From Athripsodes cinereus (Eukaryota; Arthropoda; Insecta; Trichoptera; Leptoceridae), in the NCBI GenBank assembly GCA_947579605.1, contig OX388317.1, forward strand, positions 23,331,384-23,395,383: DNA of 64,000 nt. The letters run 5' to 3'. The notes beneath the pieces were generated by a model. The model did not search any database, was not told where the DNA came from, and saw nothing but the letters and a program-made list of their open reading frames with translations. Below, piece after piece: positions 1 through 64,000 of this stretch (the first letter of the stretch is position 1; every line of letters starts with the position of its first letter). Made by a program: the position numbers and the translations under genes.

Positions 1-268
1 TACGTAACTGTAAGAACATAGTTGGTAAGAACATTGTAGTAGTGAGTAGTTCCTTGTAGTGAGTGTCTCCTCCGAAGGACATTAAGGGTTGTAATTTTGG
101 GGAGGTTTTGGTCAGGGAGAACCCTTCATGACACCTTGTGCCCTCACTTAAGAAAGAAAATATTTTTATTTTATTAAGTCTGGATGATATAAAAGTAGAA
201 CGAAACCTTTATTATAATAGTATTTGATTTTTATTTCTTAATATGTTATTTACTACTTTCTTTTACAG

Positions 269-459
269 TTATGTATGTGCGTATGAACACTGGTGGATTC
301 AAGATGTTATATAATGGTTTTGAATTTTACAAACATAGAGAAAAGAACAATAGGGTGAGATGGGCGTGTGCTAGCAGAAGTGGCACTAAGTGCTCAGCTT
401 GTATTCACACATACGATGGAGTTGTTATACAAGTCAATAATTCACACAATCATATTTAA
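269..459 (+). CDS. mod(mdg4): FLYWCH terminal exon 1 (mod(mdg4)-type)
   Basis: Alternative last coding exon encoding one FLYWCH zinc finger, the module that in Mod(mdg4) mediates isoform-specific protein contacts at chromatin. The acceptor is ttttacAG; two bases (tt) complete a codon started in an upstream exon, followed by 62 codons and TAA. Seen: aromatic core F17/F19-Y20, W31-x-C33, C41, H59-N-H61 (C-x7-C-x17-H-x-H). An in-frame ATG sits two bases inside the exon, but sister exons lack one, so it is not taken as a start. A poly(A) signal AATAAA follows at 754-759. It is the first of the battery seen here; the constant BTB exons lie outside the window. The FLYWCH call is firm; the gene name rests on architecture. 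Confidence 0.88.
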
Positions 460-927
460 TTTCTGCAGAACACGCGAAAGGCTCACATTCCCATATACCG
501 AACATCGCCGTATTATAAATTAGAAGTTTTTGATGTTTCATAAGTAAATTTAATATTTCCGACCGACACTACTTAGGTGGAGTAAGTTCATGTTAAATTA
601 GTAATAGTACTTTCACGAGAGTTTATTGGTCGCAAGTTGGCCTCAAGATTCTTACGCCAATATTATAAGACCGGAAGCTCTTGAAAGCCAGCTAGTGACT
701 CAAGTTCAATGGACGCACTATTCAAAAGTACATCTTAAGTTTTTATATTATGAAATAAATTCATGAAAATTAAATGTAAAATGTTTTTATTTATCGAATG
801 TTTATATTTTAATTTTTTTAACCTTTTTTTTCTTCAATGAAACGTATGACAGTAACTTTGGAAGTTTTTTTATTTCAGTATGTCAACATTTACGCCGCTA
901 AGACGAACGTAACTATGACATTCGTTT
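460..927. other. Spacer after exon 1
   Basis: 3' flank of exon 1 with its AATAAA at 754-759, then AT-rich sequence up to the antisense reductase gene. A pyrimidine tract plus AG near 878 is not followed by an open frame. Nothing else recognised. Confidence 0.5.
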
Positions 928-1758
928 TTAATGCCAATCAGTAGAACGTTCCCAGTCTAGCAGTGTTTTGTCGTAATTCATGAATATTCCTTTGACAGAA
1001 TCATCTGCATCTAGAGCCAAATGTAGTGGGGCTGCTGCTCCTTGATCTGGTGTTAAGATTCCCATATGAGAAGACATGTCTGTATCAACATAACCAGGAT
1101 GCACACAGTTCACTGATATGTCTTTAGAACTATACTCTCTATGTTGTATGAAAGTCAAGGAACATAGTGCTACTTTTGACACTGCGTATGCACTTTTCCC
1201 CCACCCATCTTCTACGTTTTTACCATTCTTCGCTGACTCTACAAATTCATTCACGAGATTCGATAATTCTGCAACTGTCAGAGTTGAACTAGCGAACCGT
1301 TTTTTCTTATCTTCACTCGGTATTATTCCAAGCAGTCCTTGAGAACTGGAAATGTTAATGACTCGAGCTTTTTGTCTAAGAAGAGGGAACAAAATATTAC
1401 AAGTTGACAACACTGAGAAGTAGTTAACAAATGTTGTTCTTTCAGCTTGGATTCCAAAGTTTTCAGTGGAATTCCTTTTGAATGCTATGGCCGCGTTGTT
1501 GATCAGTATATCAATACCTCCATACTTTGTTTTTATGTGGTCATGGAATTTCTGAATACTTGTTGAATCAGTTATATCTAATTGATGGAACAATGGATTC
1601 AATCCCTTCTCTTTCAGTTTGTCTACAGCTACTTGTCCTCTTGTTTCATCTCTTGCTGTCAGATACACGTCTCCATCATATCTTCTACAAAGTCCTTTAA
1701 CGATAGCAAATCCGATTCCCTTATTAGATCCCGTTACTACTGCGACTTTTCTCTCCAT
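928..1758 (-). CDS. Short-chain dehydrogenase, carbonyl reductase (CBR1)-like, intronless
   Basis: NADPH-dependent SDR of the carbonyl reductase type, expected to reduce carbonyl compounds in the cytosol. The frame is open for 304 codons from 1842; I place the start at 1758 because the SDR fold begins there and the resulting 276 residues match the usual CBR1 length. Seen: cofactor motif T9-G10-x3-G14-x-G16, N87-N88-A89-A90, catalytic serine at about 138, Y191-x3-K195, then the P-G-x-V-x-T-D segment at 221-227. The insert between the serine and tyrosine is long, as in CBR1. It lies antisense in the intron between FLYWCH exons 1 and 2 and has no visible introns, so it may be a nested gene or a retrocopy. 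No frame damage is seen. The exact substrate cannot be read. Confidence 0.88.
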   Translation of the reverse strand: MERKVAVVTGSNKGIGFAIVKGLCRRYDGDVYLTARDETRGQVAVDKLKEKGLNPLFHQLDITDSTSIQKFHDHIKTKYGGIDILINNAAIAFKRNSTENFGIQAERTTFVNYFSVLSTCNILFPLLRQKARVINISSSQGLLGIIPSEDKKKRFASSTLTVAELSNLVNEFVESAKNGKNVEDGWGKSAYAVSKVALCSLTFIQHREYSSKDISVNCVHPGYVDTDMSSHMGILTPDQGAAAPLHLALDADDSVKGIFMNYDKTLLDWERSTDWH

Positions 1759-2182
1759 TTTGAGAACTGTTATTGTTGTTTTTAATATTCCATTTACGTA
1801 TTTATAACTCGTGTGATATTTTATATTCATCGTAATTATCAATATTGTGGTTTAATAAAAACATTTGAAATCATATTTTTCTCAACTGTTTTTTTTTTCA
1901 ATATTAGTTTTGTGGTAATGTATGTAATCATTCAATAGAATTAATATATTATTCAAAACCACCACATTGAACACATGTTAATTGAAGTATATAGATAAAT
2001 AAATCTGTTTAGTTGAATGACATGTCAATTTTAATACAATTTTGCGGTTTTTTTAGTATTACTTATTTTTAAAGAAGCGTGTTTTTACTTATTTTCAAAC
2101 TATAATTATTGTGATCTATCAAATAAAATAAAATAAATATTTATTATTATTTTGTTTTGTGTTACTGTTGAGTAAGACTAAC

Positions 2183-2225
2183 GCACGACCGGTTTCGCGG
2201 ACTCCGAGTTCGCATCATCAAGTGC
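2183..2225 (-). ncRNA. Hammerhead-ribozyme-like motif of a Penelope element
   Basis: Read on the minus strand: helix I strand GCAC, core TTGATGA, a GC-rich stem II (GCG..ACT/AGT..CGC), GAAA, a palindromic ACCGGT stem III, the cleavage triplet GTC, then GTGC pairing back to GCAC. This matches the minimal hammerheads known from Penelope-like retroelements, but core position C3 is T here, which should weaken or abolish cleavage. It lies just downstream of the GIY-YIG fragment in the same orientation. Confidence 0.6.
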
Positions 2226-2272
2226 TGATCTATACTGAATTAAACAAAACAAATACAAAAGTTCGTTAGGAT

Positions 2273-2695
2273 TTACAGTGAGGGTGTAGGGGTAGGCGGG
2301 GTCGTGTTGGTTTCAGGCGTGGAGTTCTTGGAATATGAGATGGGGAATAGTTGTAGTAAGGGAGACGAATTCGGAAGATTATTATTATTAATAGCTGTTT
2401 TAGTCGAGTTATTATTTTTATTAATTTCTATTGCTTCCAGTGCTGTCAAAGTTGATCGGTATGTGTGTGTATGTAATAATTTTAAACTATGGTTGCTAAA
2501 AGAGTGGTCAGTTTCTATTATATGGTTTGCGAATTCTGAAAAATTGTTATTTGTGATACATCGTCGGTGCTCGTCAATTCTAGTTTTTATGTTCCTAAAC
2601 GTCTGTCCTATGTATACTTTATTACAGTCTCCACATTTAATTTCGAACACCCCACTTTTCTTTAGAATGTCCGTCTTTGATTTAGAGTTAACTTA
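2273..2695 (-). pseudogene. Penelope-like element, GIY-YIG endonuclease fragment
   Basis: C-terminal piece of a Penelope-like reverse transcriptase polyprotein. The 125-residue open stretch (2650 to 2273) begins with C-x2-C and continues Y-I-G-Q-T, R, and E-H, the GIY-YIG nuclease signature; the last 40 residues are low complexity (Asn, Thr, Pro). No reverse transcriptase domain follows upstream on this strand; the frame closes near 2695, so the copy is 5' truncated. It sits about 100 bases before FLYWCH exon 2, on the opposite strand. Confidence 0.8.
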
Positions 2696-2791
2696 TTAGC
2701 CAACTTCTACACGAGACGATTGTAGAAGATAAATAGCGATGGTGTTGATTGGTTTATAATTTATTGTAACCATTTATTTTTATTTTTACAG

Positions 2792-2970
2792 CCAAGTTTA
2801 TAGAATCTCAAAAAGGTAGTTTGATGATTGCAATGGGACCCTACAAATTTTATAAATATAGATTATTTGGTCCTAAGACAAGGTGGGTGTGCTCGAAAAA
2901 GGGATGCAAGGCTGTTGTTTATACTGTGGGTGAAAACATTGTGAGTGTTAAAGCGAATCATGACCATTAA
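2792..2970 (+). CDS. mod(mdg4): FLYWCH terminal exon 2
   Basis: Acceptor tttttacAG, leading dinucleotide cc, 58 codons, TAA. It carries no ATG near its start, which shows that these units are exons and not free genes. Ligands are C33, C38, H56 and H58; the loop between the two cysteines is only four residues (S-K-K-G), the shortest class in the array, shared only with the exon at 54620. The last pair reads H-D-H instead of H-N-H. Confidence 0.88.
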
Positions 2971-4340
2971 GAATTTCAAACTGGTAAATGATATTGGAAT
3001 GATAAAAAAAATATTTATTTTGATATAGAGATGGCAAAAAGCCGGAAATTACTGTTTCTGTGCCGTCAGTTTCAATAACCTATCTATTGATTGTTGTTAG
3101 TAACAATCTTACATATTATATATTTTATTTCAAAGTAATGGAACAAATTATTGCAACCAACTTCTTTCTAAATTTGAATATTTTGATTTATTTTTGTTAT
3201 ATATGTTCAATGAAGTTTTTTTTTTGTTTTTATAATTTCTTTTAATTCTCTTTTTCATGACATTTATACATTTCCAAAATTAAACATACCTACCTACATT
3301 TCGAGACATTTGTTTTTTTTTTATCAAACACGGATGTATGCCTACATATAATATATTGAATAAGTAAATACCTAGGAGCATCTTGAATCCAGAATTAGGA
3401 CGTTAAGGTCTCTATGTGGAAAACCAAGACGATGAGAAAGCAACTAGAACATAACATTCTCTACTTTGTTTAGTTAATAAGTAATGTCGAAACTATCTTG
3501 GATTTCTAATATAATTTAACCACCAATCTTTTCTACACTTCCTTTCTTTTTCACCTGTTAAATACAGCTAAGCATTTCTAAAATATTTCTTCTTCTTCTT
3601 AGAAGAAGAAGAAGAAGAAATATTTTATTAATAAGCATTTCTAAAATATTACTCATTAATAATTTCAACGAACCCATTAACTGTTATTGTCGAAGATTCT
3701 ATGGTGGGTTTTTTTTACATACGTGAAAGTTACTTTATAGAAAGTTGCTCCTTCAAATACTTTTAATCTAATTGTATCACTGATTTATTATATTTTTATT
3801 TTTGTAATTTCTAGTGGATTTTGTGATTTTGAGGTGCGCTTGTACTATCTATAGATACGTATTTGTATTGCTGGGTATTGTGTACTTACGCTGCTTATGC
3901 TGAAAATTATAATTGTTACATTAATTTCAGTGTACGAGGCCTGAACAGGATCATCTATCTACAGCTATATATATGCATTACTGAGTACCTACCTACTGTA
4001 CTTGTCTATTTAATATTGTACCTTCTTTTATCAACTACTTATATACTTTTTCTAAATAATATAATTATATACCCTTCCATTTTATAAATATATGTATATA
4101 TATTTTTTCTGTCTTTTAAACTTGTATTAGTGTTTATATTCCTTTTATCTGATTGTTTATACCAGTACTTACCTATTAGAAATTGATTGGTAGTACATTT
4201 TTCTTAGTACAATTTCTTTTTTCTTTTTGTATACCTATTGTTTTCCTCTTTATGCATTATTTCCCTTGACTGTTCCTTTTTATTTGTATTATTTGTAAAG
4301 GCTGATACAGCCGTTTATGTAAAATAAATAAATAAATAAA
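2971..4340. other. Spacer, no gene recognised
   Basis: AT-rich intronic sequence. It contains a small (CTT)n/(GAA)n inverted repeat around 3590-3620. The short open frames here are compositional. A pyrimidine tract plus AG at about 3930 is followed in the common phase by a stop after three codons, so it is not an exon. Confidence 0.5.
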
Positions 4341-4476
4341 TGTAAGGTTTAAAAAACATAACGTCACCTTATTTGGAAATGCCCTGGACGGGACTTGAAC
4401 ACGCAACTCATCCTTGTTTTGCTTTGTCCAGAGCACTATCAAATAAGGTGACATTGTTTTTTATAAACCTTATTTT
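4341..4476. repeat. Inverted-repeat element with a tRNA-like core
   Basis: Arms of about 30 bases (beginning TAAGGTTTAAAAAACA on one side, its near-complement on the other) flank a core whose minus strand reads like a degraded tRNA, with a B-box-like GTTCAAGTCCC. A partial relative of the arm occurs near 37870-37915. It could be a SINE caught between inverted arms or a MITE. Confidence 0.5.
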
Positions 4477-4818
4477 ATAGTTCCATATGTTATATTCATA
4501 AATGTGACGTAATAGAATGGTCAATTGTTAAAACAACATCATTATTTTCAAAGATCTCAAAGACTTGTTAAATGTTTTCCTATAATATCTGTTTAAAATT
4601 ATGTTTTCCTATAATTTGTATTTTCTAACTAACGCGTTTACTAAAGCAGAAAATGATTATTGTTAAGGGAGCTCCTGAACTTATCTATAGTACAAAGTAA
4701 TTCATTCTAGTCTCAGTTTTGTATTATTTATTTAATTAATTTATAAGTATACTGTAGTATTTTATCGGTATTTATTTTGTAAAACTCCAAATATATAAAA
4801 AACAAATAAAAAAAAAAA

Positions 4819-4975
4819 GTTTTGAGTTTTACTAGATATTTATTATATAATAACCTAAGTTTCAATTTGTGATGTCGTTTTCAAACTAAAGTAGGTAATA
4901 GGTTTAGTTTGAAAACGAAATCGCATGTCGAAACCTAGGTTTCTATAATAGAGTTAAGAGTAAAACTCAAAATAT
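4819..4975. repeat. Foldback MITE
   Basis: Two imperfect inverted arms of about 70 bases, both beginning TTTTGAGTTTTACT when read inwards and ending in ..GTTTTCAAACTAAA, with a spacer of about ten bases. No coding capacity. Confidence 0.6.
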
Positions 4976-5123
4976 TATATTTTTATGTAGTAATAATACA
5001 TTTGTTTGTATTATTGTTAAAAAAAAATACCTTATTGTTTGTGTTGTTGAGTAATTTTATGTAATAAATTTTTACATTTTGAAACGCTTTTTTATTCGAA
5101 ATACGAGTATTTATAATATCGTA

Positions 5124-5666
5124 TTCGGTGGTTTTCGGGATCTCCGTGTGGGAGTTTTTTACTTTCAATGAGAAGAATGGTTGGTAAAACGTTGCGAGAT
5201 AGAGTGAAGAATGAGGATATCAGGAGAATGAGCGGATGTGAGAGGAGTGTTGTGGACAGAATGCGTGTAAACAAGTTGAGATGGTTTGGACATGTTGAGC
5301 GAATGCAAGATGATAGGATGACGAAGAGGATGTATTTATCTGAAAGAAGGGGTGTGAGGAAGCGCGGACGTCCAAGAACCACGTGGCTTGATCACGTGGA
5401 CCAAATTCTTAAGGACGGACGCGTGCTGAGTAAGAGAAATCGGCGTGCATGTATGAGAAACTGGATGAATGTAGAGGAAGCGAAAGAAGTATGTAAGGAT
5501 AGATCTATATGGCGTTCCGTTCTCTCTGCCTACCCCTCCTGGGACATGGCGTGAGGGTATAGTATAGTATAGTATAGTTTTTTACTCTTAGCTTTCAGCG
5601 AACGTGCTACCGCCATATTTATGAGTGTGAAGAAACTACCACACGGAGATCCCGAAAACTACCGAA
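5124..5666. mobile_element. MITE interrupted by a LINE fragment
   Basis: Terminal inverted repeats share TTTTCGGGATCTCCGTGTGG (one end) with its near-complement at the other. The interior is split by the retroposon at 5164-5575. A related, intact 113-bp copy lies at 14718-14830. Confidence 0.65.
5164..5575 (+). mobile_element. 5'-truncated RTE-type LINE 3' end
   Basis: An open frame to 5554 encodes the C-terminal tail typical of insect non-LTR ORF2 proteins (L-R-W-F-G-H-V-E-R-M, then R-K-R-G-R-P-R-T-T-W). A (TATAG)n tail follows. The 11-base sequence AGTTTTTTACT occurs at both ends (5153-5163 and 5576-5586), a clear target-site duplication, so the fragment inserted into the surrounding MITE. 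It contains no catalytic domain. Confidence 0.8.
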
Positions 5667-6240
5667 CTCGATGTTTAAGACTGTGAAAACTTAAAGAGAT
5701 TCATAACATCGTTTACACAAAGAAATTATCACATGTACATATATTTTTCAAAATGAATCTGGGTTTGTTATAAACCCAATATATCAACTGAGTATACATT
5801 TCCGAAATCTCTCCATTGAAGGTTCGAGACTAGCATTACCAAAAAATTATTTGTATTTACTGTTTTTTTACTACTTTACAAACCTACTTAAAAACATCGA
5901 TTGGTATGTTGATGTTTTTATTTTTAATTTAATATGCATACCTATCAATATGTACGTGATGTATGTAAGCCTTAGTTCTCAAAGACCGGTGTGCCGTTTA
6001 TAATGGATATATTTCATAAGTAACACCTAGAGACTGATCGGAAGCCTTAAGTATTAGTTAGTGTTTCAGACTTTATATCGTGATCTCTTGGATTTGAATT
6101 GGGCTACCTAGAACGTATCAAAATTTTTGGTCGCTGTGTAAATATTTGGCGATGAATTTAAGCTTGTTGTAAAGTAGGTGTGTTTAATTAAAAATAATAC
6201 AAAGTTTATTTAATATATTCTGATTTTTTTTATTTTTCAG

Positions 6241-6434
6241 TTGAACCTCGCTTTATATTGTCAAAGAAAGGAAATAAAATGATCAAAATTGGCCGATACA
6301 CTTACTATAAATTCAAGATGTTTGGTATAAAGACAAGATGGGTTTGTTCCACACATAATAGGAAAGGTTGCAAAGCCAGTCTCTATACAGTTAATGAAGG
6401 AATCATTTCGATACGATCAGGACATAACCATTAG
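6241..6434 (+). CDS. mod(mdg4): FLYWCH terminal exon 3
   Basis: Strong acceptor tttttatttttcAG; leading dinucleotide tt; 63 codons; TAG. It has two extra residues before the finger compared with most sisters, so the ligands shift to C35, C43, H61 and H63. Y21-Y22 replace the usual F-Y aromatic pair. Retroposon-rich spacers lie on both sides (2.9-6.2 and 6.4-8.1 kb). No in-frame start lies within the exon before the zinc finger. Confidence 0.88.
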
Positions 6435-7477
6435 TATTATTGACATGTACAATGATACTTAGATACCAATATGATATGCCAAATATTTCTTCGTTACACG
6501 AACAAAATCTCCCCTGTTGTATGTGATTTTCAAAAAATCCTATTTGTGTCAAAGCAACAGTTTTTCGCCATATATTTATATATTTATTTTAAACTGTTTG
6601 TATATTTATTATGTATTACTTCATCTTGTCAATATCACAACTTCGACTTGTAGGAAATTTTGATCGTGCAACGATGATTGCCAAAATTTTTATTTACCAA
6701 AATAAAGAATCTATACAACTTCATTTGTATAATTTTTTAGTAACCTGTATGTTAATATTATTAAACTACCAAAGTTTTTGTGTAAGCAATTCTGTTATGT
6801 ATTGTTACCTTAGTTTACTGTTAAAAATAATTATGCTCGAACTTACTTCTATTCGTTATTTTATTGTCTTAAGATAAATAAAAAATAGAAAAAATGATCT
6901 TACTAATTTTACCAAATAGTAAGTAGAAAAGATGGACTATACATTTACCAGACTTATAATTAGTTCAATTTTTCTTTGTTTTTAATTACTGTTATTTTTC
7001 AGTGTTATTTAATCATATCAAGTACGGTTTATAGTAGATATGTGATCAATATTTTCAAATAAATTTGTAAATTGAAATATCCTGTACCACCATTTTAGTT
7101 TCTTCACATTAGAATTTGTATTATATCGGTAGTGTATAAGGCGTATTTAATATTCTAATAATTGCTTACCAGTCCAAAATTTATAAAGAAAATATACTCT
7201 CAGATACAAAATAATGTGTACCCACTCAAAATATTGTTAAGTAGATTTTGTAGTTAGTTTGGAAGCAGTGGATTGCAGAGTTTGTCATTGCCTAATTATT
7301 TGCGCTTTTATGTTTACGAAATGTTAACTTATTGTTTTTTTCGTCGTTTCATAATTATGTGTTATTGTTATAAAATAAAATCATTGACTGTGAAATAAAA
7401 TTCACGCTGTTTTACTCGATAGTGTAATTCCTTCCTATCTTTTTCATATTATTTTATTTGAAGGCAGAGTTATTACA
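6435..7477. other. Spacer, no gene recognised
   Basis: AT-rich sequence following exon 3. The acceptor-like site at about 7001 leads, in the common phase, to an open stretch of only about ten codons with no finger motif, so it was not called as an exon. Confidence 0.45.
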
Positions 7478-7582
7478 AGGTAATAATAATAATAATAAGA
7501 ACACTTTATTGATCAGAAAAAAAATCATGAGCAATTGGCGAGCTTATTGCCTGGAGGCAATATCTTCCAGCTAACCACGGAA
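7478..7582 (-). repeat. LINE 3' end with (ATT)n tail
   Basis: On the minus strand: an AATAAGCTCGCC-type segment, an AATAAAGTGTTCT signal and an (ATT)n tail, the usual 3' end of lepidopteran non-LTR elements. There is no coding sequence. Confidence 0.55.
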
Positions 7583-8061
7583 GGTACGTTTTATTAATTA
7601 TTATGTACGACATTATCAGTAAAAACTGTCATACTATTATTATAACTTTTTGCAATTAAGTTGTACCTGTAACACAATAGTGGTAGTCTATCTTTATTAT
7701 TGGTCCAATTGTATCAATTCTATTCTATTCTTGTATGTTCTCTAGTGAAGTAACACGGGGTTCCCGTTTGGGTCCAGTACTTGTTTATTATTTTTGTGAA
7801 CGACATACACAGTTGAGGCATTACTCTTATTGTTGTATTAGCTTCTTTCAGAGACGATTGCGCTACGAGTATATGGAATGATAAGAGTCTATTTATTGAA
7901 AAGGTTATTTTGCCTGTACATTTTATTGATAGATAAATAATCCGCTTGTGTGTAAATTGAGTTTTAGATATCTGCGATAAATTCATCGAAAAAATATTGA
8001 CTACAAGCTTAATTAAAATAACTATTGAAAAACAAACTTATGTTTTTTTTTTCTTTTTTAG

Positions 8062-8246
8062 TGTCGTTCATGTTAAGTAAGATGGGAGCTAAAATACTCT
8101 GTATAGGAGAACATTCTTTCTACAAGCAAATTACTACAGGACCTAAGACGAGATGGACATGCCAAGGATCTAAAAATGGCTGCAAAGCTTGTGTACATAC
8201 AGTGGATGATGTTGTCGTTGTATACAAAGACTTTCACAATCATTAG
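8062..8246 (+). CDS. mod(mdg4): FLYWCH terminal exon 4
   Basis: Preceded by a long T/C tract ending ttttttAG; leading dinucleotide tg; 60 codons; TAG. Ligands are C33, C40, H58 and H60, with a six-residue cysteine loop. An extra cysteine at residue 13 and a C-V-H-T segment after A42 resemble exons 1, 5 and 6, placing it in the 5' subgroup of the array. Confidence 0.88.
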
Positions 8247-9315
8247 ATAGTTTTTATTATATTTCATTCTCTTCCTACTGTATTATACTCTCTTCTGTTT
8301 CTTATTTCTTAGGCAAGGCACTCCAAATCGAGTGAAACGATACAAAACATATGTAAATACTGTCTGTCAAAGTAAGATTTGTTTATTCCGATTTTTGGTC
8401 TAATTGTTATAAAAACATTTCTCATAGGGGTTTTCAACCAGAATAAGAAAATTTTCTTTTTGTATTTTTTAGGAAAGGTTATTTTAAGACTAACTGAACA
8501 TTATAGTTCCTAACAAATTGATTATTTTGCCTAATTTCTGACTTCAAAAGTATTATTTTTAATAAAAAAAATATTCATATATTTAAATCTTTCATTAACA
8601 TTCTAAATTGCCTATGAAAAAAATATTTTCGGTTTTACAACCTGATCATTGAATTCCATAATTTCTGTGAATAACAGTTTGGTTCTATTCAGAGATATTT
8701 TATTTCAATATCATTTGCAAATCTGCGTTGGTTTCATTTAAATGCATACTTGAGCTTGACAAGAAGACTTTATAAACACACTTTTATTTTTGAAAATTTC
8801 GTTCAAAAAAGTAGGTAGAATAAAAAATCAAGTTAATTGTATCGAGGAGGTATCAGAAGATGCAATCATTCATAAGTTGCGTCATTTATTAGAAAAACTT
8901 TTATGCAATATAACCTATATACCAACTTGTTAATTCATGGAGTGTTCGTATAGGTATTAACTGTTTATATTAAAGCTCTTCGTTAATCTCATTAATGGTC
9001 AATTAAGCTCATTCATCAAAAGTGTTGAATTAAATGCCTTCTAGGCAGGTGAGGGTGCCAATAAAATACTACGTTGCTAAAGAAACCGTCTGAATGTTTG
9101 TTCAATTAAAATGACAATTATTAAGCTGAGTGATTTCTATACATGTCGCAAGACTACGGAGTTTTAATATTAACTTCAATCAAGATACTTTGGAAGTTGT
9201 CACTCAATGTTATCATGTATTTTTTTGTTTCATTCTACACAAGTATTCATTAAATTACTCTTAGTTTATATCTGAAATGATTATGTTGTTAGTCACACAA
9301 TTGTATTTATTTCAG
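8247..9315. other. Spacer, no gene recognised
   Basis: AT-rich sequence holding the 3' flank of exon 4, with AATAAA near 8560. No further exon, RNA gene or recognisable repeat was seen. Confidence 0.45.
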
Positions 9316-9509
9316 TAATGTTCGTAAGATTATCTAAAGGGAATTACAAGATTGTGTGCAATGACTACAGTTTCTATAAACATAGAGATAGTGCAGGCAA
9401 GACCAGGTGGATGTGCTCCCAAGTACAAAAGACAGGATGTAAGGCTTGCATCTACACGCTAGGAAATGTCGTAGTACGAGCCAAAATTGATCATAATCAT
9501 TCAATTTAA
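9316..9509 (+). CDS. mod(mdg4): FLYWCH terminal exon 5
   Basis: Acceptor tatttcAG, leading dinucleotide ta, 63 codons, TAA. Ligands are C33, C41, H59 and H61, followed by a two-residue tail (S-I). The segment K-H-R-D-S-x-G-K-T-R-W and the following C-I-Y-T are nearly the same as in exon 6, 0.85 kb downstream, so the two look like neighbouring tandem duplicates. An ATG lies just inside the exon, as in exon 1. Confidence 0.88.
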
Positions 9510-10352
9510 AATTGAAGAAGCGTGAACATTGGAGGGAAGCTAAATGTCATGGCTTTACAATGAAAAATAATGGACTAAGGATACTGACTTGATTTTATAG
9601 AGATTCGAAGAAAAAGAAGTATATGTTAATCGGAATGAAATTTCCAGATGGTGATTCAAACAACTATAAGATAATATTTGTTCCCAAATCATAAATTGGT
9701 GCATTAAGAAAGTAGTTTTTTGAATTCCTACAATCCACCCGGAACGAGTGATTTGTAAAAAAGTTAACTCATTTGTGTATTAAGGGTTGTGATAATAAAT
9801 TTAAGAAAAAGTATTATAATTTAAAAAGAAATCAGTGTTTAAGAATTAAAGTCTTTCTACTCATATAATATTTTTTTATACTTTTGTTTGTGTACCTGTT
9901 TTTATTTTTTCAGAATTTATATATTCGTCAATAAATGAATTTATTACACCTTGTAGTTTGTAGTCCATGCTTCGTCTTATTGTAAATAATTGTGATAATT
10001 ACTTGATCAGTCAAGAGGTCAGTAATATTTGTAAACAATTTTTAGTATATATCATCTATTTTCATATTTTTGGCGCGTTAAACATAAATTGTCACTCACG
10101 TCAGTATGAGTATAATTACCTACTTATGTTGTTCTATCCTGGTAGAATCATCAGTGGAAAAACTATTAGATTGTTCTATAATACTGCTCCGAATATTGGC
10201 ATATTCCGCGTTTGAAGACAGAATTTTTAAGCAGTGTGGAATCACTGTTATGGATCTGCTTTTGTCTTTAACAGAAAACTCTCTTAAATATAGTTGACTG
10301 AGGCCTTCACAGTATATGAAATCATCCTCATTGAACTTTATTTTCATTTCAG

Positions 10353-10540
10353 TTATATTCACTAAATCTATTAGAGGCAAAGACATGCTCCTATTAAATA
10401 ACTACAATTTCCGCAAACATAGGGATAGTGGGGAAAAGACCAGATGGTGGTGTTCGTACGTGCACAAGACGGCGTGCAAAGCCTGTATTTATACAGTAGG
10501 AGAAGTTGTATTACAAATCAAAAATTATCACAATCATTAG
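10353..10540 (+). CDS. mod(mdg4): FLYWCH terminal exon 6
   Basis: Acceptor tttcatttcAG; leading dinucleotide tt; 61 codons; TAG. W31-W32-C33 replaces W-x-C; the other ligands are C41, H59 and H61. The glycine that normally precedes the second cysteine is alanine here (K-T-A-C). It is the sister of exon 5. Part of its 3' flank (about 10560-10620) resembles the 3' flank of the exon at 14090, suggesting duplication units larger than the exon. Confidence 0.88.
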
Positions 10541-11162
10541 AGCTCAAAAAAGTAAGACATATTGGACCGGGAAGAATGTGGATACTATAGCTGGACAGAA
10601 AAAAATGGATCAGAACTAAATGTATAACGCAACGAGTATTCTATACCTATTACTAAATACGCATCATGATGTATAATATGTGGAACTAAATGTGTAATAT
10701 GATTTTATGCTATTATATGTAAATATAATATAAATTTGTGTAGCCAAATAACTAAAAGTATGGACGTTGAACCCTTCTTTTAAGCAAAAATGTTATCATT
10801 ACGGATAAGAAAGACGACTCTGGATGAATGAAACGTTAAAATTACAGCGATGTATAGTCTTTATTAACTATAAATATGAATTTTAAATTAATTAAAAAAA
10901 GATTTATTTCATATAGGTACGTAGTACGAGTAACATGCACGAGTGGAAAGGAATAGGAGAGTCGAGGAGCTGTTTTGTGATCGCCATGATAGGGACACAT
11001 TCTTATAATACAAGTGTACTTTGTACTTTATATACAAAGGTACTTTGATTGATACAAAATTCTCGTTTTTTTTCCAAATATTTATTTATTTTTTGTAAGT
11101 ATTCCGTGTGTTCTTTTAGTTCCATTAAATCTATCATTCTTGATATATTAATTCAATTTCAG
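10541..11162. other. Spacer before the cysteine-rich exon
   Basis: AT-rich 3' flank of exon 6 followed by the pyrimidine-rich acceptor region of the next exon. No other feature was seen. Confidence 0.4.
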
Positions 11163-11383
11163 GATTAACGACACGGATATTCTGCCATGAGTTAAAGAAA
11201 AAACCGGGAAAGGCTAGGCAATCTAGACGTTATTGTGTACAGTGTTACAAAGATATTGCAACAAAATTTGGTAGAAAGATAGCAAAAAATAAATGTCATA
11301 AAGTTACTACTTATTGTGTCCAATGTGTGCGTCAACCACATTTGTGTTCAAAGTGCTTTAATAAGCGGCATAGAAACAAGTGA
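11163..11383 (+). CDS. mod(mdg4): Terminal exon 7: piggyBac-type cysteine-rich domain (non-FLYWCH)
   Basis: Acceptor caatttcAG, leading dinucleotide ga, 72 codons, TGA: the same phase and layout as the FLYWCH exons, so it is read as a further alternative C-terminus. It has no FLYWCH core. Its basic sequence instead shows C-x2-C, a 23-residue loop containing G-R-x-x-A and one extra Cys, then C-x2-C-x6-C-x2-C-x4-H ending P-H-L-C-S-K-C-F. That is the layout of the C-terminal zinc-binding, DNA-end-recognising domain of piggyBac transposases. No transposase catalytic core is nearby, so this would be a captured domain. AATAAA follows at about 11723. The domain name is by eye; the exon structure is firm. 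Confidence 0.72.
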
Positions 11384-12116
11384 AACGTCGATTGCCTTTA
11401 TTTACATATTTTTCAGTAAGTGCACCATCCAATTTCTATTGTGAATTACAGTAATGCAAAAACAAATTACATACGTCTTGGATTATTTTATTTGTATTTA
11501 TTTTGTTTAACTCTATATAGGTAGGTATATTGATATCAAATCAAAATATGACTTAAAGTTTTCTTCTTTCTGTGCCATGTCAGGTCCCCCCAACGTTGGC
11601 GATCACTCCGGCGAAAACCTCCTTGTCCTGTGCCCTCCCTGCCCTGTCCTGTCCTGTTTAAGTTTTACATGTTACTTTATTATAGTGACCCAGGTTTCGA
11701 CATAAATCATGTACCTATGTTTCAATAAAATATTTTATTTGAAATTTTTTATTTTCATTTGTACCTCCAAAAAATTTAAACAATTTTTAGATATACATAC
11801 AGATTTAAATTACGGATTTCTGGGTCGAAGTGGTTTCATTATTTTAATTATAGAAAATTAAAAGCTACCTTCGGGCATTCCATATTTCCTTGACTGAGAG
11901 TACTATAAAGTATTTATTCTGAAAAAAAATCAATGATGATTTTTACTGTTTGCTATCTAAATCATTCGTATAAGCATCACCTTTTTTCACACCACGTACA
12001 ATGATCTTGAAAAGAAATTTTGCTATTTTTTTAAATATATAATGGAAAATCAAAAAACATAATATATAGAACTTTTAATACTCAATATTTTTAATAAAAA
12101 TATTTTTAATAAAAGA
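11384..12116. other. Spacer with a degraded retroelement scrap
   Basis: Contains the poly(A) region of exon 7 and a GC-richer stretch at about 11575-11650 unlike its surroundings, probably a retroelement remnant; it could not be assigned. The rest is AT-rich. Confidence 0.4.
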
Positions 12117-12272
12117 TATTTCTGGGTTTTTGTTATAACCCCAAATACAACCTAATACAGCTTTCACAGCTACAAGCTAAAAGTTTGTGTCGTGAAAGGG
12201 GAGTCTGCTGGGACGCGGACCCCCTGTTCACAAGGCCGAGATTCTACCTCCAGGCTACTGACAAACTCTATT
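12117..12272 (-). repeat. tRNA-derived SINE, copy 1
   Basis: Member of a four-copy family in this window (also 21722, 44538, 51875). Read on the minus strand it has an A-box-like TAGCCTGGAGGTA, a B-box region GGTCCGCGTCCCAGCAG that is degraded here, and a tail ending ..TTATAACAAAAACCCAGA. Confidence 0.65.
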
Positions 12273-13019
12273 GTTTTTTAAATTATTACGATACCTACCT
12301 TTACAAATAAAAAAAATATAACGGTTTTTGCATTGATTTTTTTTTTACGTTCATAAAAGTAAAAATTCATAGCAGGTTTCTTACTAAGACTGTGTTTTAC
12401 ATTCGAATAAAGAGTATCCTGGCATAAGTAATAGTCCACTGGATAGGTTTTTCAGAAAATACTTAATTTTTTTCAAAATTATAAGAATAAACTTGGTTCT
12501 TCAAATATTTATTAATAAACAGGTTAATATATTTCCCTTTGATAACAGTTTATTAACAACTAGGCAAAAAAGTTGGCCGGTAAACTTTCTCAGGACGAGT
12601 CGCCCAGTTTACAGAGAAATGCTCACATCGACTGTCCAAATTCACAACTCAACAAGTCAAAATGTTTTATATTAGAAATTTCCATTTTTGTAATTTTGGG
12701 ATACGAGTATTTATGTTATGTTTCAAAAACACAATAGAAAGTGAAAATTTCTAAATAATTATGTTGTCTCCGTTCCCTTTAGTAGTTAAACAATCCGAAA
12801 TGTTCATTTGTGGAATTGAAAAAGGTACATATTTTTTTCATTAACTTACTATTTATTATACAAAAGAAACCATGTATTTTTTAAAGTTATTTGTTTGTGG
12901 AAATGATAGAGTGTAACAAAATCTTAATTATAATATGTGTGACCATTTCAAACGTATGTTTTGTATTTGTTAATTGTTTTTATTTTTTGTTTGTCTTAAT
13001 ATATAACTTTTGATTCCAG
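12273..13019. other. Spacer before the MADF exon
   Basis: AT-rich. The small open frame around 12493-12675 has no domain or splice context. The last 60 bases are the pyrimidine-rich acceptor region of the MADF exon. Confidence 0.4.
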
Positions 13020-13375
13020 ATTGGGATTTCGAAAAATTCAAAATGTCAAAATTTTCCAGAATAAGGAGCGTAGAAGTTTGGTCTAAGAAAAATACATTCC
13101 AGTTTATCAAATGTTGGAAAGAGGAAGAATGCTTGTGGAATCCAAAAAACGAACATTATAGAAATAAAGAATATAGAGAGAACAGAATCTATCATTTGTC
13201 TGTGAAACTTAGTCTTACATATGAAGATGTTCTTCACAAAATGCATAATTTAAGATGTCAGTTTAGGAACATAGAAAGACGGTATCATAAGAAAAATATG
13301 CGCCTAAATCCAGACGCAGTCAGTTGGCAATATTTCAAAGCTTTAATGTTTATAAAAAGAGATCAGGTTGAATAG
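13020..13375 (+). CDS. mod(mdg4): Terminal exon 8: MADF domain (non-FLYWCH)
   Basis: Acceptor tgattccAG, leading dinucleotide at, 117 codons, TAG, in the shared phase. The peptide is a MADF (Myb/SANT-like in Adf-1) domain, a helix-turn-helix DNA-binding fold: F28-I29..W32, L38-W39-N40, Y46-R-N-K49, R52/R55, L77-R78..F81 and the closing W102-x-Y104..L108-x-F110. The length is normal for a complete MADF. The ORF extends only ten bases upstream of the exon and has no ATG at the domain start, so a free gene is unlikely. It lies between the cysteine-rich exon and the dense FLYWCH run. Poly(A) signal AATAAA at about 13550. A MADF C-terminus on a BTB protein would add direct DNA contact. Confidence 0.82.
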
Positions 13376-13914
13376 ATAGAAATTTACAATAGAATTAGTT
13401 ATTTATTTATTTATTCTTTAATGTATAGTGTAGGTATACAGTGTTTAACTTAATACATATATGAACGAAACACAGTAATATTTTAACGTCGTGATTAGTA
13501 GTTTCTATGAAATTGAAATACTATTATAAAATTCTTGTCATAATTTCTAAATAAACACTGTTTATCAATAACTTAATCAGTTGGTTTTTATAATACCTGT
13601 TGAAAAAGTCGAAGGCTACCATATTTTTTTGTACGTATACGCTAATCAGTTGTAAATTTTGAAATACGTAGTTTTCTTATTTGCAGTTTGTATTCCGTCT
13701 TTGTCACGACATATATTTTACCACAATGATTTCTTCTCCAATGGTATCACTATTATATTTGACGGAAGATTGAATCATTGGAGAGCGTTACGCGCTGTGA
13801 ATTTAAATTACTTATCAAGGTAATAAATGCAAATGATGAAAAAAATTCACTTAACGTAAGAGATTCTGCTTAGTATTATTTTATTGATAAATATACCTTT
13901 ATGTTATAAATATA
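13376..13914. other. Spacer after the MADF exon
   Basis: 3' flank with AATAAA at about 13550, then AT-rich sequence. No gene was seen. Confidence 0.4.
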
Positions 13915-14044
13915 CCTTCTCCTCAAAGCACGAGCTACGCTCAATTTTGGGGAGTAATTGTATTAGGAAAAAAAATGTATTATTTTATTGTTCAATTATT
14001 CTAAATGATATTTATGTTTAATAAAACTATTATTATTATTATTA
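13915..14044 (+). repeat. LINE 3' end with (ATT)n tail
   Basis: Begins CTTCTCCTCAAAGCACGAGC and ends with an AATAAAACT signal and (ATT)n. A related start occurs near 60376-60440. It is non-coding and ends about 45 bases before the acceptor of exon 9. Confidence 0.5.
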
Positions 14045-14089
14045 TGTATTTGCTTGAATATGAAGTAACTTACTGGTGAAATCTTTCAG

Positions 14090-14277
14090 CTACGTTCGTC
14101 CAGTCACGCAGAGGACGTCCTCTGATAAAGTTGGGAGGATACACCTTCTACAAAAAGAGTACAAATGGGGTCAAGGAAAGATGGGTATGTTCGTCGCATT
14201 TCCACAAAAAATGTAAAGCGAGTCTCTACTGTGCTGATGGTACTATTTTAGTTATTAAGAATTTTCACAACCATTAA
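14090..14277 (+). CDS. mod(mdg4): FLYWCH terminal exon 9
   Basis: Acceptor atctttcAG; leading dinucleotide ct; 61 codons; TAA. Standard ligands C33, C41, H59 and H61, but the residue before C41 is Lys instead of Gly. With L-Y-C-A-D-G after the second cysteine it opens the dense, closely related subgroup that runs to 36.5 kb, marked by K-E-R-W before C33 and a third cysteine in L-Y-C. Confidence 0.9.
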
Positions 14278-14717
14278 GAACATGCAGCAGAAGGGTAGAC
14301 GGTTAGATGATTTCATGAAGATCGCTGGAAAGAAGTGGATACAATAAACTCAGGACAGAAAGAAGTGGAAAATCATAAGAGAGGCCTTAGTCTAAAGATA
14401 GACTCAAAGTGACCGAAGAAGAAAAAGAAAATAGATTATGACAATCTTATAACAAGCTTAAAATTTAGTACATTATTCAACCAAAAAAAGTCATAGATTA
14501 AATGAAAATGCATAAAATGCGCAAATAACAAAATTCAAACCCAAAAATGGGCAAAAACGTTACCAAACTACCTAAATTGTTCGTATTTTGACTTTTTTTG
14601 TTATATGTAATGTGCTTTAATATTATTTTATATCAATATATTTTCTCATATATTGTAGAATAGGTACTGATAAAATAATCATTCTTAAGGTTTACACGGT
14701 CTCTATTATCTTTGTTT

Positions 14718-14830
14718 AGTGGTTGTTGGGATCTCCGTGTGGTGCTTATTTTGTGGTGCTGTCGCCATCTTCAGGAGTGTGAAGTCACTTCACTACAAAC
14801 ATGCACCTCGCGGAGATTCCGTCAACCACT
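14718..14830. mobile_element. Small MITE (intact relative of the one at 5124)
   Basis: 113 bp with terminal inverted repeats AGTGGTTGTTGGGATCTCCG and its near-complement. TTA is found on both flanks if the element is taken from GTGG to CCAC, compatible with a 3-bp target duplication. Confidence 0.6.
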
Positions 14831-15236
14831 TATCAAGAGAATACCGATTGATTTATTCATTCTTTAATATACATTAATTAAAAATTATTTCATAGAGTAC
14901 CTACTAAATAATATATATAATTAGATCTATTAAAAAAGCATATTTTTAATATCCTTGTTTTATTTTTTTATAACATATTTGGCAATCAAATCTAAATTTA
15001 TCATTATTATATTTTATTTAAAATAATTATCGATATGTTAATCCATTGTGCAATTTATGTCTCACCAACTGCAATTTCCTAGAAGTCCAGATACAATATG
15101 CATATTGTCAATTACTTTATACAATTTTGAACAGTTTTCTAGCTGCTGTATAACAAGTTCAGTTCTAGAGAGATATCTCATCAGGTACATGATACGACAC
15201 GAGTTTAGTAATAAATTTACAACATTTTCTTTTTAG

Positions 15237-15427
15237 CGATATTCGTGAAATCGAGAAAAACAGGAAAAACTTTGTTGAAGGTTGGCCAGTATACATATTA
15301 CAAGAGAAGCGAACGAAATAAAAGAGAGAGATGGTCTTGTTCCACGCATTCTAGAAAAGGATGTTACGCGGAATGTTGTTGTGTAGATGGGTACATAATC
15401 AGGCACAAAGGTGTCCACAATCATTGA
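15237..15427 (+). CDS. mod(mdg4): FLYWCH terminal exon 10
   Basis: Acceptor ttctttttAG; leading dinucleotide cg; 62 codons; TGA. One residue is inserted in the S-R-K-T-G region, moving the ligands to C34, C42, H60 and H62. The segment after C42 is unusually cysteine rich (Y-A-E-C-C-C-V-D-G), giving three extra thiols close to the zinc site. Confidence 0.88.
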
Positions 15428-15766
15428 AAGTGGTGTAGTGTGAAATGGATCCAAACATTGTCACCGTAATTATTTGCATGCGAACTATGTAGAATGCTAC
15501 GGGTCTGATTCTGTGTTATCAAATCAGTACATTCAAATGCTTTTAACATCGTTTCCTGGATTTTCCTCTTGTTCCCAGTAAACCACATCCTAGTGTGTTT
15601 GCTTTACTTTCTTTTCCAGAAAAATATCATGCTACAATGAGCAAAAAATTCATTCGAAGTATTTGTGTATCAAAAATGTGATCATTTTCCATATTTTTTC
15701 TAATGACTGGACACAATTGCAGAAAAAAATATGTGATGTCTTGTATAATATTGAGAGAGTTTTTAA

Positions 15767-16243
15767 TAGAGATGAAACGGATATCCGGTAACTATCCGGT
15801 ATCCGGCCTATCCGGCCTAAATTTGCTATCCGGCCGGATACCGGATAGTACCTCAATATCCGGCCGGATACCGGATATTCAAAAACTACGACAATTTCCT
15901 ATAATAAAATGCAATACATTAATCTTTGTGAGGTAAATATCAATAAAATGGCTTGTAATTATGAGATCTTTTATTTAAAGTCGGAAAATTTACAATTACA
16001 CATTATACAGCTCTTGTTCTTCTTCTTATCAAAGAAAATATTTTGAATTAATAGTCATCAACTTAATACTGAAAATTAAAAAGTGGTAAATTATGGTGAA
16101 TAAAGCCCCGTGCGGCGCTAAACTCGTCACGACATGCAACGAGACGATGGTCCGAATATCCGGCCGTCGAATATCCGGCCATCCGGCCTCGCAGCTCGCC
16201 GGATATCCGGTATCCGGCCAAACAACTATCCGTTTCATCTCTA
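15767..16243. mobile_element. hAT-type MITE with TATCCGG subterminal repeats
   Basis: 477 bp flanked by an exact 8-base duplication GTTTTTAA (15759-15766 and 16244-16251). Inverted termini TAGAGATGAAACGGATA / near-complement, with many TATCCGG(CC) repeats near both ends. No transposase. The open frames inside follow from the repeats. Confidence 0.85.
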
Positions 16244-16804
16244 GTTTTTAAGATAATTATCCACACGTTACCCCCGATTCTATTTCATTTTTAGTGCGCA
16301 CTATTTAGTTTGAATCAATATAGAATAGGGGGTATTATTGAGCTCTTTGAGTCATTTCAGTCTCATATAAAAAAATCTCGATTTAAGTTTGCAAAAATGC
16401 AACAACTTGTAGAGCTTTGTAAACTTGGTGCATATTTCAAGACGGGTTTATTGGATTTGTTATGGTGAGTAAAGTAAATTACATTGTAATATTTTTGTCA
16501 TAGATTTCGAGACGATTTTATGTAGGAATAAAATGTGAAATTCAAATGTTATAGATGTTTTATTCATTTATTCAAAAAAATTGTAGGTAGCCATTTAGAA
16601 TTATGAGGTTCAAATATACTATTTATATAGTGATATATTATTATTAATTCTTATAAGCACCTTTGCACTCAGTAACTGTTAAGGGTACGTGTTACATAAA
16701 TATTTACTATGTAATACTTAAAACTAAAAGGTATTAAACAGAATTTGGATTTTTTATTTAATAATTAATGGCTATGAAAATAAACAAGTGAACATCATTT
16801 ACAG

Positions 16805-16986
16805 GAATTTTTGGTACTTCACGTAAGGGCAATCCTTTGTTGACAGTTGGTAAGTACACGTTCTATAAGAAGAGTACATATGGAGCCAGGGAGAGATGGG
16901 TCTGTTCCAAAGATAAAAAGTGTAAGGCGAGCGCATACTGCGAACGTGGAGAAATAATTCACATTAAAAATAATCATATTCATTAA
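16805..16986 (+). CDS. mod(mdg4): FLYWCH terminal exon 11
   Basis: Acceptor catttacAG, leading dinucleotide ga, 59 codons, TAA. The ga start would make TGA if the upstream exon ended in T, so it constrains the shared donor. Cysteine loop of five (S-K-D-K-K): C33, C39, H57, H59; the last pair is H-I-H. The 3' flank carries ACCGGTTTCG at 17000, 13 bases after the stop, a motif shared with exons 15-18. It is the sister of exon 9 (Y-T-F-Y-K-K-S-T-x-G). Confidence 0.88.
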
Positions 16987-17482
16987 TAATGTTACCATTA
17001 CCGGTTTCGATATTACTTGTTACTGAAATCAATCAAATCAAATCAATTGTTCATTTATTCTTTTCACTTTTCATCAAAAACTAATATGGAACAATTGACC
17101 ATATGCAGGGGCGGAATATCATAGAATAAACCCATCTATATATCTGCAATGTCACTGTCAAAACCGTTTAAGTATTTTTCGTGCCATTACTAAAAGAGAC
17201 TGTTTATATTTTATGTATTACAAAGTAAGTTGAATAAATTATCAAATCAAATGTTGTCCTAGGCTTTCATTTGCCTCCCTTTGTTGTCACCAGACTTTGC
17301 TTTATTTATTTTACTTTAATTTGTTACATTTCATTTATAAAACATGTGGAGTGAGCATTGGTAAAAACACACTTGAGGTGGTCAGTAGCTGAATCGTAAA
17401 ATTTCGGACACTCTTTGTAATCACGGGCTCGAATCTCGTAGATGTTTTTTTTCCTGCATTCAACATTGTGAAACAACAAGTG

Positions 17483-17803
17483 GACTGATCGAGTGTCCAA
17501 TGAAACAGTTCTAAATATAATGCAAAAAGATAGAGAGCTAATGACCACTGTTAAAAGACGAAAGGCCGCATACTTTGGCCACATATTCCGTGGAGAAAAA
17601 TATGCCCTTCTGCAGCTTATAGTAGAGGGTAAGATAGAGGGCAGACGGGGTTTGGGGCGCAAAAGAGCATCATGGCTCAAGAATCTTCGGCAGTGGTTTG
17701 GAATACCGGATGCAGCAACCCTCATCAGACTGACCCAGGATCGTGAAGAGTATCAAGAGATGGTCGCCAACCTCCGATAGGAGCGGCACAAGAAGAAGAA
17801 GAA
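17483..17803 (+). mobile_element. 5'-truncated RTE-type LINE 3' end
   Basis: Bounded by the 13-base duplication GAAACAACAAGTG (17470-17482 and 17804-17816). The frame to 17780 shows the ORF2 tail (A-Y-F-G-H-I-F-R-G, then G-L-G-R-K-R-A-S-W-L), and a (GAA)n tail ends the insert. A relative lies at 55340-55555. No enzymatic domain remains. Confidence 0.85.
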
Positions 17804-18352
17804 GAAACAACAAGTGCTTAAACACCTTCACCTAACATCCCTCAATAATTTTATATACAGATGATTGCTTTTCCTTTAGTTGTAGTTATTTTCAGCCCTG
17901 ATGATGTAAATTTTTTGGTGAAGGCGCTAGGCTTGCTTGTGGTATACGTTGTATACCTACACTTCTATGAAGCGAAAGGCGGTTTTATTTCATGTTTACA
18001 ATTATTTAAATTAATTAAGATATTTTTTTTTTGTTAGCTTTGGAATATAGGAATGCTGTGATGATGTGACGAATGTAAACCAAAAATACAGAAACAAAGG
18101 TATTTGTTAATAAATCAAAGACGAAGTAAGTAGTTAATAAACTTGCTAACTAAAGCAGTCTTAAAGAATTTAAGTTATATTGCTCTCTACAATGAATTAC
18201 ATATTGATATTTTGTAAAATTATTTTTTCAATTACCAATGTTATTTGTTTTCAGTGTCTCATATTATGACATTTACATGAGTTGAATTTACAATATTATA
18301 TTTTGCTGGTAAGGAAATTGTCATTAATGTATACGTTTATTTGTATTTCTAG

Positions 18353-18540
18353 CGGAGTACGTAATGAGTAGAAAGAAAAGATTTTTAATCAAGCTTGGTA
18401 ATTATACCTTCTTTAAAACTCCATCCGTGGGAAATAAAGAACTCTGGAAATGTTCCACACACCATCGGAAAGGTTGCAAGGGCCACCTCTATCGTATGGA
18501 TGGATACATTATTCTCACAAATAATGTTCACAATCACTAA
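18353..18540 (+). CDS. mod(mdg4): FLYWCH terminal exon 12
   Basis: Acceptor tatttctAG, leading dinucleotide cg, 61 codons, TAA. Ligands C33, C41, H59 and H61 are intact. Odd points: the near-invariant Arg before W31 is Leu (K-E-L-W-K-C), R-K-K-R replaces the usual R-R-G turn, and G-H follows C41-K where A is normal. The finger should still fold, but its surface differs from its neighbours. Confidence 0.87.
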
Positions 18541-19311
18541 AACATAGTTTACCGCTAACATAAGATAACATTATCGATCAATTGCAGTACAACGAAGTCG
18601 ACTAAGGTAAACATTGACTTCATAATGGTGTCATCAGGACCACAATAAAATAGAAGTAATAATAATGAATTTAATTTTAAATGAGCCGTTTTTTTAAGTT
18701 CTGTATGCTATAATATAATATTTAATACATAACGTTACTACTACATATGAAATTTAAATTTTCCATTGAAAATATTTCGCTGTTCATTTATTATTTGAGT
18801 TAAATTAAAATATATGTTTTTAATACTTCATTGAAATTTTATTCAAAAACTTGAAATTCTCCTAGAATTAAAAATAAGTATTTTTACTTTTTTGTTTAAC
18901 TTTTAGTTTATAGGTAGGATGTGTCTTTTCTAAGCGTCTTTTAATAACCATTTGATAATCTCAAAAGCGCTGAAGACTTTAACAACATTTTCAGTTTTTT
19001 TTTAATTTGGAGATATTGGTATTATCCCATTGAAGATCGAAGTGACATTTACTCCAATTTTAGATACCAAAAAAATAGATATTTTCTATAAGAGATTGTA
19101 TGATTGTTAAAGAAGCGATAAAAGTATGTAAGGATTGATTTCAATGGCGTTCCGTTCTCTCTGCGTACCTCATCTGGGATATGACGTGGGATACAGTAAA
19201 GTATAGAAAAAATATACTTCATTTATGTAAGAAATATCTAAATAAATATTCTTAAACAGGGATGACCTTCATTGTGGTTGTGATATTATATTCACTTTCT
19301 TTGTCTTTTAG
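18541..19311. other. Spacer with an RTE-type LINE tail at 19108-19206
   Basis: Mostly AT-rich. Bases 19108-19206 match the last 100 bases of the insertion at 5164 (GGCGTTCCGTTCTCTCTGCG then TATAG-like tail), a short degraded copy on the + strand. Confidence 0.5.
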
Positions 19312-19499
19312 TGGAGTATGTAAAGTCACAACGAGGAAAAAGACTTATCAAACTTGGTGATTACACTTTCTGTCAACAAACAGTATGGAACAACAAAGAA
19401 CGCTGGATGTGTTCAACTCATCAAACTAGAGGTTGTCGGGCTAATCTGCACATTTTTAATGGAAATATACTCAGAAGTTACAATGTGCACACACACTGA
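19312..19499 (+). CDS. mod(mdg4): FLYWCH terminal exon 13
   Basis: Acceptor ttgtcttttAG; leading dinucleotide tg; 61 codons; TGA. Ligands C33, C41, H59 and H61, with a final H-T-H as in exon 14. The aromatic pair is F19-C20 and the third cysteine of the L-Y-C type is lost (L-H-I). Only 390 bases separate its stop from the next exon, the tightest spacing in the array. Confidence 0.9.
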
Positions 19500-19888
19500 A
19501 ACTTACATTTTACTAATCAGGTATGAGTACGCATTATTACATGAAAAAAACTAATTTAATACACAATTTTTTTCTCAAATAGAAACTTCTATAAACATTT
19601 TTTCTTTTTCAATAAGCTTAACACTTTGGAATCTTATTTATTTATAAAATAAAAAAATACTCGTATGAACATGGTGATTTTGGTTCGAGTGCAGTGCACC
19701 AAGGAAAACTGCTATAGTACTGTAATTTTTCATAAATTAGTTCTTGGTCGTAGCCTCATGACTGCTGTTATAGTGATAATAATTAATTATATTGCTGATT
19801 AATTTTTAAATAAATTAAATTTATTTTGGTTCTTTCAATATCTTACTTTTGTGTTTGTTTTTGTTATATTTACATATTATTTTTTTAG

Positions 19889-20079
19889 GTTACAAATTTG
19901 TGAAGTCCAGAAAAGGAAAGGTCCTTATGCAGTTGGGTAAATATAAATTCTACAAATATCGCTCAATACACAATAAAGAACGTTGGAACTGCTCTACCCA
20001 CTTCAATAAAGGCTGCAGAGCCCATCTATATTGCATCGAAGGAGAAATAATCATCAATAAAAATAAACACACCCATTAA
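19889..20079 (+). CDS. mod(mdg4): FLYWCH terminal exon 14
   Basis: Acceptor ttttttAG; leading dinucleotide gt; 62 codons; TAA. One extra N-terminal residue shifts the ligands to C34, C42, H60 and H62 (H-T-H). The finger body, W-N-C-S-T-H-F-N-K-G-C, is close to exons 18, 19 and 21. The open frame also runs upstream into hydrophobic intron sequence, which is not coding. Confidence 0.9.
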
Positions 20080-20942
20080 CTACTGTTCAATCAAGATATT
20101 TCTTAACCAGTTTGACATTTGGTTCAGAAGACATAGGCAACAAATTCCCTGGATTTTACGGATAGTTTATATTTAGAGTTTCCGAGAGATCGAAGTAGAC
20201 GGCAGACTTTTGTTGATCCAAAATTATTACTTTTCAAGTAATTGCTCAGTTTTTTGGACGCATGGCGAGATGAGATGGTAGCATTAATATGTAGAATTTC
20301 TGATTATCACTGACAACACGGAGAAGACAAAAGTAAACGGAAGATTTCTTGGAACTTGGATATATCGAATTTTTGTCTGTCTCACAGTGGTTGAAGGAAT
20401 ATTATATCGTTGGCGGAAAGAAAAGTTTTATGATAAAATAAGTTTTTTTTTGTAGTAGGTATTATTTTGATTTACACATTTTAACTGTGCACATATTTTT
20501 AGCCCAATTAAATGTTTTCGTTAAAAAAAAATTTTTTTTCGTTATTTCTGGCATTGTAAATGTTACAGTGTCTTTAAATTTTAGTCCTAGCTTTGCTGAA
20601 AATGCGATGATTACTCTAATATTCATCTAATCATTCAAGTGCTTAATGGCGAAACTCTTATAAATCATGCCTTTGCAATAAACTCGCCGTCTGTAGGTAT
20701 ATTGTTTGTGTTTAGTTTGTGTGTATTTCTCAATCGATGTACAATTCGATGTACAATTCGATTACAATTACGAGTCCTTGAACTCCTGAAATATCCGAGA
20801 AATAAAGTTATTTCAACATATGTACCAACAATAAAAAATAAATACATAAATAAATAAAAATGTGAATTGAAATGTGGTTTTAAAAAATAAATATCATTAA
20901 GTGAGTCGGTTTACTATTTTTACATTTTTTTGTTGATTTCAG
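20080..20942. other. Spacer, no gene recognised
   Basis: 3' flank of exon 14, then AT-rich sequence with a short direct repeat TCGATGTACAAT (about 20735-20760). Two overlapping small open frames on opposite strands at 20639-20857 have no domain. Confidence 0.4.
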
Positions 20943-21130
20943 CTGAATATGTACAGTCACGAAGAGGAACAAGTCTTGTAAAACTTGGTAATTACACATT
21001 TTGCAAACAACGAATCACACACGGTAAAGAGCGATGGCTCTGTTCCACTAATTACGGTAAAGGTTGCAAAGCTCATCTCTATATTATGGATGGATTTATA
21101 CTTAAAAGCAAGAATGTACATAACCACTAA
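20943..21130 (+). CDS. mod(mdg4): FLYWCH terminal exon 15
   Basis: Acceptor ttgatttcAG, leading dinucleotide ct, 61 codons, TAA. Ligands C33, C41, H59 and H61. It resembles exon 13 (F19-C20, no third cysteine, final x-N-V-H). Its 3' flank carries ACCGGTTTCG at 21141-21150, ten bases after the stop. The N-terminal part E-Y-V-Q-S-R-R-G is the array consensus. Confidence 0.9.
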
Positions 21131-21721
21131 ATTTTTTGTGACCGGTTTCGCAATATCAAGAAATAATCATTTATGTTTAACGTAATTGTCGCTTTTTATT
21201 GAATTTAATTCTCATCTGCGTAAATGGAGATTTTAAGGAAGTGCACTTAAATCAGCCTAAGCCGATTTGAAATGTTTTAAAGGGAGTTTGCACAAACTGT
21301 TGGTTATGCAGATAAGATATCGGTCGTCTAATGTCCTTACACTCGTTTGTTTCACTTTCATATTTTTTATTTACGTATATTAATTATTTAATAAATACTG
21401 AATTTATTTGAAGGTATATTTTATTTATTCGGTAGATAAAAGTATATTATTTCGTTGTATATTATTTCAATCAAACAAGATTCACACTTTTTTATAAGTT
21501 AGGTTTAGGTACCATAGAATAGAAAGATATTCGTGCAAAATCTGAACATTTTCAATAATTAAGTATGGTGTTTTTATGGTACACTGAAGATATCCTACAT
21601 GTATAAATTATAATGGTCGCGTCATAGCCATAAAAATATATTTGTACGCGTTCTATTTCATAACAATATTTTAATAATTTAAACCTGACCAAACAGACAT
21701 AATTTTTGTTTAAAGATATAC
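21131..21721. other. Spacer, no gene recognised
   Basis: AT-rich 3' flank of exon 15 after the ACCGGTTTCG motif. Nothing else was identified. Confidence 0.4.
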
Positions 21722-21945
21722 CTATCTGGGTTTTGTTATAAACCCAAATACAACCTTATACACCTTTCACAGTAAGCTACTAAAAGCTTGTGTCTCGAAA
21801 GGGTAGTTTGCCGGCACCTGGTATTGAACCACGGACTCCTTGTTCACGAAGCCGAGACTCTTCCTCCGTAATAGTATTTACATAATTTCAAATACTAATA
21901 TGTAAATGCACATCTCCAGAGGAAGAAGTCTAAATCCTTGACAAA
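21722..21945 (-). repeat. tRNA-derived SINE, copy 2
   Basis: Minus-strand copy with the tail CTGGGTTTTGTTATAAACCC (plus strand) and a B-box-like GTTCAATACC. Bases from about 21865 to 21915 form a small inserted or rearranged segment that interrupts the 5' part. Confidence 0.6.
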
Positions 21946-22109
21946 CTTTTCTGTTGCAGTCTTATAGAAATATACAGAAATTATTACACGGAGTAAAACA
22001 CATCACTACACAGAGAAGACTATTGTGTCTAATGATTACACATATTTGATAGAATGTCTATTTGACAGATAGGCTATTAATATATAATTGCTATTTTTTT
22101 TTGTTTTAG

Positions 22110-22297
22110 CTCAATATATCGTATCTAGAAGGGGAACTACACTCATAAAACTTGGAAAGTATACTTATTTTAGAATTCGCGCTACTAAATTGAAAGAGCG
22201 TTGGAATTGTTCCACTCACCACTCCAGAGATTGTAAAGCTTATCTTTATTGTATAGATGGAGTAATTGTTGTCAAGAATAGCATTCATAACCATTAA
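22110..22297 (+). CDS. mod(mdg4): FLYWCH terminal exon 16
   Basis: Acceptor tttgttttAG; leading dinucleotide ct; 61 codons; TAA. Ligands C33, C41, H59 and H61; the residue before C41 is Asp instead of Gly (S-R-D-C). It is the closest relative of exon 17, 0.46 kb downstream, with matching C-K-A-Y and x-I-H-N-H ends. An ACCGGCTTCG variant of the shared 3' motif lies at 22345-22354; AATAAA follows at about 22434. Confidence 0.9.
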
Positions 22298-22757
22298 CTC
22301 ATTCATTTAGTACACTGTTAGTATCATCGTAACAAACTTTGTAAACCGGCTTCGAATGTTCTTTCATTTAATCGTTTCAATATGAACTCAAATATTAATT
22401 AAATTTAGAACTACATTTTGTAAAACTCTTTATCAATAAAAATATTTCTTATTTATATTGCTGAGTTTCCGTAAAATATTAATATCGCGAATATCGAAAA
22501 TAAAAGTTTTAGAAAAATGGACTACGTATCCAGAAATGTGATTAGGTATTTTTTTTTATTTTCTTGTTTATTGTTACCCAAATGGTGTATAATCGCGTTC
22601 CGCGTCAACTTCAGACAGAAACTGCAACACAGCACTCTATTACTTTACGATGGCCTACTGCGGTACAGTAGTCAATAAGTTTGCTGATTTGTTGCTGATT
22701 GTAGTACGATTACTTGGCAGATGAGCAATTTATTATTTTATATTTGTTTTGTTTTAG

Positions 22758-22945
22758 TGGAATACATTTTATCCCGAAGAGGAAGCACACTAATAAAACT
22801 TGGAATGTATACATTTTTCAAATATCGAACTACTAATAGTAAAGAACGTTGGATCTGTTCTACTCACCATTCTAAAGGTTGCAAAGCGTACATTTATTGT
22901 GTAGATGGATTAATTATTCTCAAGAAAAACATTCACAACCATTAA
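22758..22945 (+). CDS. mod(mdg4): FLYWCH terminal exon 17
   Basis: Acceptor tttgttttAG, leading dinucleotide tg, 61 codons, TAA. Ligands C33, C41, H59 and H61. This copy is close to the consensus of the central subgroup (S-R-R-G-S-T-L-I-K-L-G, K-E-R-W-I-C-S-T-H). The 3' flank has TCCGGTTTCG at 22994-23003 and AATAAA at about 23122. Exons 16 and 17 also share 3' flank wording (C-A-T-T-C-A-type repeats around the stop), which points to a tandem duplication of more than the exon. Confidence 0.92.
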
Positions 22946-23584
22946 TACATTCATTCAGTATACTGTTAATATAATTTTAACTAAACATAGTTATCCGGTT
23001 TCGGATCTTCTTTCATTCAATCATTTTTTATATTCATGAACTCGAATAGACTATTCATGAGTTAATTCTGTGATGTAAGTGTTACATTATTATATTTATA
23101 AACTTTTAAAAAGTTTTATTTAAAATAAATAATATTTTTCCATTATTTGTATTATTTGTTGCTTATTGAAGTTAAATTTCTCTCTTAAGATGCGTTTATG
23201 GAATTTAAAGAATTCCCTTGGTTTTTTTGATTTGGTAGGCTGGTCCCTCGAAATTGTACTTTGCAAAAGCAAAGTAAGGTGATTTGCAGATTCTTTTGCA
23301 AAGCTTTTTTATTCAAAGTTGTTTTTTTTATTAATACAACAACACTTTTTTTATTTCTATGGCGGGCAAGCGCAGTTGAAATATCATGTTAGGTATTTTT
23401 ATAATTTAAAAATATTTAACAATGGGCTTTGTTACTTGATTACAAAAATCGCGATTAATTTCAGCGAACTTGTGTCGTTGACGAACGAATCAATACTAGT
23501 AAGTAAATATTTAAACGATTTCTTAGACTCAAGTTATGGTAAGTACCTACATTGTGTAATATGTTCTTTTAAATTATAAAAATA
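22946..23584. other. Spacer before the duplicated block
   Basis: 3' flank of exon 17 and AT-rich sequence; the open frame at 23319-23579 has low complexity and no motif. It ends at the left boundary of the 1165-bp repeat. Confidence 0.4.
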
Positions 23585-23989
23585 TATAATGGAAGTTTAT
23601 ACTTGAAATAAAGCAATCAGTGTTTTTCTGAAATAATATCAAAAATTTATTAAAAACATTATTTAAACTAAAGAAACTAAATATTACTAAAAATAAAATA
23701 AACAATAATAAAACAATTACCTGAAATAATATCAAAAAAACAACATTTAAAGTCTTTACTTCAGGTCTTTCAAAACTAACACAAAATTACAAACAAAATT
23801 ATTTTACCAACTGTCAAAACAAAAATTCTAAATTCAAATAAATAAACTAAAGGAAATCACTCCTATGAGTAGGTAGGTGGTTTTCTTTACAAATATATCA
23901 TTGCTGTTATAAAGTAAATCCTTCCAAAATAAAGTGTCGTGTTTAAAAAGGCGAATCTGTCAAAAAAAAAACTGAGCTACACCCCAAAA

Positions 23990-24240
23990 AATTCCACAGT
24001 AAGCAATATTTTGCATTAATAATTCCACAGTGAGCAATATTTTACATTACTAATTCCACAGTAAGAAATATTTTGCATTAATAATTCCACAGTTTGCAAT
24101 ATTTTGCATTAATAATTCTACAGTAAGCAATATTTTGCATTAATAATCCCACAGTAAGCAATATTTTGCATTAATAATTCCACAGTAAGCAATATTTTGC
24201 ATTAATAATTCCACAGTAAGCAATATTTTGCATTGATAAT
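23990..24240 (+). repeat. 31-bp minisatellite, about 8 units
   Basis: Tandem units with core CCACAGTAAGCAATATTTTG followed by CATTAATAATT, period 31. It lies upstream of the FLYWCH acceptor within the duplicated block; the twin array is at 28834-29084. Confidence 0.85.
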
Positions 24241-24348
24241 TACATATCATATAATTACTAAATCACTTGTAAACAAGTGGATAAGTTTGAGAAGAATGCA
24301 ACATGTAAAATGTTTTCTGAATTAATTTATTTTGTGTTATATTTTTAG

Positions 24349-24536
24349 TGACATATGAGACTTCACAACGAGGCAAAACACTCATAAGAATAGGGGAGCA
24401 TAAATTTTTCAAACACACTACTCGTAATTTTAAGGAACGTTGGAACTGTTCAACACATTTTACGAAAGGATGCAAAGCTCATCTTTATTGCATTGACGGA
24501 ATTATTATTGTCAATAAAAATTTTCACAACCATTAA
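24349..24536 (+). CDS. mod(mdg4): FLYWCH terminal exon 18 (left copy)
   Basis: Acceptor tatttttAG, leading dinucleotide tg, 61 codons, TAA. Ligands C33, C41, H59 and H61; H17 replaces the usual Tyr in the G-x-Y core. It is an ordinary member of the central subgroup, closest to exons 14 and 21, so it is host sequence and not a viral gene. An exact second copy lies 4844 bases downstream (29193). The shared 3' motif is present as ACCGGTTTAG at 24554. Confidence 0.9.
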
Positions 24537-24625
24537 GTAATGATAGTCACGTAACCGGTTTAGTTAATTAGGTAATTGAAAAATAAAAGTACGACATCAA
24601 TCATATAAGAATGACCATACAATAT

Positions 24626-27613
24626 TTAAAAATAAACTGCAATCATCAAGAAAAAAATAGTGAATTTGGGCTGTAAATAGGTAGAATTATTTGTTTTTTG
24701 GAAATCGGTAGATTTTATAATTTTTTTATAGTTAAAATTATGTGTATTCAAATCTTCTTTTGTAAATTTTGATTTTAATTCTGGTGGTAAAATATTAACA
24801 TTTTCGCCTTCCAAAAGGTATTTTGGAGCAAACTTAGTGACTGTGTGTTCTGTTTCATTATATTTTTCTACACATTTCTGTGCAACAGTAGTCCATGCTG
24901 TTTTCCTATCACTTTCATTTATTTTACATCTTATTTTATTTACTAAGGTTTGATTTAACCTTTCATTGATCCCATTCGAAAAAGGTGAATCCACAGCAGT
25001 GAAAACTATTCTTATGTTTTCCATTTTTAGAAATTCTTTACATTCTTTTGAATTTATGCCAGGATATTGGTCTGTTAGTACCATATCAATATTGTAGTTT
25101 TGTGTCACATTTTTTATCAGTTTAATAAAATCACTTGCGGTTTGGTTTTTCGATGTGAGAATGTAAGCATATCTCGTGAAATGATCTACCAGCAGATGTA
25201 AATATTTTTTTGTTGATCGTGATCCTCCAAACCCTCCTATGGTATCAATAGATATAATTTCAAATGGGCGTGTAGCTGGTCCTAAATGTGACATTAAACC
25301 ATATTTTGATTTCCTCCTTGATTTGTTTTTTATACAAATTTCACACTCATCGCAAATTTGTTTAATGTTTGTGATGATATTCTTTGCAGTATAGCATGGT
25401 GTTATTTTATTTATCATTTGTGTTCTTCCAATGTGGCAGTAGGTATCATGGACATCTTTTATTAGTGTTTTACTATATTCTTCTGATAGTATGATTTTTT
25501 TCCTTTTTTTATACATTTTGTAGTAAATATCATTCTCCAATATAAATTTGCTATTTTGTAGTTCCATATTCATGTGTTGGTCATTTTTTATATCTTGCAG
25601 GTTTACTAAATTTACTACTTTTATAAAATCGTCATTATTTTCATTTGGTTCTAGAACTGGATTTCTGCTTAAACAGTCTGCTTCTTGATTTAATCTTCCT
25701 GGGTTATATTTTATCTTAAAATTATATTGAGATAAATAATACATCAAATCCCCTAATTCCTCATCAGTTCTGGCCTTGATGTTCATATTTTCTAATGGTT
25801 TATGATCTGAGTACACTATAAATTCTTTTCCCATTAGCCAGTGCTGCCAATATTTCACAGCTTCTTTTATTGCCAGACATTCTAGATAAATTGCCTTCTT
25901 CTTTTTTTGTGCTTCAGTTAATTTTTTTGAAAAATAAGCAACCGGCTTACTGTTTTCGTTTTTATCTTCTTGTTTCAACACTGCTCCCACTCCTTTGATA
26001 CTAGCATCCGTGTAAATGTATATTGGTAATTCAGGGTCAAAAATATTCAGGATTGGCTCTGAACACAGCAATTTTTTTATTTTTTCAAATGATTTCTGGC
26101 ATTTGTCGGACCATATGAATTTCACATCTTTTCGTAATAAATTGTGTAACGGGTCCATAATAATTGCGCTGTTTGGTAAAAATTTATGATGAAAATTTAT
26201 TTTTCCTAAGAATTGACGTATATTTTTTCTTGTTTCTGGTATTGGAAAATTTTTCACAGCGGTTAAATAATCTTTCAGAGGTCTTACTGAATTATTTTGT
26301 ATTATGTGACCTAAATATTTGGCATAATTATTTGCAAAAGTACATTTGGAAAATTTTAGTCTAAAACCTTCTGTTATTATTGCCTCCAGTAGTCTTGTTA
26401 GATGTAGTATATGTTCTTGAAAAGTTTTCGAAAAAATTAAAATATCGTCTATAAAATTTACTGCAAAATCAGAGAGTTTGTATTTCCTTATGATGTTACT
26501 CAATATTCTTTGGAAGATAGCTGGAGCAGTCTTTAATCCAAACGGAAGACACGTCCATTGATAATGGCCTTCTTGTGTAACAAATGCAGTTTTGTGTCTA
26601 TCTTCAATCTTCAAAGGTATCGACCAAAATGCTGAATTTACATCAAAAGTAGAAAAATATTTGCAGTTTACAGTTTTCACCATCAAATCCTCAATTAATG
26701 GAAATGGTTGTGATTGAGGTACGACAATTTTATTCAATTCTCTGAAATCTATACATAATCTTGTTTTCTTGTTATCTTCTTTTTTATAAGCCAGAGTTAC
26801 TGGAGCAGCAAATGGGCTATAAGATTCCTCAATCAGATTCTTCTTTAATAGTTGTGATATTTGATCTTCTATTTCTTTTCTATCTTCAGCTGTGCATCTA
26901 TATGGACGTTTGTAACAGTATTTATCCACCATTAAATCAATATGAGCCTCATAATCTCGCACAGTACCTATGTCATATTTATCTTTTGCAAAGACTGATT
27001 TGTATTTTTTTATCAACTTATCGATTTGTGATTTTTCATATAAATCTAGATGGTTTACAAACATTTCAAAACCATCTGAGTTAATATGTTCATTGAAATT
27101 TATTTCACATTGGTTTGATTGTTTGTTTTCTCGTTGTAATACCTCAGTGGGTAGAAAAACATCTTCTTTATTCTTGTCACCTAGTACATCAGGAATATCG
27201 ACATTTTGAATATTTGAAGTTTCTCTTTCATTTAAAGTTAATATGTAATTTTCTTTTTTATCATTACATTGCATTATCTTTAATTCTTCATTTTGTATTA
27301 ATCTGAAGTTTTTGATGCAATCCAATCCAATTAGAAAATCATAATTAAAATTTTCATTATCTATTATGAAAATATCCATAATCTTTTCAATATTGAAAAT
27401 CTTTATTTTAAGTGTTACCATACCTTTAGTTTTCTTCTCACCATTAATAGTTTTCAAGTTAACCATTTGTATATCTCTTGTATCTGGTTTTTGTTGTATT
27501 TTTAATAATTTAGCATTAATTAATGATACATTTGAACCCGAATCATAAATTCCAGAAACATTTAAAGCATCATTTATTATTAACTTTACTTTTATTAATG
27601 GTGGCACATCTAG
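24626..27613 (-). CDS. Ty3/gypsy-type pol (protease, RT, RNase H, integrase)
   Basis: About 995 codons, read in the -1 frame relative to gag; translation probably enters it by frameshifting at 27613-27619. Domain order in the protein: aspartic protease (Y-D-S-G-S at about 21), reverse transcriptase (R-L-C-I-D-F, then F-I-D-D as the catalytic box), RNase H (Y-T-D-A-S), integrase zinc region (H..C-D-E-C-E-I-C) and DDE core (S-I-D-T, L-T-D, N-E-R). This order is Ty3/gypsy. No stop or frameshift interrupts it. Homology-like sequence ends right at the repeat boundary (24749); the last 40 residues are encoded by the repeat and look unrelated, so the natural C-terminus is probably lost. Confidence 0.9.
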   Translation of the reverse strand, partial: LDVPPLIKVKLIINDALNVSGIYDSGSNVSLINAKLLKIQQKPDTRDIQMVNLKTINGEKKTKGMVTLKIKIFNIEKIMDIFIIDNENFNYDFLIGLDCIKNFRLIQNEELKIMQCNDKKENYILTLNERETSNIQNVDIPDVLGDKNKEDVFLPTEVLQRENKQSNQCEINFNEHINSDGFEMFVNHLDLYEKSQIDKLIKKYKSVFAKDKYDIGTVRDYEAHIDLMVDKYCYKRPYRCTAEDRKEIEDQISQLLKKNLIEESYSPFAAPVTLAYKKEDNKKTRLCIDFRELNKIVVPQSQPFPLIEDLMVKTVNCKYFSTFDVNSAFWSIPLKIEDRHKTAFVTQEGHYQWTCLPFGLKTAPAIFQRILSNIIRKYKLSDFAVNFIDDILIFSKTFQEHILHLTRLLEAIITEGFRLKFSKCTFANNYAKYLGHIIQNNSVRPLKDYLTAVKNFPIPETRKNIRQFLGKINFHHKFLPNSAIIMDPLHNLLRKDVKFIWSDKCQKSFEKIKKLLCSEPILNIFDPELPIYIYTDASIKGVGAVLKQEDKNENSKPVAYFSKKLTEAQKKKKAIYLECLAIKEAVKYWQHWLMGKEFIVYSDHKPLENMNIKARTDEELGDLMYYLSQYNFKIKYNPGRLNQEADCLSRNPVLEPNENNDDFIKVVNLVNLQDIKNDQHMNMELQNSKFILENDIYYKMYKKRKKIILSEEYSKTLIKDVHDTYCHIGRTQMINKITPCYTAKNIITNIKQICDECEICIKNKSRRKSKYGLMSHLGPATRPFEIISIDTIGGFGGSRSTKKYLHLLVDHFTRYAYILTSKNQTASDFIKLIKNVTQNYNIDMVLTDQYPGINSKECKEFLKMENIRIVFTAVDSPFSNGINERLNQTLVNKIRCKINESDRKTAWTTVAQKCVEKYNETEHTVTKFAPKYLLEGENVNILPPELKSKFTKEDLNTHNFNYKKIIKSTDFQKTNNSTYLQPKFTIFFLMIAVYF

Positions 27614-28416
27614 TTTTTTGGATTCTTTTCATTCAATTCTATTTCCAATTCTGAGTTATTTACAGTTACAATAGAATTTTGACTTTTAAACCAGCAATTT
27701 TCTTCAGAATGGTAACGTTTTCCTTTTTTCTCATTAGCACAGATTTTGCATGGTTTTTTGTATTCATTTTTATTTAATTGAGTGTCAGGATATGAAACAC
27801 TTTTTTTAACATATTTATTCTTCCCAACAAGATATTCTAATTTTCCTAATGCATTGTATAGATCTTCCGTTCCTTGTAAAGCTTCTCTATCAATTTTATC
27901 AGCCACATAATTTGGTAGGCCAAATGCTATGAGGTCTACAAGTGTCCCAGTATCAATTGATTTTCTCACTCTCAGCAATAATTTTTCTTTTTTTAAAGCA
28001 TACTCAATTAACGGGCCTGTTTGATATTTAAAAGCGAGAGCGTATCTAATAGGTGACCATCCTTTGTTTTCAAAAGTCACGCAAAAACTTTTTTCCCAGT
28101 CTTCCCATCTCGATTCCACTGTATGTTTAATCAACATACAGCTGTACCAATCTTGACTGGAGTATTCCAAAAAGGCTTTTAATATTTCAATTTTTTTTAT
28201 ATCATCCTCGATTTGAAATCGTTTACATTCTAAATTAAAATCTTTCATCCACTGGCATGCATTTGTATTTCTGCCTGTAAATTTTTCAATCATGAATTTC
28301 TCTGCAATTTTTCCCAAATTTGGATTTTCATATTTTGTTTGCTTATCTTCAACTAATTTTGTTAACAGTTTTTCCAACGTTTCATTTAGTTTATCCATGT
28401 TGTTAAATATTATCAA
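27610..28416 (-). CDS. Retrotransposon gag
   Basis: 268 codons from 28416; a second in-frame ATG six codons in (about 28398) is an equally likely start. The sequence is helical and charged; near its C-terminus lies a zinc-knuckle-like C-x2-C-x9-H-x4-C, wider than the standard CCHC spacing. It ends in TAG at 27612-27610, directly after a slippery heptamer. It forms the particle protein of the element. The clade could not be assigned from the sequence alone. Confidence 0.82.
   Translation of the reverse strand: MIIFNNMDKLNETLEKLLTKLVEDKQTKYENPNLGKIAEKFMIEKFTGRNTNACQWMKDFNLECKRFQIEDDIKKIEILKAFLEYSSQDWYSCMLIKHTVESRWEDWEKSFCVTFENKGWSPIRYALAFKYQTGPLIEYALKKEKLLLRVRKSIDTGTLVDLIAFGLPNYVADKIDREALQGTEDLYNALGKLEYLVGKNKYVKKSVSYPDTQLNKNEYKKPCKICANEKKGKRYHSEENCWFKSQNSIVTVNNSELEIELNEKNPKN
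27613..27619 (-). promoter_or_regulatory. -1 ribosomal frameshift site (A AAA AAC)
   Basis: On the minus strand the last gag codons read CCA AAA AAC TAG. A AAA AAC is a canonical X XXY YYZ heptamer in the gag frame; a one-base backward slip gives CTA GAT GTG and enters the pol frame without a stop. A downstream pseudoknot was not evaluated. Confidence 0.8.
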
Positions 28417-28833
28417 TAAATGTTGTTTTATAATGGAAGTTTATACTTGAAATAAAGCAATCAGTGTTTTTCTGAAATAATATCAAAAATTTATTAAAAA
28501 CATTATTTAAACTAAAGAAACTAAATATTACTAAAAATAAAATAAACAATAATAAAACAATTACCTGAAATAATATCAAAAAAACAACATTTAAAGTCTT
28601 TACTTCAGGTCTTTCAAAACTAACACAAAATTACAAACAAAATTATTTTACCAACTGTCAAAACAAAAATTCTAAATTCAAATAAATAAACTAAAGGAAA
28701 TCACTCCTATGAGTAGGTAGGTGGTTTTCTTTACAAATATATCATTGCTGTTATAAAGTAAATCCTTCCAAAATAAAGTGTCGTGTTTAAAAAGGCGAAT
28801 CTGTCAAAAAAAAAACTGAGCTACACCCCAAAA

Positions 28834-29084
28834 AATTCCACAGTAAGCAATATTTTGCATTAATAATTCCACAGTGAGCAATATTTTACATTACTAATTC
28901 CACAGTAAGAAATATTTTGCATTAATAATTCCACAGTTTGCAATATTTTGCATTAATAATTCTACAGTAAGCAATATTTTGCATTAATAATCCCACAGTA
29001 AGCAATATTTTGCATTAATAATTCCACAGTAAGCAATATTTTGCATTAATAATTCCACAGTAAGCAATATTTTGCATTGATAAT
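28834..29084 (+). repeat. 31-bp minisatellite, right copy
   Basis: Same eight units, in the same order of variants, as 23990-24240, which supports a very recent duplication. Confidence 0.85.
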
Positions 29085-29192
29085 TACATATCATATAATT
29101 ACTAAATCACTTGTAAACAAGTGGATAAGTTTGAGAAGAATGCAACATGTAAAATGTTTTCTGAATTAATTTATTTTGTGTTATATTTTTAG

Positions 29193-29380
29193 TGACATAT
29201 GAGACTTCACAACGAGGCAAAACACTCATAAGAATAGGGGAGCATAAATTTTTCAAACACACTACTCGTAATTTTAAGGAACGTTGGAACTGTTCAACAC
29301 ATTTTACGAAAGGATGCAAAGCTCATCTTTATTGCATTGACGGAATTATTATTGTCAATAAAAATTTTCACAACCATTAA
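29193..29380 (+). CDS. mod(mdg4): FLYWCH terminal exon 19 (right copy)
   Basis: Same acceptor, phase, 61 codons and stop as exon 18; the translations are the same at every residue. If both copies are real, the gene has two terminal exons giving indistinguishable isoforms, one on each side of a retrotransposon. If the duplication is an assembly artefact, only one exists. Confidence 0.85.
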
Positions 29381-29593
29381 GTAATGATAGTCACGTAACC
29401 GGTTTAGTTAATTAGGTAATTGAAAAATAAAAGTACGACATCAATCATATAAGAATGACCATACAATATTTAAAAATAAACTGCAATCATCAAGAAAAAA
29501 ATAGTGAATTTGGGCTGTAAATAGGTAGAATTATTTGTTTTTTGGAAATCGGTAGATTTTATAATTTTTTTATAGTTAAAATTATGTGTATTC

Positions 29594-30370
29594 TATCCCA
29601 TACCCAAGTTTAACTCTTTATATGGGAAAGGAAAAATATTGTTTAAAGTTTATTTTATTTTTGTAAATGTGTTATATATGTGTTTGTTTATATTTTATGA
29701 ATAAAAAAACCTAAGTCATGACAAACTTGAAATATTTCAGAGAAAAATACCAAATAGCTACGAAACCAGTTTCCTTGCTGTGTCAATTATGCTATTGTTT
29801 AGTTTAATCATAATCACGGAAATATTCAGTATTAAATTAACTTCGTTAGTGTATTGGTTATTATTATTACTGTTACTATAAGTCAAATTTGTTATAAATA
29901 ATAAGTACTCACAAATTATTTAGGAAATTTTCTATGTAGGATTATTTAATGTCAGAATATTTTGTATGTTACTTATTTACATTATGTGTTAGATGTAAGA
30001 CGTCGTTTCATAGTTCTACAATAATAAAATAATAAATTGCAATGAATTGAATTTCGATGTTATTGTAGGAGTCAGGTATCTGAGAATTATTTAATCTACT
30101 AAGATGTATATTTTTTATTATGTTATCCAAAGTAAAAAAAATATCTGGCGTCTATTTTACGTATAATAACATAGTCTTATTATTCTTAATTGTGACTAAT
30201 ATTGCTAATAAATATTTGTTTTCTTATTTTATAAAATCGAAATGTTCGCAGGGTAAACAAGTTTTGACAGTTCATCTACCAAACTCGTTGGAATTTGAAT
30301 ATTATACCATTTTTGATAAAGACCGGCCTTAAAAATAAAAAAAGAAAATAAATAAATATAACTACTACTA
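29594..30370. other. Spacer, no gene recognised
   Basis: AT-rich sequence after the duplicated block. The open frame at 30120-30332 is low complexity. It ends in a (CTA)n run that begins the dispersed repeat. Confidence 0.4.
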
Positions 30371-30620
30371 CTACTACTATACCATCACGGCATATCCCAC
30401 AAGTGGGGTAGCCAGCAGATCAGCTGCATGTAAGAAACATGCAAACTGTCCTCTTCGTGCCAATATAAAAACAAGACATTCAGGATGGGTGGCAAACCTC
30501 ATCGCTGAATTTAAGATGTATAATGTCTTAATTTTTTCGAACACCTGCCTTTTACAGGACACTCGAAAACTTACGAAGGGTGGGAGACCAATTCTTTACC
30601 GGGTGCTCCACGGGATAAAA
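30371..30620 (+). repeat. Dispersed repeat family D
   Basis: Starts with (CTA)n then CCATCACGGCATATCCCACA, runs through a CAGGATGGGTGGCAAACCTC box and ends TTTACCGGGTGCTCCACGG. Relatives lie at about 42420, 43175, 47555, 50750, 54890, 56920, 59550 and 60954. It is probably a non-autonomous retroposon; it has no coding capacity. Confidence 0.6.
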
Positions 30621-31155
30621 TATAACTTATTTTACTAATTTACTTTTTCTCCGTAATAGGCGTTATCCATCTACAAAAAATAATATCTAGTAATTTTTCG
30701 AATGTTTCTTGATTAACACTGTGGAATTCCATATTTATAATTAATTTAAAATAAAAGAAATTTTGTACTTTCCACTAGAATAACTTTATTCAGTTAAAAC
30801 GTTTTTCGGAACTATATCTAGTTATGAAATTTGTGTTATTTTTCTACTCAAGCATTCTGAAATTTTAATATTAGGTACTAGAAGTGATGTTCAATAATGT
30901 AAATACGGATTTTATTTAAAAAAAATGTCTGAGAATCAAACGGCAAGATCATTTAAATCAGATCCTACAGGAAGGACACATGTAGAGAGCACATTCAATA
31001 GGAGAGCATACATGAAATGATGGAAGCAAAAAGTGTTTGCCTACCTGCAAAGGAATCGACATGATGATAGTGAGGTGTTTAAAAAAAACATGCATAATTT
31101 TCTATCAATGAAATATACAGCACATCCATTATTTGTGGGAAGACATCCTTTATAT

Positions 31156-31463
31156 CAAGGGTGGCCAACACGCGGCCCGCGAAGCATATGCACACTTTTT
31201 TTAATAATAGTCGGTACAAATACCCGCTTCTTTTATGAAAGAGGTATTTTGAGAAAATATTCTTAAATGAAACTGAGAAGTTTTGAAACATTTCAAATTC
31301 ATATACCATTTTGAAAATTTGGCGACGGGGGGTAGGGGTAGAAATTTAAAAGTGAAATAAAATTATTATATATGTTCCATATATGGAGTATATTGTTGTG
31401 CGGCCCGGTAGGAAATCTCATTCTGAAATTTGGCCGGGCTGCTGAAAAGGTTGGCCACCCATG
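31156..31463. mobile_element. hAT-type MITE (GGGTGGCCAAC termini)
   Basis: 308 bp flanked by an exact 8-base duplication CTTTATAT (31148-31155 and 31464-31471). Inverted ends CAAGGGTGGCCAAC / CATGGGTGGCCAAC. It lies 49 bases upstream of exon 20. Confidence 0.88.
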
Positions 31464-31512
31464 CTTTATATGTTTCTAAATATTTTGATTTGATATTTTT
31501 GTATATTTTCAG

Positions 31513-31700
31513 CATCATACGTAAGGTCGCAAAGAGGAAGGACGTTGATAAAAATAGGACGCTACACATTTTACAAGTACCGAACAACTAATTTGAAAGA
31601 GCGTTGGAATTGTTCCACAAATTCTCATAAAGGTTGTAATGCACATCTTATTTGCATAGATGGAAATATTATAGTTATTAAGAATATTCATAACCATTAA
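31513..31700 (+). CDS. mod(mdg4): FLYWCH terminal exon 20
   Basis: Acceptor tatattttcAG; leading dinucleotide ca; 61 codons; TAA. Ligands C33, C41, H59 and H61; N42 replaces the usual Lys/Arg after C41. The first 40 codons are almost the same in DNA as exon 21 at 36307, while the last 30 codons differ at many sites, a mosaic pattern. A hAT MITE lies directly upstream and the TIR transposon starts 192 bases downstream. Confidence 0.9.
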
Positions 31701-33193
31701 ATGCAAAATTTGTTTTAATTCTACAATCATTCATTTTCACACTGCGTGATCTATCTCCCTTAAAATATTTATCCTGTCTATCTTTAACCAATTCTTTATT
31801 AAACATTATTATAAATATATCTATTTCATTACGGTAACTTCCGCAAGTGACGTATCTTCCAAGTGACTTTATTAACTTCACTTATATACTACCCAGCAAA
31901 CATTTTAAGTTGATGACTGCTAATATTCAATTATATTAGGTCATCATAATACGGTCACTTAACCTAAGTTGGTCGCTTTTACGTGAATTAGACCTAAACT
32001 CGACCTATTTGGGAAATTTTAGCACCCGCCACGGATTGTAATCTATTACTTTTTATTGACGTGATATAGACTTGATTTCTACCAAATTTCGACCTAGTAT
32101 TGACTTTTTTTCACAATATGACGTCGATTCGACGTAAAGATTACTTAATTTACGTAAAAATTACTTATTAGTTAAGCAAACAGAATATAGCGGCTAACTT
32201 CATGTTATAGCATAAAATTGTATGATATTGGTACATGTTTATTTTTAATGTTGTTTCGTAGTACAGTAATGGCGACAAATATATTTATGAGAACCAAATC
32301 ACTCGATAATCGGTATTTCGTGCGTCTATACATCTAAAATATAGTGCGAGGAAGTTTTTATCGTAATTTACGATAGTTCTACATCGAACAATATCAATGG
32401 GCCTTAAAAATATTGGAAAACAGTAAAATTAAAGTGAATTAACTACCTATTGTTTTGTGTTTTGATAAGTTTTCCAAATTACATTTTATGTGTGAAATAT
32501 TATCAGAAAAAGTGATGTTGATCTATAAGAACTATATATTTGTTATTTAAATAATTTATACTGACAAAGAAATGATGCCAGATACAATCTTATATGAAAA
32601 CCATGGCCCCCGGATAAACGTAAATAAAGTGGAATACTACTAATTTTCCACCTCTTGGTGGTATTCACAACTTCAAAGTTGGCCGCCATTTATCAGTGTG
32701 TCAACAAGAAGTGATGTGTACAGAGCTTTGTCGTGGGGTTCTTGTTTTATTTTTTATTAGTGAAAGTTTGAAAGAGGACATCAAAATGTAAGTTTCAATT
32801 ATGTTTTATGTTGTCAGTAAATAAACAGAGTCAAATTTGTGGTTGCTATATGCATGTATAAATAAAATATACATAGGTAAAAAAATACCTTTTTGTGTAT
32901 TGATGATGGAAGGTATAAAATTATTTGTAAAATATGATATACCAATGATAATTCCACTTACACAACATGCTCAATTGACGTTCATTCTTGTTTTTTTAGA
33001 TCTACAGTTCTGGATCTGCAGAATCAAGATTCGTGCTAGTTCAGTATTGTCATTTTTATCAATAAACAAATAAAATACTACAAAAATTACTTGATCTTTT
33101 ATCGGATTAAGCATATTTATACTAGCGTATATTAATTAGTCAAAAGTAAGAATATCGAAACATAAAAACCCTAATACTTTTTTTAAATTACAG

Positions 33194-34482
33194 ATTGCCC
33201 TCAACCAGACGCCAGATTTGAATCACTACGCGATGAGATTACTGCCATGCGTGGGGAACAAACTGCCATGCGTATGGAACAAAATGAGCAGAATATCAGA
33301 TTAATCACCATGATGGAAAAAATTCTGGATTTATTACAACATAACAGCGGCCCATCCATGACATACACCTCATATATACCGATAGAACCTACAGATATAA
33401 TTAGTCTATTCTCTCTCCCAATAAATTCCATAAGCCAGCTAAAACTAATGGACAGAGAGTTGGAAATTAACAAGGAGTATTTTCAAGCAATGGTTGGTAA
33501 TGCTTAACACATATTATAATTATATTGTAAGTTTTTTGAGGTATGTTGCGTCGAGGATTTTGTTTGCAAGCTTTCAGATCCATCAAAGACTCCATTATCA
33601 GGCAAGGGGTCTACGTCATTACACGTATAGGAACTAACGTTTACATAGATTGGCTGATGATGGAGCGTTTGAGAGTTCTGGAGGCTTGCAAACAAATTCT
33701 TTCACGAGATGTAACCACAAAAAACTTCCAATCACATATTCACGAAGCACGAATCCCTAAGTATTTATTATACATTACAACATTTTTTGTTTCAGGAAAA
33801 GTATTTCAGTACCTTTGTTGGGTGTGATGGTCAGGCAAGAGGGGAGGTTGTGGGCAAGAAAATGGCTGAGGCTATAATGACTAGACATTTGTTCACACAG
33901 ATGTCATGGACAGGAGTGTCCAGGTCTCCGGGATGCGACAAAAAATTCGCATTTCAAAGCCTGGAAAGCATTTTCAGGCTATTCTACAGGTGAATTAATA
34001 AACAAAATACTATTTTGTTTCATCGTGATTAAATTTAATTTAGTGAAAACCTGTTTATTGCATATATGACCATAATCTTTGGCATATATAGCATCATAAT
34101 CTACTACCTAATGAACTAATTCTCCATTACGATGAATTTTCTATCAAACACGTTATAACAATTAAAAAAAACAGTGTTGACTGAAAACAGTTGTTTTTAC
34201 ATTTAATATTTATGATAAAATTACAGTGTGCTGATTAAGGCCGACTCCAGATGGACAAATAAGAAAAATGAGCAACTTTTTTCTGGAGTGCTACTTAAGC
34301 ACGCCAAGAAAAGGGTTTTGGCAGAGACAATGAAATTACAGAATATTGTTGAAAAAAACAGGATGGTGTTCTCTCATGACGACAACATTATTATACCCAA
34401 CACAAAACTTCAGGTGGAATTAATAAAAGGAGAAATAGCAACGACTACTGACGTAGACGAAAGACAAGACAGTGACGTCTAA
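33194..34482 (+). CDS. DUF4806-like protein, three coding exons
   Basis: Proposed join 33247-33492, 33796-33989, 34227-34482, about 231 residues; coding likely starts at the ATG at 33247. The second junction is well supported (TACAG|GTGAAT to attacAG, phase 2). The first uses a weak donor (ATG|GTTGGT) because the stronger GTAATG site gives the wrong frame. A 5' non-coding exon could end at 32787 (AAAAT|GTAAGT). The protein begins with a Met/Glu/Gln-rich coiled-coil-like stretch, then a segment resembling DUF4806 (L-P-I-N..L-M-D-R-E-L, later G-x-x-x-A-x-x-M-T-R-H-L-F-T..W-T-G-V-S), and ends in a charged tail. The role is unknown; its place inside inverted repeats suggests a transposon-encoded protein. 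Confidence 0.62.
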
Positions 34483-35636
34483 TTTTTTTAATTCACACCA
34501 CCGATTGATTTCTATAAAAATATATTAATAAAATAAAATATTATATTTCAATATTCATTTCAGTATGTACATGTCCTCTTAATATTTAACATAATAAATT
34601 ATTAATTCTCTTCTACTCTTTTATATTGAGAATTCAAATTTAATTTCTGTGCTCATACTTATTTGAGTATGTGCATAGGTAATATTTCCTTATTTTAACA
34701 AACAACAAAAATTGTAATTGTCTTGCACTGTTTCATTTTATTTATTTTCACTTCTTTTTTATATGTTGTTTATATTATTGGAGACGTTAATTAATATACG
34801 TTTCGTTGTTAATTCTGGTCTTTTCTTGTTTCCTTTATTTACTTTCCTGTATTGTATATTACGATTTCCTCTGCTCATAAAGAGTATGTAGCAAAGGTAG
34901 GAACACGGATCTGTTTTTATATTTTAAATTAAATAATTTGATATCTTTTGCTTCATAATTTCTAGGAGGAAGAAATTTGTGCTGCAGGGCAGACTGGTTA
35001 CAACATACGTCATACGAACTGTATATGTTTTTGAAGACTTGAATGGTGTTGTTAAAACTCTTGTTTGCTTTCCAATGGGTTACCGATAATATAGAAACTA
35101 TTTTTTTCTTTTGTAACATGTTCCATTTTAATAATGTCATTTCTACTACTACTATTATTCATGGTTATTCGACAAAAACCATGAATTCTTTTTTTGATCA
35201 CTTAAAATCTTGAAAATAATTTTGTTTAGAAATTCCGTCACCTAAATGTCTTTTTACGCAAACAAACGCGATACGCGGTTCCTTTCCAGTATTTTAAATA
35301 TTTTACATCTCTGATATTTCGATGTATTTCTTTAGGTCTATTTTTTTCACAAGGTTCTAGCATTTGGTTTAGTAAATCAATTTCTGTCCCTTTTAATTTT
35401 GTTTTGAGATTATTTATTTATTTATTTAATTTTATAAAGTTATAATTAGGTATACCTTAAAAATAACTTATAACAAACATAAATTTTAGTCTAACTTACT
35501 TACTAAACTTACAACAATACACTCGCTCAGTCGCCTTCCATTCCCAACATTCATACATTACATTCATACATGGTGTCACGATACCCAATCATCAAAATTA
35601 TTTTTTTCTAACTACACCTTATAGCTTCTATTACAC

Positions 35637-36058
35637 CAAGCATGTCAAACTCAAATCCTTACACGGGCCAAATAAAATATTAAAAGTTTATGTAGGCCAC
35701 AAAAAATGTTTATACTGTAAACTAGGTTTATTTTGAAAAGTATAAAAAAGGTAAAATTTATATTTTTTCCCAGATGTTGTTTGACATGCGTAGAAATAAC
35801 CATATTTTTGTGTGAATATAGCCATACCGTTTTTTAAACACATTTATACACACAAATGAAAGGAGAAAACGACTATGAAAAAAAGTAATGAATGAAGAAA
35901 AATATAATATGTGGAGCCTATGATTATTTTTAAATATTTTTTTAATTTTCTTTTTATTCCCTATAATTTTTCCTTTTTTTTTGTTCTGTTATGCAATTTT
36001 TTTTTTGTACCTTTATGTTTTGTAATATTTTGAGTGGGCCGCAAGTTTGACATGCTTG
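35637..36058. mobile_element. Nested hAT-type MITE
   Basis: Inverted ends CAAGCATGTCAAACT; flanks TATTACAC and TATTATAC differ at one of eight positions, an aged 8-bp target duplication. Inserted inside the larger TIR element. Confidence 0.75.
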
Positions 36059-36306
36059 TATTATACCATGCCATTAAGCATTTTCTCGTAATACCTAAAA
36101 AAACATAAAAATATAATTATCTACATATTTTGTAAAATGTAATAAATCGTTGTTAACAGTACGTAGTTTTACACGTAAATAGGTAAAAACGTACTCAATC
36201 TAGAATAAACTACCTAATGTTTGCTGGGTAGTATTCGAAGACTCTCGACTCCATCATCAGGTGATAAGAAAAAAGTAATAATTTCAATATTTTTCCATGT
36301 TTTCAG

Positions 36307-36494
36307 TATCATACGTGAGGTCGCAAAGAGGAAGGACGTTGATAAAAATAGGATGTTACACATTTTACAAATACCGAACAACTAATTTGAAAGAGCGTTG
36401 GCATTGCTCTACTCATTTTAATAAAGGCTGTAAAGCACATCTCATTTGTATAGGAGGAAATATTATGGTTTGTAAAAATATACATAATCATTAA
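36307..36494 (+). CDS. mod(mdg4): FLYWCH terminal exon 21
   Basis: Acceptor catgttttcAG; leading dinucleotide ta; 61 codons; TAA. Ligands C33, C41, H59 and H61. Relative to exon 20: C16 for Arg, H32 for Asn, a different cysteine loop (S-T-H-F-N-K-G, as in exon 14), G50 for Asp and a cysteine late in the finger. About 52 of 61 residues match exon 20, with nearly all differences in the second half. Confidence 0.9.
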
Positions 36495-37370
36495 AGATAA
36501 AAATACAAAAAATTCGATCTGTTTTAATTTTACAATGATTCATTTTCATAGATCTCTCAAGCTCGGTGAAACTCCCTACAAAAGTATTCATCATTTTGAA
36601 ATCCGAATTTACATTACGACTGATTTATGTAACAAAGTACATCTTACATCATTTTTAACAAATGAAAATAGAGTTGAAAAAACAAATGTTTTTTCTGCTG
36701 ACTTACTTAACTTGTTGTATGGCTTAGGTTGGTATTAAATTAATTAGCTGAATTGCTGCGTTCAGTAGTTATTCCAAATCAAATCCTTGGTTTCCGTCTA
36801 GAAAGCCGCTGCACCGCCTCTGAGGTTGACCTATAGATCCATCCAGTCTGGTAATTTGATGTTCATTGAGGTAGACGTCTTTCTTTTGTCACGTTAACAC
36901 CGACACAGTGAATAAAAAAAGGGCTATTCAAACTTCAGATTCCACAGAGGAAGTTATGCAATTAATTCCCTATAATGGAAAATAGTGTCCTTGTGATATA
37001 TTGATTGTACGAGCATTTCCGTTTTATATGCACTTTTGATAAAAACTTAAGTTTAGTAAAATTTTGTATTTGTTACGTATATTTTTCATTACGACGAAAT
37101 GTTTGGGGGCTGATTCGAAGTAGTTTTTCTGAATTTGAACGTTCTCTATAGATTCTGTGGGTATTCGGTCCTGTTTTGCATTTATGGCAGGTTCGCGACT
37201 TTTCACTATATACCTATATCTATTGCTCATAATAATGTTTAAGGAAAGCCATACTTAGTAAGTTATTTTTTCTAATACGCTTGAAAACAAAAAATAATTT
37301 AAAATCAAGGCAATTTATTGATTAAATAATTATTCATTTTTATTAACTGAATGAATGTATCATGTTTTAG
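36495..37370. other. Spacer, no gene recognised
   Basis: 3' flank of exon 21. The opening (AATTTTACAAT..TCATTTTCA) resembles the 3' flank of exon 20, consistent with duplication. Otherwise AT-rich without features. Confidence 0.4.
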
Positions 37371-37561
37371 ATGTAGGACAGTTTGTATATTCGAAGAGAG
37401 GAACCATCATATTGAAGATTGGCCAGTACACATTTTTTAAGAACCACGTCAGAGGGCTAAAAACTCGTTGGGCCTGCTCCCATACCAAGAAAGGCTGTAA
37501 AGTCAGCGTCCATACCACAGAAGAGGTCATTTTATCAATCAAGAATATCCACAATCACTAA
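37371..37561 (+). CDS. mod(mdg4): FLYWCH terminal exon 22
   Basis: Acceptor atgttttAG, leading dinucleotide at, 62 codons, TAA. Ligands C35, C42, H60 and H62; the six-residue cysteine loop S-H-T-K-K-G lacks the usual S-T-H order. With K-T-R-W and V-H-T-T-E-E it belongs to the outer (T-V-G) subgroup, so the subgroup boundary falls between 36.5 and 37.4 kb. Confidence 0.9.
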
Positions 37562-38759
37562 TGATATAATTTTCTAGGCACATATCTCTTTACAAAATAC
37601 TACCTCTTTTGTAACTTGTAAAGTTTAATCATAATCAAATCTTTCTGCTTTATTTTGTGTATAATATTGATTAATGCTGAATTAAAAACTTCACACATTA
37701 GTCATTTTTAGAAATTGTTCATATACAGAATTGTGATTGTATCCAACATGAGATAAACATACTGAGGTATTATTAAACAATATCTGCACATGAAGCTGTC
37801 ATTTTGGTTTATAAGAGATTATATCGTAGAAATATCGAAACTATAGCGGGCTCAATCAAGTCTCTTTCAGGGAACTACCAAATAAGTTGACGTTGTCTTT
37901 TTTAAGCCTTTTATGATAATTTCATGTGTTAAATTTACACATTAACAAATTTACACATTTAGATGTACGTATTTATTTGTGGTAAGAATTCAACATATTT
38001 TTCTTATCAAAAATCTTAATAATAATAATAAATACAATATAACATTTTGGGGAACCATGATATCTTTATATGTTTGTGAAACAAATGCAATTATGCTTTT
38101 ATCGGGTTCTGAAGAATTTAGTATTAAGAGATATTTCTTTAATAAAACTTCAGACACTTTGTTTCTTATGTTACCAATTTCTAAATGCATGAAATACAAA
38201 ATATTTTTGGGAAATAAATTATTATTCATTTATATAAATAATAATTTTAGGATGAAATGTCACAGATAAATATTTCATTATTTACTTTTATGAATATGTA
38301 CTTCACCCGCATAAAAGATTGTTTTGTTATATAATATCATAATAATTGTTTCATAATTCACACGGCTACGGTTACTTGCCATGAAATTAAATTAGGTCTT
38401 TAATTCTGAAGATATTGAAATGTATCTCTAACTGTCAGATGAAAACTCTAACTAGAAAATTAACAAAAAAGGTATACGTGATTTCTACACACACTAACGA
38501 CTATTTTATATAGATTATAATTATAAATAGTCACAATAAATTGTTGTAAATATTTTGAACATACATGTTTAAGTAAAATCCATCCTTGATAAGAAACTTG
38601 CAACTTTTTTTACAATTAATGATGAGATTAAGAGTTTTTTATGTAGTATGAGGAGTACCTATCCATTCCTGAACAGTATTTATTTCAATACGTGTATTTT
38701 CAGTGTGTGTAAGTCATGTACTCGAAAGAGTTAAAGTAATTTATTTATTTCTGGAATGA
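37562..38759. other. Spacer, no gene recognised
   Basis: AT-rich; contains a fragment related to the inverted-arm element of 4341 at about 37870-37915. An acceptor-like site near 38700 leads to an 18-codon frame without a finger. Confidence 0.4.
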
Positions 38760-39205
38760 CATAATCTACATATAAGAATGTTGAGTGGATGAAGACATAC
38801 GAGTATAAGAAGATTGAGTGGATTGCGGGTGAAGACATATAAGAAGATTGAGTGGATGCAAGAGGAGTGTTGTGGATAGAATGCACGTAAATAAACTGAG
38901 ATGGTGTGGTCATGTGGAACGAATGGAAGAGGAAAGAATGACAAAGAGGATAAACGTGTCTGAAAAGAGGGGTGTGAGGAAGTGCGGGCGTCCGAGAACT
39001 ACATTGCCTGATCATGTAGATCAAATTCTCAAGGACGGCCGTGTTTTGAGTAAGAGAAATCGACGTGCATGCAAGAGTAATTGTATGACTGTTGCAGAAG
39101 CGAAAGAAGTAGGTATGTAAGGACAGATCTGTATGGCGTTCCGTTCTCTCTGCCTACCCCACTTGGGATACGGCGTGAGGGAATAGATAGATAGATAGAT
39201 AGACA
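38760..39205 (+). mobile_element. RTE-type LINE 3' end with (GATA)n tail
   Basis: The frame 38848-39120 gives the same ORF2 tail as 5164 (V-N-K-L-R-W-C-G-H-V-E-R-M, G-R-P-R-T-T), with a (GATA)n tail at 39183-39203. The upstream 90 bases hold a partial tandem repeat of AGAAGATTGAGTGGAT. The copy is degraded and has no enzymatic domain. Confidence 0.7.
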
Positions 39206-40136
39206 TATAATCTCACCGAATGTTTTAATAGTCAAATATTTTCAAGTATAATTTAGTCATTTTTTTAGCTGTGATAAGATAAATTATTTTTATTATATTT
39301 ATTCAAATACGCATTAGACAGATTATATGATATTTTTTTAAGTAGGTATAAAGTAGATTCATTCATAAATTAGCTGTCATCCAAACCATGCTCTTAAGAT
39401 AATGTAAAATATGGAGTTCATCAACATTTCGGTCATCTTGACATAACGATCCACAGTCACGCTCCTCACTCTTCACATTCATCTCAAGAATAATATAATA
39501 GTGGAGAATCTGGAGCTTTTATTTTGTCGAAAATTTTACTAGAGTTTTAGGTCGTTAACTCATAATTCAATTCTCATTATCACACAACTGTTTGCCAGTA
39601 TTTAAATATCTGAATGAACAGTTTCCTCCGAACCCTCAGGACTGCAAAGTTCTATAGTCCTGAGGGTTCTGATTGCCAATATTGAGGTACCTGACAGAGT
39701 AGTAATGGATTAAGTATGATTTGAACACTGTAATTTATGTACATGTATTTTAATATTTGTCGTGCCAATTTATAAAAATGTTGAGATTATATAACCAATA
39801 AATATTTTAAGTCCATGTTGTAAAAGGTGTATTTATTTATGTTTCCTTGAAATATACATCTTCTTATTTATTTATTCAATGCGGTTATTTTATTTCTAAT
39901 AATTATTTATTACTACTGAATTTATATATCTTCTTCTCATTGTCTAAACTATATCGGAATTCTATTGTACTAAAACACTCTTCTTTTTTTCAATTTTTGT
40001 ATCTATCACTTTTGAGTCTAGACCAAGTCTTTCAACACACATGATTGATATCTGCCCTTGTCAGCTTCTTCTGAGCATCCTACTTCATGTCGCTGCTCTA
40101 TATTTTCTTAATTTTATGATACACTTTAATTTTCAG
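39206..40136. other. Spacer, no gene recognised
   Basis: AT-rich, with a short inverted repeat AACCCTCAGGACTGCAAAG / CTATAGTCCTGAGGGTT at about 39630-39670. No gene was seen. Confidence 0.4.
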
Positions 40137-40330
40137 CAAATATGAAATTTGAATTGTCCCGTAACGGTAATTTAATGATTACGCTACATCAATACAAATT
40201 CTTCAGGCATCGCAGTAAAGGTTCTAGGATCAGATGGGCTTGTTCATTTAACAGGAAAACTAAATGTAATGCTGTGTTGAGTACCATAGATGGAATGCCG
40301 GTTTACGTTAAAAACACACACAACCATTGA
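40137..40330 (+). CDS. mod(mdg4): FLYWCH terminal exon 23
   Basis: Acceptor aattttcAG; leading dinucleotide ca; 63 codons; TGA. Ligands C35, C43, H61 and H63; Lys precedes C43. Cysteine loop S-F-N-R-K-T-K, similar in type to exon 24. The pre-finger segment (L-S-R-N-G-N-L-M-I-T) departs from the G-K-x-L-I-K norm. Proline in M-P-V-Y interrupts the last strand. Confidence 0.88.
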
Positions 40331-41029
40331 CTAGTGATGAGAATTTTGAAATGCATTCCATGATGGTTTAAAAGACATTTATATAAGCGCTCTTTACATT
40401 AAGTTGTGATAGAACCTGAATTACACAAGAATGGTTGGACAACATGCTATTATGTGAAACACACGTAAAGACAAGATTATGTAGCGTCCTGTTTTGATTT
40501 CTACACAGTTAAACTTTATTAAACAGATCTCACAATTATATGTTTGTCATAATAAATTATATTTTTTTAACAACTTGTTTTTTTTTACTTTTCCGGATCA
40601 CAGTTTTAAGATATTTTTTAGATTATATTCAAATTATTTTTCTTCTTTATTTTGTGATAATATTTATAAATAGACGTACGGAAAATAAACAAATCAAAGA
40701 TATAAATTCTGATATACTACAATATTTTCCTTATAGTTTACATAGGTTGGTGATATTTATATAAATTTATTGAAAAGAGTTTATGTATTCGATTCGACGT
40801 GGTCAATAGGTATTCCTTTGTCTTAGGTATATATTTGTGTCATAGAATTGTGTATGTATTTTTTTTAATAAATTTTATTATTGTCTTGATTGTTTATTGT
40901 TTACGTACAATGACAGCGAAAAAGTTTTTTTTACTGTAATTCTGTTCATTGTTTCTTTTATACAAAAAATAAAGAATGAAAATTCAGTTTGACTTGTGTA
41001 TTCAACTATTATTCTGATTGAAATTTCAG
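40331..41029. other. Spacer, no gene recognised
   Basis: AT-rich; the open frame at 40540-40764 is hydrophobic low-complexity translation of T-rich DNA. Confidence 0.4.
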
Positions 41030-41226
41030 GTAAAATCAGTTACGTAAAAACCAGAAATAATACCACCATAATCACTGTGAACAATAACAGGTTCTTCAGG
41101 AACTGCGTGTGGGGGAAGAAGGTTCGCTGGGTGTGTTCATTCAGTAAAAAGACTGGCTGCAGAGTATGTTTACATACTGTGGATGATAAAGTCGTCGCAA
41201 TAAAACATACACACAATCATGAATAG
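41030..41226 (+). CDS. mod(mdg4): FLYWCH terminal exon 24
   Basis: Acceptor aaatttcAG; leading dinucleotide gt; 64 codons; TAG. Ligands C35, C43, H61 and H63, then one Glu. Extra cysteines at residues 25 and 46. The R-V-C-L-H-T-V-D-D stretch groups it with exon 4. The usual G-x-Y before the aromatic pair is N-N-R, a marked loss in an otherwise intact finger. Confidence 0.88.
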
Positions 41227-42500
41227 TGTATAGCGAAATCACCGATAACGGTGGAAGCAAAAAAAAAATTAAAAAAATGTAGTCATTATTTTTAGTTGTT
41301 TTTAAAAGTCATCCACTTCTTTATAAGTGATAAAAAAATTATTATTTTTCTATATACAAATGATGAATTTTTAACTGATAGCTGTAACCAACAAGGGTCC
41401 ATAAGTCAAAATGACGTTTTGAGATACGTCTATTTAAAGCTTTCAATTGTATCTCAATTTGTTATTCAAATGTATTTTTTACATTACATGACCACTAAGT
41501 CCAACGTTAATATTTTTTATTTACAAAAAATATGTATACAAAATATATATTTGAACTTAGAAAAACATTGCAACTTACATTTAAACTGAAATTCTCTAAA
41601 AATTAACATCCATTATTTTAACAGAAAAAGGGATTTTAGCGCTTGAAGAATCAAGGGCATAGTCAAAACTTGTTCGTCATGCGCTCTGTTAATTCGTGGT
41701 ACCTTAATTGGTTTGCTTATCATATTGTTTATGTTTATTGTGTAACTGTTTGTGTCCCTTAAGACAGTAAATAAATATTCGGGAGATGTTATCCCTAAAT
41801 TCTCCAAAAAACAGTCAATGGGTCCTTATTTTAGATGCCGGCTCAATTTTTAATAGCATCTTATAACTAAAAAAATGATTTTATTTACATATTGAAACTT
41901 ATTTTATTTATGTATGCCTGTGTGTTCTATTTTACAAAAATATGTAGTAAATCTTTTATAGACTGGATGATTTATGGAAATATACTTAATATTAGTCATT
42001 GATTTTATGAGACTTTAAATAATAATTGTAAGATTATAAATTAATGATTTATTTTATATATTTATATTTATTATCATAGGACGATATATTGTCTTGACAA
42101 GAAAACAAATAATGTCCTTCTTGCGCCATTTATATATTATATAATAATGAAATTGTAAATCAACTTCGATTTTGTATGATATAATTAATTTTTATTTATT
42201 CATATCAATGTATGTACCAGGTACCTACATACGGCAAATATCTTTACCATTTTTAAATACTCAAACGGTTATATTATAGAAATTGAATGTAGCTATGAAC
42301 GTCATGCAATATTATTTAGTCATATTTTTATTTGTGATGTAGCAAATATTATTGTATTTCTAAATAAACTATTTTTATTTATACACTTGTGTTTTTTTCT
42401 AATAAGTCTTACTCTTTTCGCTGAGTGTTCGAGTGTCCTGTAAAGGGCTTGTGTTCATAAAACATCTCGTGTAAGACATTCGACATCTTCAATCCAGTGA
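41227..42500. other. Spacer, no gene recognised
   Basis: AT-rich; ends in a partial minus-strand copy of dispersed family D at about 42420-42500. Confidence 0.4.
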
Positions 42501-42754
42501 CGAGGTATCCCACTCATCCTGAATGTCTGAACTACTATTGACACGAATAGGACAACTATTTATGATATTGTTTATTGATTTGGCGGTAACATTGTGGTAG
42601 TTTCTAAACATTATTACGAATGACAGGATACCGAGGTATCCCACTCATCCTGAATGTCAGAACTACTATTGACACGAATAGGACAACTATTTATGATATT
42701 GTTTATTGATTTAGCGGTAACATTGTGGTAGTTTCTAAACATTATTACGAATGA
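42501..42754 (-). repeat. 131-bp tandem duplication inside family D repeat
   Basis: Two nearly exact units starting CGAGGTATCCCACTCATCC at 42501 and 42632. Only a few substitutions separate them. Confidence 0.8.
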
Positions 42755-42868
42755 CCTCGGTCAGGCGTATAATAATTTTGAGTGGTATCAGTAAAGTTTT
42801 TTGACTCCAAACATTTGTAATTACAACAATGTATGTACTAATACAGTTAATTCGTTAACTTATTTCAG

Positions 42869-43155
42869 GGAAGCAATATTTTCTCGATGACTCAGCAGAT
42901 GATAGCGAAGGCATAGTTTCAGGAACGGTTCAAATCATATCTAACAAAACCGAAACGAAACAAACTTGTATCGGCAAATCCCATTTGATAGGTCCTATCC
43001 CAAATCGAAAGTCTAGGGATTGTGTAGTGTGTTCTGACAGAACTAAACCGAAAGGAAGAAGCAAATCTAATCTCATGTGCCTCAATTGTGATGATCATCC
43101 TTGTCTCCATGTTGGAGAATGTTTCAGAAAATATCATAGTGTAAAGAACTTTTAA
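42869..43155 (+). CDS. mod(mdg4): Terminal exon 25: piggyBac-type cysteine-rich domain (non-FLYWCH)
   Basis: Acceptor tatttcAG; leading dinucleotide gg; 94 codons; TAA, in the shared phase. The first 40 residues are acidic, then basic linker (D-D-S-A-D-D-S-E), a composition like the region before the zinc domain in piggyBac transposases. Then H-L-I-G-P-I-P..R-x-C-x2-C, a 15-residue basic loop, C-x2-C-x4-C-x5-C-F-x3-H, the cross-brace layout of the piggyBac C-terminal domain. It is not recognisably a duplicate of exon 7: the linker and spacings differ. No transposase core is nearby. The exon model is firm; the domain name is by eye. Confidence 0.75.
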
Positions 43156-43174
43156 CAGATATTCATTCTTTTAT

Positions 43175-43310
43175 TTTGAGCAATGAGGTTTGCCACCAAT
43201 CCTGAATAATATCGTATTTTTTGTTGGCACGGAGAGGACAGCTTGCATGTTAATTACATGGAGCTGGTCTGATGGGTTACTCCAGTTGTGGAATATCTCA
43301 TGATGGTGTA
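43175..43310 (-). repeat. Dispersed repeat family D, minus copy
   Basis: Reverse-oriented fragment with GGTTTGCCACCAATCCTGA and GGAATATCTCATGATGGTG matching the 30371 copy. Confidence 0.55.
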
Positions 43311-43389
43311 GAAAAATGATAATGAATTTCGTTTTGAATTGAGTGAAACGCAATCGGGGGTGAAATACGACTTTCATTTACTCATAAAT

Positions 43390-43946
43390 ATTATTGTTAT
43401 ATATATGTATATAATGAGTTACAAACCATTGGATTGGTTTGCAACGAGTTTGGTTTTACTTCTCCATTCGTCTCTATTCTCAGCCAGTCTTTTCAGCTCT
43501 ACGTATGAGCCACAGTTCATGTCCCTCTTCAGTTGGTCCATATACGCGTCTCTTGGTCGGCCTCTGCTATTTGTCTCCTCGGTCTTACCCTCCGCGATGG
43601 CGATGAGTAGTCCTGGGTGCCTGATGTTGCGGCCAATCCAGTTAGCTCGTTGTTGGCCGATTCTCTTAAGAAGTTGCCTTTTTTCGCCTACCCTGGTTAA
43701 TACTTCTTCGTTTTCGACGTGTTCCGACCAACGGATCTTAAGCATGCGTCTGTAGCACCACATCTCAAAGGCCGCCAACCGTCCGCTTTCACTCTTGCTG
43801 ATGGTCCACGTGTCACAACCATAAAGCAGAATGCTCCATACAAAGGCTTTAGTAAGGTTCTTCCTTACGCTTAAATCAATATTTGGTGATTCCAATATCT
43901 TCGATTTTTTGTTAAAGGCAATCCTTGCCTGGTTTATTCTGCTCAC
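43390..43946 (-). mobile_element. RTE-type LINE 3' end, minus copy
   Basis: A 175-codon frame (43946 to 43419) encodes the end of a reverse transcriptase and the ORF2 tail (L-L-Y-G-C-D-T-W, W-C-Y-R-R-M-L, R-A-N-W-I-G, G-R-G-R-P-R). An AT-dinucleotide tail lies at 43395-43410. The closest relative is 59589-60090, about 95 percent similar by eye. The catalytic part is missing. Confidence 0.8.
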
Positions 43947-44537
43947 AATTTCCGATTTGGATTTCCGATTTGGATTTTATTTAAACAATAATTCTAGGTG
44001 ATTACTAAGTAACGTGAATGAACTTAATATGGTAAATTATGTTTTGATAGTTTATTTTATGAATCATTTTAATCATAAATGATTCTACCATGTTCCTACT
44101 AGCTATATAATACATTTTTTTGTCATGCTTTTGGCAATCGTTGAAGATTTATTGATGAGTATTTTGTTCAAATAAAACTATTCAAAATATTTAACGTACT
44201 ATTGTGTTTATCAATTTATACCCAATCCACTTAAACAATTCAAAACTTATCTGTTGACAAATCATAGGCAAGTTTTTTTTTATAACGAAGGATGTTTTTT
44301 CTATTTATTTTGTATTTTGTATTCATCACGATTATAAAGGCAAACAAATTGTGTACAAATCAAAAGTTCTAAACTCTAGCATTAGGCTACTACTACTAAT
44401 TGGTTATTTATACCAGTCATTGCATCTCCATATGGATGATTCTACCAAGTTTTTATCAAAATGTGTTATTATAAACGGCGCAAAATGCAATATCATATTT
44501 TTTGTAGGAATTTCAACAGGATCAAAAACATTTTCAG
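43947..44537. other. Spacer, no gene recognised
   Basis: AT-rich intronic sequence between the LINE fragment and a SINE. Confidence 0.4.
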
Positions 44538-44690
44538 AGTTCGTCGGTAGCCTGGACGGTCTCCGTGGTTCGATACCAGGTGCCGGCAAACTCCCCTTTT
44601 ACGACACAAGCCTTAAGTAGTTTACCGTGAAAGGTGTATAAGGTTGTATTTGAGTTTATAACAAAAAAAAACAGATATATATTTAAAAAT
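44538..44690 (+). repeat. tRNA-derived SINE, copy 3
   Basis: Plus copy with TCGGTAGCCTGGA, the B-box-like GGTTCGATACCAG, and the tail GTATTTGAGTTTATAACAAA. About 20 bases between the two boxes are deleted relative to copy 4. Confidence 0.65.
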
Positions 44691-44951
44691 AAAATTCTTG
44701 CTATCGATTAAAATAAGGTATTCCAGAAACTGTATGTACGTCTTCATATTCAAAGTTATGTGTACTGCATTCCTTAGGGACAAGCGAAGAAAACGTGGTC
44801 AAGCATGTCCTAATTTCATTTGTAGTCCAAAAATGGAGACAAAATATATTTATCCTAAATAAGTAAAAATTCAAACAAAACTCTTCATCATATAATACAA
44901 ATTATATTATAATATTTAAATCTAAACTGTTGATTTATCATTATATTTCAG

Positions 44952-45139
44952 CATATTTCTCGTTTGATGGTCATGGTAAAAGGATAATAAAATTAGCACA
45001 TTACAAATTCTGTCAACATACATCATCAGGCCGCAAAACGAGATGGAGATGTTCTAGACACTTTGTCAGGTGCAGAGCCGTGGTTCATACACTAGGGGAA
45101 ATTATATTGAGTATTAATAATGAACATAATCATTCCTAA
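44952..45139 (+). CDS. mod(mdg4): FLYWCH terminal exon 26
   Basis: Acceptor atatttcAG; leading dinucleotide ca; 61 codons; TAA. Ligands C33, C40, H58 and H60, then Ser. The loop S-R-H-F-V-R has Arg in place of Gly before C40. F-D-G-H-G replaces the S-R-R-G turn. The 3' flank (about 45170-45360) resembles that of exon 27, so the two are duplicates that have since diverged in the coding part. Confidence 0.88.
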
Positions 45140-46535
45140 TGAAGACTATATTGAAGATCACACCGATCTGCAGAGGCACGTTAAAATTACCACTTTCTCG
45201 AATATCAAAGGAATCGGAGGATTGGAAGAAAATAGCCCCAAAACAATATGAAAATAGTCCTTTTTACCAACGCCCTTGGAACAGTCGAAGGATTGTAAAA
45301 CGGTGCCGAAGAAATAAAATTTTCCCTCGTCATCATCATCATCATAAACCTGCACCTACCTCACGAATCTTTGGAATTCTAATTATCAACATCAACCAAG
45401 TCTACAATTCACCGTAAACTTTTAAAAGGAAATAGTTCGATCACACCAAAATCAAATGAATATGATATTGAGTTAAAGAAACATGGAACTTCGCATCCTA
45501 GCGCTCGGGACTGATATTGACGGATATATATTTTTGTGAATATACTCCCCCATTTTTGCAATTTATTGCATAAAAAAATATTTTGATCTTAGGTACTCAT
45601 TCAGATGCACTTGTTATTTCCTATTCGTAGGAAAAATGTCAAATACTTTACAAATTTTTATGTTAGGTATTATGTTAAATATACATACCTAATACTAGAC
45701 TGCTGTGGTTAAAACATAACCAAAAAAAGTAAATGTAATTATTTTTTAATTAAAATGTTGTGTCACATAATGTATTTTATTTATTTATTAACCTTATATG
45801 TGATTTATAAACTTTTTCAAATTTAATATATTTATATCTGTTGAGATTTAAGTAACAAAGCATGCTATCCATAATGAATTTGTTGAAGGGTGTTTGTGTT
45901 CACACTGTGAAAATTCATATTCAATATTTATGAAACAATCAAAACACTGTTATAATTTTCACCACATTTATTCGAACTCTAACGTTTTCGCCCACTTCAA
46001 TGGGCATTCTCAAGAGTACTGAAACAATAAAAATGTCACCTACAAAAATTGAAGGTAGTCAAAGAGGGGGGAGAGAGGTGGGTGCAGGGATTGCAATAGA
46101 AGAGTGGGGAGTGGCATTGGTAGGTATAACATTAGGGTGAGACAGGGTAAACTAGTAATGGGGACTTAGCGGGAATTTGGATATTTACAATATTATCCTG
46201 ATGCTTAAATATTTCAGTGTATTTCAAATCTATTTTAATACTATTGAAATGAACATTCACAAAATTATTGTAAGTACCACACAATCATTAGATGTATTTT
46301 TGCGCTGAGATAAACCGCTCATTGCTTTTTTCATGGCATATTGAGAACAATCTGTCTGCCCCACTTGTGGGAGTTGCCGTGAATGTGTTGATAGACATAT
46401 TTAGCTTGATAAATTTTACAGCTGGATAAAGAAATAGAATAGAAATATATAGGTATATATAGGCTTATTAATTGTGACAATATAAATTTATATGCACAAA
46501 AATGTTCTTATTATAAAATTATGTTTTGTTTTCAG
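45140..46535. other. Spacer with duplicated flank and a hammerhead-like remnant
   Basis: The 3' flank of exon 26 contains CGCCCTTGGAACAG and a (CATCAT)n run, also found downstream of exon 27. A degenerate Penelope-type hammerhead lies at 45976-46017, and a short family D fragment at about 46350-46390. No gene was seen; the ORF at 45139-45417 is on repeat-like sequence. Confidence 0.45.
45976..46017 (-). ncRNA. Degenerate hammerhead-like motif (Penelope type)
   Basis: Minus strand: ACTC, core TTGAGAA, stem II GCCCA/TGGGC-like, GAAA, palindromic AACGTT, then GAGT pairing back to ACTC. Two core positions deviate from the CUGANGA consensus, so it is probably inactive. Confidence 0.4.
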
Positions 46536-46723
46536 CAAGATTTGTTCTGTCTCGACGTGGTAAAAAATTAATAAAATATGGAAAATACACTTTTAGTAAA
46601 CATGTTAAAAAAGGGCGCAGAACCAGATGGAGATGTTCCACATACAATGATAAGGGATGTAAAGCTGTGATACATGCGGAGGAAGATGTGATCGTCATGA
46701 TCAGGAATGACCATAATCATTGA
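46536..46723 (+). CDS. mod(mdg4): FLYWCH terminal exon 27
   Basis: Acceptor ttgttttcAG, leading dinucleotide ca, 61 codons, TGA. Standard ligands C33, C41, H59 and H61. It is very basic before the finger (R-R-G-K-K-L-I-K, K-H-V-K-K-G-R-R-T-R-W) and acidic in the last strand (A-E-E-D). It shares R-W-R-C with exon 26. Confidence 0.9.
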
Positions 46724-47554
46724 CTTTCAATCAATAATAATATAATTATGTGTTTAAATTATCATAAATGTGAATGATCAGAATCAATCAGTCGAGTGGA
46801 AACGGAAATAATGTTAAATAAAACATGCCAGCTCAATAATATCAATCCAATAATCAGAAGTATATAAACATATACATATAGCGAACCCATCAGGAAGGAG
46901 CTGCAAAAAAGGTCGTGGTTTTGTGAGAGGGAATGGGAATATAGATTTGATGTCTTTAATGTTTTGTTTTTTATTGTTTTAATGCTGAACAACACGAAAA
47001 GAAGAAGATGAACATAAATAGATCGGTAATCAAAAGTTACTAAAAGAATAATTAAAGTTACATATGTGATCAAAATGTAACAGGTTCTCTGCCGATTTGT
47101 GGATCCAGAGCAATATCACTGGTTATTGAAGCAAAATGAAAGCCACCCGTTTCACTGACGCCCTTGAAACAGACGAAAAATCGTAATACGGTGCCAAAGA
47201 AACAAATCACATCATCATATCATCAAAATTATCAGTTTTTAAAGGAATGGTCGTAATCAGTCACATTCATTTTAATTAACAATTTTTTTTTGTGAACAAG
47301 TTATAAATCAACACACAGAAGGTAGTGTTTTGATCATAAAATTGTTTTTTAAAAAAATGTCATATTAAAATGTTGAATAGGGAAAAAATATCAGGATATA
47401 CCTACCTATTATTGAGAAATTCATTTCAAAATTAACAAATTAAAATGTAAGTTCTCGTAATGTACACAGTAGTCTTTATGTGTTCTAATTTCTAATATAA
47501 ACAAGATACTATTACTAAACTATTACTACTACTACTTCTATTAACTAGATTGTC
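46724..47554. other. Spacer after exon 27
   Basis: 3' flank paralogous to that of exon 26 at about 47130-47230; otherwise AT-rich. Confidence 0.4.
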
Positions 47555-47720
47555 CTTTCCATGCCAAATAAAATTAAGACATTCAAGATGGGTGCTATTC
47601 CTCATCGTTGAATTGTAGATGTTAATTGTCTTAAACGTGAGGTTTTACGAACACCTGTCTTATACGTGACACTCAAAAACTTACAGAAGAGAGTAAAAAG
47701 AGACCGATTCATTACCGGGA
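47555..47720 (+). repeat. Dispersed repeat family D
   Basis: Contains AAGACATTCAAGATGGGTGC and CATTACCGGGAACTCCATGG, a diverged copy lacking the 5' (CTA)n box. Confidence 0.55.
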
Positions 47721-48377
47721 ACTCCATGGAGTAAAGGTATGTGCTCTAGATTTTAGAGATTGTATTGATATTTTTTACAGGTATAATACTCATATCCTTA
47801 GTAAAATTTAATAAATACCTAATATGAAATCAGCAATTGTTTTGATTATTTTTCTAAAAATGTAAAAACCCCAATGTACGATACATTACACAACTATTTT
47901 ATTTCGGTGACGATCTATCTAGTTGAACAAATTTTCTGATTATTGAACAGTTCTTGTAGACTCCAAAATTGTAATGAATTAAGTTTTCCGCTCTTGTGTA
48001 GTGGATTGTCTTGACTTGTTTTAACAGTTTTGTATTCTCGACTTTATTTTTTGTTCTAATTTCGCTTGTGATTAATGATTAGTTGGTCATTGACAAACAA
48101 TAGACTTGTGATTTATTCTTTGATATCTCGGGTCAGATCATATTTATTTATTCATTTATTTATTTAAACATACACGGCAACAAGCCTTTTACATGTTAAC
48201 AAAATACATATGTAGTAGACACAACAATGACATAACAATATATTAAATAATTTATAGTGTCGAAGATCAAACAGTAATCAGGGAATACTATAATAACAAT
48301 TGAAATAATAAACAAAAGAAATAAAATAAAAAAATTATCATTATAAAATCAATAGATACATTATAAATTTTAAAATT
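47721..48377. other. Spacer with a retroposon tail
   Basis: AT-rich; at about 48145-48200 (TTTATT)n then AACATACACGGCAACAAGCC, a minus-strand retroposon 3' end also seen at about 4300, 54200, 55880 and 57720. Confidence 0.4.
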
Positions 48378-48540
48378 ATTCTACTATACTATACTATACT
48401 ATACCCTCACGCCATGTCCCAAGTGGGGTAGGCAGAGAGAACGGAACGCCAAACAGATCTATCTTTACACACTTCCTTCGCTTCCTCCACATTCATACAG
48501 TTCCTCATACACGCACGTCGGTTCCTCTTACTCAACACTC
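48378..48540 (-). mobile_element. RTE-type LINE tail, minus copy
   Basis: (CTATA)n followed by CCCTCACGCCATGTCCCAAG is the reverse complement of the end of the 5164 insertion. Only the last 160 bases remain. Confidence 0.7.
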
Positions 48541-48650
48541 AACACCATTAAAATTATTCACTAAATCAAAATGAAAGAAGTCAATAACCACATATTAATT
48601 TGATCTTCGTTGAATGTGTCGTATTAATCAACAATGTTATATTATTTCAG

Positions 48651-48895
48651 CACAATTTGTCACCTCGCGTCAGGGAAAAGTGTTGGTAAAACTGGGTGAC
48701 TATACTTATTACAAGATCTTGGAGAGTGGATTAAAGTGTAGATGGGCTTGCTCCACACACAAGTGCAGAGGGTGCAAAGCCTTTGTACGCACTGTAGGTC
48801 GAACCATTGTCAGCTTTTCGGACATACACAATCATTTACCTGGTGCTTACTATAGACGAATGAGAGAACAACCTCTGGAAGATGTCTTTACCTAA
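48651..48895 (+). CDS. mod(mdg4): FLYWCH terminal exon 28, extended tail
   Basis: Acceptor attatttcAG; leading dinucleotide ca; 80 codons; TAA. Ligands C33, C41, H59 and H61, with extra cysteines at 29 and 38. Unlike nearly all sisters, translation continues 19 residues past the finger (L-P-G-A-Y-Y-R-R-M-R-E-Q-P-L-E-D-V-F-T), a tail with Tyr/Arg then acidic residues. It could be an added docking peptide or simple stop-codon loss. Confidence 0.9.
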
Positions 48896-50749
48896 GATTA
48901 ATAACCCGTCATATTTCTCTGTAATTTATCTATTAATAAGTATTTGATTATAAAATCTTTTTTTGAAACCCATGTTTGAAACACCTGTGTAAATAATGAA
49001 TAGTCATATTTGATATTATTTTTGATTTTGATATAGTTTTTTTATACATTATGTTTTTAAAGACACTATATAATAAGTTTGGGGTTTGGAATAAAAAGAA
49101 GTCAATGAAAACCGCTATTCATCACGGTTCCCATTACGAAATTAAATCGTATATTGATATTTCCAAAATAAATCTCACATTATTTCAAACAGAATCTTTA
49201 ACCTCTTTGATGACTAATATTCAAATATATATTTTGTGTAGGTATTATTATGTGATGAATTTTTCTTTTTGTGTGAAAAAAATACATTGTCTTAAACTCT
49301 TAATTTTTCTAATACATTGCCCTCCAGTATTCTGCAATCTAATAGAAGGGTAACAAAATAACAACATATCATGTCGGGGGCGTAGTCAACCCGTACTTGG
49401 CGATCGACTACAGGCGAACTTTTCGACAATCTACTTACATGTACCGTGTAATTATGCGTTATTGTTGCGGTTATTGTCGTAAATTCGTTTGTACTCGATC
49501 GTCAGTGACGTTTGTCTAGGGGGGCTGATGTGATAAAAAAAATTGTCCCAGTTGCTAATATGGTTATAGGTATGTACTACATTGCATTTGTGTTTTTTTT
49601 TGTTTATTTTGCAAAAAATATAATATATTCTTCAAATACATTTTTAGTCCTAATTATTGTCAAATTTTATTATATTGTGATACATAGGAAATAAGTTTTA
49701 TTAATATTTTTTCTCATTTCCAATATTTATTTTAGAAGTCATTCTGTCATTTTGAATTTTGTAATAAAACAATTTTGACATATTTTTTGTGTGCTTGTTT
49801 TGTCTAAAATATACTTAATATTCAATACTGACTAACTGGTATTATTTTCTTATACACTTCAAATGATTTTCAACTAAAAGAAAATTGGTTTAATTAATGT
49901 TATTATTATTTCAAAAGTATTTAAAAATATGTTAAGCAAGTGAAATAAAATATGTTTTTTAAATGCTAGAAAATATGATATCTAAACACAATTCAGAATA
50001 ATTTATATCTTATTTCCTTTTCGTAATATCGTAAACACAATACACTAACAGATACAACAGCTTTAAAATGAACAATACAATAATAAACATTTAATAATTT
50101 ACATCGCCAATTAATGTATCTAAAGTCTAAACTATGAACAATTTAATACAAAGCACAATATATAAAAAACAATAATTATAGAAAGAAGAAGAGGAAGGGA
50201 GGAAGGAAGAGAGAAGGGAATACAACCTAATTCAATGTTCAATGGTGTAAACTCACTATATAGATAGGTACCCATACATACAATGTACTGCATTGCTGTA
50301 CACATGTACTGCATACTATGACAAAAAATTAATAATAATAATATGTATATATAGGCGTTAAATGGTGACAATAATATTATTTTAGTAAAACATTTTAAAT
50401 TTACAATGTACCCAATCAACAAGTAGCACTGGATCCAAAAGCCGATAGTTGCACCAGATTGTTTTTAAATTTACTAAAGCTTGTGGCGAATGGATCCAGG
50501 CATGGAATGTTTTTACAAGTCCTGTCAAAACTGGTGCAAACCCTATTGATGAATGAATTCAAATGATAATTCGTTCTCGATTGCTCTGTGTAAAAAGTGT
50601 GCGATTGCGATTACTCCTAAAAGGGCAATGAAATGGTAATGCGCCCAGTAAGTATGGGCTGTCAACACCATTATTCAAAACTTTGTGCAAATAACAGAGG
50701 TCCAAAATTATTCTACGATTTTCCAGTGAGTTAATTTTATAATGACTTC
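48896..50749. other. Spacer, no gene recognised
   Basis: AT-rich. The ORFs at 49051-49353 and 49512-49694 have no motif. A somewhat GC-richer patch at 49370-49530 could not be assigned. A purine-rich stretch lies at about 50180-50220. Confidence 0.35.
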
Positions 50750-50970
50750 GAGCCTGGGCATAATTCTCAAAGTGGAGTGTTGCCAGCAGCCCAGCTGCAT
50801 GTTGTAAACATCCAAGCAGTCCCCTCCGTGCCAACAATAAATTAAGAAATTCAGGATGGTTGGCAAACCTAATCACAATGTCTTTATTTTTCATGCACTT
50901 AGTTTTTACAGGACACTAGAAAACTTACGGGGAAAGTGGGAGATCAATACTTTGCTGGGTGCGTCATGGT
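50750..50970 (+). repeat. Dispersed repeat family D
   Basis: Contains TTGCCAGCAGCCCAGCTGCA, TTCAGGATGGTTGGCAAACC and a GGACACTAGAAAACTTACGG end segment. Confidence 0.6.
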
Positions 50971-51082
50971 TTTTTTTTTAAATTTACATTCCAGTTCCAA
51001 TGACGCCACTTGAATCTAATGTAATATAATTATGTAGATTTGCAGACTTTCTTAATTGGTATATTATTTTGTGTATTTTTAG

Positions 51083-51360
51083 CGAGTGTTGTCGAAACAG
51101 AACACGGATATTATTTTATGATGTTCGGCAAGTTTACTTTCTTTATGAACAAAGACTATGGAGAGAAACTCCGCTGGGGTTGTTTAACTCATCACGATAA
51201 GGGATGTAACGCCTTCTTGTATACGGTCCGTGAAAAAATTATATTCCAATGCAATAAACACAACCATGAAGCAGAAGAAGTCAATTTCGAGCAGTACGAC
51301 ATGTATTTGGCTGAGAAAAAGAAAAAACAAAAGCAAATTAAGAAACAGACATCTCTGTAA
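51083..51360 (+). CDS. mod(mdg4): FLYWCH terminal exon 29, long lysine-rich tail
   Basis: Acceptor gtatttttAG; leading dinucleotide cg; 91 codons; TAA. Ligands C33, C41, H59 and H61. It is the most diverged finger: T-E-H-G-Y-Y-F replaces S-R-R-G, M21-N22 follow the aromatics, and Leu replaces Ser after C33. A 30-residue tail follows, acidic at first (E-A-E-E-V-N-F-E) then K-K-K-K-Q-K-Q-I-K-K, which could serve as a nuclear localisation or DNA-contacting segment. Confidence 0.88.
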
Positions 51361-51874
51361 TTGTATCAAATATTGCAAAAAAGGGAATTGTTGAGTTTCT
51401 TAACAATATCTGGATGTGATATGTGCATTTTTGTGTTATCATTTTACCATTTTCCTAAAATGTAATAATATGTTGTTGAGTTTGTTTTAATTATATTTTA
51501 AATCATTACAAATGTGTTTCATTTATATTATAATTCATATTATCATACAATTAAAACTTATCCAAGGTAAAATAAATTAAGTTTGTGATTTTTTCTGTGG
51601 CAAAATAATTGATCGCCAACTTAACTATTTCTTCTTTTTCAATGTTATTATTTTATTTGGACATGAGTAAAGTGATTATTGAGTTAAACATTTTTAAGAA
51701 GTTTTCCATTCACGTAGGTAAGTAAGACTTTATTAAGTTAGATTCCATGGTCATTCATGTGCAAACTTTACAATTTACGAACCGACTAGGAAAAAATTAC
51801 ATTTTCTTTATTTGTCAAATAGCTATGCTGTAAGACCGTGGGTATTGTTATTTGTTGTCTAATTCTCGAGTCTC
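51361..51874. other. Spacer, no gene recognised
   Basis: AT-rich 3' flank of exon 29 with AATAAA near 51570. Confidence 0.4.
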
Positions 51875-52033
51875 GAGTTCGTCGGTAGCCTGGAGTTAGA
51901 GTCTCGGCCTTATGAACATGAGGTCCGGGGTTCGATCCCAGGTGCCGGCTCCCCTTTCACATCACAAGCTTTTAGCTTACTGTGAAAGGTGTATAAGGTT
52001 GTATTTGGGTTTATAACAAAACCCAGATATATC
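51875..52033 (+). repeat. tRNA-derived SINE, copy 4
   Basis: Best preserved copy: A-box region TAGCCTGGAGTTAGAGTC, B box GGTTCGATCCC, and the tail GGTTTATAACAAAACCCAGA. It ends 71 bases before the exon 30 coding start, inside its acceptor region. Confidence 0.75.
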
Positions 52034-52104
52034 TTTTTTTTAAAAAAAAAGTGTAATATACAATTAGATAAATACTATAAATTGCATTTTTGTTTTAGTT
52101 TTAG

Positions 52105-52292
52105 CCGAGTACTCCGTGTCCAAGAGAGGAAATCCACTGCTGAAACACAAAGACTATACATTCTTTAAACAAAGAACTGTGAATGGGAGAACTAGGTGGG
52201 GATGTTCCACACATTATTCCAAAGGCTGTAAGGCACACGTATTCACCATAGGGGATATTATTTTACAAATCAGGGACTACCATAACCATTAA
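52105..52292 (+). CDS. mod(mdg4): FLYWCH terminal exon 30
   Basis: Two acceptors lie close together (ttgttttAG at 52098 and ttttAG at 52104). Only the second gives the common phase (leading dinucleotide cc), so it is chosen; the first would add six bases and keep the frame, giving two extra residues. 61 codons, TAA. Ligands C33, C41, H59 and H61. No ATG precedes the finger in this exon. Confidence 0.88.
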
Positions 52293-54619
52293 TTTTATTG
52301 AAGTTATTTATAATTGTCGACTAAATATTCCAACCGGTTCATACGAACTTACCATAGATTAGATATGAGTAGTAGGATCCAGATCGAATCAACGAATTTT
52401 TAGCCTTTTTTTAAAGAAAAATGTGGCTCACGTTCTGGATCTTGATTTTACCTTTTCGGAAGTTTTTTTTTTACCAAGCAGAAAAAACACTATTTATTTA
52501 TTCTCAAATTTTAGCAATGTTGCTAGTTTTATATCATTTGTTATATCCATATATTTATTAGTAATTCGTTAACCAATGGGCAGAAATATGTCTGCACATT
52601 TTTTTTTACATTCATCATTCTAGTTTGTTTATAAATTAAGTCGGTGTTTGTTAACTCTAATCGGTTCGTACGAACTCTGGTCACCATTTTAGGGTATAAA
52701 TTATTTTATAAAATAATATTTCTTTTAGAAAACAGCGACCTGTTAAAAACGGGATACTTTGTTCCATTTTATCGCTAGAGGTACAGGTATTTCGCACTAT
52801 AAAGTTTGGAATATATTTCAAACGGTTCTTATTAGTCAAGTGGTGTAGGTTAATTGTAACAATATTTTAATTATATCAAAAATTACTGATCAATTCCAAA
52901 ACAAGCGCTTCTATTTGATACACAAGTCATAAGACCAACATAAAATTAAATATGTTATAATGTTATTAAAATAAATAATGTTATTCATACTAAAACATTG
53001 TGCTGAACCATTCGCAGGTTCTTACGAACCATGCATTTATTTATATATTATATATTTATTTGTTAAATATTTTGAAAAACACGTGGACGCTATTTGACAA
53101 AAAGTCCTGCTATATCAATGTTTATTAATTATCTTCTATTGGACAGAGCAGTGTAATTGCAAGTTTTCACGCTCGAAATAGTAGGTGAATCATCATCATC
53201 ATTTCACCTCGTAAAAATGAAGAAATATTTGGAAAATTTAAAGCGCCTCTACATAAAGTATTTATAAACATCATATTTTACTTACTTATTGGGCAACCCA
53301 GACAACTCGTTTGATTCATGCTATTCAAACAACTTGTCTATTGCTCGTATATGGAAATGATTGTAAACAAAATAAAACCTTTTTTACAATACGCATTACC
53401 TCTCTCGAAAATTTTGCTTTATTTATGTACGAACGAAGAAAGTGCATTTTCGCACTACTCATTTCTAAGACAAACATAAATGACAAGTTTGTGTCAACAG
53501 TATACTATTTTACTGAATTAGAAAAAAATATACAAACCTTGGGTAATTGAAAACAAAACTTTTGTGTACCTTTTAGTCATAAAATGCACCATTTTACGTA
53601 TAATACGTATGTTTTAGTCTAATATTCAAGATTAATAAGCGCATTTAATATATGATTTAGTTTGTAAGTATTTTATTGTGATTGTATTTGATTTAATTTA
53701 TTGTGGTTTTAATAAATAAATTAATAATTAAATTATTCTAGTAAGATGTAATTAAATGTTTATGAATATTTTAAATAGTTGAAAATAAATATCTTGTTGT
53801 TTGCAATCCGTGATTTATTCATATCTATGGAATCCTTCTTTGGGGGCCATGTTAGGTTCCCAGGCATCGTTTTACACTCTGACGTCTGTAATATAAAGTT
53901 AAATTACATCAAATTACTTAAAAATAGTATTACATACAATGTTTACTTTGATAATAACGAGTTTAATTAAAACCAATAAATATCTTATATAATATATATG
54001 AAAAAAACACAATTGGTTTTAGGTTTACTTAAAAGATTTTATTGAGTAGTGACCTGGTTTCGACTTATAAAGTCATTGTCAAACTAAATTTATGGAGTCA
54101 TTGTCAAACTTATGCTTTTACATACCGTGTTGTTGCTTAAATACTATGTCTTCACATAAACAATATTATGTTCTTTAAAATTACCTCATATAAATTCACT
54201 TATTTATTTATTTACTTATTTATACAGTGAACGGCCTTTAACGTGAAAAAAATACAATAAAAACAACAACAAGTAGTGAAAAAATAATTACAAAAGTACC
54301 TACACAAGATGAGTGTTTATCCGAATTGCCTTTTTATTTACACTCTGTTTGAAAGAATTCACACGAAAAGGAGGTTATGTATTAGAAGTTACAATGACAA
54401 TGACAAAATATAAAATAATATTTGGCTGATGGTCTGACATTTACCTACTATAAATTTTCTGTCTGCCCTTCAAAAGAAGCGATGTAACGGAATATAATAT
54501 GTATGAATGCATTTGTTTAGAAACTCACTAATGATAAGTATTTATTCTACCCGATTTTTTTTCACTCCATTGTATATATTTTATTAATTCATTAAATTAT
54601 GTATGTGTTGAACTTTCAG
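52293..54619. other. Longest spacer in the 3' part
   Basis: AT-rich. It holds three palindromic GGTTC-N-TACGAAC sites (52335, 52665 and 53020), a degenerate hammerhead-like motif at 54048-54085 and a minus-strand retroposon tail at about 54200-54240. The ORFs at 53311 and 53779 show no domain. Confidence 0.4.
54048..54085 (-). ncRNA. Degenerate hammerhead-like motif (Penelope type)
   Basis: Minus strand: AGT, core TTGACAA, stem II GACTT/AAGTC, GAAA, ACC-A-GGT, the GTC triplet, then ACT pairing back to AGT. Core positions 3 and 8 differ from consensus, so activity is doubtful. Confidence 0.4.
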
Positions 54620-54801
54620 GTGAGTTCATACAATCTCGAAAGGGAACACAATTATTGAAGTTTGGAAATTATAGATTTTGTAAACATTTAATCAGAGAAA
54701 ATAACAAAATACGTTGGAGGTGTACAACCAGTATGTGTAAATCCTCTATTCTTACTATAGATAACTTTGTTATTCGTACAAATATACGCCACAATCATTG
54801 A
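54620..54801 (+). CDS. mod(mdg4): FLYWCH terminal exon 31
   Basis: Acceptor aactttcAG; leading dinucleotide gt; 59 codons; TGA. Ligands C34, C39, H57 and H59; the cysteine loop is four residues (T-T-S-M). After C39 comes K-S-S where K-A is normal; K-S at this place marks the last subgroup (exons 31-34). The exon is complete though short. Confidence 0.88.
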
Positions 54802-54889
54802 TACAACAATATTGTTTTAAATTACACTCATTTTCCCCATCGTGCTACAACTTTCCTATTTTCCCCACTACTAAAGTAGCAATTGACAT

Positions 54890-55010
54890 CTTCACTTCAG
54901 CGATGAGGTATGCTACGCATCCTCAATGTATTTTTCATGACACAATGAGACAACTTTTTTTATGGTACAGAGAGGGCGATCTGTATGTTAATTACATACA
55001 GTTAATCCGC
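54890..55010 (-). repeat. Dispersed repeat family D, minus copy
   Basis: GCGATGAGGTATGCTACGCA and TTAATTACATACAGTTAATC match the reverse-oriented copy at 43175. Confidence 0.5.
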
Positions 55011-55074
55011 TGACTGTTTATATTGAGATATATAAAGTAGATTTTATATCTGGGTCACGTTCTGCGGGGCGATA

Positions 55075-55333
55075 CACTGAGAAAAATACTCAAAACGAAT
55101 CATTGGTACGGTACTATCAGATTAGGACCAGAGATCGTACAAACGATTCATTGGTATAAATCTATAATATTAACTCTTCGCAAACAAATCATTGGTAAAT
55201 TTACCAACAACTTGTTTGCGAATAGTTAATATTATAGATTCGTACTAATGAATCGTTTGTACGATCTCTGGTCCTAATCTGATAGTACGTACCAATGATT
55301 CGTTGTGAAATTTCGTTAGTATTTTTCTCAGTG
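55075..55333. mobile_element. Near-palindromic MITE, TA target site
   Basis: 259 bp, inverted ends CACTGAGAAAAATACT, arms matching over almost the whole length (a hairpin of about 120 bases each side), TA on both flanks. Consistent with a Tc1/mariner-type MITE. Confidence 0.8.
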
Positions 55334-55339
55334 TAAGTA

Positions 55340-55555
55340 TATTTTGCTCCAGTTGATACTGATGGGGAAGATTGAGGGGCAGCGTGGTCTTGGTAGAAGG
55401 CAAACGTCTTGGCTGCGCAACATAAGAGACTGGACCGGGATGAGACATGTGGAGGAGCTGTTCCGGGTCGCGCAAGATAGAGAAGCCTTCGCCAGAGTGA
55501 TTGCCAACGTCAGGGGGATCTGATACGCCACGAGAAGAAGAAGAAGAAGATATTA
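55340..55555 (+). mobile_element. RTE-type LINE tail
   Basis: In one frame: G-K-I-E-G-Q-R-G-L-G-R-R, W-L-R-N-I-R-D-W, A-Q-D-R-E-A-F, ending near a GATCTGATACGCC stop region and a (GAA)n tail. Relative of 17483-17803. Confidence 0.7.
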
Positions 55556-56462
55556 AGTAGGATTAAACACTTGAGCTGTCGTCTCAGTTGCAAGGGAATA
55601 AGACATTCTGGGTGGATGCCATACCTCATTGCTGAATGGATAATGTTAAATGTATTACGTGTGATGTTTTACAAAGAATTATTATTATTATTGGATCATT
55701 TATATTGCGCCGTTTTCATGATTCAAATCATCTCAAGGGCGCATTTACACTATTATTTCACATTATAATACATTGTTTACTATTTTTACACTACAAATTT
55801 GGTTAAATTGTAAGTTGTTGTTCTGTTCCAACTGTGTTGTAAATGAGAATTATGTTTGTTTTTGTTTTATATTTTAACATGTAAAAGGCTCGGATTTATG
55901 TATAAATAAATAAATAACTAAATATTATTGTCACAAATTTTGATTAGATTTAATTTGTATGTTTCTATTTTTACAATTTAACATTTTAACTTTAGCACAG
56001 TAAACACCAAAAACTATATATAATTAAATAAACTACACTATATTTTAGTCGGAATGCAAAAATATATAAAATCAATTAATTTTTAACTATTATTTTGAAT
56101 TTAAAAGAAGGAGAAGCTATGGGTTCAGGCAGCTACAAGAGCGCCATCTACCCAAACAAAGAATGTCGTACGTAACTTTTTTTAAATATAACAACAACAA
56201 AAAATTATAAAAAATCAACATGTGTTTTTATTTACCTGTCAAAATTTGTTTTATATTCTAACTACATTGTTTTTGATGGTAATGATTTTGGTTAAGCGCC
56301 GTTCAACAGTTTTTAGACCACCTCAAGGGCGCTAAAAGTGTGAACTTTACATAAATAATTCTGAAACTAGTGAGACACCTACCTACATGGTTATTCTTAT
56401 ATTTATATTAAAGGCTTTTGTTATACATAAGTGCATTGATTAAATGACTTATTTTTTTTCAG
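55556..56462. other. Spacer before exon 32
   Basis: Family D scraps, a retroposon tail at about 55870-55920 (ACATGTAAAAGGCTCGG then (AAAT)n), and from about 56170 the 5' part of the 1-kb tandem duplication. Confidence 0.45.
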
Positions 56463-56650
56463 CGATATACAAATTAACTCGACGTGGTACTCGGATGCTC
56501 CAATATAATGGTTATAATTTCACAAAGCACAGAGTTAAGAATTCGAAAACAAGGTGGAGATGCGCAAAGCAACACATATGTAAATCTTTTTTATACACGG
56601 TTGGTGATGTCGTTATGCACACTTACATAAAGCATAATCACCCTGCTTGA
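56463..56650 (+). CDS. mod(mdg4): FLYWCH terminal exon 32
   Basis: Acceptor tttttttcAG, leading dinucleotide cg, 61 codons, TGA. Cysteine loop of five (A-K-Q-H-I): C33, C39, H57, H59, then P-A. The Y14-N-G-Y-N-F19 aromatic core and C-K-S are shared with exons 33 and 34. Left member of the tandem pair. Confidence 0.9.
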
Positions 56651-57498
56651 TTAATTACTTCATATATTATTTTTGCAAATTATCATTTTATAAATAATGC
56701 GTAAGAATTAACACATTTTAAAACCTATATATATTACATTATATGTAAGTTACATCATTTATAACTCAAGAATGGCTGTACCGATTTGAATGATCTCTGA
56801 TTTGTTGGATTCTTCTCCGCCCTGAATAGCCAATAGGCTTAAAATATCTTACAAATTAACGGGAAGAAAAATTACGAAGAAAATATTTACGCCATACATT
56901 TTTAGTTAATGTTTTAGGACTGGCTACCCCACTTGTGGGATATGCCGTGATGGTGTATTAGTAGTAGTATTTACATTAAATGATTCATATAAACAACAAG
57001 AAGTAAAAAACGATAGTTTAAAATAATATAAATATACAAAGATCGAAAGATTTTACTGTTATGATTTCGTTATCAGTAGGAATGGTATATAATAAATAGC
57101 ATTTTATCTAAAGATATTTCTTGGCTAATAATCAATAGATCAAGATAGGTATGAGAAAATTGTAGCAAAACATTAAATTATACTAAAATTTTAATACGCA
57201 TTAACTTTTGTAACATGTAACTTTTTTTTAAATATAACAAAAAAAAATGGATAAAAAATCAACACATGTTTTAATTTTCCTCTCAAAATTTGTTTTATAT
57301 TCCTACTACATGTTTTTGATGGTGATGATTTTGGTTTGGCGCCGTTCAACAGTTTTTAGACCACCTCAAGGGCGCTAAGAGTGTGAACTTTAAATAATTC
57401 TGAAACTAGTGAGACACCTACCTACATGGTTATTCTTATATTTATATTAAAGGCTTTTGTTGTATGTGCATTGATTAAATAACTTTTTTTTTTTTCAG

Positions 57499-57686
57499 CG
57501 ATATACAAATTAAGTCGACGTGGTACTCGGATGCTCCAATTTAATGGTTATAATTTCACAAAGCACAGAGTTAAGAATTCGAAAATTAGGTGGAGATGCG
57601 CAAAGCAACACATATGCAAATCTATTTTATACACGCTTGGTGATGTCATTATACACGCTAACATAAAGCATAATCACCCTGCTTGA
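57499..57686 (+). CDS. mod(mdg4): FLYWCH terminal exon 33
   Basis: Acceptor tttttttcAG, leading dinucleotide cg, 61 codons, TGA. Eight residues differ from exon 32, mostly conservative (T5S, Y14F, T29I, F42I, V45L, V49I, M51I, T53A), with C33, C39, H57 and H59 unchanged. Retention of every ligand and of the frame after duplication suggests that both copies are under purifying selection. Confidence 0.9.
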
Positions 57687-57837
57687 TTAATTACTTCATA
57701 TATTTGAATTTATTTTTAATTTTTTTAACATGTAAAAGGCTTATTGCCTTGTATGTTTGAATAAATAAATAAATAAACATATTTTTTTGCAAATTATCAT
57801 TTTAAAAATAATGCGTAAGAATTAATACATTTTTAAA

Positions 57838-58406
57838 TCTTTATATATAAAAGAAAGTGGTGTTCGTTACACCGGCTGTACCGATTTGAATGGTCTCTGA
57901 TTTGTTGGATTCTTTTCCGCTCCGAATAGCCAATAGGCTATGAATTATATCTTACAAATTAACGGGAAGAAAAATTACGTAGAAAATTATTTACGCCATA
58001 CATTTATAGTTTCAATAAAAAAATACAATATGGAAAATTTAAATATAGATTGGTCTATTTATCGAATAATTTTTCTATACTATTTCAAATAAGAATCGTT
58101 ATCCATATAATTTAACATCTATGGTTCTGAAATTTTAATTTTGAAAAAATCATGGATAAATATTTTTATAAATTTAAAATGAATAGGTAAAAATAGATAA
58201 GTACCTACATTTATTACGTGCAGCATATAATAAACAAATCTTGGTTAAGTATAATTGTTCAACATAAAAGAATTTTGTGTTTTATTCTATACGATGACAC
58301 ACTTGGACAATTGTGTCCAAGTGTGTCATCGAGAGTTTGTAAAGAGATTAAAAATATTAATCACTCATTGATGGTTAGGCGGTACGAAGTTCGCTGGGTC
58401 AGCTAG
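57838..58406 (+). mobile_element. Non-autonomous Helitron
   Basis: Starts TC (TCTTTATATATAAAAGAAAG) and ends GGTCAGCTAG, with A before and T after, the Helitron target rule. Near the 3' end lie GGCGGTACGAAGTTCGC and, further in, an 18-bp-arm hairpin at 58292-58331 (loop ATTG). A truncated relative of its 5' part lies in the left duplication unit at about 56740-56900. Confidence 0.8.
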
Positions 58407-58979
58407 TATTATATAATATGAAATTTCTCAAAACCACGATTTCGCTCGATACGTCCACTTAGAATATAAGACAATCGTTTGGTAATGTTGGAAACTGTGG
58501 TTCCGAGAATTTTCTTGTTATATAACAATTAAACTTAGTAGTCTTAAAAGGTAGGTAACCAAATATGGATCGTAATTGTTGTATTGTGAATGCCTACAAC
58601 ACAAATCAAATTGTTAATACTAGTACTAGTTAATTGCGGGGAGGAGGAAAGCTTACGGAAAAAATATTCAGTTAGGTGACAGTAAATTATTATCCTTTAT
58701 TAAACCATCCGTTGAGTGATTGTGAAACTGGATGTGAAAATGGAAAAATATTCCAGCAAGGAAACTTTTATGATAGATATTTATAATATTTTCGATGTTT
58801 TTGGCATTCACTATGTGATAATTACGCAGTGATAATTTAAATACATTGTGAATTAAACTCATTTTCTAATCATAGATATTTATTTTTATTTATCTATTCC
58901 TTATTCTGTATCAATTTAAATTATTATTTATGTGTGTTTATTTTGATTAAGTGCAACTATGTTTATTAAAAGATCTTCT
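58407..58979. other. Spacer, no gene recognised
   Basis: AT-rich sequence after the Helitron. Confidence 0.35.
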
Positions 58980-59380
58980 GCTTCCCCATTTATGTATTAA
59001 CTTCATTATTAAAATCTTTGTAACCATAAGTTTTTTTATTTTACATATTTTCAACCGACATCTTTGAAGCTTTATGTTTTTTATAAAAATAGATTGATCC
59101 AAGACTGATCTTTTTTATTTCTTATTTTAAAATTCTATTTTAAATAACCATATTGCGAAGGAGGATCGTCTAAGCTGCTGGAAATCTTGGCCGGAATTCT
59201 TTTATTGCTAATTACAAGGAACATTATCAAAAAATGATATGGTTGACACCATTCTCTCTTCCGTGTCTGCATTCTCTCACAGTAGAGTGTTCATATGACA
59301 AAGATGTCAGAGTTTTGTAAAAATCATGGAAAGAGATGACTCGATTAGCGTAAAATTGCTCTAAATGGAAGGAACTTATT
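58980..59380 (+). repeat. Diverged repeat pair, left copy
   Basis: About 400 bases similar to 62270-62700 (shared blocks include GAGGATCGTC, TCAGAGTTTT and GGAAAGA). The + strand wording W-K-E-M-T-R-L and W-K-E-L suggests a decayed LINE ORF2 tail. Confidence 0.45.
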
Positions 59381-59588
59381 TCTTTTTTGTTGTGTTGAGT
59401 ACGTGTGCGTGTAGGTGTGTATGTATGTGTTTGAAATTGTAAAACTGTGGGGTTTCGTATTGAATAGGTTTAGTGTAATCTAAAAATCAAATCATAATTT
59501 CACTTGGTACTCAAATCTTTGAAAATGTCGAATCTAAAAAAAGAATAAGGTACTACCACATGGCATATCTTACAAGTGGGATAGGCAA

Positions 59589-60090
59589 AAAATCGAAGAT
59601 ACTGGAATCCCCAAATATTGACTTAAGCGTTAGGAAGAACCTTACTAAAGCCTTTGTATGGAGCATTCTGCTCTATGGTTGTGAGACATGGACCATCAGC
59701 AAGATTGAAAGCGGACGGTTGGCGGCCTTTGAAATGTGGTGCTACAGACGCATGCTTAAGATCCATTGGTCAGAGCACGTCGGAAACGAAGAAGTATTAA
59801 CCAGGGTAGGCGAAAAAAGGCAACTCCTTAAGAGAATCAGCCAACAACGAGCTAACTGGATTGGCCACAACATCAGGCACCCAGGACTACTCATCGCCAT
59901 AGCGGAGGGTAAGACCGAGGGGACAAATGGCAGAGGCCGACCAAGAGACGCATATATGGACCAACTGAAGAGGGACATGAACTGTGGCTCATACGTAGAG
60001 CTGAAAAGACTGGCTGAGAATAGAGACGAATGGAGAAGAAAAACCAAACTCGTTGCAGACCAATCCAATGGATTGTAACTCATTATATAT
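59589..60090 (+). mobile_element. RTE-type LINE 3' end inserted into a family D repeat
   Basis: Flanked by an exact 8-base duplication ATAGGCAA (59581-59588 and 60091-60098). The frame to 60078 encodes the same tail as the minus copy at 43390, followed by an AT-dinucleotide tail. Family D sequence continues on both sides, so the LINE landed inside it. Confidence 0.85.
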
Positions 60091-60564
60091 ATAGGCAATA
60101 TACCAGCTGCATGTAATAAATATATTCCTGCCAAAGAAATAATGTAGGTATTATATATTTATATAATATTACATATGTATAAAAATATATATAAACTAAT
60201 TTAATAAATCCTTTCTAATAGCAATAAAGTTAAAAAGTCTTATATATTATAAGCTAAATAATATTCATATTATTCAGCTACTAATATATAATACATATTA
60301 CGTAACAAGACACTCGAAAATGAAAGGAATTTGTTTCATGTATTTTTTTTTTATTTATAAATAGTGAATCTGATAAACCCTCGAAGCACGAGCACTGCTA
60401 AATTCTGAGGATACGAAAAAATATATTTAGATTGTAATAAATATTTTTTTAAGAATTTTAAATAATTTCAAGAATGATTGATTTTTTTATATGTAGGTAT
60501 ATATATATTTTGCATTTTTATTATTATTTATACTGAATAAATTTGTTTTTTTGGTTTTTTCCAG

Positions 60565-60752
60565 CAATATACAAATTATCTCGGGTTGGTACTCAGATTC
60601 TAGAATACGAAGGCTATAATTTCATTAAACACGTTATTCGTAGCTCTAAAACTAGATGGAGATGCTCAAAGCACAAAATATGTAAATCCATTTTATACAC
60701 GATTGGAGACGTCATTGTACACACTAACATTAAACATAATCACGCCGTTTGA
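60565..60752 (+). CDS. mod(mdg4): FLYWCH terminal exon 34
   Basis: Acceptor gttttttccAG; leading dinucleotide ca; 61 codons; TGA. C33, C39, H57 and H59 with the loop S-K-H-K-I, then A-V. Third and most diverged member of the 32-34 set; V7 replaces Arg in the R-R-G turn. Its stop context TGATTAATT is the same as in exons 32 and 33. Confidence 0.9.
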
Positions 60753-60953
60753 TTAATTTGTTTATTTATTCTTTTTGCATACCATCAATTAATTTAAAAT
60801 AATGTTATTGAATTTATAACTCATGTAAAAATATATTCTATATTAATATATTGTGAATATAATATGCAGTGACGAGATAATCGGTTTACAGTAATTTCTT
60901 CCGTCTTACTACATAATATAGATAATATACTGTAACAACTATCTATTATTATG

Positions 60954-61065
60954 CCATCACATACATACCTTACAAGTGGGATAGCCAGCGTACTAACTGC
61001 CAGTAATATGGAGATTTGCCTCTCCGTTCCAACAAAATAATAAGATATTTATAATGATTGGCATG
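60954..61065 (+). repeat. Dispersed repeat family D, start
   Basis: TGCCATCACATACATACCTT, then TAACTGCCAG and TTCCAACAAAATAATAAGAT: the 5' half of a family D copy whose 3' half has been amplified into the satellite that follows. Confidence 0.6.
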
Positions 61066-62016
61066 CCTAAACTCTAAAATGTAGGTGTTAATTATCTTAC
61101 ACGTGTAGTTTCAAGACAAATACCGTTCACAACTATTTACAGAAAAGAGTAGGATACCTATTCTTTACCGGGAGCTTCACGCGGTATATAATATACCTAC
61201 TCAAAACTCTAAAATGTAGGTGTTAATTATCTTACACGTGTAGTTTCAAGACAAATACCGTTTACAACTATTTACAGAAAAGAGTTAGATACCTATTCTT
61301 TACCGGGAGCTTCACGCGGTATATAATATACCTACTCAAAACTCTAAAATGTAGGTGTTAATTATCTTACACGTGTAGTTTCAAGACAAAAACCGTTTAC
61401 AACTATTTACAGAAAAGAGTTAGATACCTATTCTTTACCGGGAGCTTCACGCGGTATATAATATACCTACTCAAAACTCTAAAATGTAGGTGTTAATTAT
61501 CTTACACGTGTAGTTTCAAGACAAATACCGTTTACAACTATTTACAGAAAAGAGTTAGATACCTATTCTTTACCGGGAGCTTCACGCGGTATATAATATA
61601 CCTACTCAAAACTCTAAAATGTAGGTGTTAATTATCTTACACGTGTAGTTTCAAGACAAATACCGTTTACAACTATTTACAGAAAAGAGTTAGATACCTA
61701 TTCTTTACCGGGAGCTTCACGCGGTATATAATATACCTACTCAAAACTCTAAAATGTAGGTGTTAATTATCTTACACGTGTAGTTTCAAGACAAATACCG
61801 TTTACAACTATTTACAGAAAAGAGTTAGATACCTATTCTTTACCGGGAGCTTCACGCGGTATATAATATACCTACTCAAAACTCTAAAATGTAGGTGTTA
61901 ATTATCTTACACGTGTAGTTTCAAGACAAATACCGTTTACAACTATTTACAGAAAAGAGTTAGATACCTATTCTTTATCGGGAGCTTCACGCGGTATATA
62001 ATATACCTACTCAAAA
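61066..62016 (+). repeat. 135-bp satellite, 7 units
   Basis: Unit starts at 61066, 61201, 61336, 61471, 61606, 61741 and 61876. Units are nearly the same (a few substitutions in unit 1 and the last). Each contains TTTACCGGGAGCTTCACGCG, the 3' end of family D. No ORF runs through the array. Confidence 0.92.
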
Positions 62017-62269
62017 CGTACACCTGACACGATGAAGAAACTATATGAATTATATGTGTATAGAGAGGTTAAGGAAACCCATAATACTCGTATGCTAGAA
62101 GTCAATAAATGTTCATTGACAGAGGATCCACTAAAAGATTATACAACTCATTGTGAAGTTATCTTTTTTATTTATCTATTCTCTAGGTACTTTGAATTTA
62201 TGAGCTAAACCATGAAGTATGTCATCGATGCGTTTACTTTTTTTATAACGAAGCAAGATGACACGTGTT

Positions 62270-62700
62270 ACTTTTATGAAAAGATGCGCTAGTTACCCCA
62301 TTTTTGTATTTACATTTCTATTAAAATCTTTGTTCATATATTTTTTTTTTATTTCCCACCAACATCCTTGAAGTTTTGTGTTTGATATAAAAAGGAAAGA
62401 AACTCCAAAATGTCTTATTTTTACTTCATATTTTATACATGACTGCATTTTAAAAGAGGATCGTCCTAGCTGCCGCCGTCCAGCAAAAAACAACGCTCTT
62501 TTTGGTCAACTATCATTAGACGTTCTCTAAAATGATCCAGTTAAGACAATCTTCTCTCTCATCACTCGAGACACTTTTCTCACATAATACAGTGCTCCTT
62601 TAAATAATGAATCAGAGTTTTATGAATTTGTGGAAAGACGTGACTCAATTAATGTAACATCGCTCTGAATGGAGGAAGCTTGTTCCTTCTCATTGCTTCC
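62270..62700 (+). repeat. Diverged repeat pair, right copy
   Basis: Partner of 58980-59380, upstream of the last exon just as the left copy precedes exon 34, so it may mark an old duplication of exon plus flank. Confidence 0.45.
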
Positions 62701-62976
62701 GAGAAAAACGCTGGAGAGCAAAAAAAGAGGAATTGTAAAATTTAACATTTGTTTGTGTTAACACTTTAAGCACTAATTTAGAATGTTTTCAATAATATCT
62801 TCCAACTTTGTTGTATTCCCATTATTTTGTAGTCTTGAAGAAGTTCTCTAAAAAAATGTCCACGAGTGTGGGCCAAAACTAAAGGGTATAGTTAAAATAC
62901 AGCAGATGTCATTTAGAATAATTATAAAACTGATCATTTGAAAATTTAATCATAAGTTATTTATGTATTTTAGTAG

Positions 62977-63167
62977 CTGAATACGTGATGTCACAAAGAG
63001 GAAGGCGTCTCCTTATCTTTGGAGAACATAGATATTTCAAACATACAGCAAATGAAAATAAAACTCGGTGGGCATGTTCCACTCACTACTCCAAAGGATG
63101 CAGAGCCTGTATTACTACCTGGGATGGCATCATTATATCCGCCAAAATATATCATAATCATGTATGA
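62977..63167 (+). CDS. mod(mdg4): FLYWCH terminal exon 35
   Basis: The acceptor region gtattttAGtAG has two AGs three bases apart; the second gives the common phase directly (leading dinucleotide ct), and the first would add one codon. 62 codons, TGA. Ligands C33, C41, H59 and H61, then Val. S-Q-R-G and S-T-H-Y-S-K-G recall the central subgroup, but C-I-T-T-W-D-G is unique, with a second Trp in the finger. Confidence 0.88.
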
Positions 63168-64000
63168 TCTCTTATAATTATCCATGTATCGAAAAGTCGT
63201 CAGCTTTTCGTCACGAGCAAATTTGAACGAATTCAAAAAATCTTTATTTTATTTAGGTAATTTTAAATCCCTACTTTACACAATATCTTGAATAGAGTAA
63301 TGTAGGTATTTCATTTACACAATATAATAAAAATGTTCATATTTTTACGAAGGCTGTCATTTTTTTCGTGTTTATATTTTATACATAATGAATGACTGTT
63401 TTGATTTGAATTTTGTCCGAAATGAAAGCGGAAACTCAACATACATTTTACGGACGAAAGATCATTATAGGTATTCTTCGCAGCAGTTCCCACCACCTCT
63501 TCCCACGACATCGTTTTTTTATAATATATCTATATTACTATATTTTCTTTTTAACTTTAATAAGTCATGTTTTGTTATTAAATGATTACATTTGAGCCCA
63601 CTCCCATTCACTCCAGGGCGAAAGTCTCCTACACATCTATTCACGTTCGTCGCATCCAATTTCCCAATTCGAGTAATGAGTATGTGACTCAGTACTATTT
63701 TTTATTTTTTTATTTTATGTAGGTACGTTAATATTCATTATTTGATAGTGATTATCATCAAGTAATTGTAATGGTTTTGTTTATTGACTACGGTGCTGTG
63801 GACTATTTGTTTCATTACCATATTATTGTAACTGTACTATTAAAAATATAATAAAATATTAAACACATGTTTGAGTTTACAATTTCCTATATAACTTTTA
63901 TACACTCTATTTTTTAAGTAATGTAAAACTTGGACTGATTCATATTTCACACTACGTTATATATGAAGAATTATGTACATAATCATACGTTCAAAATGAA
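63168..64000. other. 3' flank at the window end
   Basis: AT-rich sequence with overlapping motif-free open frames on both strands at 63311-63595. No further exon was seen; the array may continue beyond the window. Confidence 0.4.

Follow-up and report, generated by a model that had tools for sequence, protein, structure and literature searches.

A probable mod(mdg4)-type battery of FLYWCH terminal exons downstream of a single BTB donor in Athripsodes cinereus

Introduction

A 64,000-nt stretch of the Athripsodes cinereus genome (contig OX388317.1, 23,331,384-23,395,383, forward strand; here called the window) raises the question of what a long row of short exons, each of them closed by a stop codon, belongs to. 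The first-pass annotation of this DNA had described 35 alternative terminal exons in one phase and on one strand, had interpreted them as an isoform battery of the mod(mdg4) type with a common upstream BTB donor, and had expected the full battery to be larger. Our data lead to the reading, to which we assign a probability of roughly 0.93, that the window covers a section of the variable 3′ part of mod(mdg4) in this insect, where a constant BTB part is spliced to several hundred alternative single-exon ends.

Results

An HMM iterated from sequence within the window identified 32 FLYWCH zinc-finger segments, all on the + strand and each with E < 1e-20. The earlier count of 35 has to be lowered accordingly, since a tblastn search of the window with all 32 exons returned only noise beyond them (best extra E = 0.014, antisense). 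The Pfam FLYWCH model PF04500 matched 31 of 31 distinct exons, one of the 32 being an exact duplicate. Exon 1 lies at 269..459 (acceptor AG/TT, 62 aa plus stop) and is followed on the same strand by exons 2 to 8 at 2792..2970, 6241..6434, 8062..8246, 9316..9509, 10353..10540, 14090..14277 and 15237..15427, and by exons 9 to 14 at 16805..16986, 18353..18540, 19312..19499, 19889..20079, 20943..21130 and 22110..22297. Exon 15 (22758..22945) was the one taken for the chimera query described below. Exons 16 (24349..24536) and 17 (29193..29380) are exact duplicates of each other. Exons 18 to 24 lie at 31513..31700, 36307..36494, 37371..37561, 40137..40330, 41030..41226, 44952..45139 and 46536..46723; exons 25 (48651..48895, 80 aa) and 26 (51083..51360, 91 aa) have longer tails. 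Exons 27 and 28 are found at 52099..52292 and 54620..54801, exon 29 (56463..56650) is a young duplicate of exon 30 (57499..57686), and exons 31 and 32 (60565..60752 and 62974..63167) complete the row. The first exon base, 269, and the last stop base, 63167, are exactly those given in the first-pass annotation, and its description of an AG acceptor, two lead bases and a terminal stop is true for 32/32 exons (TAA 19, TGA 9, TAG 4). Its statement that the exons carry no donor is near-true rather than absolute, as an internal GTRAGT occurs in 3/32.

The acceptor phase was assessed with a blind best-acceptor rule without frame requirement, which placed two lead bases at all 32 window acceptors. The same rule applied to 3000 random window positions gave 1017, 1017 and 900 across the three phases. 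On both strands of the 2.4-Mb locus, 102 of 103 exons read at the DNA level were in the common phase when the acceptor was required to have an open frame through to the domain; the sole exception has a near-equal in-phase AG (score 9 versus 10). As controls, an unrelated FLYWCH gene on contig C21 gave a best acceptor of phase 0, and two FLYWCH exons of a mod-like gene on the contig of the window (C13:19.16 Mb) showed two lead bases. A common phase alone does not prove a common donor, because descent by duplication also yields it. The case for a common donor rests instead on the one identified in the contig outside the window.

A search of this contig for BTB exons, as had been suggested, revealed a BTB gene 382 kb upstream of the window on the same strand. 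It shows 70% identity to the fly Mod(mdg4) BTB domain (E 1e-49). Its match at C13:22948600 (+) is the best among the 40 genome matches listed, of which the next full-domain ones reach 48% identity or less and none lies inside the FLYWCH array. The constant 5′ part consists of two exons (C13:22948600-22949362 and 22949448-22949522, + strand) that encode 279 aa plus one base G and comprise a Tramtrack-group BTB domain and a linker. The last constant exon has phase 1 and ends in G; its donor site was read directly as GAC GCA CAA G/GTAGGA. Joined to the window exons, this donor gave a reading frame that stays open through to the stop in 32/32 cases. The contig thus contains, upstream of the window, the proposed common donor, whose phase-1 site matches the acceptors; together with the array beyond the window, it supports the interpretation as a mod(mdg4)-type battery.

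The predicted chimera was compared with database proteins. Its best 120 relatives of 3135 are 64-82% identical over 78-100% of the length and represent 28 named species plus two further sources. In 120/120 of these listed relatives, the residue following GGAVGDAQ is V (43), G (29), A (18), D (16) or E (14), exactly the amino acids of GNN codons. The constant part is 81-83% identical to the constant parts of 25 database relatives (species), and its sequence marks it as a putative orthologue of the Tramtrack-group BTB part of Mod(mdg4). In a tree of constant parts it was placed beside a caddisfly and outside 24 Lepidoptera (SH-aLRT 99). Single sites are balanced, with 19 in common with the caddisfly and 22 with Lepidoptera; two sites judged informative with the fly sequence point one toward the caddisfly and one toward Lepidoptera. 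The label 'lepidopteran' in the earlier wording is therefore uncertain, and on these data the insect could be a caddisfly or an early-branching moth.

The expectation of a battery larger than its part in the window was borne out, with at least 348 FLYWCH exons (307 on the + strand, 41 on the minus strand) between 22.953 and 25.336 Mb of C13, a span of 2.38 Mb. The number is a lower bound, obtained from genome searches that each gave the best 150 of 350-431 candidates, with same-strand matches within 120-150 bases merged; it excludes 20 matches on other contigs, the FLYWCH exon pair of the mod-like gene at 19.16 Mb and a single C13 match at 26.09 Mb. In a recapture step, 130 of 141 + strand matches were already known, which gives about 318 + strand exons, a rough estimate because the listings are not independent. 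The claim that no exon lies on the opposite strand holds within the window (0/32) but not for the locus, where at least 41 minus-strand exons were found; 36 of these 41 adjoin the donor, between it and the + array. The DNA-level reading covers 103 of the 348 exons and leaves out a 1.15-Mb gap at 23.50-24.65 Mb. Both Cys and the first His are invariant in 103/103 of these exons, and the Trp is present in 101/103. Taking for each exon its nearest relative among the 103, median identity is 57% for window exons, 44% for those of the minus block and 48% for the others; 10/103 exons reach 70% or more. Against the 120 listed isoforms, a list drawn with one window exon, the window exons reach 54% identity at best. 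A region-limited search of the protein database gave no counterpart of a window exon either, but it also missed control relatives of 59-61% identity and therefore carries no weight here. Close relatives cluster by position within the window. Those in the minus-strand block are not clearly clustered (mean distance to the closest relative 10.4 ranks; shuffled mean 12.3, lowest shuffle 7.9). In the window spacers, no shared words beyond those of shuffles and hence no visible promoter element were found, although promoters could still be present without sharing a motif.

Exons 16 and 17 lie in a recent duplication (23585..29593, no strand assigned). It contains an LTR (23585-23891), 858 bp of native sequence with exon 16, a truncated Ty3/Gypsy-like internal part on the minus strand (24750-28428), a second LTR (28429-28735) and the identical 858 bp with exon 17. 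The 1165-bp perfect repeats flanking the Ty3/Gypsy-like gag-pol had at first suggested a FLYWCH exon inside an LTR. This was rejected because a second copy of the element elsewhere in the genome (contig C19) bounds the LTR at only about 307 bp, the remaining 858 bp being native array. A duplication with the element at its junction fits the repeats better; no clear target-site duplication was found at this element. Among eight exon pairs compared for selection, one was saturated, and six of the seven with a usable ratio gave dN/dS values of 0.05-0.32 (dS above 1.7 in two of these six). One young pair gave 1.15. Purifying selection is thus shown for several exon pairs.

Assuming that the locus is instead one giant cis-spliced gene, the + strand exons would be part of one primary transcript up to 2.4 Mb long, from which alternative splicing and polyadenylation would choose, with trans-splicing needed for the minus-strand exons only. 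The position of 307 of the 348 listed exons on the donor's strand and downstream of it agrees with such a gene, as does the arrangement of donor and acceptors on one strand reported for some Diptera (PMC4667647). We consider it unlikely, since the 36 minus-strand exons between the donor and the + array could be joined to this donor only by trans-splicing, and since poly(A)-signal enrichment is absent behind the window stops (AATAAA within 100 nt in 5/32, random 21%). In addition, trans-splicing of transcripts from independent promoters is reported to produce all isoforms in Drosophila (PMC12692577).

It is quite improbable that the array is mostly a graveyard, with few exons in use and the majority being unexpressed duplicates kept open by their youth. 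The exact duplicate, another pair at about 5-6% divergence and the clustering of relatives in the window would suit this explanation, and broken exons would be under-counted in direct scans, as the exon finder scans open segments. Yet most exons read intact without being young, judging from the median nearest identities, and the domain is free of internal stops in 150/150 matches listed in one genome search and 149/150 in another. The low dN/dS in six of seven pairs and the retention of acceptor and phase in 102/103 exons also argue against a graveyard. That the exons are separate small FLYWCH genes with starts of their own is very improbable. In 7/32 window exons an in-frame ATG precedes the acceptor, so that a few of them could have their own start, but 25/32 have none, the acceptor phase is uniform where one third would be expected by chance, and no BTB match lies among the FLYWCH exons in the 40 listed. 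Moreover, joined BTB-FLYWCH proteins are listed from other species.

Discussion

In the mod(mdg4) battery that we favour, the constant 5′ part with its BTB domain and linker would be spliced to one among several hundred single-exon 3′ ends. Every end has its own acceptor and supplies the last two bases of a GNN codon, followed by a FLYWCH zinc finger and the stop codon; each join would thus give a different BTB-FLYWCH protein. Weighing against this reading are the lack of poly(A)-signal enrichment and of a shared spacer word, the in-frame ATGs in 7/32 window exons, the young pair with dN/dS 1.15, the distance of the window exons from the listed isoforms and the lack of clear clustering in the minus-strand block. 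The minus-strand exons cannot lie on the donor's transcript, and we therefore infer that they are joined in trans; geometry leaves them no other route to this donor. By analogy with fly mod(mdg4), the + strand exons are probably also joined in trans, from their own transcripts. The FLYWCH ends would presumably guide the BTB multimer that they share to differing DNA sites or partners. The battery grows by tandem duplication; at one site at least, a retrotransposon marks the junction.

The fly mod(mdg4) locus spans some tens of kb. A BTB constant part, 3′ exons with FLYWCH domains and variable exons on both strands are features that it has in common with the locus described here, but at least 31 isoforms in the fly (PMC4667647) compare with at least 348 exons in a 2.4-Mb locus here. 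Intron 4 of the fly gene is reported to contain elements that stimulate both trans-splicing and non-poly(A) termination (PMC11727487, PMC12692577). The mod(mdg4)-like loci of Danaus plexippus, Plutella xylostella and Bombyx mori likewise combine a BTB donor with FLYWCH acceptors on both strands. In Danaus plexippus, 24 acceptor genes lie on both strands over 550 kb, and RT-PCR confirmed 14 of 18 isoforms tested (PMC4667647); three listed Danaus proteins (P0017, P0020, P0093) have the same GGAVGDAQ junction. The reported acceptor combinations number 40 in D. plexippus, 41 in Plutella xylostella and 9 in Bombyx mori (Kong et al. 2015, PMC4667647), whereas at least 348 exons over 2.38 Mb were found here. 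The lepidopteran entries named 'protein tramtrack, beta isoform isoform Xn' and LOC143919269 of the caddisfly Arctopsyche grandis share the BTB domain (PF00651), and the precomputed Pfam domains of 113/120 listed chimera relatives include both BTB and FLYWCH (PF04500). The database name 'tramtrack, beta isoform' follows another BTB gene. Dscam1 also has a large alternative exon set in one gene, but its about 95 variable exons are internal and spliced in cis. Drosophila lola ends in C2H2 rather than FLYWCH fingers, and its 3′ exons are not known to be homologous to those described here. It is likewise composed of constant and variable exons and is trans-spliced (PMC4667647). The type of system is thus already known in flies and Lepidoptera; what is new is its size, which appears to be far above any that we found described. 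We tentatively suggest, with more doubt than confidence, that this is the largest alternative terminal-exon battery in any gene, in which trans-splicing from a single donor would yield several hundred BTB-FLYWCH proteins across 2.4 Mb. Tandem duplication would still be enlarging this battery, and its turnover from one lineage to another would be fast.

Standard annotation, in which isoform numbers reach X50 among the 120 listed relatives, may understate such loci. If the insect is a caddisfly, trans-spliced mod(mdg4) would extend to Trichoptera. The locus has at least 348 acceptors, and 41 of these are on the strand that excludes cis-splicing. It is a natural system in which to study how a single donor reaches hundreds of partner exons, and it also bears on why one insect needs so many FLYWCH proteins. 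Mod(mdg4) variants are reported to repress the telomeric retrotransposon HeT-A in Drosophila (PMC9723646), and a role in genome defence is therefore a testable idea. Fast turnover between lineages is what one would expect of fingers that track shifting targets in the genome, transposons for example.

Terminal exons in the window

A profile iterated inside the window returned 32 stop-ended FLYWCH zinc-finger segments, all on the plus strand, and querying the window with the full set of 32 yielded no further exon. The first-pass annotation had described 35 terminal exons on one strand and in one phase; their number is corrected to 32, and the single strand was confirmed. The FLYWCH assignment was confirmed by Pfam for all 31 distinct exons, and profile comparison gave one solved relative, the FLYWCH finger 2rpr (E 1.4e-6). 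As acceptor, the best-scoring AG within 90 bases upstream of each exon was chosen, ignoring the frame. Two lead bases followed this AG in 32/32 exons, compared with approximately equal thirds of the phases when the same rule was applied at random positions, in agreement with the proposed single phase. The acceptor AG is preceded by C in 19 exons and by T in 13. Between positions -20 and -4 the share of T is 64%, compared with 36% window-wide. The stop codons are TAA (19), TGA (9) and TAG (4).

A BTB donor upstream of the window

The window was placed at C13:23331384-23395383, on one chromosome of the 716 Mb genome. With the fly Mod(mdg4) BTB domain as query, the best of 40 listed matches (70% identity) lies at C13:22948600 on the window's strand. 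Its open frame runs to a phase-1 donor, GTAAGT. Next comes a second constant exon, which ends with CAA G before GTAGGA, also in phase 1; the limits of both exons were taken from DNA sequence, not RNA. The resulting constant part of 279 residues joins in frame with 32/32 window exons, and the donor predicted to lie outside the window was located. The junction codon is GNN, encoding Ala (15), Val (12), Gly (4) or Asp (1). We then compared the constant part joined to window exon 15 with the best 120 of 3135 database relatives, which are entries from related species and not independent events. Both BTB and FLYWCH domains are present in 113/120, and in 120/120 GGAVGDAQ is followed by Val (43), Gly (29), Ala (18), Asp (16) or Glu (14). 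GNN codons encode exactly these five, and the junction deduced from DNA is thus the junction in the listed proteins of other species.

Size and layout of the battery

Seven listings with different FLYWCH queries, together with direct scans, gave at least 348 FLYWCH exons at C13 22.953-25.336 Mb. The first five listings recovered 32/32 window exons and 9/9 exons of a distant 20-kb sample, but only 14/36 divergent minus-strand exons, and the total is therefore a lower bound. Along the chromosome, the 36 minus-strand exons adjoin the donor and are followed by 118 plus-strand exons up to 23.50 Mb. In genome listings, no FLYWCH exon was found in the 1.15 Mb between 23.50 and 24.65 Mb; beyond this gap lie 194 exons, 5 of them on the minus strand.

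At the DNA level we read 103 exons: 32 in the window, 36 in the minus block, 9 in the distant sample, 15 spread-out on the plus strand, 5 stray on the minus strand and 6 others. Two lead bases were present in 102/103, and the lone exception has an almost equal in-phase acceptor. The 103 exons carry 102 distinct domain sequences, and only two, the exact pair of exons 16 and 17, have a relative at ≥90% identity. Assembly duplication is therefore not the source of the 103 exons read out of the 348, possibly apart from that pair.

Evolution of the exons

Exons 16 and 17 are identical, each inside an 858-bp stretch without differences, and flank a high-copy Ty3/Gypsy-like element that is truncated here (window 23585-29593). 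One LTR and one exon unit precede the truncated internal part, and a second LTR and exon unit come after it; the LTR (307 bp) was delimited from an element copy on chromosome C19. This arrangement fits a tandem duplication and then a loss between LTRs, an inferred order of events. A coding exon appears to have been duplicated in tandem in association with a retrotransposon, and the perfect identity of the units suggests that this was very recent. A 1041-bp test piece of the element scored at 40 genome places at 99-100%, the window's own included. A copy also matches at 23557401, within the exon-free stretch.

For 14/32 window exons the closest window relative is the adjacent exon, and the mean distance to it is 5.4 ranks versus 11.0 when shuffled. 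On a tree of the 103 exons (61 columns; 55/99 inner branches weak), the window group takes 5 changes, versus 27 after shuffling. Clustering was not clear in the minus block (9/36 closest relatives next door; mean 10.4 ranks versus 12.3 shuffled). Six of seven usable exon pairs showed dN/dS of 0.05-0.32, and one very young pair 1.15. The minus-strand exon at 22953387, adjoining the donor, has 59-61% identical counterparts in 4/120 proteins (Aphomia, Loxostege, Choristoneura, Pieris), against ≤54% for window exons. As a window exon served to draw up the list, the comparison gives no more than a hint that the donor-adjacent exon is the older.

Other features

Between exons 1 and 2, a short-chain dehydrogenase frame of 307 residues without visible intron lies on the minus strand (window 928-1851), and between the last two exons a 135-bp unit is repeated in tandem, in seven nearly identical copies (61069-62017). 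Window frames 5117-5554, 17472-17780, 43419-43976 and 59479-60078 look like remnants of the C-terminal parts of non-LTR retrotransposon proteins; the three scanned gave no Pfam match. A second mod-like gene lies on the minus strand (C13:19156822-19175589). Its BTB is split over two exons, and downstream on that strand are at least two FLYWCH exons in the battery's acceptor phase; it resembles a small paralogue for which cis-splicing would be possible. Among the matches listed, FLYWCH matches of equal score (56.6 bits) occur at 17 places on 12 chromosomes, including C13:26086080; 16/17 share the same 129-residue open frame, and they are probably a mobile element carrying a FLYWCH protein.

Proposed splicing and relation to mod(mdg4)

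The locus combines one donor with hundreds of candidate acceptors, in one phase in 102 of the 103 exons read and with intact frames. Minus-strand exons cannot lie on the donor's transcript, so any joining to it would occur in trans, as in Danaus, where the published account reports 33 isoforms using opposite-strand exons and RT-PCR confirmation of 14/18 isoforms tested (PMC4667647). Plus-strand exons are probably trans-spliced too, by analogy with fly mod(mdg4), all isoforms of which are reported to arise in trans (PMC12692577, PMC11727487). In the window, no word was common to the spacers beyond the level of shuffles, and poly(A) signals are not enriched behind the exons' stops; start and end signals of acceptor transcripts are thus not visible in the sequence.

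The battery is a member of mod(mdg4), with four defining features found here: a BTB constant part, FLYWCH 3′ exons, a common phase and exons on both strands. Its earlier description as lepidopteran is uncertain. Identity of the constant part to 24 Lepidoptera is 81-83%, as it is to the caddisfly Arctopsyche grandis; in its tree, a well-supported branch separates it and A. grandis from the Lepidoptera, and site patterns do not decide between the two affinities. Most probably the insect is either a caddisfly or a moth of an early branch, and not a member of the lepidopteran groups sampled. The six species in the published account have 31, 9, 40, 41, 35 and 34 acceptor combinations (PMC4667647), that is 9-41 each, whereas the present locus has at least 348 exons. 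Among the open-access records searched, no described battery reached the hundreds. Judged by published and database numbers, themselves possibly underestimates, the size of this mod(mdg4) battery may be exceptional.
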